A stretch of 64,000 nt of DNA from Microbotryomycetes sp. JL201. Its lineage: Eukaryota; Basidiomycota; Microbotryomycetes. Position 1 is the first letter of the stretch; every line of letters starts with the position of its first letter. Positions 1 through 64,000 of this stretch are shown here, one piece after another. Under the pieces are notes generated by a model. The model saw only the letters and a program-made list of their open reading frames with translations. It was not told where the DNA came from and did not search any database. The stretch is from positions 62,001 to 126,000 of the forward strand of contig JAQYUZ010000028.1 of NCBI GenBank assembly GCA_033819885.1, in the 5' to 3' direction. The position numbers were made by a program, and so were the translations under genes.

Positions 1-280
1 GACTCAAATAATTCGACGCTGCACAAGCAGGAGGGTTCAAATGTTGGAAAATTGGGAGGTGGAACAGTCGGTCGAACGTGAGCCAAGGTGGAGTCGGAAG
101 AGTGGTTGCGATTGCACAGGCGGAAACGTTGGCGAGAGGGCAAGAGCACGAACGAGCGTTTTTTCCCTTCTGAAATACAAAGACGTCTTTACCCAAAGAA
201 TTTGTACAGTGAAGCAAATGATGATCATGTTATGATAACGGTCCTTTAGGTGAAATGCCTCTTTCATCCGAGCACATCTA

Positions 281-2143
281 TCAATGACCGTTCGCGCTCG
301 CCTTGATCAATCCCGACTCGTACTCTTGCACAGCTTGCTCAAGCGCAGTAGCTGCTTGCCAGCAATCGTCCCAATTGTTGTACATCGGAACAGGCGCCAA
401 TCGAATCACACCGGGTCGGCGCTCGTCCCCAAGAACGCCCTTTGCACGCATCGACTCGAATATCGGGTCCATGCACTCGACCGGGTGGAACAAGAGTGAC
501 AGCTGAGCACCACGACGAGATGGATCTGATGGTGTGATGATCGTGAAATGCACCTTCTTGCCGTCCGACGACGAAGACGACAACTTCTCAGCAGACACGT
601 AATGTTTGTTCGCCATGAGCATCGCCTCGAGATATTGCGTCATGTCGATGCTCTTTTGACGCAATGGTGCCAAAACATGCGAGCTCGATGAGCCGTTGGT
701 AAGCGATTTGCTGTGCACGGCACCGGCCTTTTCAAACAGCTGGAGCGACGAGATGAGACTGATCACGTCTAGTACGGACGGATTCGACATTTGCCATCCA
801 GCAGCTCCAGGCATCGGGTCAAAGTCGTTCGGCATCTGGAATCGGGTCTCTCGGTTGTGTCCGTACCATCCAGCCAATCTGATGGAGCCCAAGTCAGAGA
901 GGACTGGCTTGGTCGCCACTTGACCACAACGTACCGCTTCTTGTCAGCCCATCGTTCGTGTACAAAAATACCTGCGATGCCTCCTGGGCCAGTGTTGAGA
1001 TACTTGTAGGTGCACCAGCAGGCGAAATCGACACCCCAATCGTGCAACTTGATAGGCACGTTGCCAGCGGCGTGCGCGCAGTCGAAGGCAACGAGGCAGC
1101 CCTGCAAATCAACATTGACGTCAATATATCGAGCACTCCAGAAATCCCGCCAATGCCTGAACAAACCTTGGCATGACCGGCCTTCGTGATTGCCTCCATA
1201 TCGAACCATTCGCCGCTATAGAACTGAATGGCACCAAAACAAATGATGGCAATCGAGTCTCCCTGTTCCTCGATGATTTGCAGAATGTCTTCCGTCCTGA
1301 TATTAAACTCGCCATCGCGGGGATACACGCGCAGCAGGCTCTCTTCTGTGAATCCGTTGACGGCTGCCTGCGATGCAAAGGCGTACTACATGCGGCGCAA
1401 CGAAGTCAGTGCCGCCGGTTTCAGTGTGGTGATATCGTAAGGCATTACCTGATCTGATGGGAATGCCTTGCCCTCAAACATGATCTTGTGGCGTTGAGCC
1501 GTTGGGCGGTAGAATGACGAGAACAGGGCATGAAGATTAGCCGTGAGGGTGCCCATGCAAGCTACTTCGAGAGTTTTGGCACCTGTATACGGAAAAACAT
1601 TGTATACGTCGTCAACGAGGGTCACAGCAAGTCACTATTTCTCAGATGCTCACCGACGACTTTTGCCATCGTCTCTTGCACTTTGCCGTCGATCTCGACC
1701 CATTCTCTGCCGTGCTCGTGATCGTGGTGACCAAGCACACCACTGATACCGCGATTAGAAGGCAAGCCACAGTCAGCCAGCCCAGCTCTAAGGCACATGT
1801 GGCGCCGGCAACATCCGACTCACGCCTGCGCCCACACGTCGAGCTCTTCCTTGATTAGTTGCGGCGTCTGCTTGGGCATCAACCCAAGGCTATTGCCTGC
1901 AAAGTACGCCGACGGCTGCTGCGCCGTCTCGTCGTCGTCTCGCTGCTCTCGCGCGTGCGCCGGACGAACACGCTTGCGGGTTGGAAATGTGTACAGCTGC
2001 CTAAAGTCCTTGAGCGCGTCTTGCTCGTCCGCGTACGTTGCGAGCGTGCGATCCGTGATGTCCTTTGCCCCACTCGCGGCGAGCATCTGCTGTGCAGCAA
2101 TCGCATTCTTGCCATTAGCCGTCGTCATCGTCGTCATTGTCAT
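281..2143 (-). CDS. BNA5: Kynureninase (L-kynurenine hydrolase), spliced
   Basis: Kynureninase is a cytosolic PLP enzyme that cleaves kynurenine or 3-hydroxykynurenine to anthranilate or 3-hydroxyanthranilate in tryptophan breakdown and de novo NAD synthesis. The first exon (from ATG 2143) carries the family block [11 protein letters not shown]. Later exons give [33 protein letters not shown], the [17 protein letters not shown] block, and the PLP-lysine region [14 protein letters not shown] near 980-1020. The C-terminal exon reads [13 protein letters not shown] and ends at the TGA at 281-283. At least five short introns interrupt it. One has a clean GTACGT donor after HERWADKKR, so that KKR joins LAGWYGHN. 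All core blocks are present in family order and the span suits a full-length enzyme of about 450-480 residues. Its start faces the esterase start across about 640 bp. Family assignment is firm; exact exon ends are my reading. Confidence 0.93.
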
Positions 2144-2784
2144 GTTTGCTCTCTGTCTACAAGGATCCTGTCGCCGAAAGATCTCTGAGTCAGGAAACTA
2201 AGCCCGCCAGCGCTGGCCCGCTGTCCTCGAGCGCACGGACCGCAACGGCCGCGCCGTCTGAGCACGGACGGCAAGCCGTGCGCTCGCCGAAAAAGTTTGC
2301 GGTGTGCCCGTCGCGGCGCGGGCACATCTTCAACGCGACAGATAGGCAAATTTCGTCCAGTTAGGTTATATGGCCCTGGTCATTCGTTTCTGACGTACTG
2401 GCTGTCCCATCATGGGCTCCATGTCGGTTGCTAGATTGCCCTATGCTCGATTCATGTGCCAACTCGGCCACTCAACGGACACCTTACATGATATTCAGCT
2501 TCTCCCCACTCTGTTAGCAAAGGAACTGTGTGCGTGTACTAAGCCTCGCGTCGTGTTGCTGGACGCTCGAGCCTCCCCCTTCCCCCCACCTGGGCGAAAT
2601 TGTATAAACGCGCTGTGCTGGTAATCGTTCGTTTGGGATTCAGCTATTTACAGCGTAGAGGCTCGCTAAGGGACCCCGTCGGCATATGCAACGAATCGGA
2701 AGATCGGCTTTTCGACGTCGCCGGTGGAGCTCCAGCCAGGGCTCGCACAGCGAGCTTGTTCTATTAGATCTGCCCGTGTCGACG
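2144..2784. other. Intergenic region between divergent starts (kynureninase / esterase)
   Basis: A 641 bp gap between two divergent start codons. It must hold both promoters. The only candidate element seen is a TATA-like hexamer at 2603-2608. No RNA gene or repeat was recognised. Confidence 0.5.
2603..2608 (+). promoter_or_regulatory. TATA-like hexamer upstream of the esterase gene
   Basis: TATAAA lies about 180 bp before the preferred ATG at 2785 and about 80 bp before an in-frame upstream ATG at 2686. A single short match in a promoter-sized gap is weak evidence. Confidence 0.2.
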
Positions 2785-4786
2785 ATGAGCGCCAATCTCA
2801 ACAACCAGGGTACGACACCCGTTCCACCGAACAAGGCACTTCTGCAGCTAGTGAGCGGCTCTGCGCCAAGGCGGCTCACCTTGCCGCTCCTGCTCCACTT
2901 TCTCTACGTCTTTCTACCAAACTTGCGTTAGTCAAGCCTGCCATGGCAGTTTTCTTCAACTTTGTCATCTCAAGCGCAACTGTTCTGACACATACTTCGG
3001 ATCGCGGTCCCCGCAGTGTTTGTGCTGCCGGCGCGCTTGGTTTGGCATCACTTGATCAACCGATGGCGCTCAAATGTCGCCAAGATTGGCCGGCCCGTCT
3101 ACAGCGATTTTGTCGTCAAGTTGTCGCAGTTCATCCTCTCGAGATGCACTGCTGCCGAGGCACGCATCCTGTTCAATCGTACGGTCGCGTACGATATCAC
3201 GTTCAAAGGGCCTCAGTTTGCTGGTTATCGCGACTGGGTCACGCCCGTGGACGTAAAGGGTGTCCAAGGGCGGTGGATTGCACCGCCTGGCACCAAACGC
3301 AAGGACGACGAAGTTGTTCTGTACTTTATCCATGGTCAGTCGGCGATTGGAATTGCCCCGAGCGCCGAGACTGAGCGAGATGGCTCTATCGTACGACGCA
3401 GGCGGCGGATTCGTCCTCGACACGGCAGGAAACGCCCAAGTGTACTTCTTGCAGCTGGCCAAGGAGCTGAACAAGCGGCGAAAAGTGCGATTCTCAGTGT
3501 TTCAGATCGACTATGGCGAGTAACAGCCTTTCTGACATCCTTGGCACCTTTTATCGCTGACATGACCCATATGCAGAGTTGGCACCCGAGTTCAAATATC
3601 CTTCTCAACTCATCGAAGTGCAGGCAGGGTATCATTATCTCGTCAACACGCTCGGAATCGAGCCCGAGAAGATCTGCGTCGCAGGCGACTCTGCAGGCGG
3701 CAATCTTTGCTTGACATTCTTGATGCATCTCGCTCGACCTAACCCTAAGATCATCGTGCCAGAAGCTCTTGGTCCTGTGCCGAAACGACCAGGAGTGAGG
3801 CAGAAGAGCGGATGAGGGGAGAATCAAGCTGACCGCCTTCACGCACAGTCTGCATTCTTGATCTCACCAATGGTGAATCTGGCTTCGGCGCATCCTTCGA
3901 GGCGATCTGGAAACGAGTTTGACTATATCGAGGATGGCGGAGCTTACCGAGTCGGCCTCGACTATATAGGCCAGCCGCCCCTGCGAGAAAACGTCCCGTC
4001 ATTCAACCCGATCTACTTCTTCAAAATGCCACATCCGGCACCTCCTCCGAGCATCCTGGCGGCAAAGAAGCCGTGGAACGGTACAGAGGGCGAAGGATTG
4101 GACCTGCTGTGGTCGCCATACGTCAACCCAAGCGCCAACGAAGACTTGTCATGGTGGAAAGAGGCGTTGCCTGGAAATGGAAGGACGCTCGTCAGCTGGG
4201 GTAAGCTGGGTTGCCGGCGAGTGTCCTAGGTACATGCTCGCTGACCCGGATGGATTTGCAGGTGGCAAGGAAGTTTTTGCAGATGATATCGAGCACTTTA
4301 TAGCAGAGTCTGAGAAGGTCAGTTGGCAAATCGTTTTGCGGATGAATGCTTGCTAAGTGAGACGCTTTTCCAGGCGGGTGTCTCGCCGCAAAGACTGGTC
4401 AAGCCGCTCGGCGCTCATGACTGGGTACTTTATGATTCGGTGAGTCCAAAGCTCGTATATGTTATATCTTGCTGAGTTCCTCGCATCAGTTCATTCCCGG
4501 GGTCTGGGATACGTACACCAAAGGACCAGATCGCGAAAAGAGCTACAACGTACAAGCTGTCGCTTCATTCCTGCAAGAAATTGACATCGAGCGACACAAA
4601 GCCCGCTTCACGTCAGTCCCGAAAACAGGCTCGAATGACCTGGCCCCGCAACGAGAAGGAAAGAGGGAGCCCGAGCAGGCCGAAGTCGAGCGCGAAAAGA
4701 AGCTCGCGGCCAAAGTTGAACCGAAACAGGACAAGAGTTCCGCGACGCCAAAGCAGAAGCCAGTCGGGCAGGGCAAAAAGGCGTGA
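2785..4786 (+). CDS. Alpha/beta-hydrolase esterase, hormone-sensitive-lipase type
   Basis: A spliced esterase/lipase-like hydrolase. The oxyanion motif HGGGF forms when the exon ending in FIHG at about 3332 is joined to the exon starting GGGFVLDTAGN. The nucleophile elbow GDSAGG follows in the exon near 3690, and a candidate catalytic histidine sits in LGAHDWVLYDS near 4410. Before these is a hydrophobic N-terminal stretch (LPLLLHFLYVFLP) that may anchor the protein in a membrane, as in fungal steryl-acetyl-hydrolase-type enzymes. The last exon adds a lysine/glutamate-rich tail of about 60 residues that is not part of the hydrolase fold. About six short introns are needed. I chose ATG 2785 (MSANLNN); an in-frame ATG at 2686 would lengthen the N-terminus. 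The substrate cannot be told from sequence. Confidence 0.85.
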
Positions 4787-5312
4787 TATTTAATTTGGAT
4801 AGCGCGCGCAACGTAGTCTTCTGTGCCAACGAGCTCGTGTTGTGTGATTGACGGTGACAATCTCGCGATCCTGCAATCGAACTCTCTTGTTCTCTCAAGC
4901 AGAGAAAAACAGCCCTGCCAGCCACCTCCTGGCTACGCGCCTTCGGACGACCAGATCCATCGCGAGCCTATCGACCACGGCGGTCGTGTCACGTGACACT
5001 TTCGAGCCCTCTGAGAACGCTTCGTTCCTTGCAGATTCCAACCCAAGTTTGGCTAACAAAAGAGCGGGCAGAAAGTTGGATCAACTTTTCCTGACTTACA
5101 CAGCCTTATGCGAACTTTCGAGGCTGCGCAATAGGTGCAGAAAACGGACATCGAGTGTTCAAACCGCTCTAACGCGTTCGGACAGTGTATTGAGGCTTTG
5201 GCAGCCACCTACAAGGGTACTGTGCGGCTGGTGACCCTCATGAAAGGCAGCTTGACGTTTGAGCATGCAAGTTTTGCCTATCTATATGTTGAGTGAAAGC
5301 CTTTCTCAACGC
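4787..5312. other. Intergenic region before tRNA-Lys
   Basis: A 526 bp gap without a recognised gene. Its last part holds a TATA-like run at 5283-5288, about 30 bp before the tRNA, and CAACGC directly upstream of it. Both features recur at the other tRNA-Lys loci. Confidence 0.5.
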
Positions 5313-5397
5313 GCCCGGTTAGCTCAGTCGGTAGAGCACCAGACTCTTAGTCTACCAGATTATCTGGTGGTCGTGGGTTCGAGCCCCACATTGGGCG
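5313..5397 (+). tRNA. tRNA-Lys(CTT) with a 12-nt intron
   Basis: The 85-nt gene folds as a full cloverleaf. Acceptor GCCCGGT pairs with ATTGGGC and the discriminator is G. The D stem is GCTC/GAGC, the anticodon stem CCAGA/TCTGG, and the T stem GTGGG/CCCAC with loop TTCGAGC. The anticodon loop is 19 nt, that is 7 plus a 12-nt intron (GTCTACCAGATT) after position 37, with anticodon CTT. A run of five T follows within 10 bp and serves as the Pol III terminator. The gene is identical to the copies at 30631, 41972 and 52797. Confidence 0.96.
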
Positions 5398-5766
5398 TTT
5401 CTTTTTGCTTGTTTTCCAACAAGCCTCGGCGAGGCCGCAGGACGACACTCTTTTTTTTTCCCTTGCCAAACAGGGTGGTGAGAAGTCACAGGTAGAAGAT
5501 GTGCGAGCCTCGCTGTTCTCTTCGTACTGTGCCACGTGCGGAGCAGGTTGGCTGTCGTTATCGCAGCTCATGTACTGCTGCAGCTTTTCCCAGTTCTTTC
5601 CGAAGCTCGCCACATGCACTCATCATAAGTCGCAACAGCCTGTCAGCTTGAAAGCGTTGTCTGTTGCTAAGGGGGAGCTGCCACGTCGCTGGCCACTCGC
5701 TGACGGCCAATGAATTGATGCGAATGCAAGCAAACCGAATAATGATATTACGCTCTAGACCGATAT
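5398..5766. other. Intergenic region between tRNA-Lys and GT31 gene
   Basis: A 369 bp gap holding the tRNA terminator T-run and a second poly-T stretch near 5450. No gene is supported. A reading frame that runs antisense through the tRNA is a shadow. Confidence 0.5.
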
Positions 5767-7719
5767 CTAATGACCTTTGCCATGCCACCACGAACTCTTT
5801 TTCGATGTGCGTCCCGCTCTGCCATCCCAGATGATGTCCACCTTTTCGCCTTCACGGTTCTTGTGTTCGAGCTTGACAATGTCTGGCTCCAAGTGCTTGA
5901 CGCCCGTCAAATAATACGTCCGTTTCTCGAGTGCCTCTTCTTGACCGGGTCGAATCGGATGAAACGTTTCAAACTCCCACCACGTATGCTCCTGAGAAAC
6001 CGAACGAATCAGCGGCTCTGCAAACAATCTCATCGCGAACAGTGCCGACGCACCGACTTTTCGAGCTCGCTCTCGGTCAAGGCCTTTGCCTCGAGTACGA
6101 CGCTGTAGCCGAGGTTGACGACGACTTTACCGTTCTCAAAGACGTACCGCCGTTGCCAGTTGTCTCCGTTGACCGCTTTCGCCGCCTTGCCGACGATCGT
6201 GACTTGCTTGCGAAGGTCCCCTGTGCCAGTTTCTGACCATGGTGGAAACAACGTGAACCAGCTACGGCAGTAACGAGTGTTAATTGATCCATCTTAGCGC
6301 CCCACTTTGCGTCGACAATGCTCACCTGCCCCAATGATGAATCGACGTAAACAGAAAGCCAGACTGAAAAAAGCCAGTGCCATCTCCGCGAATGTCCATT
6401 TGATGTAGAGTCGGGTCGATCGTGAGAATCTCTTTGACTTCCTTTTTAGTTACTCGAGCCGCGCAGTGGCTGACCATTGCATCGCCACCAAAGGATGCAC
6501 CGTACTCGTCGAGACACTCTCGAACTGCAGCAAAGACGACGTCAGCGTTTCACTCGGTCTCTGGTTCATCGTAGCCGTATTCACAAGCTCCAGGCTGGTT
6601 CATCATTTCAAGGAGCCTTCTGCTGACGTAGATGCCTGCACCACCGTAGCTGATATGACCCCATTGTTTCACCTGGACCCATACCGTTAGATGACACATG
6701 TAATCTCTGCTTCTGGCTGGCTCACCTGCTTCTTCGATTCACTGAGTGCACCGATGAGCACAGGCTCGGTAAAGTCGTGCTGCGACAGCATGCGTTTGAC
6801 TGAATCGAAGTCTGGAAAGAACGTGTCGTCGTCCCTGCAACATCTTGTTGAGTTGGTCCGGCCTGCACAGCCTTCGTTCCCCGATAACCACTTACATGAA
6901 CACGAACCACTCTGTCGTGACAGCTTCTTGCGCCTCACGCTTGAGTGCCTCTTCCCACATCTCTTCTGCCAAGCTAAAGTAGCGCGTCTCGAATCGGTCG
7001 CTCTCGCGCTTGCGCATGACCAGGTTGATGCCCAAGCTGCGTGCCTCTTCGACGGCCTCGCGCGTGCGTGCCGCCTCTGTCGGATTTGGCGGTGGCGTCA
7101 AGATCAACAAGCGCGACGAGTCTTTCCAGGCGTCGTTTGTGCCAGAGTCGAGCGCGGATGCGCCTGCGGCGGTCGGAATCCAGTGTTGCCACACCGGAAT
7201 GTTGTACAAGACGCGGTCTGCGGTCGTCGACATGCCAAACATGACCTTGCTGTCTGACCAAGTCTGTGGGACTGCGGGTGGTGCTGACGACGGAACTGTG
7301 TACATCGGACACAGCTGCTTGCCCTGCTCGTCTGGGTCAATGTCGAGCCTGCCTCTGCCGGGCACGTTGGCCGCAGCGGCTGCCGCCTTGTCCGAGATGT
7401 GCTGGGCGAGTCTGAGGTCGCGGGGCGGGTACGCCCAAGGCAGGAACGTGCCCGGGTCCGTCACAAAGTGAGTTCGGTTCGTGCGCCTGTGATTGAGGCC
7501 GTCGCCGCGCAGGATCACGGTCGGCACGTGTTTTCGCGAGGTTGACCACGGGCAGTAGCTCATCAGTGTTGCCGCCGTCGTCGTCGCAGCAGTGCCGGTG
7601 CGTGCGCCTGCCGTGCGCTTGTCTGTGACCGAGTCGGCTTGGTTGAGCCACCAAATGACGAACGAAAGAGCGACGAGCATGCCGAGCAAGTGGCTCGTCT
7701 TGAGCTTGGACCCTGCCAT
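5767..7719 (-). CDS. Fringe-type glycosyltransferase (GT31-like), type II membrane protein
   Basis: The N-terminus (ATG 7719) has a short cytosolic segment followed by a single membrane anchor (LLGMLVALSFVIWWL), which is the layout of a Golgi glycosyltransferase. The catalytic part forms across an intron: TEWFVF joins to give FMDDDTFFPDF, the metal-binding DDD motif of the fringe/C1GALT group. Next come QWGHISYGGAGIYVSRRLLEMM and a YDEPETERNADVVF-like acidic block, both typical of these fungal proteins. Further exons supply a C-terminal region ending in SSWWHGKGH. About six short introns fit. Donor and acceptor sugars cannot be deduced. The stop is TAG at 5767-5769. Confidence 0.85.
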
Positions 7720-8143
7720 CTTTCGTGTCGGTCAAACACTCGCAGTAGACGCACGGCCCTGTCGTCTGACTTGTCGAGTCTTTGTAGTGACAAAGGCGAG
7801 CAAGCCTCGCAGCGGCTCGACAAGGTGACAGCCACCCCCGGGACCAGCAACCGACGTCCACCAAGCACTTGACCAATTTAACTCGAGCGAGCGAGCGGGG
7901 ATTCAGCGTGCGCGCAATAGCATGCACCCAAGGACAAGCTCGGCCGCGAGAGCGACACGCCGTCATTAAACAGCCTGCGCCCGCAGCAGGCACCGGTATG
8001 TATGCCATTTCCAACCCGATATCACCTGTTACAAATCATGTTGAAGAATAAAACTCTATAGATTTCGGTGCGGGAGTGTTTTCCTCCTTTATCCATGCGA
8101 AACGAAACAACGACCTGATCCATCTGTGCATGCCTCGCGCACA
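7720..8143. other. Intergenic region, GT31 promoter side and MET5 3' side
   Basis: A 424 bp gap between two minus-strand genes. No motif, RNA or repeat was recognised in it. Confidence 0.45.
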
Positions 8144-11100
8144 TCATGCCTCAACAGCAACACCAGGCGACGCGCCGTCGTCTGCAACGACTGTCAGCCC
8201 ATTGTCGAAAACCGTACGACTCGGTAACGAAACAAGAGGAAACTCACAAAATTCTTTGCCGCTCTTGGTCGCGCTAATGATACCTTTTCGAATGACGAAA
8301 TCGCCAAAGTGCTCGCCGTCGTTGCGCTCGAGTGCGTACGATTTGATCATTGGCTTGAGAATGTCGAGAATCTCTTGTTCGCCGACGGCCTCGCGGTAAA
8401 TCTTGTTCAGGCGCTGGCCGTAATAACCACCGCCGAGCAACATGAGATAGGAGCCGGGTGCTTTACCGACAAACGCGATCTCAGCAGCCCATGGCCGTGC
8501 ACCTGCGCAGAAGACAGCCGGGATCAGCTCATCACTCTGGGAGAAAGCTAGTCGACGAAAACTCACAGCCGTTAGGGCAACCAGTCATACGCATCGTGAT
8601 CGAGTCGTTGCGAAGACCACTCTCCTCCATCAATTCCTCGACCTTGTCAATGAGGACTGGTAGGTACCTTTCAGACTCTGCCATGGCCAGGCCGCACGTC
8701 GGGAATGCAACGCAAGCCGCACTCGACAACCGCAGCGCAGAAAAGTCAGTCTTGTCCAGGCCGTGCTTGTGCAGCAGCTGCTGGATCGTCTTCTCCTCCG
8801 AAGGCGGAATATCGGCGATGATGACGTGTTGATTGGGCGTCAGGCGGAACACACCCTTGTGCACCTTTGCAATCTCGCGCAAGGCCGTCTTGTATGCTCG
8901 GCCAGGCTCGTCTTGCACGCGACCGTTCTCGACAAAGGCGGTGAAATGGCGACGACCATCGTGGCCAGTCTGCCATCCAAACTCGTCCACATTCGACGTG
9001 AAAGAGTACGGCCGTGCCGGATCGAGCTTGTATCCTAGCCGCTTCTCGACTTCGGCCTTAAAGTTGTCAAGGCCCATACGGTCAACGGTGTACTTGACAC
9101 GCGCATTCTTGCGGTTAGCGCGGTTCCCGTTGTCACGCTGCGTCAGCAGGACAGCCTTGGCGACCTCGAGACCTTGCTCGGGCTTGACAAAGCCAATGAC
9201 GTCCGCAAGACGCGGGTACGTCGTCTTCATTGAGCTGCAAAGTCTTTCATCAGCCAAAAGCACCGCCGCCGGCGATAATGCAGCTCACTGGGTAACGCCC
9301 ATGCCTCCACCAATGGTGACATTGTAGCCGAGCAGCTCTTTGTTGTCGTCGAGGATGGCGATATAGCCCAGATCGTGGCAGAACACGTCGACATCATTCG
9401 TTGGGGGCACGGCGATGGCAATCTTGAACTTGCGAGGCTGAAAGCAAAGCCAGTCAGCTCGCAATGCGGAATCCAAATGCTCAATTAAGACGTACCAAGT
9501 AGTATTCACCGTAAAGCGGCTCCACGTCATGAACAGCTTCGCCATACACTTGCTTCTGGTCAAGCCAGATCTCGGCGTACGCCGAGGTTTGTGGCTTGAG
9601 ACCATCAGACAACTCGCGCGAAAAGGCAAAGACCTTTTCGTGGAGCGGACCCAAGCTAGGGTTGCAAGAGCACATCTGGAACGACGTTTGTCAGCTTGTC
9701 ACTCGGCAGAGGCTTACGCGGAACAACTAACAACTGTACGGTTGACATCACCGCAGGCAGCAATCGTGTCAAGAGCCATTCTGTTGATCTCTTGAATCGC
9801 CGGCTTCAAATTAGCCTTGACGATACCGTGGAATTGGAAAGTCTGGCGAGTGGTCAATTTGAAAGTGTGATTGCCGCGCCTGTCGGAGATCTCGTCGACG
9901 GCGAGCCATTGTGCGGGCGTGCAAACGCCACCGGGAAGACGCATGCGGACCATGAACGAATAGGCCGGTTCGAGACCGGCAGCCTTGCGCTCGTCTCGGA
10001 TATCTCGGTCGTCCTGCTGGTAGATGCCGTGGAATTTGGTAATCTGTCCATCAGACTCGGCCAAAGCGCCCGTTGAGGTGTCTTCCAGGCCCTCCTTCAC
10101 CGTGCCACGCAAGTATTTAGACGCAATCTTGATGTGCTCGTTCGTGATCGGCTCAAGCTCTGGTTCGTTCGTCTCAAAGCTGTCAACGCCGAGCGCTTTC
10201 CACATTTTGGGCTCCCACATCTTGTACGCAGTCTGTGGTCCGTCAGGGTCCTGGTCGTCGCCCAGGCCGAGCTCAACCATCTCAACGGCGTTGAGAGCGA
10301 GCAACGCCTTGTGCAGATCCTTTGCGGGTTTGTTGTAGTAATGAGCATCCTCAGGTCGCGGCCAATAGTGAGAGTCACCGAGACCAAACACTGAAAAGTT
10401 CACGTTGGCCAAGTCGGAAACCTTGCCTGCCTGCATTGCCTTCCAGAACTCGCGACCGTTCTGCGGGAACTCGCCTTGTCCTGCGACAGAGGTGATGAAT
10501 GCAACGTTGGTCTCCAGCGGCAGGTCATTAAGAGCCATATCGTCGAATGCGAGCGTCCGTGCAGCAACACCGCGAGTTCGTGCGCGAGTTGCAAACTTCT
10601 TGGCCAGCTTCTCAGCGTTGCCACCGTCGGATGCGAACAGGACGAGCAAGGGCGGACCTTCGAGAGCACCAGACAGAGCATCAAATGCCTCACGAGCCTT
10701 CTTCTTTTGCGCAGCGACCATGGTGTTGTAGTACGAGCCCTCGAGCGCCTCACCGAATGTCGGCAAGCGGTTGCTCAGCTCTGTCAAATGGTTTTGTCGG
10801 TCAAGGAAGGTGCGCATCTCGGCCTTGATCTTCTCAGAATCGAGCTCGAAGACTTCCTGGCCGCGGAATTCGGCTGATGGGTCCCATCGGTACAGTGGCC
10901 AAGTGCCGATCTCGATAGCCTTCTTGGTCGACTTGAGCAGATCCAACGCACGCGTCGAGTCCTTCTCGCCTCCTGGAAGATACGCCAGAACGATAGACGG
11001 GCCTTTGTATGCGTCTGCATCGGCGAGGGCCCGCAAAGTCTGCGAAAAATCGCCATAGACGGCGCAAGATGCTACGTACGCGTTGCCGTACGTCATAGCA

Positions 11101-12667
11101 TATAGGCCCGCATCCTTTCGACGCTGCTTCAAAGGCTCGCCTTCGCCGGGCAAAGAGTAAGGCGTAGTATCGATCAAGAGCAAGTTGACATCGGCGCCTG
11201 TAGACAAGGCGTGGTGCAAGCCGGAGGCACCTAGATCGTGCGACCAGGCTTCAGAGCCAACGATCCAGTTAGACTTGCGTCGCAATTCGAGGTTTCTCAG
11301 TGCAGCCACGGGCGCCGACCGTGACTGAGCAATGGCGGAGATCGCCGCTTGGGTTTTTTTGTCGTTGCCGTCGTCTTGAAGCCAGGCGGTGAGTGCTTTG
11401 GCGACATCGTCTTCGACGTCAGATGAAGACAATGCAGAACGGACGCTTGCCCGGACAGCTTCACGCTGCTTCGCGGCGCCGAGAACGTGACCGAGTGCAT
11501 ATTCGGGCGATGTGGCCGAAACATGCGCGCCTGCAGGCAGCAACGACGTGGGCGAATTGGCAAGCCAGAGACGGTCTCCAAAGACCTCTGACAACAAGTT
11601 GGTATAGGTCGACTCGTGCTTTGGCACGGACACGGTCGTCGCATTTGAAGTCGAGGCGACAGAAGGTGTCGAGCCGACAGTGAATGGATGAGAACCCGAG
11701 GCGACGGCGTCTAAAAGGAGAAACAGTCAGAGGTCAATCGTAAAGTCGCAGTGGAAGAGAGCTGGCCTCGCGGCAACTGACCAGAGATCGCTTTCAAAGC
11801 CGCGGCTCCGTCCGACACCTCACCGAGTATGCCACTGAGCACGGCAGGTGCAGGTGCGTCACTGTCGTCGTCTGCGAAAGCGCCGACAACGTCCAAGAAG
11901 AGCGGTGACCATTTTGTAGTCTGCTTGTATGCCTGCTCGAGCACAACGACCGTCCTTGTCGAAGCCGGCACAAAAGCGCGGATTTGCTCCGTGGAGAGCG
12001 GTCGGTATTGGCTGATCAAGACGAGCCTGGTGTCGGCGGGTAAAGCTGAAGCGAGGGCAGATACGTTGCCGAGAGCGACGATGACTGTCGAGGGATTTTC
12101 GGCACCCGATACGGCGAAGGGCTCGGTGGCGAACTCTGCGGGCAGAGTGGCGTAGACGCTGGAGAAGGTGCCCGACAGCGACGACTTGTGCGCGTCACCA
12201 TTGGTCTGAGTGTGGCCATTGGCCGTGCTCACCGCGAGAGGCTTGGCGAGCCATTCACGGCCAACAGTGGCGCTGCCGAGGTCGACGGCGTTGTCAAACT
12301 CGCCGAAATGGACGACCGCGTGGCCGTGCGAGGCCACCTTGGCTGCAACGAGAGCGTTTGCAGCGGCTTGCTGCTGCGTGCTCGAGTAGATGAAAGCGAA
12401 AGCCGTGCTCGATCCGCGCAGGGCGACGACAGGCGAGTGGTCGCGAGTGGCGGCGGTCGAGACTTGGACGACGATGCGGCGCGAGGCGAGCTGCTTCAGC
12501 TGAGGAAGCAGCTGGATCAGTTTGGCTGGCTCGGTGATGAGCAGCACGGGCGCAGCCGCGCTGCTGTCGGCCGCTTCGAGTTGAGTCGAGCTCAACACGG
12601 GCGTCTGCACAACGACAGCGCCATCGACGGGCGTCGTCGAGTACACGCGCGAGTAGATGGCCGACAT
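8144..12667 (-). CDS. MET5: Sulfite reductase (NADPH) hemoprotein beta subunit
   Basis: This large subunit reduces sulfite to sulfide in sulfate assimilation, together with the flavoprotein MET10. Exon 1 (ATG 12667, [11 protein letters not shown]) and exon 2 encode the pyruvate-ferredoxin-oxidoreductase-like N-terminal region. A flavodoxin-like domain follows ([22 protein letters not shown], then [12 protein letters not shown]). The C-terminal part is the siroheme/4Fe-4S hemoprotein, with [27 protein letters not shown] spliced to MCSCNP, and the cluster cysteines in [21 protein letters not shown] and CPNGC. An intron at 11711-11781 joins KAISG to DAVASGSHP. The last exon ends [14 protein letters not shown]. 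Roughly 1,400 residues agrees with the fungal family. The gene appears intact. Confidence 0.95.
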
Positions 12668-13119
12668 TGTAGTCAGTCTGCGTGCACGGACGGGGTGCGG
12701 GGGCGTGTGCGCAATGGCCAAGCTCGGGCCAAAATGTCCTGGAGCGAGCGGCAAACGCAAGCACGCGATCGCGCAGCACTCGCCGCCCACACGCAACCCC
12801 TGTCTTTTTGAACCGACGTGATTGGCTTGGCTTGCATCAATCCTTGACCAACAGCAAGCCCACAGCATTAGCATGATTTCTCCCGTGCGGCTTGCGTCGG
12901 CAATGCGAGCTATCCTTACTGCCATGCATGTACTATTGCCGCTTTGGGCACGTCGCCACTGAGCGAAAATGAAGCCGAGGGCCAATTCTCTGAGCGAACG
13001 GACCAGCCTTATAGCAGTAAAGCAGTGATACTTGTGATTGCCGGTTGAGCAGCGACGGTGTGGCATGACAGCACGCAGACACGACTCCTGCTCCTGCCTT
13101 CCGCCCGCGACCCGACACA
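12668..13119. other. Intergenic region between divergent MET5 and an orphan gene
   Basis: A 452 bp gap between two divergent start codons. It presumably contains both promoters, but no element was recognised with confidence. Confidence 0.45.
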
Positions 13120-13839
13120 ATGAACGGCGTCAGGCATCGCTCAGACTCTGACGATGAGCCTGATGAACGAGCACAAGAACAGAAGCGCACGCTCGTCAGG
13201 ACAATTTCATCGTCGCAAACTGAGCCAGCGCACTATGTCAGTCGCGTCGACCCCTCGGTGTACGCGTCAGGAGTGATGGCTGACGCGCTTGAGCGTGTGC
13301 GCAGGACATTTATGTTGTTCCATGCCTCGTCCCTCCGTCGCCAGCCCACGTGCGCGTGGATCAGTACTATCAATCGGCCTCGTTTGTCGTCGTCAACCGA
13401 GCGACAGGCTTGACCTCTGGACTGGGCATCCGCTTCGGCTTGGCACCGACACCAGAATTGCCCAATCAACTATACGCCATTGTCGACCCTGGCTTTTCAC
13501 TTCTCAGAGAGGTTGGCTACGAGCCAGCAAAGGCGGTCTTGCTCGGCTGGGTCGAGGAGGAAAGGTTGGGCCAGTTTGAACAGATTGTCAAAAGTGTAGC
13601 AGTTCCAACTGCTCCGACTGTAAGTCTCGTCTGCTTCCGAAGCCGTTTCATGCTTCAACGCTAACCTTTGACGTCGCCTTCAGCCTCGAGCTTCCGAAAT
13701 GCTGCAATGGTTGCTCACGGTCGCGGCACAACTGGAGTACGAAGGCATCTGTGCCAACGGCGAACTGCTGCTCGGAGACGTGCTTCAGTGCCGAGACGTC
13801 CGTCGGTCTGGCGACCTTTTCGTTGCTAGTCGAAACTGA
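13120..13839 (+). CDS. Unrecognised protein, about 200 residues, two introns
   Basis: I do not recognise this family. Exon 1 encodes a charged N-terminus (MNGVRHRSDSDDEPDERAQEQ). A 50 bp intron from 13295 to 13344 joins it to HVRVDQYYQSASFVVVNRATG. A second intron starting GTAAGTCTC at about 13621 leads to the last exon, PRASEMLQWLLTVAAQLEYEGICANGELLLGDVL, with the stop at 13837-13839. The middle part looks like a small folded domain (FGLAPTPELPNQLYAIVDPGFSLLREVGYEP). No signal peptide or membrane segment is seen. It converges on SelO with 76 bp between stop codons. The splice signals and continuous frame support a real gene; function is unknown. Confidence 0.6.
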
Positions 13840-13915
13840 CGACAGGGCTACAATATGCAGTGAAAATCCTACAACAAGCTCAAACTACCTTTTCAGCATA
13901 CAGGAGCTCAGCAGC

Positions 13916-16243
13916 TCATGAACTACAGCTACATTGGAAGCCCAAGTAGGCTTGGGAGCCAATTCCGCACAGGCGCTGCCTCTCTTGACCTTCCTCGTCA
14001 AGCAACTCGCATACGGCTGTGCCAACGTCCAATTCGCCATACGATTCAAAGGGATTGCCGACCATGTCGAGCACACGCTCGAGCATGCGCGTGTCGCCAC
14101 GCTGGTGATCCAACGACTTGATCGTCTCCTCCAGCACCCATTGTCTCAATGTGAACCGAGGGTTGACGGCATTCATTCGACTACGGCGGTCCGCGATCTG
14201 GCCGGATGACTGTTCCTGAGACAATCGGGCCGCGTACTTGTCGAACCATGCTCGCCAGTCGTCGCGAGCCGTTGGTGGCAACATTGGATTGGCCGCAACA
14301 GAGGCCGCAGGCAGAAGGTGTTCGATGAAAGCTTCATAGACAGGGTCCGTAGTCGAGCCTGGGAACTGGGACAGGAGTCGGAGCGTATTGGTGAAATCGA
14401 GCGAGTGCAAGGCCATCAAGTCGAGCAGACCAGAGACGAGCTCGAAATCGCCGTCTTGCGCTGACTGAAGACCGAGACGCTAGTGCACGACAAGATCAAT
14501 AACCAGCTTTTCAAACGAACGAGACCTGAACGACTAGCTCACCAATCGCATCAGCCGCGTGTATTCTTGCGTAAACGTTTCGACAAATCCGCTCTTGACT
14601 GCTTCAACTTGTTCGAGACCCGCCTTGCGCCAGTCTTGCATGACGTTTCTTTCGATTCCGTCTCTACCCCAGCCCTCGTCCGCGTGCACGAAACCTTCTT
14701 TTGCTCCGGTTTCTTCCAGGTCCAGCTCGCAGCCGATGAGCTCGGCCAAGGCATCGCCAAGCTTGGTGATGGCAAAGACGCCCATTGTCGGCTGGTTGCG
14801 AAAGCTGTACCGACCGAGGTCATCCGAATGATTGCAAATGTGCCAAGGATCAAACACGTCCCTTGCAGAGCATCGCAGTCAACCCTCTGCACAGACGCTA
14901 GACGCAGCTGAGCTCACATGAAAGCGTATGGCCCATAATCAATGCAAGCGCCGTTCACACTAATGTTGTCCGTGTTCATCACGCCGTGCATGAAGCCGTA
15001 AGCTTGCCAGCCCGCAATCATCTTGGCGTTCCGCTCGGAAACTTCTCGAAGCACAGCCAGTCCCAAGCTGCGGCTGGAGGAGGAAGATTCTTCCGGCTTT
15101 TCCAGACAAAAGACTTGCCGCGCGACGTAGCTGGTCAGCCTACGCAAGCTCTCCCACTCCTCACGAGTGTTTTGAATCTCGAAGTTCTGCAATAACACGT
15201 TCTCAGCCAAACATCCGCAAGGTGGAACTTTTATACTCACTCCAATTCGAATCCAGCTTGTCGCGACCCTTGTAACGATTGCGGCGGTCTCCATAGTCTC
15301 GCGCTGAACTTTCACGTCCGGCAGGCCGACCAGCGCCAGCGAGCGTGAGGTAGGCTGTCCAAGTGCAGCCATGGCTTCAGAACCGAGAAACTCACGCACG
15401 CTGGATCGCAAGACGGCGAGTCCGTCTGCGAAGCGAGAGTAAGGAGTTCGTCCAGCGCCTTTGAGTTGCAGCTCGAGCGCGGGAAAGCCCGTTTGGTGGC
15501 GAACATCGTCAGTCGCAGGTGTGGACACTGTTGGCATGATTTCAGCACTAGATATCTAACAAGTACGCCGGCTCTCGCTTACTGATGCTGATAGCACGAC
15601 CATCGCCAAGCTGGTTGGCCCAAGAGCCAAATTGGTGGCCGCCGTAGCACAGCGACCAAGGCGCGAATGATTCTTCTCCCTCTCGGACAATGACGGTCTT
15701 GCCTCCCAGGATGTCGATCAAGAGCTTTCGCTTTCGCGAGCCTTCCTCGCCTGGATCGAGTTGTGGCAACCATTCCTGAAGGCATTTATGAGAGAGAGCG
15801 AGCAGTCTAGGTTCTGGCCAAGAACTTCGTTGCCTCAGAGGCGCCTCGTACGCTGTAGGCGCGCCGTTGGCGACTGTGGCGACGACATGGTCTCTTGACG
15901 GCTCGAGTTTTGCGAGCACGTCCTCGATTGTGTCATTCTCGGACTCGGGTCGACTGTCGTTGAGCTCCTTCGTGTTGTAGGGGAATGTTAGAGGGAGTGG
16001 GCTGACGTAGGTGAAGCATGCGCCGTTCCTGACGGCCCTGGACCGCCTGAGCATCGACGGCGGCACCGGATCGCCTTCGTTGAGTGCGACGGGTCCCTTG
16101 GCACCAAAGTCGGGCGGCAGCTTGTAACTCGACAGGTCGAGCAGCGACTTTGGCTCGGGAAACAGAGGGTCCGCCGGCAGGTGGTAGATCGGGGCATGCT
16201 GCGACACGGGCAGCTCATGCAGGCCAACACGGACTGTCGACAT
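13916..16243 (-). CDS. FMP40: Protein adenylyltransferase SelO family (yeast Fmp40 homologue)
   Basis: SelO pseudokinases transfer AMP to protein substrates in mitochondria and affect redox balance. The sequence has the family blocks in order: [72 protein letters not shown], then IDYGPYAFM spliced to [23 protein letters not shown]. The C-terminus ends in cysteine-serine residues (QCSCSS), where animal SelO proteins carry CxxU. About five introns are needed. ATG 16243 (MSTVRVGL) is the first in-frame start: an in-frame stop lies upstream with no ATG between. A targeting peptide therefore is not obvious unless an upstream exon exists. The gene is divergent from SHE9, with starts 122 bp apart. 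Confidence 0.92.
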
Positions 16244-16364
16244 GGCTGTCGTCGACGCCTGCCTTGCAAAGCGTCCCAGTGCAGCGGCCACGTTGATCTT
16301 GGACGAGGTGAGAGCGAGAAGAGTGCGAGCTCGCGGGCGAGCGTTCTATTCGACTTCTGACGAC

Positions 16365-17868
16365 ATGGCAGTTGCGCCGGGCGCTTGTCGGGTCTGCACT
16401 TGGCGCACCTTGCAAGCGGGCAGCTTTCATGCATCCCAAAACCAGCGTGGACTGTCAGTGCTCGCAATCTCGCGAAGATCTGCACGCGTAGACAGCCGTT
16501 TCTATCTGCGCGCGCACTCGAGCTCGACTGGGTCGTCCTCGGCGTCCACACCATCGCCTTCGGGATCTTCGTGGGCTTATGAAACTCAACAAAAGGCAGC
16601 AAAACGACTGAGTCACATGCGGCAACACATCCAGGCCGCGACGTCGTCATACAAGACCCACTTGAAGCGCGCGGTCGATCAACTCGAACTCGAGCGCAAG
16701 CTACGCGACATGGGAGGCAAGATCAACCAGGCGACAGGATACGAAGACATAGAACGGTTGCGCTTGGGCGTAGTCAACATGGGCGAGTGATGAGTGCCGC
16801 TATATTAGCGCAAACAAGGTCGTGCTCGAGGCTGACCATTTGTGACATGTTGGCTTTGCAGAGAAGCAACTCCTGGAGGCGCGAGAGCTGGCATCAAGCG
16901 CAAAGAGAGCTTATAGCGCAGCAGTAGCCACCAGATCAGAGTCGCAAAAGGAAGTCAACGATTTGTTGCAGCGAAAGTCGACCTGGACGTCCGCCGATGT
17001 GATCAGGTGAGCGTGCGCGCATGCCAGCGCACAAGAATTCCGAAGATGGATTGTTACTCGTGGCACAGGTTCACAGAGCTGATCCAACGCGATCACGAGA
17101 ATGAGAGAGCAGAGGCGCGGGCAAAGGTAGAAATGGAAACGAGCGAGCATCAGGTCGAAAAGTGTTTCTCTGGTGAGCCGGCCAGACAAGCTGGAAATGG
17201 ACCGTTGCTAACGCTTGTCAGTCTGCAGCGCTCATGCAGAGCATTCTACAGCGGTACCATGAAGAGCAGGTCTGGAGCGACAAGGCGAGTATTTGGAGAG
17301 AGCGGACGAACCTTGCTGTCGCTGACGAAAGCGCCACAGATACGTTCCATGTCGACGTATGGCTCGCTCGGTATCACGGGTCTCAATGTGCTATTGTTCA
17401 TTGTGACGATTCTGCTCGTCGAGCCTTGGAAGAGACGGAGGTTGGTCGAGGGCGTCGAAGAGAGGTAGGTGCTGACATGTCGACAGAGTCTGATAGTGTT
17501 TCGACATGCTGACGTCAATGCGGCTCAGGTTACGAACGCGGACGAGCGAAGGACAGGACGCTACGATGGCGTCCCTGCTCAATCTGCAGTCGCTTCTCAC
17601 CGACGCACAATCCAAGCTGGACACGCTCGTCGATACTGAAAGGAACACAGAAGAGGTAGAAAGTGCTGCAGCTGCTGCGCCAGCGGAAGTTGCGATACCA
17701 CCGCCCACAATGCCGCTCTCTCAAGATGGCTCCAGGTCACTCGAGATTGGACAGGTTTGGGCTAATAGACATATGACGAAGGAGCAAGAGTTGGCAGCTG
17801 TAGGAGGTGTGGGAGTGCTGGCAGGTGTTGTGTGTACGCTTTTGGTGCGGTTGCTATTTGCATCATGA
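16365..17868 (+). CDS. SHE9: Mitochondrial inner-membrane protein SHE9/MDM33
   Basis: She9/Mdm33 sits in the mitochondrial inner membrane and is needed for normal inner-membrane shape. ATG 16365 opens an arginine-rich presequence-like region (MAVAPGACRVCTWRTLQAG), followed by serine-rich linker and coiled-coil segments (LKRAVDQLELERKLRDMGGKIN, then ARELASSAKRAYSAAVATRSE). The family signature WSDK-IRSMSTYGSLGITGLNVLLF, with a transmembrane helix and VEPWKRRRLVEG after it, is made by splicing out 17285-17339. That intron begins GCGAGT and ends CACAG, so it is a GC-AG intron. A second membrane segment lies at the C-terminus (VGVLAGVVCTLLVRLLF). About five introns in all. An in-frame ATG at 16242 exists but would overlap the SelO start. 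Confidence 0.9.
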
Positions 17869-17999
17869 GCAAGCAAGCCGGACGTAGCGGCGGACTTGCG
17901 CCAAAGACCTCGCGGTTTAATGCGCTGCGAAATCCAAGTTGTTTCGCCCCCCAGCACGAGACGTGCTCGACACGTTTCCTGAAGTTGGCATGACAAGCC

Positions 18000-22966
<4,967 letters not shown>

Positions 22967-23164
22967 AATGACGAACACGTCAAGACTGTAGCTCGTACCA
23001 TGATCTGGCATTCTCATGTTGTATGCATGCTTTTCGCATATGGCCGGCGCCCCGGATGTTTGACAGTGACGTGGCGCGAGCGCCCTCTGGCAGTGTAACC
23101 GACGTCAGGCGCACTTTTCTTTCCTCACCCACTCATTCGCCCTCCGAAACCAACCTTTGCCATC

Positions 23165-23722
23165 ATGTCATCGATCTCGCAGTAAGTCCTCCATGCCGGT
23201 GACCATGTCGGTTGGTGCAGTCGCACTTGTATCACACGCTTGCTTGAGCGCATGCGATCGCTCGCACGACGTCATCGCTCGTCAATGCCTACCGCCATTC
23301 GCGTGACTGCACCAGGCCCGGCTCTGTACAGCCAGGACACTCGTCATTGTGTAAAGAAGGGACTGGATGCTGACAAATCTGCCGTGGTCTGATCCGTTTA
23401 CAGCGCCGAAGCCCATTTGTCCGACGGAGACCAGAAGCAGCACCACGAGCCTCAGGCCGAGCGATACGAGGAGGGCAAGGAGCAGTCGCACCAGAACCTC
23501 GACTCGAAGGATGAGCGTTCGCTGGCTAACAAGCTCGCTCACGAGAGCGAAAAGGCAAAGGAGGAGAAGAAGGCCGACCGCAAGGCAAACGACCCGCTTG
23601 AGCAAGATTTGCCGACAGAGGCCGCCCGCAAGCATGGCAACGAGCCTTCAAAGGGCGCAAAGATTGACGAGCAGCTGATGCTCGAGGAGCAGGAAGAGTT
23701 GAAGCGCAAAGGCAAGGCATAA
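23165..23722 (+). CDS. Small, highly charged protein of unknown function
   Basis: I do not recognise this family. Exon 1 is tiny (MSSIS plus two bases, ending at 23181). A 222 bp intron with donor GTAAGTCC and acceptor TTTACAG joins it to a continuous frame of about 100 residues, beginning AEAHLSDGDQKQHHEPQAE and ending LEEQEELKRKGKA. The protein is almost wholly hydrophilic, rich in E, K, Q and D, with no membrane segment, and is probably disordered or helical. The intron is three to four times longer than most in this window. Such short charged fungal proteins are often stress-related, but nothing here proves that. Confidence 0.65.
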
Positions 23723-23900
23723 ACTCAAAAAAATTCCCCGACTCGATCGTGGATGTATCGTGAAAAGTAAACATTTCTCTTCACTACTAGTTTAGCCTTT
23801 CGCATGTTGCATTGATACCAAAGCAGTGTTCGACAAACTAAGCGAGAATCCGAAAGTCCGATTCGTTCTGCTGCGCCAACTTGCTCTCTGCTCCGACAAG

Positions 23901-25741
23901 ATGGTGTCTTCCGTATTTGAGCTTGTCCGTGGTCGCCACGAGAGTTGTTGATCGATTGAGAGTGCTGACTGAGCTGTGCTCTGCTGCCTTTGATTGTGTG
24001 GAAACGCGTCGCGCCTCGACGCTCGCGCTCGCGTCGCGTGAATCTGCTTCCCGTCTACAGGGATGCGGCGCGCAATGCTATGACTGGGGTAAACTAGCAA
24101 AGGTCAGTGACGGCCTTGGGTCTGGCTGTAGACCGATCCGCGCTGACACGGCCACTCTCTCGCGCTCCTGTCGCTCAACCTGGCTGTACCACTTTACCAA
24201 CCGACACGATGCGCAGGACGGCTCCAAAGTGTCCCACTTTGCAAAGGCGCTGCCCGACTTTAAATGCGACAACGAAAAGCCTTACGCCGAAGTGAGCATG
24301 CACGCGCGGAAACGCAATGGCCTCTACCGCACACACAGCTCACACGTGGATGCCTTGTTCAATTTGAAACAGCTGTGGATGGGTACACATCCTTCATGCC
24401 CGAGCAAGATTCTCGAATCAGGCGAGTCGCTCAAAGACTACATCGAAGCGCATCCAGAATTGCTGGGCGACAACGTGCGCAAGCACTTTGGAGAGGATTT
24501 GCCATTCTTGTTCAAGGTCAGACAATACGGATGATCCCCAAAAGACCATCCATCTCACACGCAACTGCTCTGCACAGGTCTTGGCTATTCGCAAAGCTCT
24601 GTCCATCCAGGCGCATCCTGACAAGCAGCTCGCCCAAAGGCTGCACAAGGAAAAGCCAGACGTCTACAAAGGCAAGCATCAGAACGGGCAGCACTTTTTC
24701 TGCTGAGCTGACTGTTCTCGTCCCGACAGATCCCAACCACAAAGTCAGTCTGCGCTCGCATACGCAGCTTGGCGGCCTTCTGACGAACTTGCCGACAGCC
24801 CGAAATGGCCGTGGCTCTGACGCCATTCTCTGGCTTCTGCGGTTTCCGTCCTCCAAAAGAGATTGCTTCTTTCATCGAGTCTGTGCCAGAGTTTGCAGCC
24901 ATTCTCGGCCCTGCTGCAGAATCGTTCAAACAAAAGTTTGGCGCCACTGCTTCATCTGTGTCCGAGCAAGAGACTAAGGACGGCCTGAAAGAAATGTTTA
25001 CCGCTCTCATGAAAGCCGATGAGCAGGAGACAAAAGAGCAAGTCGCCAAGCTAGTCGAACGATTTGCCAAGGGCTCGGGCGAGCACCAAGAGGAGCGCGA
25101 TCTCGTCGCCACGCTCAATGGCGATTTCGCAGGCGACATTGGCATCTTTTGCACCTTTGTGCTCAATATCGTCCACCTCAAGCCCGGCGAAGCTGTCTTC
25201 CTCAAGGCTAACGAGCCGCATGCTTATCTTGACGGAGGTGTGTGCCACCGAGACCGAGACGCGAACGCCGTGTCGTGTCGGCCGCTGACAGATTGACCCC
25301 GCAGACATTATGGAATGCATGGCCACATCCGACAATGTTGTTCGTGCGGGACTGACGCCTAAACTGCGCGATGTGCCAACGCTCACGTCGATGCTGACGT
25401 ACACGTTCGCACCTCCGTCCGAGCAACTGCTTGACCCCGCCGGGTTCCGCTCGACAAAGTACACGACGCTGTATGATCCGCCGATCGAGGAGTTCTCGGT
25501 GCTATTGACCAACCTTGAGGATGGACAACGCGAGCAGTACGGCGCGATCGACGGTCCGAGCATCTTGATCGTCACCAACCTGGACGGTGGCAAGAGCAAG
25601 GTCGAGCTCGAGTCTGACGACGGCAAGTTTGCGATCGAGCGTGAAGGTCAAGTGTTCTTCATCGGTGCTGGCGTCGACGCAGCTCTGGTGGCTCGCGGTG
25701 GCAGAGTGACGGCGTACCGGGCATTCGTCGAGGCGCCTTAG
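23901..25741 (+). CDS. PMI40: Mannose-6-phosphate isomerase, type I
   Basis: This zinc enzyme interconverts fructose-6-phosphate and mannose-6-phosphate, supplying GDP-mannose for cell wall and glycosylation. Exon 1 is only 24 bases (MVSSVFEL, 23901-23924). An intron with donor GTCCGT, ending at 24060, joins it to GCGAQCYDWGKLAK, matching the usual N-terminus. Next come DGSKVSHFAKALPDFKCDNEKPYAE, LWMGTHPSCPSKI and FLFKVLAIRKALSIQAHPDK (Gln and His zinc ligands). DPNHKPEM (Glu ligand) and FLKANEPHAYLDG (His ligand) follow. The C-terminal cupin part ends at 25741. About six introns. All metal ligands expected for the family are visible, so the enzyme should be active. Confidence 0.94.
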
Positions 25742-25968
25742 GATGATGCGGCCGCCACCGGCCAAAAGTCATCATCTCGTTTGTAGACTACACATTGTGT
25801 TGCCTTGTCATCATCTCAAAAAGAAACTAGAAAGGATTACGTTCCTATCAGAAAGCACGATTGCGGCTTGACGTTGCCCCGCACAACGCGCTCGGGCCTC
25901 AATATGCAGAACTGGTAGTCATCGACCACGCGCCCATCATACAGCGCCTGATCTCGCCGTTTGTGGCG

Positions 25969-28252
25969 ATGTTTAAGCCCCAAAGTGTCTCGAGTGCTGC
26001 AGCTGCACGTGATCAGCCATCGCCGAACATTGACGACGCGACAGCCGAGCTCAGCGACAGACACACAGTACTGTGGACTGCACGAGATAGCACGAGTGAC
26101 GAAAATGAGTCTGTTGTGACGCCTGCCCTCGTCAGAATCGCTGTCGTCGCAGGCCTCGGAGGTCAGTCGCGCTGCTGCAATACGCCATCGTGCCATGAGC
26201 TAACTGGGCTGGGCTAAGCAGGTTTAATGTTGTGAGTTTCTTGACATATTCATGCAGCCTCGTCCGCCATTCTGACCATCAAGAGATGTGCAGCGGGTTC
26301 GACACAGGTATCGTTCTCGCCACCGTCAGCGCTCCACGGTTGCCAGATGCTCCTGACCGCACGGTCTTTGCAGGTGTAGTCAGTGGGGCCTTGCTCGTCA
26401 TCGGCTCGGATCTCAGCGGCGATGACAACCCAGGGAGACCCTTGTCGGCCATGCAGGAGTCGTGGCTCGTGTCGAGCGCACTCGTCGGCGCTTTTGCCGG
26501 GTCGCTGGTGGCCGCAAAGGGCGCAGACAGATTCGGAAGGAGGCCAGTCATTCTTGCCGCTGCCGTCTTGTTCGTCCTGGGGGGTGAGTGCTCGAAAATT
26601 CGTCAATTCGATACATCGGGCAAACTGATCGTGGCTTGTGCTGCAATCAGCGCTTGAACAGGCGGCTGCACAAGTGTACAAAGAAGTTATCCTTGGACGC
26701 ATCCTCGTCGGTATCGGAGTCGGTCTCTCTTCGTCCGTGTTGCCAATCTACCTGGCCGAGCTTTCGCCTGCAAAGTTTCGAGGTAGGATCGTCGCTAGCC
26801 TTGTTGTCCTCATCACCGGCGGTCAAGTGTTGGCATACGTCGTCGACGCTTGCTTTTTCTCAACCTCACACGGCTGGCGGTACATGTTTGGAGCTGGAGC
26901 TGTGCCAGCTGTCGTTCAGCTATTGATGGCTATCAGCTCGCTGCCCGAATCACCTCGCTTCCATTTGTCTCGTGGCTGGACTGGCCCAGCGAGAGAGACA
27001 CTCAAGATGATTCATCCGACGCTGAGTAGTGACGCTATTCAAGCCAAGATTGACAGGATCCAAGCAGAAACTGCCGCCGCAGAGCACGAAGGACTGCTTG
27101 GACTTGGACACGTTGGAAGCCTGAAGGATGTCAAAGAAGGTTTAATGAGTAAGATCTGGCGTGATCGTGCCAGCCGCAGAGCTGTCATCCTCGCCTGCGG
27201 TCTGCAATTTTTTCAACAGGCCACCGGGTTCAATGGGCTCATGTACTATTCTGCAAGAGTTCTACAGCTGGCGCACTTTACGAACCCGGCGGCTTTCGCC
27301 ATGGTGGTAGCGGTATCGAATTTGTCCGTAAACCAGCATGCTTGTGCCGGCAACTCTAGGCTGACTAGGTGTTCGTGCAGCGTCTGTACGATCATTGCCC
27401 TCAAACTTATCGATAAGCTCGGACGACGACCCCTTCTCCTGAGAACGCTTGCAGGCATGCTCACCGGCATGATCATCCTCGCAATCTCTTTCTTCTTTAT
27501 TCCGGCGCCACCAAAGGATGGCAAAGCGCTCCCGGGAGGACCCAGCGCGGCGGCTTTCGTTGCGCTCCTTGGCATGGTCATATTCTGCTCTTCATAGTAA
27601 GTCTCAAATAACATTTGCGACGTAATTGTCTTGACTGACGAATCTTTGTAGTGCTTTAGGGTTGGGCAACGTGCCCTGGGTCCTGCAGAGCGAGGTGAGT
27701 GTATTTGAGCCCGAAACCCGGAATTTGGCTCACTGAAAACGACATTGATGGCAGGTCTTTACGCAAGAATTGCGCGCCACCGGTACTTCACTCGCAACAG
27801 CAACGAACGTGAGTCAAACTCAGGACTCGATCAAGTCGAGCCCCGATCACATCGTACTTGTACAGTGGACTGCCAACTTGATCGTTGCAGCGACATACCT
27901 GCATCTTACTCGATGTGAGTTGCCTTCTCACTGCTGCACGGATCCAGAAGCTCATCGATCCCGCCGACAAGTATTGTCTGTTGGTGGAACATTCCTGCTG
28001 TTCACATTTGTAATAGCGGCGGCGATCGTGTTCACATTCAAGTTGCTGCCAGGTAAGCCTTAAGCGTCGGTTTGATTTTCACTTTCTCAATTCACCTGGC
28101 GTGGGCCCACAGAAACAAAAGGACTCGGACTCGACGAGACGCGAGCTTTGTTTGAGCAAATTGTCGGACAGTCACAGATTAGCGAAGGCGCCGAAAGCGC
28201 TGCTCGATACGTTAGTATCGCAAGCGAAGACGAAGATTCAGGGAATGTCTAA
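25969..28252 (+). CDS. MFS sugar/polyol transporter, myo-inositol transporter type
   Basis: Twelve-helix major facilitator of the sugar-porter group. Spliced exons give GFDTG joined to VVSGALLVIGSDLSG, ADRFGRRPVI, LGRILVGIGVGLSSSVLPIYLAELSP, PESPRFHLSRG, the helix-7 block GLQFFQQATGFNGLMYY, LIDKLGRRPLLL and GLGNVPWVLQSE, then an ATNWTANL region. The C-terminal motif ETKGLGLDETRALFEQ is followed by a short acidic tail ending at 28252. GVVSGALLVIGSD and FTQELRATGTSLATATNW resemble fungal inositol (ITR) carriers more than hexose carriers. About nine introns, several only 35-60 bp. One uses the weak donor GTCCGT, as in the neighbouring isomerase gene. The cytosolic N-terminus starts at ATG 25969 (MFKPQSVSS). 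Substrate is inferred only. Confidence 0.88.
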
Positions 28253-28543
28253 GAGATTGCCGCTGCCGTACTGGGTGTGGGTGTGTTGTATTGTGCAGAG
28301 GATTGTCATGTCGTGTTATTGCCTCAGTCCCATTCTCTCTCGCTGCACACGCGCGCCAATTCTTCCTCAAGTCGTGACCGAGTTGCAAAACAGGTAATCT
28401 TGTACAGGCGGACCACACAGAGGGCAGTCGCGGTATGAAGGGAAAGGCAGTCAAGACCCCGTCAAATCACATGAACTCATCATGCATTTAGACTGTGAGG
28501 GGAACATTATCAGTGGGGTTCAAACGCACGAGAAGGGGCGATT

Positions 28544-29248
28544 CTACTCACTGTTGGAAGGGTAAAGCATCTGCAAAATGGCGACGATGCGCACAAGCAG
28601 GCATGAACTGTCAGCGGAGAGTTCGCTCAAGCACTGATGCCAAACTCACGACGCGGACGGAGTGGCCGAATGAGACCGGCGGAAGATTCTTCCTGAATTG
28701 TGCCCTGACCATTCCGCCGTTGCCATGTGATCGGGTAACCTTGCCCCAGATGATCCTGACCTTGGAGCCGTCGATGGCGCGTTGAGCAGTGTAGACGTAT
28801 GCAATGCGCTGCGGAGACAGATCGGCGAGTCAGCGGCCTGTTGCAAGTATTGCTGTCTGAGGTGTGGTCTGGGAGCGAAGGACCGGATCCATGAAGTTGT
28901 CGTGCGTCATGGATAAGCATACAGGGCGTAAGCCCAAGACTGAACGGCAACCCAGCCTGCAGTCTACCGCAAGAGGCTGCGCCGTCCACCAACATTCCAA
29001 TCGATCCACATATCTGCAAATCTGTCGCCCTAGCTCACCTTGCCGAGGTAGAATTGAGCCTCCTCCTTGTTGGCGACGCCCTCGATCTGGATCAAGTTGG
29101 TGTTGGTGCGGACATTGCGCTTGCCGCGCTGCTGGCCCGTGATCCTGCCCTTGGCGTACAATCCTGTTCCCACGACCGGAGACATGGCATGTACAGCGTG
29201 TATTCGACCAGCGAGAGCGCGACGAACGGGATTTTTCGGGCCGGCCAT
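28544..29248 (-). CDS. RPL33: 60S ribosomal protein eL33 (L35Ae family)
   Basis: Component of the large ribosomal subunit. The sequence [35 protein letters not shown], then [26 protein letters not shown] and [18 protein letters not shown] is diagnostic. The last exon supplies MLYPSNSE before TAG at 28544-28546. A 230 bp intron (28809-29038, GTGAGC to CGCAG) splits the conserved YLGK/RIAYVY block. Long introns are common in fungal ribosomal-protein genes. From ATG 29248 the protein would have an extra N-terminal stretch ([21 protein letters not shown]) not usual in the family; the in-frame ATG at 29185 (MSPVVGTG) is closer to normal length. The start is therefore uncertain and the identity is firm. 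Confidence 0.93.
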
Positions 29249-29743
29249 TTCCACCGAACGACGATGTGACGTGAATTCCCACAGACACAATCCAGTGTTG
29301 AGCAATGCCAACAGTTCGGCAGCAGTTGAAGAGCGCGAGCAGGCGAGTAGTTGAGCAGCAGACGAGCGAATTTGAGATGCCGGCAAATAGCAAATGGAAC
29401 GCGGATGAGGCATGCAAGCAGAAACTGTCAGCGGCTACAATTTTAAGACAACTTCTGCATGACTGACGAGTAGACGGCATGATGGTCGAAACGGTGGCAC
29501 ACGATGGGCACCCAGAGGCAGCGGCACGAGTCCAAAACTCGAAGGCCGTTCGGGCGGCATCGCAAGCCCGAACGGGAAGGCCGACGGCATGAAATCAGTT
29601 TCAAGTTTGTGGAACCCGTATTGAGTGCCAAATAATTGAATTCGTATACCTTTTGTGAATACCTTCAGGCTGTGATCCGTGTCCCAGTCCGCTCCGCTAG
29701 TCTAGCCTTTCAGAATTCAGAGCTTGTCTTCTCTCGGTTCAAA
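29249..29743. other. Intergenic region between divergent RPL33 and an orphan gene
   Basis: A 495 bp gap between divergent starts. It must include the strong ribosomal-protein promoter, but I recognise no specific box. No repeat or RNA gene was seen. Confidence 0.4.
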
Positions 29744-30416
29744 ATGCCGCGACGTAACAGACAACAGGCCACCCGGGATACGTCTGTCGATCTCACCGCA
29801 GAAGCACTTGCCCGTCTCAACCTCGACTCGAGCGACGGCACAGTCTCGCTTTTTACTCCCGCTACACAAAGCGAGCGCGCTTGGTCGGACCACACGCGCG
29901 AGTCGAACAGCGCCTACGCTGACTCTGTCGCACAATATTATGTCCGAGACATGCAGCAATTTGTCCAGGCTGGCTCCCAGCATCGAGTGCTGTTCTATCA
30001 GGCGCTATTGATGCAGTTCAGTGAGTGAGCGGGGCTCCTGAAGATGGCGGCGAACGTAAATGCGGTGCCGATTCGCTCATTGCGAGACACAAGACGTCTG
30101 CAGGCCTCACAATGTACCAGATTCGGTGACGCAATGCAAAAAACTCCTGCGTATGGTTCACATCTCCATCACCGAGTACCTTGATGCGATGCGCCGGGGC
30201 CAGAGCGCAAGCGTCGTGACGCGCGTCAGTCAAGGTGTCCAAGTAGGCGCAGACCAGATCTTAACCGGGCTCCTTCTGCACCAGTACGCAAGCAAGCATG
30301 ACCTCCGACTAGCGATCATGCTGAAAGACGCAAAGATCTGCAAGCTCGGCAAGGCCAAAGCCGAGATGATGCAACCTTTCCTCGTCGAGATTTACAATTT
30401 TGGGAAGAAAGCGTAA
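29744..30416 (+). CDS. Unrecognised protein with one intron
   Basis: Family not recognised. Exon 1 (ATG 29744, MPRRNRQQATRDTSVDLTAE) encodes a charged start and a helix-rich part (YYVRDMQQFVQAGSQHRVLFYQALLMQF). An intron of about 100 bp with donor GTGAGT leads to an exon with LRMVHISITEYLDAMRRGQS and further helical segments ending IYNFGKKA, with TAA at 30414-30416. The GTAAGT around the stop could also be read as a splice donor, so the C-terminus is not certain. The helical, soluble look would suit a small structural or complex subunit, but no named family fits. A dispersed motif begins 8 bp after the stop. Confidence 0.55.
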
Positions 30417-30423
30417 GTGTCTC

Positions 30424-30460
30424 GATGACCGAATGATCATTTGCAATGGATAGCTTGTTT
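30424..30460 (+). repeat. Dispersed motif, copy C (near tRNA-Lys at 30631)
   Basis: Shares the core GATGACCGARTGAT followed by TTGCAWTGRAT with copies at 41389-41445 and 42225-42278. It lies 170 bp beyond the 3' end of a tRNA-Lys gene on the opposite strand. This is the same arrangement as the 42225 copy, which is 168 bp beyond its tRNA. Confidence 0.6.
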
Positions 30461-30630
30461 GGGAAAAGCCGACTCGCTCGTGAGCGGAGGCGAGATTAGC
30501 CAATCAAAAACGAAAGGTTGGCTTGTAAACTACACAGTGCGGGAAAGCAACCGACAGTGTCCTCACTGGCAACGCGATAGAAAAAGATTCCGTCCCGAGA
30601 TGGAGAGGACCTTGCAAAAACAAAAAGAAA

Positions 30631-30715
30631 CGCCCAATGTGGGGCTCGAACCCACGACCACCAGATAATCTGGTAGACTAAGAGTCTGGTGCTCTACCGA
30701 CTGAGCTAACCGGGC
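30631..30715 (-). tRNA. tRNA-Lys(CTT) with a 12-nt intron
   Basis: Identical over 85 nt to the gene at 5313: same cloverleaf, anticodon CTT and 12-nt intron. On its own strand it is preceded by CAACGC and by a TATATA run at 30742-30747, about 30 bp upstream. A T-rich Pol III terminator follows. It lies 138 bp outside the part of the palindrome whose mirror is visible. Confidence 0.96.
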
Positions 30716-31088
30716 GCGTTGCTGCACCCAATAATTAAACGTATATATCCTCCTTAAACAACATCTTTTGCGCCAAATGAGCTGCCTTCTCACGTATCAA
30801 GCCAGCTGAATTCTCTATGGTTTTCGCATTGCCATCAGAAGGTTCACTCGGCCGCCAGATGTAGCCGAACCACCTCTTCGGTGAACGTGTGTTGGCTACA
30901 TTGTGAAGATAATGACAAACAACGTTTTGCAGCCGGTGTGCGTCCCAGAGTGCATTCAAGTTTGGCTAGATCTGGGATATCTTTTGCGGCTACTGCTTCC
31001 GGAAGGTCATTTTGAGCTCGCATTTTCGCGGCCTCTTGCATCACACCAGTCGCACAAGCTGACGGTCCAACGACGGCGATCGCTCAGC
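30716..31088. other. Upstream region of the SLC35F gene
   Basis: Holds the tRNA upstream signals and the promoter or 5' leader of the carrier gene. An in-frame ATG at about 30912 would extend the carrier by about 59 residues; nothing in that extension looks conserved. Confidence 0.4.
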
Positions 31089-32447
31089 ATGAGGGCAAAC
31101 GAGCCACCAGTGCAGAGCGTCGTACATGGCACGCCCCCGCCACCTTCACCGCTCAACGAGAAGCGAGGCGCAGCCGACGAACGAGTCGCCGCATTACTGT
31201 CACCAGAGCTTGACGACGTCGGCAGACCTTTTGATGACGGTACATTTGGTCCTCCAAGCACCTTGGACGTGTTTCTTGGCCGGGACAGGCGGGCGCGGCG
31301 GCGTGCTGACCCCGTCATTTGGTCGAGGGGCTGGCGGCCGTTTGTTGAATCGCTGTCGCGCAGGATAGGCGGCATATTCACTAAGCGGTTCATGTATGTC
31401 GAGATCAGATCAATTGGGACCAGTCAGCTGAACAAGATTATTGGTTGCAGAATCTGCCTCTTGCTGGGGCAGCTCCTTTCGCTCGCAATCACATCAACCT
31501 CGGTCACGACGACGGAGCTTATCGACAGACAATGGTCGATGCCAACATTTCAAACTTTTTTTCTTTACGCCATTCTCGCGCTCGTGTACACGCCGTACAC
31601 AATCTACGCTTATGGAATTTCGGCCTACGCAGAGATGATTATGTCGTGGCAAACCATTGCGTACATCCTTCTCGCACTTGTGGACGTCGAAGCCAACTAC
31701 GCCGTCTTGAAGGCCTTTACGTATTCTGACTTGCTGAGCTGCATGCTTTTGGATGCGTGGGCGGTTCCGGCCTGCATGATATTTGCCTTCGTCCTCGTCC
31801 GAGCGCGTTACCACTGGTCTCAAATCCTTGGAGTCATCGTTTGCATCGGCGGACTCGGCCTACTGGTAACCAGTGACTGGCATACGGACAAAGTCGAACA
31901 AGGCAAGAACAAGGTGCTCGGAGACCTACTCATGCTGGCCGGCGCCACTGGTTACGGCTTGTCAAACGCCCTCGTCGAGATGTATGTCCGCCAGCGACCA
32001 ATGTACGAGGTGATGGGTCAACTCGGGCTGTGGGGTTGCTTCGTCAACGCGGTGCAGTCGGCCGCCGCTGAGCGCAAGGTCTTTGCTACCGTGCCGTGGT
32101 CTGTTCCGGTTATTGGACTGCTGGTCGCCTACACTTCGGGCATGTTGGTCCTATACACCTTAGCGCCAATCGTCTACCGGCTTGCATCGTCACCGTTCGC
32201 CAATATCAGCATTCTCACGTCCGATTTTTACGGACTTCTTTTCGGCGTGGTCCTCTACAAGTACAAGCCATACTGGCTGTATTTTGTCGCATTCGTACTT
32301 ATTCTGGTGGGTCTCGTCATCTACTTTTCCGTGGCACGACCCGAAGACTCTGGTGCGCTAGAAATCCGTGCGAGAGGCAAGTCGCAGCTTCAGCAGCGGG
32401 GCGGCTCTGGAGGACAACGCCTCGGCGCAATCAAAGTCGAAAGTTAA
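31089..32447 (+). CDS. SLC35F-type solute carrier (drug/metabolite transporter superfamily)
   Basis: Ten-helix carrier resembling the SLC35F1/F2/F6 group. A proline-rich cytosolic N-terminus (MRANEPPVQS) precedes LLLGQLLSLAITSTSVTTTEL, QTFFLYAILALVYTPYTIYAYG, the DVEANYAVLKAFTYSDLLSCMLLDA block, WSQILGVIVCIGGLGLLV, GDLLMLAGATGYGLSNALVE and YKPYWLYFVAFVLILVGLVIYF. DVEANY and the AGATGYGLSN region are characteristic. A probable 57 bp intron (31394-31450, GTATGT to TTGCAG, with CTGAAC inside) is divisible by three and stop-free, so it reads through. Removing it gives KRF-IICLLLGQLL, which suits the family. Cargo is unknown. Left-arm copy; the twin is at 62406. Confidence 0.87.
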   Translation: MRANEPPVQSVVHGTPPPPSPLNEKRGAADERVAALLSPELDDVGRPFDDGTFGPPSTLDVFLGRDRRARRRADPVIWSRGWRPFVESLSRRIGGIFTKRFMYVEIRSIGTSQLNKIIGCRICLLLGQLLSLAITSTSVTTTELIDRQWSMPTFQTFFLYAILALVYTPYTIYAYGISAYAEMIMSWQTIAYILLALVDVEANYAVLKAFTYSDLLSCMLLDAWAVPACMIFAFVLVRARYHWSQILGVIVCIGGLGLLVTSDWHTDKVEQGKNKVLGDLLMLAGATGYGLSNALVEMYVRQRPMYEVMGQLGLWGCFVNAVQSAAAERKVFATVPWSVPVIGLLVAYTSGMLVLYTLAPIVYRLASSPFANISILTSDFYGLLFGVVLYKYKPYWLYFVAFVLILVGLVIYFSVARPEDSGALEIRARGKSQLQQRGGSGGQRLGAIKVES

Positions 32448-32877
32448 TTGTGCATAATTCATATCAAGCATCAAATTGACGCAACTGTAGCATCCCTATC
32501 TCTGGCATCCTTTTTTTTTCTGATTCCTTTTCGGCATATCATTGTTCGGGCCAGTACAGCAATGCATCGAGCATTTTTGGCCCAAAAAAATGTTGTCTGA
32601 GAGTGCACGACATCCGCAAGATTTCTGTTTGACCATCAGAAACGACTCGGCGGTCTCGCGCAGCTCACTTTGCATTCGCCTTCGATCACGTTTCTACGCA
32701 GCCTTTGCTCGCCTCGGTGCAAACACACGCTTCAGCCAAACTCGCCATCTAGCCACGTTGACCACAGTCTCGCTCGCCCACGCCGCCTGGGATTTTTTTT
32801 GTGCCCGAACGACACCCGATCCGTGATCTGCCAACGACGGCGCTTCCGAGTTTCTCGCCTCACCAGTCACCGTCCTC
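32448..32877. other. Intergenic region between carrier and 4EHP-like gene
   Basis: A 430 bp gap with several A- and T-runs. It holds the 3' end of one gene and the promoter of the next. No further element was recognised. Confidence 0.4.
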
Positions 32878-34292
32878 ATGTCTGCTCGACCAACTCTGCT
32901 GACGCAGACGTCTGCTGCTCGCCGTCGCGAGCCGTCGTTTCCGTCGCAACAGACTCGCGGCTCGACGACGGTCTCCGGCGCTTGGGCCTCGACTACGGCG
33001 TCGAATGCAGACGTGAGCTCAAACAGCTCACCGACAGGCGCGGCGGCCGCTCGCAAAAAGGGCCCTTCGCTGTCGCTAGCGCTCTCGGCAAACGAAGGCG
33101 ACCACGCCGAAATTCATCCGCTCAAGTTTACATGGGACGTCTGGGTGTCGCACAGGAGTGCCAACAGTAAAGGAAACAAAAAGGAAGAGGCAACAGCGGT
33201 CGGAGCAAAGCCAGGCAAGGAAAAGGAAACGAGGGAAGAATGGGAGGGCGCCGTCGTTAAACTGGGAGGCTTCTCGAGCGTGAGTACCGTCACGCTCAAC
33301 ACGCTTGACATTCGCAACACCAATACTAAATCTCTCGTAAATGCCCTCCGCTCTGGCAGATCGAATCCATGTTCCCGTTCCTGGCTCATTTGACGCCACC
33401 ATCCGCCCTGCCGTCATCGGTCAACTCTTCCTCGCAGCTCTTTGGGCAAGACCTAAGCGAAGGGCATGCGGCATCCAACAACGTCACCGACTATAATGTC
33501 TTTCGGTCCTCAATTGCGCCCGCATGGGAGGACCCTGCCAATGCCGGTGGCGGTCGTTGGGTGACGCGGTTGCGCAAGGGTGTAGCCGACCGTGTCTGGG
33601 AAGAGTCTATCTTTGCTCTAGTGGGAGAGCGCATTGGCGGAGAAGATGATCGCATCGAAAATAAGATCAATGGCCTTGTTCTGAGCGTGCGCAAGGACGA
33701 AGACATCCTCAGCCTGTGGTGCGCGCCGACAAACAGATCTGAACGCGATGCGATCCGGTGAGAGCAAACATCTCGAGGCAATTCACGTGTGGATAGGACA
33801 TTGCTAACTGTGCGATTTTTGATCAGTGATGCATTCCGTGCTGCGCTTGAGCAGAGTTTGCCAGCACAAACTGCTTCGAACTTTGTGCTCGACTACAAGC
33901 CTCATCCCGGACCAAACGGCACAATCGCGGCGCCCGCTGCTCGACACGATCGAGAGCGGACAGAGTCGCCGCACCGGTCTGAGCGCCCTGACCGTCGCAG
34001 CGAGAACGGTAATGGCGGACGACATCTAGACAGAGACAGGTCAGAGACGAATCAAGCTATGGGGGTGCCACCTCTGAGCGGTTTTGGTGGCGAAGGTGCG
34101 AGAAGAGGGGTCAATTTCGGTGACAGATCTGGATCTCGAGGGTTCTCGGGCTACGTCAGAGAGCCCAGGGACAGGACGGACAGCGCAACCGGGTCAACAG
34201 GATCTGGTGGAAGCTATGGGCGGCCAAGACGCGGTAGCAACGCTCGTGCAGACGGCGACGCCAAGTCCCATTCGGGCTGGGGCCGTGCCTGA
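32878..34292 (+). CDS. eIF4E-family cap-binding protein, 4EHP-like (class II)
   Basis: Three exons joined by two introns. A serine/threonine-rich N-terminus leads into HPLKFTWDVWVSHR. LGGFSS is then spliced to IESMFPFLAHLTPP, followed by FRSSIAPAWEDPANAGGGRWVTRLRKGVADRVWEE and INGLVLSVRKDEDILSLW. The run RWVTRLRKGVADRVWE and the following block resemble animal 4EHP (eIF4E2), which binds caps to repress rather than start translation. The first cap-stacking Trp (eIF4E VEDFW) is replaced (IESMF), as in class II, while the second is kept in PAWEDPAN. The C-terminus has a long Arg/Gly/Ser tail (GFGGEGARRGVNFGDRSG), unlike animal 4EHP. Left-arm copy; twin at 60561. Confidence 0.86.
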
Positions 34293-34388
34293 AGGGAAAT
34301 AGTGCAATACTATGCGTGATACCTGCTCGTCTCCAAAACACGCAAGGAAGAGTTGAGATGCGAGCTTGTTGTTACAACAACCGAGGGT

Positions 34389-35837
34389 TCAGTGCGCAGA
34401 CTTCTTTTTCTTGTTTGATGTCTGGGAATCTTCATCGTCGTTCCAGAGTGCGAGACCCTCCCTCAGCAAGACGATCGAAATCTCGAATGCGATCAACAGA
34501 ATGATGATCCATTCAAGGAAATGACTTGTCTTCGTGTTGAGCAATTCGAGAAGGGTCGATTGTAGCTGAAAGGCATAGTCGACACGGTCATTGAGAGTTC
34601 TACCCAGACTGGAGCGTCAGCAACTGCGAAGCATCGGTCTGCCCCAGGACCGACGCACCTGAGTCTCGTGTTGAATTCGAGTGCCCTGCTGACGGCTGCA
34701 TAGTGACCGTGCAGTTCGGCGTCTTCCCACAGAAACTCTGGCTCTTCCAGCAAGTTCTCGTCTTCGAGATTGAGCTTTTGCCTGAATCCGTGCAAGGTTC
34801 CGACGCGTTTGATGATATCCGTCTTCTTGACGGGTGACTCAGAACCCTGCACATTGGCCACACTGAGGATGAGCGACGACTGGTATGGGAGACTGAAAGC
34901 TTACCGACTCCAGCAGCTTCGGAATGCCGGCTATACCCTCTGCGAACGCGTCAAACTGCTCCTCGTAGATCGCAAGCTTTGTGACGCGTGCCATGCCCGC
35001 CGAGAATGCTAGCCGGGCCAACAAGTCGGGACTAGCGATTGAACTCTCGACAGATGCCATGTCGGATGGTAAAGACCCGTTGGCCGACAAGTGTATTGTG
35101 TCGCCTTGCATGCCTGTTGACCTGCAGAACCGAGATCATTGTTCAGCCAGAGCTCATCTCTGGCTCGGACAACCTGGCAATTCTCACCGCCGGCTAATGT
35201 AGAAGTCGAGCGCCTCTTTTTCGACTTCGTTGTACCTGCCTTGCTCCACCCAGCCAAGTTCTTGTGTAGTTGCCGTGGTGGGTGGAGTGCCTCTGATGAC
35301 TTCTCTTAGGAAAGATTCTGCACCGCCCGCTGCAAGGCCCCACGTGACAATTGTACCGCTCTCAAACACAAACACTTCTCCTTCCGGTGCCGCATCTGCC
35401 GAGCTCTGGGGGCGCCACTGGGGCAGATAGATAGCCTCGCCGAGCAGGTTAACCGCGCCACCTTCGCCGAGTAAGCCGAGCGCATCGAGGCTTTTGAGCA
35501 GCGCGGCCGTGTCGTAGTTCTCCGCCGATGTAAGTGCGACTGCCTGTCCGTCCGGAGGCCTGGACGACTGCTGCCTGCCCAGTCCGAGCGTTGGCATGAG
35601 CGACATGAGCGCGTGCGCGTCGCCTTGCGGGCCACGAGCGAGGGCCGGTGTTGCTGGCGCTGGCATTTTCGCTTTGCTCTTCTTGGCTTTGTGCTTCTGT
35701 GGCCGTTGCGGAGGCAGTGCTGCTATCGGTGCGGACCTCGTCGTCGCGCTCGTGCCGGTCGCTGCCGCCGAGCTGACGGCACGGCAGGCGCTCGACCATC
35801 GGACAGGCCGAGCTAGGCTGTTGAACAGCGCTTGCAT
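34389..35837 (-). CDS. RMD1: RMD1/RMND1 family protein (DUF155), probably mitochondrial
   Basis: ATG 35837 opens a positively charged leader (MQALFNSLARPVRWSSACRAVSS) that looks like a mitochondrial presequence. A lysine-rich linker and the DUF155 domain follow: EVFVFESGTIVTWGL, ELGWVEQGRYNEVEKEALDFYI, RVTKLAIYEEQFDAFAEGIAGIPKLLES, KRVGTLHGFRQKLNLEDENLLEEPEFLWED and DYAFQLQSTLLELLNTKTSHFLEW. A C-terminal membrane helix (IIILLIAFEISIVLL) and a short lysine-rich end complete it, stop at 34389-34391. Three introns. Homologues act in meiotic division (yeast Rmd1) or mitochondrial translation (human RMND1); the leader favours the latter here. Divergent from the LRR gene, with starts 119 bp apart. 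Left-arm copy; twin at 59016. Confidence 0.9.
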
Positions 35838-35955
35838 AGCTGAGCCGGTGCTGGGCTGCGCTCGAGTCGCTCGTGCGTGGACCCCAAAAAAGTTTGGAAA
35901 GACTCGATCGCGCGGCTGAAGCGACTCGGCTTTGGACCACTCTGTCTCGACCGAG

Positions 35956-38111
35956 ATGCCGCCTCCGCATGCATCAACATCAAAGCACCCATACCCCGCA
36001 AAGAGGGCCAGGACAGGCAGCAACGCCGCACCCGTTGGCTTCCGCCGCCCGAGCTCACAACTCGCAGCCCATGATGATAGCTCGGAGGCGCCAAGGCGGC
36101 CGTTGACCAGCGACGGCAACCACAAAAGGCCTCGTACAGACACCGCTGCTGCAGCTCGAGGCAGGACACTGAGCTTGGCCGGCACTGTCATCGAAGCCGT
36201 GCCCGACCTGACGGGCGTCTCAAAATTAGACCTGTCAAACTGCAAGCTCACAAAGCTAGACTTTGTCAGGCATGCAAAGGACACGCTTACGTGGCTGAAC
36301 GTGTCGGGTAACAATCTGAGCGCACCAGACGCCTTTCAAGGCGTCCAGGAGCTCGAGCACTTGTCAGGTCAGTCTGCTCGGTCAACCGGCCTTCTTTCGC
36401 TCACTCATCCTTTTGACGGTGCCTCAGTGCTCAATGTCAGCAACTGTGCTCTCAAATCAGTTCCGTCCTGCGTTAGCAAACTCAGATCGCTCAAGGCATT
36501 CGTCGCCACGCACAACTCGTTCCGCAAGCTGAATCATCTCGCCAACTTGCCAGAGCTTAACACGATTAGTCAGTCGCTGTTTGGAATCTTGGCAGCGACT
36601 GTATCGCTGACCGTATAGCAGTCGTGTCGCACAACAAGCTTGAGAGCTTGCCGACAGAGCTCGCCACCTTGCCATCGCTCAAAAAGATCTCAGCGTCGCA
36701 CAATCGCCTGTCTGCTGGCTCGCTGCCAGACTTGTCGGCGTTGAAACACCTCAAAGAGATCAAATTCAACGACAACCCTACACTCGATAGTCTGCCAGAT
36801 CACTTTACGGCGTGGGGCAAGTTTGGACAAGTCGGTGCGACAAATTCTGGAGACAAAACGAAGCATAGTGGCTTGGAGATTGTCGACTTCGGCAGTTGTG
36901 GATTCAAAGAATGGGTCTCGCTCAGGCAACTGGCAGCTCATTCGGGTGTGTACAACCTTGTCCTGAAAGGGAACCAAGTTACGACAGATGCATTGGCTGA
37001 TACGAGCTTTGACGAGCTCAAAGAAAAGGTCAGTGGGTCCGTTGAGATGGAGTGGTGCAACATCTCTGACCTGTTTCGCCACCTGTTCAAGATGCTCATC
37101 TTGCTGCCAAACCTGCGCGTCTTTGACGGACAACGGTTTGATGCAAAGTTTCAGGATTTAAAAGCTCGGCGTGACGCGCGTGCACCAGAAGACAAGGTGC
37201 TCGACGCCGGTCCGATGGGTCTCGCCATCAACGCTGCCAAGGAGGAACCTGTTGCCATTTCGCACGAGGCCATGACGAAACGCATGCAAGCCAAGCGCGA
37301 CAAGTTGATTGAAAAGCGTTTAAAAAACGGTCTCGAAGTTAGGCGTGATTGGCTGAGAGAATATGAGCAGAGAAAGGGCTCGGGCGACACCACGAAAGAC
37401 CAGCAAGATGAATCTGCCGAGGTCGACGGCGTTCTGCGCCACAAGAAACGCAAGACGGTCGATTCGGATGAGGATAACGCCAAGGGGCAATCAAGCGAAG
37501 ATTCTGTACCAAAGAAAAAGAAGAAAAACCGGCACGAGGCTCGAAGGCAGGCTGGCGCTGAAGCACAAGCCGACCGATCAGCAAAAACTGCGGAATTAGC
37601 TGAAGCCGAGCAGACTGCGGTGACTGCCGAAGAGAAAAGTCCTACGGCTGCAGCAGATGCACCGAATATCTCGACAAAAAAGGCAAAGGCGGACAAGAAA
37701 GCGGCGAACGACCCTCTTGTTGATGCATTGGCGGCAGTCGACAAGTCAAAAGACGCTGCTGCACCGCCTGCTGAGAAGCCGAAGAAGAACAGGCACAAAA
37801 AAGACAAGAAACCTTTGCTGGCCGACCTTCTCGGCTCTGAGCAAGACGAACCGCGGCTGGACGCATCAAAACCAGCGACGGCATCCACAGAGCTCAAAGA
37901 CGAGGCCGAGGAACCCGAGACTAAGGAAAAGACATCGATTCTCAAGGTTGTCGAAGTGCGAAAGAAGAATGACAAGAAGTCAAAGGGCAAGCAAGTGGCT
38001 CAAACAGCTGCTGTGGAGTCTTTGCTTGGTCTCGCCGCCCAGCCTGACCAGGGAGCACAAGATGCGGCCGGAGACGAAAGTCAAGGCCTCGTCGGTCTTG
38101 GTTGGGATTGA
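35956..38111 (+). CDS. Leucine-rich-repeat protein with lysine-rich acidic/basic tail
   Basis: The basic N-terminus (MPPPHASTSKHPYPAKRAR) could be a nuclear signal. LRRs follow: VSKLDLSNCKLTKLDF, LTWLNVSGNNLSA, VLNVSNCALKSVPS, VSHNKLESLPTEL, KISASHNRL and EIKFNDNPTLDSLP. The last repeat caps with LLPNLRVFDGQRF. A probable 63 bp intron (37029-37091, GTCAGT, CTCTGAC, TTCAAG) is divisible by three and stop-free; removal joins SFDELKEK to MLILLPNLRVFDG, the usual LRR cap. The C-terminal 300 residues are charged repeats with K-runs (KKKKKNRHEARRQ, KPKKNRHKKDKKP), reminiscent of nucleolar proteins. Two more introns interrupt the LRR part. Specific function unknown. Left-arm copy; twin at 56742. Confidence 0.8.
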
Positions 38112-38139
38112 CTTTAGACAATTCCCCTTTGTTGTAATT

Positions 38140-39366
38140 TCATACCAGCGCTACGCCACCAGCCGTTGACCCCGCCTTCCACTTTCTCCCGACTCGCTCA
38201 GCCGTCCGGTGAGCAAAGGCGTCGCCGTATATGTCAAAAGAAATCTCCTCGGATGTGTTTTGCTGATGAACTTGTCGTAAAGCTCTCTCAAGAGGCAAGG
38301 TAAAGGTGAAGACGGAACCAAGCTTCGGAATGACTGCAGTGAACGGTCAGCGCACCTGTCAGCGTCCGTTGACTGGATAAGCACAGCGCACTCTTGACGG
38401 GTGCTTTTGGCACTGCAAACTTAAAAGTTTGTTGCGTTTCCTGGACTATGATGCCTTCGATATTGACGAGAGCTGGATTCTTGGCTCTTTTAACTGCACG
38501 TGCAGACCGTGCAGACCACGTCACTGTCAGAGCCGGTACAGAGTCTTTCTTTTCAATTTTGATCAAGCCTACCTCTCATTTTACAACCAACGAATTCTGC
38601 TTTGAGCAATTTGGTGTGGACCGCGTTTACGTTTATTGCCGGGTCCAACGTTGCAACAGCGGCAGCCGTCGACCGCGAAGGAAACGCCGGATACAAGGTC
38701 TCACATCTACTCGTGGGCTGTCGAGGCTCGTGTTCCTTGTCTTGTGTCGGTAGCGACACGAGCGGTGGCACGCGCAGTGGCAATTGAAGCATGTCGGCCA
38801 TGTATCCGAGCCACAGGCTGTGAATAGACTCAGCGGCCGGGTAGCTGCAAATAATGTGTCGAGATTCTCTCAGCAATGTACGCACGAAAAAGCATGGTAT
38901 GATCTGACCTCAGTCGAGTCTGCAATCGTCCTCGTTTGCGTTTTTTGCGACCGACAAGCCCGCACTCGGCCTCGTACGTGTCCTTGTACCTGAATTTGCG
39001 CTGTTCTTTGGCTGTAGCTTTTGTCTGCAGCTCATTCTTGCGTTTGTCGCTTGTCTTGCCCTTTGGTGTCTCGAGCTGCAGAAGCTTGTTGGCTACGCGC
39101 TCGGTCACGTCGTTATCGTCCATATTGAAATGGTGCTTCCATGATCCGATCTGCATGCGCTGATCTGGATCGAGCTGCAGTAAAGCAGACAGAACGCACA
39201 GTCAGTGGTCCGTGCTCGTCCATGCTGCTAGGCTCTACGCGCGGGAGTCCAAGACAGCACGACATCTGTTTTCGAATTAAATGTCAAGACCCACTCGTTT
39301 GCGCGTGACCTGGGCGAGAGGGTTGTAGCCTTGCCAGGCTGACGGCCGATTGTCGACTTTGTCCAT
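38140..39366 (-). CDS. POP4: RNase P / RNase MRP protein subunit Pop4 (p29)
   Basis: Pop4 is a core protein of RNase P (tRNA 5' processing) and RNase MRP (rRNA processing) in the nucleus and nucleolus. The N-terminal exon starts MDKVDNRPSAWQGYNPLAQ (ATG 39366). A basic exon has HFNMDDNDVTERVANKLLQLETPKG and GRKKRKRGRLQ. The family core is LKAEFVGCKM, then AVKRAKNPALVNIEGIIVQETQQTFKF, then VIPKLGSVFTFTLP, ending GDAFAHRTAERVGRKWKAG, which matches the known Sm-like fold region. About five introns. The first donor (GTCACG) is weak, so the first exon is less certain; an in-frame ATG at 39558 is an alternative. Its stop lies 28 bp from the LRR gene stop. Left-arm copy; twin at 55487. Confidence 0.88.
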
Positions 39367-39575
39367 GCTGCTTGCAGCAGAGGGAGCAGTGAAACGAGCG
39401 TGTGCCGGATTCAAACAGAGTTTTGTGTTAGCTCGAGTGCGGAGGCTGCAAATGAGGCGCCGTAATGAAGACTGATCAAGGGTTTGCACGTGATCAGCTG
39501 TTTTTCGGGCTGCTTGGGCGTTGCCAAACTCGAATTGCACTCTTCGTTTGTTCGGCACCTGCCATTACTCGAAGC

Positions 39576-41328
39576 ATGTCCTTGCCATTAAAAGGAATCA
39601 GAGTTCTCGAGGTGGGCTTTCGGAGCGACATCATGTACATGAATGCGTTGCGAGCTGACCCCGCACTTTGCGCGACGATGCAGCTCGCCGGCTTGGCGCC
39701 AGGACCGTACTGCGGCAGTCAGTTGAGCATTTGCCATATCATGCGCATTCCTCACATTGACACCACAATGCACGACAGTGGTTCTGGCCGACTTTGGAGC
39801 AGATGTTGTGAGGGTCGACCGGCTCGGCACGTCCTTCAACCCCGACACTTTAACGAGGTCAGACGCAGATCGTAGTCTATACAACCTCCACGGCTCTCAC
39901 CTGATTCATCCCTGCAGACACAAGCGGTCGCTGTCTTTGTCTGTGAAATCACCTGCTGGCGTTCAGCTGCTGCAGACGCTGCTCTCGAGCCCCACGCAAG
40001 CCGGATGCTCCAATCCGAACTGCAAGTGCGCGAGCACGGAGCAAGCAGCCTGCGCAAACAACAGTAGAGGCGGCGCGTGGCGCGCAGACGTATTAATCGA
40101 CCCCTTTAGACCGGGAGTGCTCGAGCGGCTCGGGCTTGGACCCGACAAGCTCCTGCAAGCGAATCCGAGACTAATCATTGCGCGCTTGACCGGGTTCCGA
40201 AGAGATGGTCAGAAAGACAAGTTAATGTTGACGACTGTTGCGAGCTGACGACATTGTTCTGCTTGAACAGGTCCATACTCCATGATGGCCGGACACGACC
40301 TCAATTATATCGCTCTCAGCGGAGTGCTCAGTAAGCAATCTATGCCTCCGTTGCCATGCTTCCTGTGAGCGCTCATCTGCGACGACAGGTCTGCTCGGTC
40401 GCAGGGGCCAGAAGCCGTACTTCCCTGCCAATATCCTGGGTGAGTCGACCCAGGAAATTGATATTCAATTTTGTGACGGATGAATTGTTCAGCCGACTTT
40501 GCCGGAGGAGGACTGATGGCCGCAATGGGGGTTCTGATGGCCATCATCGAGCGCCACCGAACCGGACTTGGACAGGTGGTCGAGGCAGACATGGTGGGCG
40601 AGGTCACGCAGACTCGAGACATTCTGCATACTGAAATCTCTTCATCTCAAATTCAGGTCACCGGAGCGCGCTACGTCTCGTCGTTCCCTCTCATGTTGTC
40701 GCAACCTTCGACTGGATTGCCCCTATGGGACTCTGAGCGAGGTGACAACTTTCTGGATGGTGGAGCACCATGGTACGAAGTGTACGAAACAAAGGACGGC
40801 TTATATATGACGGTAGCAGCTCTCGAAAACCATTTCTACGCCACTTTCCTCAATACGCTATTGCCGGCTGTGCCTCGCGATGTCATCCCAGCTTCGCCGC
40901 CGACCCCTGCGACACAGATGGACAGATCCACGTGGCCGGCTTTGTCCGACTTTTTTACGAAGGCGTTCCTTACCAAGACGCGTGATGAGTGGACACGCGT
41001 CTTTGTTGGCACCGACTCGTGTTGCGTTCCTGTTTTGAATCGCTGGGAAGTCGATTCTCGTGGCGTCGGCAAGCACGAACCAGGGTTCCAAGCTGCTAGC
41101 TCGCAAGCTGGAGGCGACGGAGGCGTGCCGAATCCTGCTCCTATCTTGTCACGTACGCCGGCGCCGAGTGCCGCTGGAACTGAGGGATCGTACTTTTTGG
41201 AACCGGGGTCTCACACGAGGGCTGTTCTTGAAGAGGCAGGACTTGGTGCAGAAATTGGTCGTCTAGTAGCGCAGAAGGCCGTCTCGCTCGCGGACAGTGA
41301 TGACGATGCCCCTCAGGCAAAGCTCTGA
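39576..41328 (+). CDS. Alpha-methylacyl-CoA racemase / family III CoA-transferase, PTS1-bearing
   Basis: AMACR-type enzymes epimerise 2-methyl-branched acyl-CoAs for peroxisomal or mitochondrial beta-oxidation. Exons join to [40 protein letters not shown], then [20 protein letters not shown] and [13 protein letters not shown]. Expected catalytic sites are visible: His in [14 protein letters not shown], Asp in PANILADFAGGG, and Glu in [18 protein letters not shown]. The protein ends in AKL, a type 1 peroxisomal signal. About six introns; the first (39612-39683, 72 bp) is divisible by three and stop-free. Unusual is an insert of about 30 residues before ADVLIDPF with four close cysteines ([11 protein letters not shown]). 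Left-arm copy; twin at 53525. Confidence 0.9.
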
Positions 41329-41388
41329 TAGAAGCCGAGGCATGTGAAGCTGAGGACTCTTCTTCCTCCGTAATGGATTTTTTGTGCT

Positions 41389-41445
41389 GCCCCCGTTCTA
41401 TCCTGTAGATGACCGAGTGATGAATTGCAATGAATAGTTTATTTT
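41389..41445 (+). repeat. Dispersed motif, copy A (left inverted end)
   Basis: Begins CCCCCGTTCTAT and contains GATGACCGAGTGAT. About 48 of 55 positions match copy B at 42225-42278, which lies in the opposite orientation. A second partial copy of ATGGATAGTTTGTTT follows near 41460. The two copies form inverted ends around a segment of about 890 bp that holds a tRNA and an orphan reading frame. Confidence 0.65.
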
Positions 41446-41912
41446 AAAAGAAAAATGCGATGGATAGTTTGTTTAGAAAAAAAAATGATAGACATTCCTG
41501 GCCTTGACCGGTTCTGCAACACGTGAACCTTGATCGCGTCGATCATTTCCAATGTCCTAGCAGTATCCTGGTACTGTGCCGCTGATTGCTCGGTATATGA
41601 TCGATTGATCAACAAAACGGTCAGGCGATACTCGTCACGCTCCAACTCCGTCACGTGACCCTCACGAGAAAAATTAGAGAGAGCGCGCCGCATCTGGCCA
41701 AGATCGCCTTCATGCAGTCCGATCAAGACTGAAGGTATCGAAATGATACATTCAGGGTCGTGCGGGGCTGTGTGCGGCGTCAAGGCCAGGGAAAAGGCGC
41801 AGATTGGGTATGCAAAAGCTTGAGACGCTGTCACGCCCGGAGAACATCTTGGGAAGACACGCCAGCTCGTCATAGGTTTTAAAATAACACCAGAACTACA
41901 TTGATGGAACAT
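41439..41912 (-). CDS. Orphan reading frame, 157 residues (uncertain)
   Basis: An uninterrupted frame inside the segment bounded by motif copies A and B. The middle part (HVTELERDEYRLTVLLINRSYTEQ, TARTLEMIDAIKVHVLQNR) looks protein-like, but the last residues read through motif A and no known family is recognised. It could be a chance frame, a decayed fragment, or a small gene of the segment itself. Left-arm copy; twin at 52941. Confidence 0.3.
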   Translation of the reverse strand: MFHQCSSGVILKPMTSWRVFPRCSPGVTASQAFAYPICAFSLALTPHTAPHDPECIISIPSVLIGLHEGDLGQMRRALSNFSREGHVTELERDEYRLTVLLINRSYTEQSAAQYQDTARTLEMIDAIKVHVLQNRSRPGMSIIFFSKQTIHRIFLLK

Positions 41913-41971
41913 AATGCTGCAAGATACAACTTTGCACTACATATACGCATAACGTATTTCCGCTTCAACGC

Positions 41972-42056
41972 GCCCGGTTAGCTCAGTCGGTAGAGCACCA
42001 GACTCTTAGTCTACCAGATTATCTGGTGGTCGTGGGTTCGAGCCCCACATTGGGCG
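41972..42056 (+). tRNA. tRNA-Lys(CTT) with a 12-nt intron
   Basis: Identical in sequence to the genes at 5313 and 30631. CAACGC directly precedes it and a TATAC run at 41942-41946 lies 30 bp upstream. TCTCTTTTT provides the Pol III terminator. It lies inside the A/B-bounded segment on the left palindrome arm; the mirror copy is at 52797-52881. Confidence 0.96.
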
Positions 42057-42224
42057 TCTCTTTTTGGCCGTCGCGACTGTCCTTCCATCGCGACTCTACC
42101 ATTTTTTTTCCCCCGCTCAATAGTTAGGTGGGATGTGAAAGGATTATGAAGCATGCCACTCGTATTTTGAGTGTGCGGCCTAGACGCCACACGCCGGTGC
42201 TTACTTTCTCCTTTTGTATCGCAC

Positions 42225-42278
42225 ACAAACAATCCAATGCAATTGATCACTCGGTCATCTACAGAATAGAACGGGGGT
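42225..42278 (-). repeat. Dispersed motif, copy B (right inverted end)
   Basis: Inverted partner of copy A. Read on the minus strand it starts CCCCCGTTCTATTCTGTAG and continues GATGACCGAGTGATCAATTGC. It lies 168 bp beyond the tRNA-Lys 3' end and about 65 bp beyond the stop of the minus-strand dehydrogenase gene. Confidence 0.65.
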
Positions 42279-42342
42279 AGTAGAACTGATAGTACTTTTC
42301 ACAATCAAGTGGCCGCTCTGGCACATGCATGCGATACACGTC

Positions 42343-44092
42343 TCACAAGCGCGTCAGCTGGGGAGCTTTATCAGACGCAGGCGACGAGAATTTTGTCTCG
42401 ATGAACACCTTGACAATGTGTTTATCTCGCTTGTCAAACTCGGTGTAGCATTTCGCCGTGTCTTCAAGTGGGATACTATTGAGTTCGCGTAAGATCAATG
42501 TTGCGTTCATCTGAGATTCAAGATCTGATGCAGCTCACCGATGGCTCACGATCAGCTCGCGAGGGTCGACCTTGCCCGTGATGAGATAGTCGTCGAGGAT
42601 TTCTTTCCAGTACTTGTAGACTGGCGCCTGTCCGTTGCCGATGAGTCTATAGACCGATGGTTGTTTAGACAAGTTTTTGCCTTTCGCCGTTTGGAAATGC
42701 TTACCGGACGCCTTTTTGCATGACGGCGCCCATATTGAGATGGTTGACAAAGCCGGCGTACACTCCAGTGATACCGACCGTGCCGAACGGACGGACACTC
42801 AGACTAGCAAATGCCCGTCAGTAATGGCTGGAGAGCGGACCACTTCCTTTTGCTCACATCATTTCGTTAAGAATCTCACTTGTGTCAGTCTCTGTACCAT
42901 TGCATTCGATCGTTAGTGCTTTGTGCTATACCGAGGGACAGATATCACTTACCAAGTCCCACTGCGGTTTCAATCTTGTGCGTGAGGCTCTTGGCGTACT
43001 CTCCAGCAGCACACTCGAGGGCGACATCAATACCTTCGGGGCGCGTTGGGTCGAGTCCGTGCGTTCCACCTTTTGTCAATTCGTTCACGCGGGCGGCCAC
43101 GTCCTTGTGCTCGTCAAAATTGAGCAACTCAATTTTGTCGCCAAGTTTCTCTTTGACATAGTCAAGGCGCCACTGCACGTTGTCAATTACAATGATGCGC
43201 GATGCGCCTTTGAGAAGGCACCACTTTGCGGCGAACACGCCAATCGGCCCGACTCCCCAGATGCCCACAGTGTCGCCCTCTTTGACGCCGCTGTCCACAA
43301 CTTGATGATACGAGGTGACAAGTACGTCAGATAGATACAGTGCAGACTCGTCTGGCACGCTGTCCGGAATCTGAAGCAAGTTTGTGGACGCGTAAGGCAC
43401 GCGAACGAACTCGCTCTGACCACCGGCCCAGCCGCCCGTCAGATGAGAGTAACCGCTCATGCCCGAAGTGCGGTTGCCATACATCATCTGTATGATATTT
43501 GAGCTGTTGACCTGACTGCAAGCCGAGGACAGCTTTTGCTTGCACATGAAGCAATTGCCGCAAGCCAAGTTGAACGAGGCAACGACACGGTCGCCAGCTT
43601 GAATGTTGGTGACACTGTCGCCTACCGACTCGACAATTCCCATGAACTCGTGCCCAAGAATGTCGCCCGAACGCATCTCAAGCAAAGCACCATGCAGGAG
43701 GTGCAAGTCGGAACCTGCGCGTTGTTATGGCAAAGCAGCATCAGTAAAAAGATTGTTGATAGCTCGAACGAATATTTACTAAGCTTGACTCACCGCAGAC
43801 TGTGGTGCCCGTCACTTTGATGACAGCGTCCGTCGGTTCGACCACGCGAGGCTTGTTGGTTTCGATCATGCGCACATCTCCTTTGCCGAACCAGGCGAGT
43901 GCCTTATAGTGTGACATACCAAAGTTAGACCTTCGCTGTCGACCCATTGAATTATTCGGCGCTGACCTTCATCTTCTCGCCGGACGGGTCCGCGAACCGA
44001 TCTGGCTCATTGCCCGGGTTGGCATTGTCGGCTGTCGTGGCTGCAGGGTGATTACCCAAGGCTTTGCCGAGAAGATTGGAGGCAGTGTTCAT
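42343..44092 (-). CDS. Zinc-dependent MDR alcohol dehydrogenase, formaldehyde-dehydrogenase-like
   Basis: ATG 44092 opens MNTASNLLGKALGNHP. The catalytic core begins ALAWFGKGDVRMIETNKP, with TTVCG joined to SDLHLLHG (catalytic Cys region) and GHEFMGIVES. Structural zinc cysteines are in CGNCFMCKQKLSSAC. The nucleotide-binding GVGPIGVFAAKW follows, then IIVIDNVQWRLDYVKEKLG. Later small exons give LSVRPFGTVGITGVYAG, LIGNGQAPVYKYWKEILDDYLITGKVDPRELIVSHR and the end ETKFSSPASDKAPQLTRL. About seven introns. The long loop with GMSGYSHLTGGWAGGQSEFVRVPYA resembles glutathione-independent formaldehyde dehydrogenases and their relatives; the true substrate is unknown. Left-arm copy; twin at 50761. Confidence 0.9.
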
Positions 44093-44371
44093 GACTATTG
44101 ATTGAGATCAAAGAAGAGCAAGGAGGCGGAGGAGTGGCGGGGTTGCGCGCGTCGCTTCAATGACGCGCAGGAGCGAGCGAGCGAGACTGCAACAAAGGTC
44201 ACGTGATGGGATTGACGACCACAGTATAATTTCGCCCTGGCCTGTCAATGACAGCTGTGATTACCCCTTGATCTCGACGAGTGCCCGAATTATGGACAGT
44301 ATTCTTGCTACATTTCTGGCCACGCGCTGCGCGGCGCCCCGTGGGTCGCCTGCGACGACAAAGACCAAATC

Positions 44372-46507
44372 ATGGCGCAAGGTAAGTCAGCGCGACACGC
44401 ACGGTCAACGTCGTTGTGCACATTGTGATCCGAGTGATCAGCATGTCGTTGCCTGTTGCGTGGCGTGTGCAAGGCTGCAGCCGTGGACCTGCGCTCTTAC
44501 TGACCACGAGGTGCATTCTCCCTAAGCGCTGGCATCCATGGTCACGCTGCGCTACTCGGGATTCCTTAATATGGCTCCCGACAATCTCGGCTTCCTTGGA
44601 GAGGACGACGATGTGCTGATGACCAAATACACGGCCGCGACCACCGGGCAGCCGGCTCTGAGCAGCGACGACGACTCTGGATGGCGGGTCTCTGTCGAGC
44701 TCGACAAGGAAGGCAGGACAGAAACAGGGCCGACTGCCTGCTGGCGCAGCGGCGAAACCCTCTGTGGCGTTGTGCGCATGCAGCACGCCGATCCGGCGAC
44801 TCCAGGCGCCCGGCGAAAACGAATCGCCTCTGTCATCGCTCGCGCGTTCTGGCAGAGCTCGACAATGTACAGAGTCGCAAAAATCGTGCCCGAAGAACCA
44901 AAAGCGGGCCTATCAAAGGTGTTCAAATCGGCCAACGCCTTCAAGACAGTCGCAGAGCTCAGAGGCGAGTGGCACCGATCCGAGTTTGGCGAAGGAGCAG
45001 AGCTATGGCACGGAGGGGAGCTCGAAGACATCAGTCGTGAGGTTGAAGGCGATTTTCCACTGCTAGCGGCCCAATCAAGATCGCAAGCGGCAGATTCGGA
45101 ACCGTCACCGCCAGCCTGGCACGAGAATCGCGACCTTTATGATTTACCGTTCCGTATCACACTTCCAACAGTATCCAGGGTGACCTCATGCAACGCGCTT
45201 CCCAATGGCGGTCCTCTGCGGCGACAGCTACAACACTTCAAACGCACCCCGCCATCCTCGCTGAAAGGAACCGATGTCCAGGCCGGCGCCATAGAATGGA
45301 TCGTCGAGGTCATTGTCCGCTATATGAACGAGTCTGGCGCTCAAGTCACGCCGGCAGAGGCAGCATCTGCAACGAGCTTGTCGAACCCGGACGGTGCTCA
45401 AGATGGCGACCTGCCATCGTTCCCAGAGGCCGTCAATGAGGGATCAGACGGTTTTGACGAGTTTGGGCTGCTTCAGCCCTCGGACAGCTTGGCCGTCATA
45501 CGGACAGTATTTCCATTCGAGCCACTCGATCATCACGTTCAAGATCTATACTCGGCATGGCGACCGAAGACCGACGTCCCATGGGCAGAGCCCGTTGCCA
45601 GATACAATGGACTGACTTTAGAGGAAATCGAAGACCCTCGGCCAGTCAGTGAGGGCATCGTGCCTAGCTTCGGCCGGGATCCTCGGGATGAGGCGCTCGG
45701 AGGCTCGCACATGGGCCCGAAGCGGAAAACCTTGTCGACGCTGCTTGAGGTTGAGGGAGGCAGGGAGAAATGGATAGGGTACGAGAAACGCATGTCTGTC
45801 AAGGGCCGCTTCGGCCGCTTTGTGGCGTGGATTCGTAGCGAGGTGAGCCAGTATCCGTAATCGGGCAAAGCCTAATCGAGCTCACGGCGAATGTGTATCA
45901 GATGCACATTCCGAAACCGGCCACAATCAATCGCCACGACTCGCATTTGACCGTCCTGTGCCACTTCAGTCTTAAGACGACCGCGTCGACCGCAAGCGGC
46001 CCACCTCGGACGCTGAGCGTTGAAAAGGTCGTTGTCGTTCTGACTAGGCGAATCTTGACTCGAGGCGGACGCGACGACAGGCCAAAGTACGGCCTCGAGG
46101 AGGTGAGGAGGGAGGAGCTTAAATTGTGGGAACCACAACAGGATGCCTTGACGAGGATGCGGACCCTACTTCCAGCTGTCTCTCGCGCGAGCCTGCGCGA
46201 GGGAGAAGTCGAGGAAGGCCGCGCACATCTCAAACTCGTCTCTGGTGAGCCTGGCGTCGACCTAAGGCTCGAGATACCCCTGCAAGGAGACGACTTGACG
46301 ACGAAAGGTCGGAGAAACGTGCCAACACGGGAGCTGCACCTGAGCACGCGTGCGCCCAACATCGAGCTTGAATATGTCATGTCTATCACTGTCCATCCAA
46401 TTGGCCAGCCTTCCTTTTATGCGGCTAGGGTCCCCGTGCAGCTGCTCGCAGGCGATCTCGTGCCACCGCCACACTTTGACGTGCCCGAGCAGCCCCCAGC
46501 GTATTGA
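44372..46507 (+). CDS. Large protein with probable arrestin-like fold
   Basis: A continuous exon from about 44527 encodes a beta-strand-rich protein of about 450 residues, starting MVTLRYSGFLNMAPDNLGF. An intron near 45842 leads to a C-terminal exon with LTANVYQMHIPKPATINRHDSHLTVLCHFSLK and SITVHPIGQPSFYAARVPVQLLAGDLVPPPHF, ending PEQPPAY at 46507. The pattern (alternating strands, LPFRITLPTVS, IEWIVEVIVRYMN, then a second sandwich) suits fungal arrestin-like trafficking adaptors, but no diagnostic motif is conserved. A tiny first exon (44372-44381, MAQ plus one base) followed by GTAAGT and a 145 bp intron is likely; otherwise ATG 44538 is the start. Left-arm copy; twin at 48346. Confidence 0.6.
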
Positions 46508-47104
46508 CTGGATGATGTAGCTGCCTGAATGCAATGTTGTTGTTGTTCTCGGATACTTGTTTGATATCTCATGACAATCTTTCGAAGATCATCGTCACCT
46601 GGCCGCAGCTGCAGTCGCTTGTACTAGAACACCAAGGTCGAGCAAACCGTTCACTCAGAACAGAAGCGGTTGAGCGTCGATCATCAGACCGGAACAGTCA
46701 GCAACCACGCCTTGCGTCTCTAACCAGAACAATGATTCGATCGCTGACTGTATCGCGTACCCGAAGAATTTGTTTCGAGAAAAAGAAACTCTGTAGCTTT
46801 TATTGACTCCACGTGCATGAAGATCTTGTATGGATAGTTTGTGGGTTTCTTTTGCACTCGGGGTTGCGGACAAGAACAAAGAAGCGACGGAGCGACGGAC
46901 TAGGCAAGATGCGGCATCGGCAGGGGTGCAAAGTTTCGCGCGAGACGATCGAACAAAGGGACGGCGGGCGCGACAAAAGGGAGACCGGAACAAAAGCAAT
47001 AAACCAGCAAGACGGACGACGAGTAAAGAAGGACGACACGATCTCTCTTCTTCCTTTCTTCAAGATCGTTTGCAACATTCAGTTTTCGCTACTGCTCGGA
47101 TAAG
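46508..47104. other. Region upstream of the central gene
   Basis: A 597 bp stretch between the arrestin-like gene and the central gene. It contains pyrimidine-rich promoter-like sequence just before 47105 and one ATGGATAGTTTGT word at about 46830. Overlapping frames here show no conserved features. Confidence 0.4.
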
Positions 47105-47602
47105 ATGCCCTTCCCCACTTTCAACGACCCGGCCGACGCACACGCGTTCCACATCGGCAAAGCTTTTCTCGCCCGAACGGCGTTGGACGCAATCTCGGAT
47201 TCGTACTTCGACGAGGCGTGCATCGCACTTCGATGCTCTACGGCGGGATATCAGGCTACAGCGGCGCTGCTGTACCTTAAGCGCCAGCTCCAGCTGGAGG
47301 CCGAGCGCCACGAAGCCGCCGTCGGAGACGGCGAGGATGCCCTGGCGGCAAGTCTTGAGGAGGATAAGGGGCCTCAAGGTGCCGACGTTCGGACTTCAAT
47401 TCCCATGATCGACACTGCATGGGCGGTGTTGAGTCGCGAACGGCGCGTCCTCAACGCTGAACGGGCCGAATTTCGACAGCGAGTAAGAGAGGTCGCGACC
47501 GACAGGAGTTGGGCGCCCTCGCCGTCTCCGACGTCGGCTTCGTGGCGCTCGGCCTCCAGCTGGAGCTGGCGCTTAAGGTACAGCAGCGCCGCTGTAGCCT
47601 GA
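47105..47602 (+). CDS. Central gene, left copy: unrecognised protein cut by the palindrome junction
   Basis: The frame starts MPFPTFNDPADAHAFHIGK at a credible start after a pyrimidine-rich leader. It continues FLARTALDAISDSYFDEACIAL and YQATAALLYLKRQLQLEAERH. At 47337 it leaves the arm, crosses the whole unique spacer with a protein-like sequence (SRERRVLNAERAEFRQRVREV, helix-forming), and then enters the right arm backwards, where it becomes serine-rich and stops at 47600. So the first 77 or so codons are shared with the minus-strand copy, the spacer codons look native, and the end is an artefact of the junction. No family recognised; the original C-terminus is missing. Confidence 0.55.
   Translation: MPFPTFNDPADAHAFHIGKAFLARTALDAISDSYFDEACIALRCSTAGYQATAALLYLKRQLQLEAERHEAAVGDGEDALAASLEEDKGPQGADVRTSIPMIDTAWAVLSRERRVLNAERAEFRQRVREVATDRSWAPSPSPTSASWRSASSWSWRLRYSSAAVA
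47337..47516. other. Unique spacer at the palindrome centre (180 bp)
   Basis: The only part of 30853-64000 without a mirror. It is bounded by a short imperfect inverted repeat: 47311-47342 pairs with 47511-47542, with mismatches at 47319, 47337 and 47338. The left copy contains the small hairpin GCCGTC-GGA-GACGGC. Confidence 0.9.
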
Positions 47603-47748
47603 TATCCCGCCGTAGAGCATCGAAGTGCGATGCACGCCTCGTCGAAGTACGAATCCGAGATTGCGTCCAACGCCGTTCGGGCGAGAAAAGCTTTGCCGAT
47701 GTGGAACGCGTGTGCGTCGGCCGGGTCGTTGAAAGTGGGGAAGGGCAT
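47374..47748 (-). pseudogene. Central gene, right copy (truncated)
   Basis: Minus-strand twin of the frame at 47105. It starts at 47748 with MPFPTFNDPADAHAF and is the same except one residue (HEAD instead of HEAA) up to the arm end at 47517. It then runs antisense through the spacer with an arginine/serine-rich sequence and stops at 47374. The antisense tail has no protein-like character, so this copy looks like the derived half. Confidence 0.6.
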
Positions 47749-48345
47749 CTTATCCGAGCAGTAGCGAAAACTGAATGTTGCAAACGATCTTGAAGAAAGG
47801 AAGAAGAGAGATCGTGTCGTCCTTCTTTACTCGTCGTCCGTCTTGCTGGTTTATTGCTTTTGTTCCGGTCTCCCTTTTGTCGCGCCCGCCGTCCCTTTGT
47901 TCGATCGTCTCGCGCGAAACTTTGCACCCCTGCCGATGCCGCATCTTGCCTAGTCCGTCGCTCCGTCGCTTCTTTGTTCTTGTCCGCAACCCCGAGTGCA
48001 AAAGAAACCCACAAACTATCCATACAAGATCTTCATGCACGTGGAGTCAATAAAAGCTACAGAGTTTCTTTTTCTCGAAACAAATTCTTCGGGTACGCGA
48101 TACAGTCAGCGATCGAATCATTGTTCTGGTTAGAGACGCAAGGCGTGGTTGCTGACTGTTCCGGTCTGATGATCGACGCTCAACCGCTTCTGTTCTGAGT
48201 GAACGGTTTGCTCGACCTTGGTGTTCTAGTACAAGCGACTGCAGCTGCGGCCAGGTGACGATGATCTTCGAAAGATTGTCATGAGATATCAAACAAGTAT
48301 CCGAGAACAACAACAACATTGCATTCAGGCAGCTACATCATCCAG
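47749..48345. other. Mirror of the upstream region of the central gene
   Basis: Reverse-complement copy of 46508-47104. No additional feature was seen. Confidence 0.4.
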
Positions 48346-50481
48346 TCAATACGCTGGGGGCTGCTCGGGCACGTCAAAGTGTGGCGGTGGCACGAGATCG
48401 CCTGCGAGCAGCTGCACGGGGACCCTAGCCGCATAAAAGGAAGGCTGGCCAATTGGATGGACAGTGATAGACATGACATATTCAAGCTCGATGTTGGGCG
48501 CACGCGTGCTCAGGTGCAGCTCCCGTGTTGGCACGTTTCTCCGACCTTTCGTCGTCAAGTCGTCTCCTTGCAGGGGTATCTCGAGCCTTAGGTCGACGCC
48601 AGGCTCACCAGAGACGAGTTTGAGATGTGCGCGGCCTTCCTCGACTTCTCCCTCGCGCAGGCTCGCGCGAGAGACAGCTGGAAGTAGGGTCCGCATCCTC
48701 GTCAAGGCATCCTGTTGTGGTTCCCACAATTTAAGCTCCTCCCTCCTCACCTCCTCGAGGCCGTACTTTGGCCTGTCGTCGCGTCCGCCTCGAGTCAAGA
48801 TTCGCCTAGTCAGAACGACAACGACCTTTTCAACGCTCAGCGTCCGAGGTGGGCCGCTTGCGGTCGACGCGGTCGTCTTAAGACTGAAGTGGCACAGGAC
48901 GGTCAAATGCGAGTCGTGGCGATTGATTGTGGCCGGTTTCGGAATGTGCATCTGATACACATTCGCCGTGAGCTCGATTAGGCTTTGCCCGATTACGGAT
49001 ACTGGCTCACCTCGCTACGAATCCACGCCACAAAGCGGCCGAAGCGGCCCTTGACAGACATGCGTTTCTCGTACCCTATCCATTTCTCCCTGCCTCCCTC
49101 AACCTCAAGCAGCGTCGACAAGGTTTTCCGCTTCGGGCCCATGTGCGAGCCTCCGAGCGCCTCATCCCGAGGATCCCGGCCGAAGCTAGGCACGATGCCC
49201 TCACTGACTGGCCGAGGGTCTTCGATTTCCTCTAAAGTCAGTCCATTGTATCTGGCAACGGGCTCTGCCCATGGGACGTCGGTCTTCGGTCGCCATGCCG
49301 AGTATAGATCTTGAACGTGATGATCGAGTGGCTCGAATGGAAATACTGTCCGTATGACGGCCAAGCTGTCCGAGGGCTGAAGCAGCCCAAACTCGTCAAA
49401 ACCGTCTGATCCCTCATTGACGGCCTCTGGGAACGATGGCAGGTCGCCATCTTGAGCACCGTCCGGGTTCGACAAGCTCGTTGCAGATGCTGCCTCTGCC
49501 GGCGTGACTTGAGCGCCAGACTCGTTCATATAGCGGACAATGACCTCGACGATCCATTCTATGGCGCCGGCCTGGACATCGGTTCCTTTCAGCGAGGATG
49601 GCGGGGTGCGTTTGAAGTGTTGTAGCTGTCGCCGCAGAGGACCGCCATTGGGAAGCGCGTTGCATGAGGTCACCCTGGATACTGTTGGAAGTGTGATACG
49701 GAACGGTAAATCATAAAGGTCGCGATTCTCGTGCCAGGCTGGCGGTGACGGTTCCGAATCTGCCGCTTGCGATCTTGATTGGGCCGCTAGCAGTGGAAAA
49801 TCGCCTTCAACCTCACGACTGATGTCTTCGAGCTCCCCTCCGTGCCATAGCTCTGCTCCTTCGCCAAACTCGGATCGGTGCCACTCGCCTCTGAGCTCTG
49901 CGACTGTCTTGAAGGCGTTGGCCGATTTGAACACCTTTGATAGGCCCGCTTTTGGTTCTTCGGGCACGATTTTTGCGACTCTGTACATTGTCGAGCTCTG
50001 CCAGAACGCGCGAGCGATGACAGAGGCGATTCGTTTTCGCCGGGCGCCTGGAGTCGCCGGATCGGCGTGCTGCATGCGCACAACGCCACAGAGGGTTTCG
50101 CCGCTGCGCCAGCAGGCAGTCGGCCCTGTTTCTGTCCTGCCTTCCTTGTCGAGCTCGACAGAGACCCGCCATCCAGAGTCGTCGTCGCTGCTCAGAGCCG
50201 GCTGCCCGGTGGTCGCGGCCGTGTATTTGGTCATCAGCACATCGTCGTCCTCTCCAAGGAAGCCGAGATTGTCGGGAGCCATATTAAGGAATCCCGAGTA
50301 GCGCAGCGTGACCATGGATGCCAGCGCTTAGGGAGAATGCACCTCGTGGTCAGTAAGAGCGCAGGTCCACGGCTGCAGCCTTGCACACGCCACGCAACAG
50401 GCAACGACATGCTGATCACTCGGATCACAATGTGCACAACGACGTTGACCGTGCGTGTCGCGCTGACTTACCTTGCGCCAT
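48346..50481 (-). CDS. Probable arrestin-like protein, right-arm copy
   Basis: Mirror copy of the gene at 44372-46507, with the same frame, intron and end (PEQPPAY). If the tiny first exon is not used the start is ATG 50315. No residue difference from the left copy was found. Confidence 0.6.
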
Positions 50482-50760
50482 GATTTGGTCTTTGTCGTCG
50501 CAGGCGACCCACGGGGCGCCGCGCAGCGCGTGGCCAGAAATGTAGCAAGAATACTGTCCATAATTCGGGCACTCGTCGAGATCAAGGGGTAATCACAGCT
50601 GTCATTGACAGGCCAGGGCGAAATTATACTGTGGTCGTCAATCCCATCACGTGACCTTTGTTGCAGTCTCGCTCGCTCGCTCCTGCGCGTCATTGAAGCG
50701 ACGCGCGCAACCCCGCCACTCCTCCGCCTCCTTGCTCTTCTTTGATCTCAATCAATAGTC

Positions 50761-52510
50761 ATGAACACTGCCTCCAATCTTCTCGGCAAAGCCTTGGGTA
50801 ATCACCCTGCAGCCACGACAGCCGACAATGCCAACCCGGGCAATGAGCCAGATCGGTTCGCGGACCCGTCCGGCGAGAAGATGAAGGTCAGCGCCGAATA
50901 ATTCAATGGGTCGACAGCGAAGGTCTAACTTTGGTATGTCACACTATAAGGCACTCGCCTGGTTCGGCAAAGGAGATGTGCGCATGATCGAAACCAACAA
51001 GCCTCGCGTGGTCGAACCGACGGACGCTGTCATCAAAGTGACGGGCACCACAGTCTGCGGTGAGTCAAGCTTAGTAAATATTCGTTCGAGCTATCAACAA
51101 TCTTTTTACTGATGCTGCTTTGCCATAACAACGCGCAGGTTCCGACTTGCACCTCCTGCATGGTGCTTTGCTTGAGATGCGTTCGGGCGACATTCTTGGG
51201 CACGAGTTCATGGGAATTGTCGAGTCGGTAGGCGACAGTGTCACCAACATTCAAGCTGGCGACCGTGTCGTTGCCTCGTTCAACTTGGCTTGCGGCAATT
51301 GCTTCATGTGCAAGCAAAAGCTGTCCTCGGCTTGCAGTCAGGTCAACAGCTCAAATATCATACAGATGATGTATGGCAACCGCACTTCGGGCATGAGCGG
51401 TTACTCTCATCTGACGGGCGGCTGGGCCGGTGGTCAGAGCGAGTTCGTTCGCGTGCCTTACGCGTCCACAAACTTGCTTCAGATTCCGGACAGCGTGCCA
51501 GACGAGTCTGCACTGTATCTATCTGACGTACTTGTCACCTCGTATCATCAAGTTGTGGACAGCGGCGTCAAAGAGGGCGACACTGTGGGCATCTGGGGAG
51601 TCGGGCCGATTGGCGTGTTCGCCGCAAAGTGGTGCCTTCTCAAAGGCGCATCGCGCATCATTGTAATTGACAACGTGCAGTGGCGCCTTGACTATGTCAA
51701 AGAGAAACTTGGCGACAAAATTGAGTTGCTCAATTTTGACGAGCACAAGGACGTGGCCGCCCGCGTGAACGAATTGACAAAAGGTGGAACGCACGGACTC
51801 GACCCAACGCGCCCCGAAGGTATTGATGTCGCCCTCGAGTGTGCTGCTGGAGAGTACGCCAAGAGCCTCACGCACAAGATTGAAACCGCAGTGGGACTTG
51901 GTAAGTGATATCTGTCCCTCGGTATAGCACAAAGCACTAACGATCGAATGCAATGGTACAGAGACTGACACAAGTGAGATTCTTAACGAAATGATGTGAG
52001 CAAAAGGAAGTGGTCCGCTCTCCAGCCATTACTGACGGGCATTTGCTAGTCTGAGTGTCCGTCCGTTCGGCACGGTCGGTATCACTGGAGTGTACGCCGG
52101 CTTTGTCAACCATCTCAATATGGGCGCCGTCATGCAAAAAGGCGTCCGGTAAGCATTTCCAAACGGCGAAAGGCAAAAACTTGTCTAAACAACCATCGGT
52201 CTATAGACTCATCGGCAACGGACAGGCGCCAGTCTACAAGTACTGGAAAGAAATCCTCGACGACTATCTCATCACGGGCAAGGTCGACCCTCGCGAGCTG
52301 ATCGTGAGCCATCGGTGAGCTGCATCAGATCTTGAATCTCAGATGAACGCAACATTGATCTTACGCGAACTCAATAGTATCCCACTTGAAGACACGGCGA
52401 AATGCTACACCGAGTTTGACAAGCGAGATAAACACATTGTCAAGGTGTTCATCGAGACAAAATTCTCGTCGCCTGCGTCTGATAAAGCTCCCCAGCTGAC
52501 GCGCTTGTGA
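50761..52510 (+). CDS. Formaldehyde-dehydrogenase-like MDR enzyme, right-arm copy
   Basis: Mirror copy of 42343-44092, starting ATGAACACTGCC at 50761. The structural zinc motif CGNCFMCKQKLSSAC and the nucleotide-binding GVGPIGVFA are identical. All introns are kept, so this is a DNA-level copy and not a retrocopy. Confidence 0.9.
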
Positions 52511-52574
52511 GACGTGTATCGCATGCATGTGCCAGAGCGGCCACTTGATTGTGAAAAGTACTATCAGTTCTACT

Positions 52575-52628
52575 ACCCCCGTTCTATTCTGTAGATGACC
52601 GAGTGATCAATTGCATTGGATTGTTTGT
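52575..52628 (+). repeat. Dispersed motif, mirror of copy B
   Basis: Reverse complement of 42225-42278, produced by the palindrome. Confidence 0.65.
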
Positions 52629-52796
52629 GTGCGATACAAAAGGAGAAAGTAAGCACCGGCGTGTGGCGTCTAGGCCGCACACTCAAAATACGAGTGGCAT
52701 GCTTCATAATCCTTTCACATCCCACCTAACTATTGAGCGGGGGAAAAAAAATGGTAGAGTCGCGATGGAAGGACAGTCGCGACGGCCAAAAAGAGA

Positions 52797-52881
52797 CGCC
52801 CAATGTGGGGCTCGAACCCACGACCACCAGATAATCTGGTAGACTAAGAGTCTGGTGCTCTACCGACTGAGCTAACCGGGC
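52797..52881 (-). tRNA. tRNA-Lys(CTT) with a 12-nt intron, right-arm copy
   Basis: Mirror of 41972-42056, identical over 85 nt with the same flanks. It is the fourth identical tRNA-Lys(CTT) in the window, but only three are independent loci. Confidence 0.96.
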
Positions 52882-52940
52882 GCGTTGAAGCGGAAATACG
52901 TTATGCGTATATGTAGTGCAAAGTTGTATCTTGCAGCATT

Positions 52941-53414
52941 ATGTTCCATCAATGTAGTTCTGGTGTTATTTTAAAACCTATGACGAGCTGGCGTGTCTTC
53001 CCAAGATGTTCTCCGGGCGTGACAGCGTCTCAAGCTTTTGCATACCCAATCTGCGCCTTTTCCCTGGCCTTGACGCCGCACACAGCCCCGCACGACCCTG
53101 AATGTATCATTTCGATACCTTCAGTCTTGATCGGACTGCATGAAGGCGATCTTGGCCAGATGCGGCGCGCTCTCTCTAATTTTTCTCGTGAGGGTCACGT
53201 GACGGAGTTGGAGCGTGACGAGTATCGCCTGACCGTTTTGTTGATCAATCGATCATATACCGAGCAATCAGCGGCACAGTACCAGGATACTGCTAGGACA
53301 TTGGAAATGATCGACGCGATCAAGGTTCACGTGTTGCAGAACCGGTCAAGGCCAGGAATGTCTATCATTTTTTTTTCTAAACAAACTATCCATCGCATTT
53401 TTCTTTTAAAATAA
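52941..53414 (+). CDS. Orphan reading frame, right-arm copy (uncertain)
   Basis: Mirror of 41439-41912, identical translation. The same doubts apply: no family, and its end runs into the dispersed motif. Confidence 0.3.
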   Translation: MFHQCSSGVILKPMTSWRVFPRCSPGVTASQAFAYPICAFSLALTPHTAPHDPECIISIPSVLIGLHEGDLGQMRRALSNFSREGHVTELERDEYRLTVLLINRSYTEQSAAQYQDTARTLEMIDAIKVHVLQNRSRPGMSIIFFSKQTIHRIFLLK

Positions 53415-53464
53415 ACTATTCATTGCAATTCATCACTCGGTCATCTACAGGATAGAACGGGGGC
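53408..53464 (-). repeat. Dispersed motif, mirror of copy A
   Basis: Reverse complement of 41389-41445, produced by the palindrome. Confidence 0.65.
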
Positions 53465-53524
53465 AGCACAAAAAATCCATTACGGAGGAAGAAGAGTCCT
53501 CAGCTTCACATGCCTCGGCTTCTA

Positions 53525-55277
53525 TCAGAGCTTTGCCTGAGGGGCATCGTCATCACTGTCCGCGAGCGAGACGGCCTTCTGCGCTACTAGACGACCAATT
53601 TCTGCACCAAGTCCTGCCTCTTCAAGAACAGCCCTCGTGTGAGACCCCGGTTCCAAAAAGTACGATCCCTCAGTTCCAGCGGCACTCGGCGCCGGCGTAC
53701 GTGACAAGATAGGAGCAGGATTCGGCACGCCTCCGTCGCCTCCAGCTTGCGAGCTAGCAGCTTGGAACCCTGGTTCGTGCTTGCCGACGCCACGAGAATC
53801 GACTTCCCAGCGATTCAAAACAGGAACGCAACACGAGTCGGTGCCAACAAAGACGCGTGTCCACTCATCACGCGTCTTGGTAAGGAACGCCTTCGTAAAA
53901 AAGTCGGACAAAGCCGGCCACGTGGATCTGTCCATCTGTGTCGCAGGGGTCGGCGGCGAAGCTGGGATGACATCGCGAGGCACAGCCGGCAATAGCGTAT
54001 TGAGGAAAGTGGCGTAGAAATGGTTTTCGAGAGCTGCTACCGTCATATATAAGCCGTCCTTTGTTTCGTACACTTCGTACCATGGTGCTCCACCATCCAG
54101 AAAGTTGTCACCTCGCTCAGAGTCCCATAGGGGCAATCCAGTCGAAGGTTGCGACAACATGAGAGGGAACGACGAGACGTAGCGCGCTCCGGTGACCTGA
54201 ATTTGAGATGAAGAGATTTCAGTATGCAGAATGTCTCGAGTCTGCGTGACCTCGCCCACCATGTCTGCCTCGACCACCTGTCCAAGTCCGGTTCGGTGGC
54301 GCTCGATGATGGCCATCAGAACCCCCATTGCGGCCATCAGTCCTCCTCCGGCAAAGTCGGCTGAACAATTCATCCGTCACAAAATTGAATATCAATTTCC
54401 TGGGTCGACTCACCCAGGATATTGGCAGGGAAGTACGGCTTCTGGCCCCTGCGACCGAGCAGACCTGTCGTCGCAGATGAGCGCTCACAGGAAGCATGGC
54501 AACGGAGGCATAGATTGCTTACTGAGCACTCCGCTGAGAGCGATATAATTGAGGTCGTGTCCGGCCATCATGGAGTATGGACCTGTTCAAGCAGAACAAT
54601 GTCGTCAGCTCGCAACAGTCGTCAACATTAACTTGTCTTTCTGACCATCTCTTCGGAACCCGGTCAAGCGCGCAATGATTAGTCTCGGATTCGCTTGCAG
54701 GAGCTTGTCGGGTCCAAGCCCGAGCCGCTCGAGCACTCCCGGTCTAAAGGGGTCGATTAATACGTCTGCGCGCCACGCGCCGCCTCTACTGTTGTTTGCG
54801 CAGGCTGCTTGCTCCGTGCTCGCGCACTTGCAGTTCGGATTGGAGCATCCGGCTTGCGTGGGGCTCGAGAGCAGCGTCTGCAGCAGCTGAACGCCAGCAG
54901 GTGATTTCACAGACAAAGACAGCGACCGCTTGTGTCTGCAGGGATGAATCAGGTGAGAGCCGTGGAGGTTGTATAGACTACGATCTGCGTCTGACCTCGT
55001 TAAAGTGTCGGGGTTGAAGGACGTGCCGAGCCGGTCGACCCTCACAACATCTGCTCCAAAGTCGGCCAGAACCACTGTCGTGCATTGTGGTGTCAATGTG
55101 AGGAATGCGCATGATATGGCAAATGCTCAACTGACTGCCGCAGTACGGTCCTGGCGCCAAGCCGGCGAGCTGCATCGTCGCGCAAAGTGCGGGGTCAGCT
55201 CGCAACGCATTCATGTACATGATGTCGCTCCGAAAGCCCACCTCGAGAACTCTGATTCCTTTTAATGGCAAGGACAT
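53525..55277 (-). CDS. AMACR / family III CoA-transferase, right-arm copy
   Basis: Mirror of 39576-41328, with the same catalytic blocks, cysteine-rich insert, introns and C-terminal AKL. No residue difference was found. Confidence 0.9.
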
Positions 55278-55486
55278 GCTTCGAGTAATGGCAGGTGCCG
55301 AACAAACGAAGAGTGCAATTCGAGTTTGGCAACGCCCAAGCAGCCCGAAAAACAGCTGATCACGTGCAAACCCTTGATCAGTCTTCATTACGGCGCCTCA
55401 TTTGCAGCCTCCGCACTCGAGCTAACACAAAACTCTGTTTGAATCCGGCACACGCTCGTTTCACTGCTCCCTCTGCTGCAAGCAGC

Positions 55487-56713
55487 ATGGACAAAGTCGA
55501 CAATCGGCCGTCAGCCTGGCAAGGCTACAACCCTCTCGCCCAGGTCACGCGCAAACGAGTGGGTCTTGACATTTAATTCGAAAACAGATGTCGTGCTGTC
55601 TTGGACTCCCGCGCGTAGAGCCTAGCAGCATGGACGAGCACGGACCACTGACTGTGCGTTCTGTCTGCTTTACTGCAGCTCGATCCAGATCAGCGCATGC
55701 AGATCGGATCATGGAAGCACCATTTCAATATGGACGATAACGACGTGACCGAGCGCGTAGCCAACAAGCTTCTGCAGCTCGAGACACCAAAGGGCAAGAC
55801 AAGCGACAAACGCAAGAATGAGCTGCAGACAAAAGCTACAGCCAAAGAACAGCGCAAATTCAGGTACAAGGACACGTACGAGGCCGAGTGCGGGCTTGTC
55901 GGTCGCAAAAAACGCAAACGAGGACGATTGCAGACTCGACTGAGGTCAGATCATACCATGCTTTTTCGTGCGTACATTGCTGAGAGAATCTCGACACATT
56001 ATTTGCAGCTACCCGGCCGCTGAGTCTATTCACAGCCTGTGGCTCGGATACATGGCCGACATGCTTCAATTGCCACTGCGCGTGCCACCGCTCGTGTCGC
56101 TACCGACACAAGACAAGGAACACGAGCCTCGACAGCCCACGAGTAGATGTGAGACCTTGTATCCGGCGTTTCCTTCGCGGTCGACGGCTGCCGCTGTTGC
56201 AACGTTGGACCCGGCAATAAACGTAAACGCGGTCCACACCAAATTGCTCAAAGCAGAATTCGTTGGTTGTAAAATGAGAGGTAGGCTTGATCAAAATTGA
56301 AAAGAAAGACTCTGTACCGGCTCTGACAGTGACGTGGTCTGCACGGTCTGCACGTGCAGTTAAAAGAGCCAAGAATCCAGCTCTCGTCAATATCGAAGGC
56401 ATCATAGTCCAGGAAACGCAACAAACTTTTAAGTTTGCAGTGCCAAAAGCACCCGTCAAGAGTGCGCTGTGCTTATCCAGTCAACGGACGCTGACAGGTG
56501 CGCTGACCGTTCACTGCAGTCATTCCGAAGCTTGGTTCCGTCTTCACCTTTACCTTGCCTCTTGAGAGAGCTTTACGACAAGTTCATCAGCAAAACACAT
56601 CCGAGGAGATTTCTTTTGACATATACGGCGACGCCTTTGCTCACCGGACGGCTGAGCGAGTCGGGAGAAAGTGGAAGGCGGGGTCAACGGCTGGTGGCGT
56701 AGCGCTGGTATGA
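55487..56713 (+). CDS. POP4: RNase P/MRP subunit Pop4, right-arm copy
   Basis: Mirror of 38140-39366. The exons MDKVDNRPSAWQGYNP, LVNIEGIIVQETQQTF and GDAFAHRTAERVGRK are identical, as are the introns. Confidence 0.88.
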
Positions 56714-56741
56714 AATTACAACAAAGGGGAATTGTCTAAAG

Positions 56742-58897
56742 TCAATCCCAACCAAGACCGACGAGGCCTTGACTTTCGTCTCCGGCCGCATCTTGTGCTC
56801 CCTGGTCAGGCTGGGCGGCGAGACCAAGCAAAGACTCCACAGCAGCTGTTTGAGCCACTTGCTTGCCCTTTGACTTCTTGTCATTCTTCTTTCGCACTTC
56901 GACAACCTTGAGAATCGATGTCTTTTCCTTAGTCTCGGGTTCCTCGGCCTCGTCTTTGAGCTCTGTGGATGCCGTCGCTGGTTTTGATGCGTCCAGCCGC
57001 GGTTCGTCTTGCTCAGAGCCGAGAAGGTCGGCCAGCAAAGGTTTCTTGTCTTTTTTGTGCCTGTTCTTCTTCGGCTTCTCAGCAGGCGGTGCAGCAGCGT
57101 CTTTTGACTTGTCGACTGCCGCCAATGCATCAACAAGAGGGTCGTTCGCCGCTTTCTTGTCCGCCTTTGCCTTTTTTGTCGAGATATTCGGTGCATCTGC
57201 TGCAGCCGTAGGACTTTTCTCTTCGGCAGTCACCGCAGTCTGCTCGGCTTCAGCTAATTCCGCAGTTTTTGCTGATCGGTCGGCTTGTGCTTCAGCGCCA
57301 GCCTGCCTTCGAGCCTCGTGCCGGTTTTTCTTCTTTTTCTTTGGTACAGAATCTTCGCTTGATTGCCCCTTGGCGTTATCCTCATCCGAATCGACCGTCT
57401 TGCGTTTCTTGTGGCGCAGAACGCCGTCGACCTCGGCAGATTCATCTTGCTGGTCTTTCGTGGTGTCGCCCGAGCCCTTTCTCTGCTCATATTCTCTCAG
57501 CCAATCACGCCTAACTTCGAGACCGTTTTTTAAACGCTTTTCAATCAACTTGTCGCGCTTGGCTTGCATGCGTTTCGTCATGGCCTCGTGCGAAATGGCA
57601 ACAGGTTCCTCCTTGGCAGCGTTGATGGCGAGACCCATCGGACCGGCGTCGAGCACCTTGTCTTCTGGTGCACGCGCGTCACGCCGAGCTTTTAAATCCT
57701 GAAACTTTGCATCAAACCGTTGTCCGTCAAAGACGCGCAGGTTTGGCAGCAAGATGAGCATCTTGAACAGGTGGCGAAACAGGTCAGAGATGTTGCACCA
57801 CTCCATCTCAACGGACCCACTGACCTTTTCTTTGAGCTCGTCAAAGCTCGTATCAGCCAATGCATCTGTCGTAACTTGGTTCCCTTTCAGGACAAGGTTG
57901 TACACACCCGAATGAGCTGCCAGTTGCCTGAGCGAGACCCATTCTTTGAATCCACAACTGCCGAAGTCGACAATCTCCAAGCCACTATGCTTCGTTTTGT
58001 CTCCAGAATTTGTCGCACCGACTTGTCCAAACTTGCCCCACGCCGTAAAGTGATCTGGCAGACTATCGAGTGTAGGGTTGTCGTTGAATTTGATCTCTTT
58101 GAGGTGTTTCAACGCCGACAAGTCTGGCAGCGAGCCAGCAGACAGGCGATTGTGCGACGCTGAGATCTTTTTGAGCGATGGCAAGGTGGCGAGCTCTGTC
58201 GGCAAGCTCTCAAGCTTGTTGTGCGACACGACTGCTATACGGTCAGCGATACAGTCGCTGCCAAGATTCCAAACAGCGACTGACTAATCGTGTTAAGCTC
58301 TGGCAAGTTGGCGAGATGATTCAGCTTGCGGAACGAGTTGTGCGTGGCGACGAATGCCTTGAGCGATCTGAGTTTGCTAACGCAGGACGGAACTGATTTG
58401 AGAGCACAGTTGCTGACATTGAGCACTGAGGCACCGTCAAAAGGATGAGTGAGCGAAAGAAGGCCGGTTGACCGAGCAGACTGACCTGACAAGTGCTCGA
58501 GCTCCTGGACGCCTTGAAAGGCGTCTGGTGCGCTCAGATTGTTACCCGACACGTTCAGCCACGTAAGCGTGTCCTTTGCATGCCTGACAAAGTCTAGCTT
58601 TGTGAGCTTGCAGTTTGACAGGTCTAATTTTGAGACGCCCGTCAGGTCGGGCACGGCTTCGATGACAGTGCCGGCCAAGCTCAGTGTCCTGCCTCGAGCT
58701 GCAGCAGCGGTGTCTGTACGAGGCCTTTTGTGGTTGCCGTCGCTGGTCAACGGCCGCCTTGGCGCCTCCGAGCTATCATCATGGGCTGCGAGTTGTGAGC
58801 TCGGGCGGCGGAAGCCAACGGGTGCGGCGTTGCTGCCTGTCCTGGCCCTCTTTGCGGGGTATGGGTGCTTTGATGTTGATGCATGCGGAGGCGGCAT
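56742..58897 (-). CDS. LRR protein with lysine-rich tail, right-arm copy
   Basis: Mirror of 35956-38111, identical in the LRR part, the candidate 63 bp in-frame intron and the charged tail ending LVGLGWD. Confidence 0.8.
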
Positions 58898-59015
58898 CTC
58901 GGTCGAGACAGAGTGGTCCAAAGCCGAGTCGCTTCAGCCGCGCGATCGAGTCTTTCCAAACTTTTTTGGGGTCCACGCACGAGCGACTCGAGCGCAGCCC
59001 AGCACCGGCTCAGCT

Positions 59016-60464
59016 ATGCAAGCGCTGTTCAACAGCCTAGCTCGGCCTGTCCGATGGTCGAGCGCCTGCCGTGCCGTCAGCTCGGCGGCAGCGACCGGCA
59101 CGAGCGCGACGACGAGGTCCGCACCGATAGCAGCACTGCCTCCGCAACGGCCACAGAAGCACAAAGCCAAGAAGAGCAAAGCGAAAATGCCAGCGCCAGC
59201 AACACCGGCCCTCGCTCGTGGCCCGCAAGGCGACGCGCACGCGCTCATGTCGCTCATGCCAACGCTCGGACTGGGCAGGCAGCAGTCGTCCAGGCCTCCG
59301 GACGGACAGGCAGTCGCACTTACATCGGCGGAGAACTACGACACGGCCGCGCTGCTCAAAAGCCTCGATGCGCTCGGCTTACTCGGCGAAGGTGGCGCGG
59401 TTAACCTGCTCGGCGAGGCTATCTATCTGCCCCAGTGGCGCCCCCAGAGCTCGGCAGATGCGGCACCGGAAGGAGAAGTGTTTGTGTTTGAGAGCGGTAC
59501 AATTGTCACGTGGGGCCTTGCAGCGGGCGGTGCAGAATCTTTCCTAAGAGAAGTCATCAGAGGCACTCCACCCACCACGGCAACTACACAAGAACTTGGC
59601 TGGGTGGAGCAAGGCAGGTACAACGAAGTCGAAAAAGAGGCGCTCGACTTCTACATTAGCCGGCGGTGAGAATTGCCAGGTTGTCCGAGCCAGAGATGAG
59701 CTCTGGCTGAACAATGATCTCGGTTCTGCAGGTCAACAGGCATGCAAGGCGACACAATACACTTGTCGGCCAACGGGTCTTTACCATCCGACATGGCATC
59801 TGTCGAGAGTTCAATCGCTAGTCCCGACTTGTTGGCCCGGCTAGCATTCTCGGCGGGCATGGCACGCGTCACAAAGCTTGCGATCTACGAGGAGCAGTTT
59901 GACGCGTTCGCAGAGGGTATAGCCGGCATTCCGAAGCTGCTGGAGTCGGTAAGCTTTCAGTCTCCCATACCAGTCGTCGCTCATCCTCAGTGTGGCCAAT
60001 GTGCAGGGTTCTGAGTCACCCGTCAAGAAGACGGATATCATCAAACGCGTCGGAACCTTGCACGGATTCAGGCAAAAGCTCAATCTCGAAGACGAGAACT
60101 TGCTGGAAGAGCCAGAGTTTCTGTGGGAAGACGCCGAACTGCACGGTCACTATGCAGCCGTCAGCAGGGCACTCGAATTCAACACGAGACTCAGGTGCGT
60201 CGGTCCTGGGGCAGACCGATGCTTCGCAGTTGCTGACGCTCCAGTCTGGGTAGAACTCTCAATGACCGTGTCGACTATGCCTTTCAGCTACAATCGACCC
60301 TTCTCGAATTGCTCAACACGAAGACAAGTCATTTCCTTGAATGGATCATCATTCTGTTGATCGCATTCGAGATTTCGATCGTCTTGCTGAGGGAGGGTCT
60401 CGCACTCTGGAACGACGATGAAGATTCCCAGACATCAAACAAGAAAAAGAAGTCTGCGCACTGA
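59016..60464 (+). CDS. RMD1: RMD1/RMND1 family protein, right-arm copy
   Basis: Mirror of 34389-35837, with the same leader, DUF155 blocks and C-terminal membrane helix. Confidence 0.9.
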
Positions 60465-60560
60465 ACCCTCGGTTGTTGTAACAACAAGCTCGCATCTCAA
60501 CTCTTCCTTGCGTGTTTTGGAGACGAGCAGGTATCACGCATAGTATTGCACTATTTCCCT

Positions 60561-61975
60561 TCAGGCACGGCCCCAGCCCGAATGGGACTTGGCGTCGCCG
60601 TCTGCACGAGCGTTGCTACCGCGTCTTGGCCGCCCATAGCTTCCACCAGATCCTGTTGACCCGGTTGCGCTGTCCGTCCTGTCCCTGGGCTCTCTGACGT
60701 AGCCCGAGAACCCTCGAGATCCAGATCTGTCACCGAAATTGACCCCTCTTCTCGCACCTTCGCCACCAAAACCGCTCAGAGGTGGCACCCCCATAGCTTG
60801 ATTCGTCTCTGACCTGTCTCTGTCTAGATGTCGTCCGCCATTACCGTTCTCGCTGCGACGGTCAGGGCGCTCAGACCGGTGCGGCGACTCTGTCCGCTCT
60901 CGATCGTGTCGAGCAGCGGGCGCCGCGATTGTGCCGTTTGGTCCGGGATGAGGCTTGTAGTCGAGCACAAAGTTCGAAGCAGTTTGTGCTGGCAAACTCT
61001 GCTCAAGCGCAGCACGGAATGCATCACTGATCAAAAATCGCACAGTTAGCAATGTCCTATCCACACGTGAATTGCCTCGAGATGTTTGCTCTCACCGGAT
61101 CGCATCGCGTTCAGATCTGTTTGTCGGCGCGCACCACAGGCTGAGGATGTCTTCGTCCTTGCGCACGCTCAGAACAAGGCCATTGATCTTATTTTCGATG
61201 CGATCATCTTCTCCGCCAATGCGCTCTCCCACTAGAGCAAAGATAGACTCTTCCCAGACACGGTCGGCTACACCCTTGCGCAACCGCGTCACCCAACGAC
61301 CGCCACCGGCATTGGCAGGGTCCTCCCATGCGGGCGCAATTGAGGACCGAAAGACATTATAGTCGGTGACGTTGTTGGATGCCGCATGCCCTTCGCTTAG
61401 GTCTTGCCCAAAGAGCTGCGAGGAAGAGTTGACCGATGACGGCAGGGCGGATGGTGGCGTCAAATGAGCCAGGAACGGGAACATGGATTCGATCTGCCAG
61501 AGCGGAGGGCATTTACGAGAGATTTAGTATTGGTGTTGCGAATGTCAAGCGTGTTGAGCGTGACGGTACTCACGCTCGAGAAGCCTCCCAGTTTAACGAC
61601 GGCGCCCTCCCATTCTTCCCTCGTTTCCTTTTCCTTGCCTGGCTTTGCTCCGACCGCTGTTGCCTCTTCCTTTTTGTTTCCTTTACTGTTGGCACTCCTG
61701 TGCGACACCCAGACGTCCCATGTAAACTTGAGCGGATGAATTTCGGCGTGGTCGCCTTCGTTTGCCGAGAGCGCTAGCGACAGCGAAGGGCCCTTTTTGC
61801 GAGCGGCCGCCGCGCCTGTCGGTGAGCTGTTTGAGCTCACGTCTGCATTCGACGCCGTAGTCGAGGCCCAAGCGCCGGAGACCGTCGTCGAGCCGCGAGT
61901 CTGTTGCGACGGAAACGACGGCTCGCGACGGCGAGCAGCAGACGTCTGCGTCAGCAGAGTTGGTCGAGCAGACAT
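60561..61975 (-). CDS. 4EHP-like eIF4E protein, right-arm copy
   Basis: Mirror of 32878-34292, identical in the cap-binding core and in the Arg/Gly/Ser tail. Confidence 0.86.
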
Positions 61976-62405
61976 GAGGACGGTGACTGGTGAGGCGAGA
62001 AACTCGGAAGCGCCGTCGTTGGCAGATCACGGATCGGGTGTCGTTCGGGCACAAAAAAAATCCCAGGCGGCGTGGGCGAGCGAGACTGTGGTCAACGTGG
62101 CTAGATGGCGAGTTTGGCTGAAGCGTGTGTTTGCACCGAGGCGAGCAAAGGCTGCGTAGAAACGTGATCGAAGGCGAATGCAAAGTGAGCTGCGCGAGAC
62201 CGCCGAGTCGTTTCTGATGGTCAAACAGAAATCTTGCGGATGTCGTGCACTCTCAGACAACATTTTTTTGGGCCAAAAATGCTCGATGCATTGCTGTACT
62301 GGCCCGAACAATGATATGCCGAAAAGGAATCAGAAAAAAAAAGGATGCCAGAGATAGGGATGCTACAGTTGCGTCAATTTGATGCTTGATATGAATTATG
62401 CACAA
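61976..62405. other. Mirror intergenic region (carrier / 4EHP-like)
   Basis: Reverse complement of 32448-32877. Nothing further was recognised. Confidence 0.4.
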
Positions 62406-63764
62406 TTAACTTTCGACTTTGATTGCGCCGAGGCGTTGTCCTCCAGAGCCGCCCCGCTGCTGAAGCTGCGACTTGCCTCTCGCACGGATTTCTAGCGCAC
62501 CAGAGTCTTCGGGTCGTGCCACGGAAAAGTAGATGACGAGACCCACCAGAATAAGTACGAATGCGACAAAATACAGCCAGTATGGCTTGTACTTGTAGAG
62601 GACCACGCCGAAAAGAAGTCCGTAAAAATCGGACGTGAGAATGCTGATATTGGCGAACGGTGACGATGCAAGCCGGTAGACGATTGGCGCTAAGGTGTAT
62701 AGGACCAACATGCCCGAAGTGTAGGCGACCAGCAGTCCAATAACCGGAACAGACCACGGCACGGTAGCAAAGACCTTGCGCTCAGCGGCGGCCGACTGCA
62801 CCGCGTTGACGAAGCAACCCCACAGCCCGAGTTGACCCATCACCTCGTACATTGGTCGCTGGCGGACATACATCTCGACGAGGGCGTTTGACAAGCCGTA
62901 ACCAGTGGCGCCGGCCAGCATGAGTAGGTCTCCGAGCACCTTGTTCTTGCCTTGTTCGACTTTGTCCGTATGCCAGTCACTGGTTACCAGTAGGCCGAGT
63001 CCGCCGATGCAAACGATGACTCCAAGGATTTGAGACCAGTGGTAACGCGCTCGGACGAGGACGAAGGCAAATATCATGCAGGCCGGAACCGCCCACGCAT
63101 CCAAAAGCATGCAGCTCAGCAAGTCAGAATACGTAAAGGCCTTCAAGACGGCGTAGTTGGCTTCGACGTCCACAAGTGCGAGAAGGATGTACGCAATGGT
63201 TTGCCACGACATAATCATCTCTGCGTAGGCCGAAATTCCATAAGCGTAGATTGTGTACGGCGTGTACACGAGCGCGAGAATGGCGTAAAGAAAAAAAGTT
63301 TGAAATGTTGGCATCGACCATTGTCTGTCGATAAGCTCCGTCGTCGTGACCGAGGTTGATGTGATTGCGAGCGAAAGGAGCTGCCCCAGCAAGAGGCAGA
63401 TTCTGCAACCAATAATCTTGTTCAGCTGACTGGTCCCAATTGATCTGATCTCGACATACATGAACCGCTTAGTGAATATGCCGCCTATCCTGCGCGACAG
63501 CGATTCAACAAACGGCCGCCAGCCCCTCGACCAAATGACGGGGTCAGCACGCCGCCGCGCCCGCCTGTCCCGGCCAAGAAACACGTCCAAGGTGCTTGGA
63601 GGACCAAATGTACCGTCATCAAAAGGTCTGCCGACGTCGTCAAGCTCTGGTGACAGTAATGCGGCGACTCGTTCGTCGGCTGCGCCTCGCTTCTCGTTGA
63701 GCGGTGAAGGTGGCGGGGGCGTGCCATGTACGACGCTCTGCACTGGTGGCTCGTTTGCCCTCAT
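62406..63764 (-). CDS. SLC35F-type carrier, right-arm copy
   Basis: Mirror of 31089-32447, with the same ten-helix pattern and the stop-free 57 bp candidate intron. The remaining 236 bp to the window end mirror its upstream region. Confidence 0.87.
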   Translation of the reverse strand: MRANEPPVQSVVHGTPPPPSPLNEKRGAADERVAALLSPELDDVGRPFDDGTFGPPSTLDVFLGRDRRARRRADPVIWSRGWRPFVESLSRRIGGIFTKRFMYVEIRSIGTSQLNKIIGCRICLLLGQLLSLAITSTSVTTTELIDRQWSMPTFQTFFLYAILALVYTPYTIYAYGISAYAEMIMSWQTIAYILLALVDVEANYAVLKAFTYSDLLSCMLLDAWAVPACMIFAFVLVRARYHWSQILGVIVCIGGLGLLVTSDWHTDKVEQGKNKVLGDLLMLAGATGYGLSNALVEMYVRQRPMYEVMGQLGLWGCFVNAVQSAAAERKVFATVPWSVPVIGLLVAYTSGMLVLYTLAPIVYRLASSPFANISILTSDFYGLLFGVVLYKYKPYWLYFVAFVLILVGLVIYFSVARPEDSGALEIRARGKSQLQQRGGSGGQRLGAIKVES

Positions 63765-64000
63765 GCTGAGCGATCGCCGTCGTTGGACCGTCAGCTTGTG
63801 CGACTGGTGTGATGCAAGAGGCCGCGAAAATGCGAGCTCAAAATGACCTTCCGGAAGCAGTAGCCGCAAAAGATATCCCAGATCTAGCCAAACTTGAATG
63901 CACTCTGGGACGCACACCGGCTGCAAAACGTTGTTTGTCATTATCTTCACAATGTAGCCAACACACGTTCACCGAAGAGGTGGTTCGGCTACATCTGGCG

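Follow-up and report, generated by a model that had tools for sequence, protein, structure and literature searches.

Microbotryomycetes sp. JL201 is a yeast-like basidiomycete fungus of the Pucciniomycotina, and a literature search for strain JL201 returned no description of it. The window, i.e., the whole stretch of 64,000 bases analysed here, corresponds to bases 62001-126000 of contig C21, which comprises 218,852 bases. Its unique half contains three tRNA-Lys (ctt) genes (5312-5398, 30630-30716, and 41971-42058), which are 98-100% identical over about 101-108 bases, while a fourth one (52795-52882) is a mirror copy. At 9714-11633 lies a sulfite-reductase-like frame, for which protein search reports mostly unnamed relatives, the named ones among the matches listed being fungal. 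From position 30853 onwards, the window is organized around a mirror axis, with the following features, C40 and C15 being two other contigs of the assembly.

30853..46829, + strand: portion of flank A, exact mirror of 48024-64000; flank A is mirrored up to the contig end, a doubling that would result from the assembler walking back
46830..46906, no strand: 77-base branch point, reverse complement of C40:1-77, common to flank A and C40
46830..47336, + strand: left arm (507 bases) of a putative natural inverted repeat, same as the right arm except at 47319
47337..47516, no strand: asymmetric spacer (180 bases) of the inverted repeat, with similar sequence in C15
47517..48023, - strand: right arm of the putative natural inverted repeat, most likely leading into C40 in the genome
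48024..64000, no strand: presumably false sequence, flank A copied in reverse in C40's place; exact mirror with no differences, with which the C40 junction competes
47105..47602, + strand: ORF of 165 amino acids (P0001), crossing the spacer and reaching into the right arm, with no Pfam match

The 191-residue stop-to-stop frame that surrounds the 165-residue ORF does not return any Pfam match either. A protein search with a 136-residue query reports two proteins, the window's own and OIV83_003770 (hypothetical protein, Microbotryomycetes sp. JL201), which is 65% identical. The latter comprises 179 residues; residues 1-164 are read unchanged from C15, and the final 15 come from a different frame on that strand. 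The related C15 gene remains open beyond the point where the 165-residue frame ends. At C15:61990-62936, two diverged copies of the repeat gene lie inverted relative to each other; they share 92.5% identity over 320 bases, and 230 bases separate their aligned parts. One of these copies tracks the window sequence up to 47506 and then differs; a few bases past that divergence, the 24 bases of window 47493-47516 recur inverted in C15 (identity at 22 of the 24 positions; E 0.003, from a single comparison). Judged from this short match at one paralogous locus, it looks as if a small template-switch event may have helped create the inverted repeat.

Mirror comparison of the window indicates that each base x of positions 30853-47318 pairs with 94853-x without a single mismatch, that the first mismatch occurs at 47319, and that the next 17 bases match before the asymmetric spacer is reached at 47337-47516. 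The preliminary description of this DNA had reported a stretch, 30853..64000, symmetric about 47426.5, with arms of at least 16.5 kb around a 180 bp spacer. Symmetry, arms, and spacer are all borne out, whereas its extent of more than 33 kb proves too small, the mirror being the whole 218,852-base contig. Indeed, once the remaining contig had been fetched and joined by script, all of C21 is its own reverse complement (x pairs with 218853-x), both ends included, and the palindrome centre is the exact midpoint of the contig. Position 30853 simply reflects where the window ends on the right and is not the start of the palindrome. The mismatched pairs of C21 number 70 (140 positions) and are all confined to its central 216 bases (contig 109319-109534), outside of which the two 109-kb halves do not differ at any base. 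Among the 71 contigs with both ends examined, C21 is the sole one with mutually mirrored ends.

Such exact symmetry, with an asymmetric spacer and an imperfect inner stem at the centre as a fold-back would leave, is what one would see in a real giant palindrome, i.e., an inverted duplication of at least 219 kb or a molecule resembling an isochromosome, which would have arisen when the DNA folded back at a short inverted repeat. We nevertheless regard this reading as very unlikely. The absence of any difference in 109 kb means that the event would have to be very recent, and both halves end at the same base, an outcome that follows directly from a path retracing itself. No tandem telomere repeat is found in C21, ends included, but the contig stops within a dispersed repeat that is itself part of the mirror, and a larger molecule could extend past these ends. 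A telomere-capped isochromosome is unsupported, as the ends of C21 carry no telomere array. CCCTAA arrays are present on 11 of 163 contig ends in the survey described below, so the assembly does reach telomeres. The dispersed repeat covers the first 197 bases of C21 (98% identity to C48, and 79-86% in C15, C22, and C67, where the matching stretches are shorter or of similar length), and at the outer ends of C21 it is an ordinary stopping place for a contig. The longest overlap of these outer ends with the examined pieces of other contigs is 8 bases, so the 77-base signature described below is not seen at every contig end, which is a point against the artefact reading. Of note, the end of C58 matches C21:8034-8110 exactly (77 bases, and 98% over 108), which marks a further branch point close to C21's outer end. 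A fold-back amplification or a broken chromosome, both suggested by the preliminary description, are compatible with the sequence alone, but nothing found favours them over a simpler artefact.

The first 77 bases of C40 (146,318 bases) are identical to the reverse strand of window 46830-46906, as well as to window 47947-48023 (contig 109947-110023), and the sequences diverge thereafter. In the first 8,000 bases of C40, 31-mers common with C21 occur only in bases 1-77, and the 800 bases of C40 past the junction exhibit no meaningful similarity to flank A. The sequence inward of 46830 is therefore entered from two flanks, A and C40. A real giant palindrome would be expected to have no competing flank at its arm, whereas C40 is present as one at window 46830. 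Most simply, the real locus would consist of flank A, the inverted repeat 46830-48023 (1,194 bases), and C40, in this order. The motif ATGGATAGTTTG is found at the arm boundary (window 46830-46841), with one further copy in the contig half (C21 103460, window 41460), located within a 30-base tandem repeat close to a tRNA-Lys gene.

This junction also bears on another possible origin of the join, a fold-back or chimeric read arising, for instance, from a missed adapter in long-read sequencing. Fold-back and chimeric reads yield inverted copies around a centre. By itself, such a read explains neither the 180-base asymmetric spacer and the arm mismatch nor the single 77-base junction with C40, and we rejected it as the cause on account of the spacer and of this junction; that it made the join is hardly credible. 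Since the second contig joins the repeat by exactly one 77-base overlap, a path taken by the assembler over a short inverted repeat is preferred to a stray fold-back read.

The length of this overlap recurs throughout the assembly, which totals 17,152,241 bases in 92 contigs. Terminal stretches of 150 bases were compared for 163 of the 184 contig ends (both ends for 71 contigs), recording for each end the longest exact match from its terminal base to the examined pieces of any other contig. The terminal overlap is exactly 77 bases for 48 of the 163 ends, five of these 48 being telomere arrays, for which the phase of the repeat also matters. None of the ends has an overlap of 78-149 bases and two, where C13 and C32 begin, reach 150 bases, while 28 fall between 20 and 76 bases and 85 below 20 bases. 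The two contigs that open with an identical 150 bases, C13 and C32, may carry a single repeat that was written out in each; searching the genome with C13:1-1500 did not return any match, not even C13 itself. The sharp ceiling at 77 bases points to a de Bruijn graph with k=77, and we infer that the assembly was produced by SPAdes from short reads. Contigs shorter than about 10 kb are absent from the record (the smallest among those examined has 10,602 bases), and further neighbours of the repeat may therefore be missed.

In an attempt to separate the artefact from a real palindrome, k=77 graphs were built from small models of three arrangements: A-repeat-C40, the palindrome without C40, and the palindrome with a separate C40. 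The A-repeat-C40 model yields four pieces, namely A up to 46906, C40 beginning at the base where the real contig begins, and two nodes, one of 489 bases for the repeat (46830-47318) and one of 370 bases for the centre. The palindrome without C40 does not produce any break at 46830. In these models, the graph shows C40 placed at the repeat. The palindrome with a separate C40 gives the same four unitigs as A-repeat-C40, and the graph alone does not distinguish between the two. Indeed, the k=77 graph would be identical were C40 to run into a further repeat copy, but a real palindrome then needs this further copy to account for C40. It is very improbable that C21 represents a real basidiomycete palindrome of at least 219 kb, born of a very recent fold-back at a short inverted repeat, and that C40 is attached to a different copy of this repeat. 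The assembly contains both junctions, as it would if two arrangements coexisted in the culture, most cells carrying A-repeat-C40 and some the palindromic form. However, one arrangement and a wrong path are enough, nothing observed points to a second form, and the probability of such a mixture appears close to negligible.

An assembly artefact is favoured by parsimony, by a mirror that reaches both contig ends, and by a published precedent (see below), and we consider it highly likely that the palindrome is such an artefact and that the real locus is most likely composed of flank A, a short natural inverted repeat, and C40. What a fold-back artefact is expected to leave is found here: end overlaps of fixed length, a mirror that includes both contig ends, and another contig that joins the arm. 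Short reads, a path choice by the assembler, and the order A-repeat-C40 would together explain the contig. If we assume a k=77 graph, both repeat arms would collapse into one node, entered by flank A and by C40. Reads and read pairs would be too short for 1.2 kb, leaving the assembler without a guide across the repeat; it would then have left the repeat via the reverse strand of A, and A would have been written a second time. Window 48024-64000 would thus be a false copy of 30853-46829. The mirror stretch is very probably not a real chromosome structure but one contig written twice, and what remains is probably a small natural inverted repeat or duplication. Among the three origins put forward in the preliminary description (a very recent event, active gene conversion, or a fold-back artefact of the library or assembly), it is the assembly artefact that we retain, in the form of a graph path at the repeat joined by C40 and not of a stray fold-back read.

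If C21 is an artefact, about 109 kb of the draft genome have probably been counted twice, the genes of flank A show up as spurious perfect duplicates, and the draft conceals a probable junction with C40. A cheap check could be applied to other drafts, asking whether a contig is its own mirror and whether another contig shares one k-mer with the repeat arm. If the palindrome were real, it would represent a striking chromosome rearrangement.

The rDNA palindrome of Tetrahymena is a fold-back palindrome formed at a short inverted repeat. Like C21, it possesses large mirror arms and a short asymmetric centre; in contrast, C21 has no telomere array at its ends, and a second contig competes for its repeat arm. 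Another likeness is offered by SPAdes assemblies of Mycobacterium bovis, in which 81 wholly palindromic contigs were reported and judged a likely assembly error (PMC9455707). As described there, and as in C21, the entire contig is palindromic and carries identical genes on both strands. The two cases differ in number, 81 contigs in M. bovis versus one in this fungal draft, and in the cause, which the part of PMC9455707 dealing with these contigs does not trace to a short inverted repeat and a second flank adjoining it, whereas for C21 the competing flank C40 has been identified. C21 looks like the same kind of case as the palindromes described in that part of PMC9455707, with its likely cause visible.
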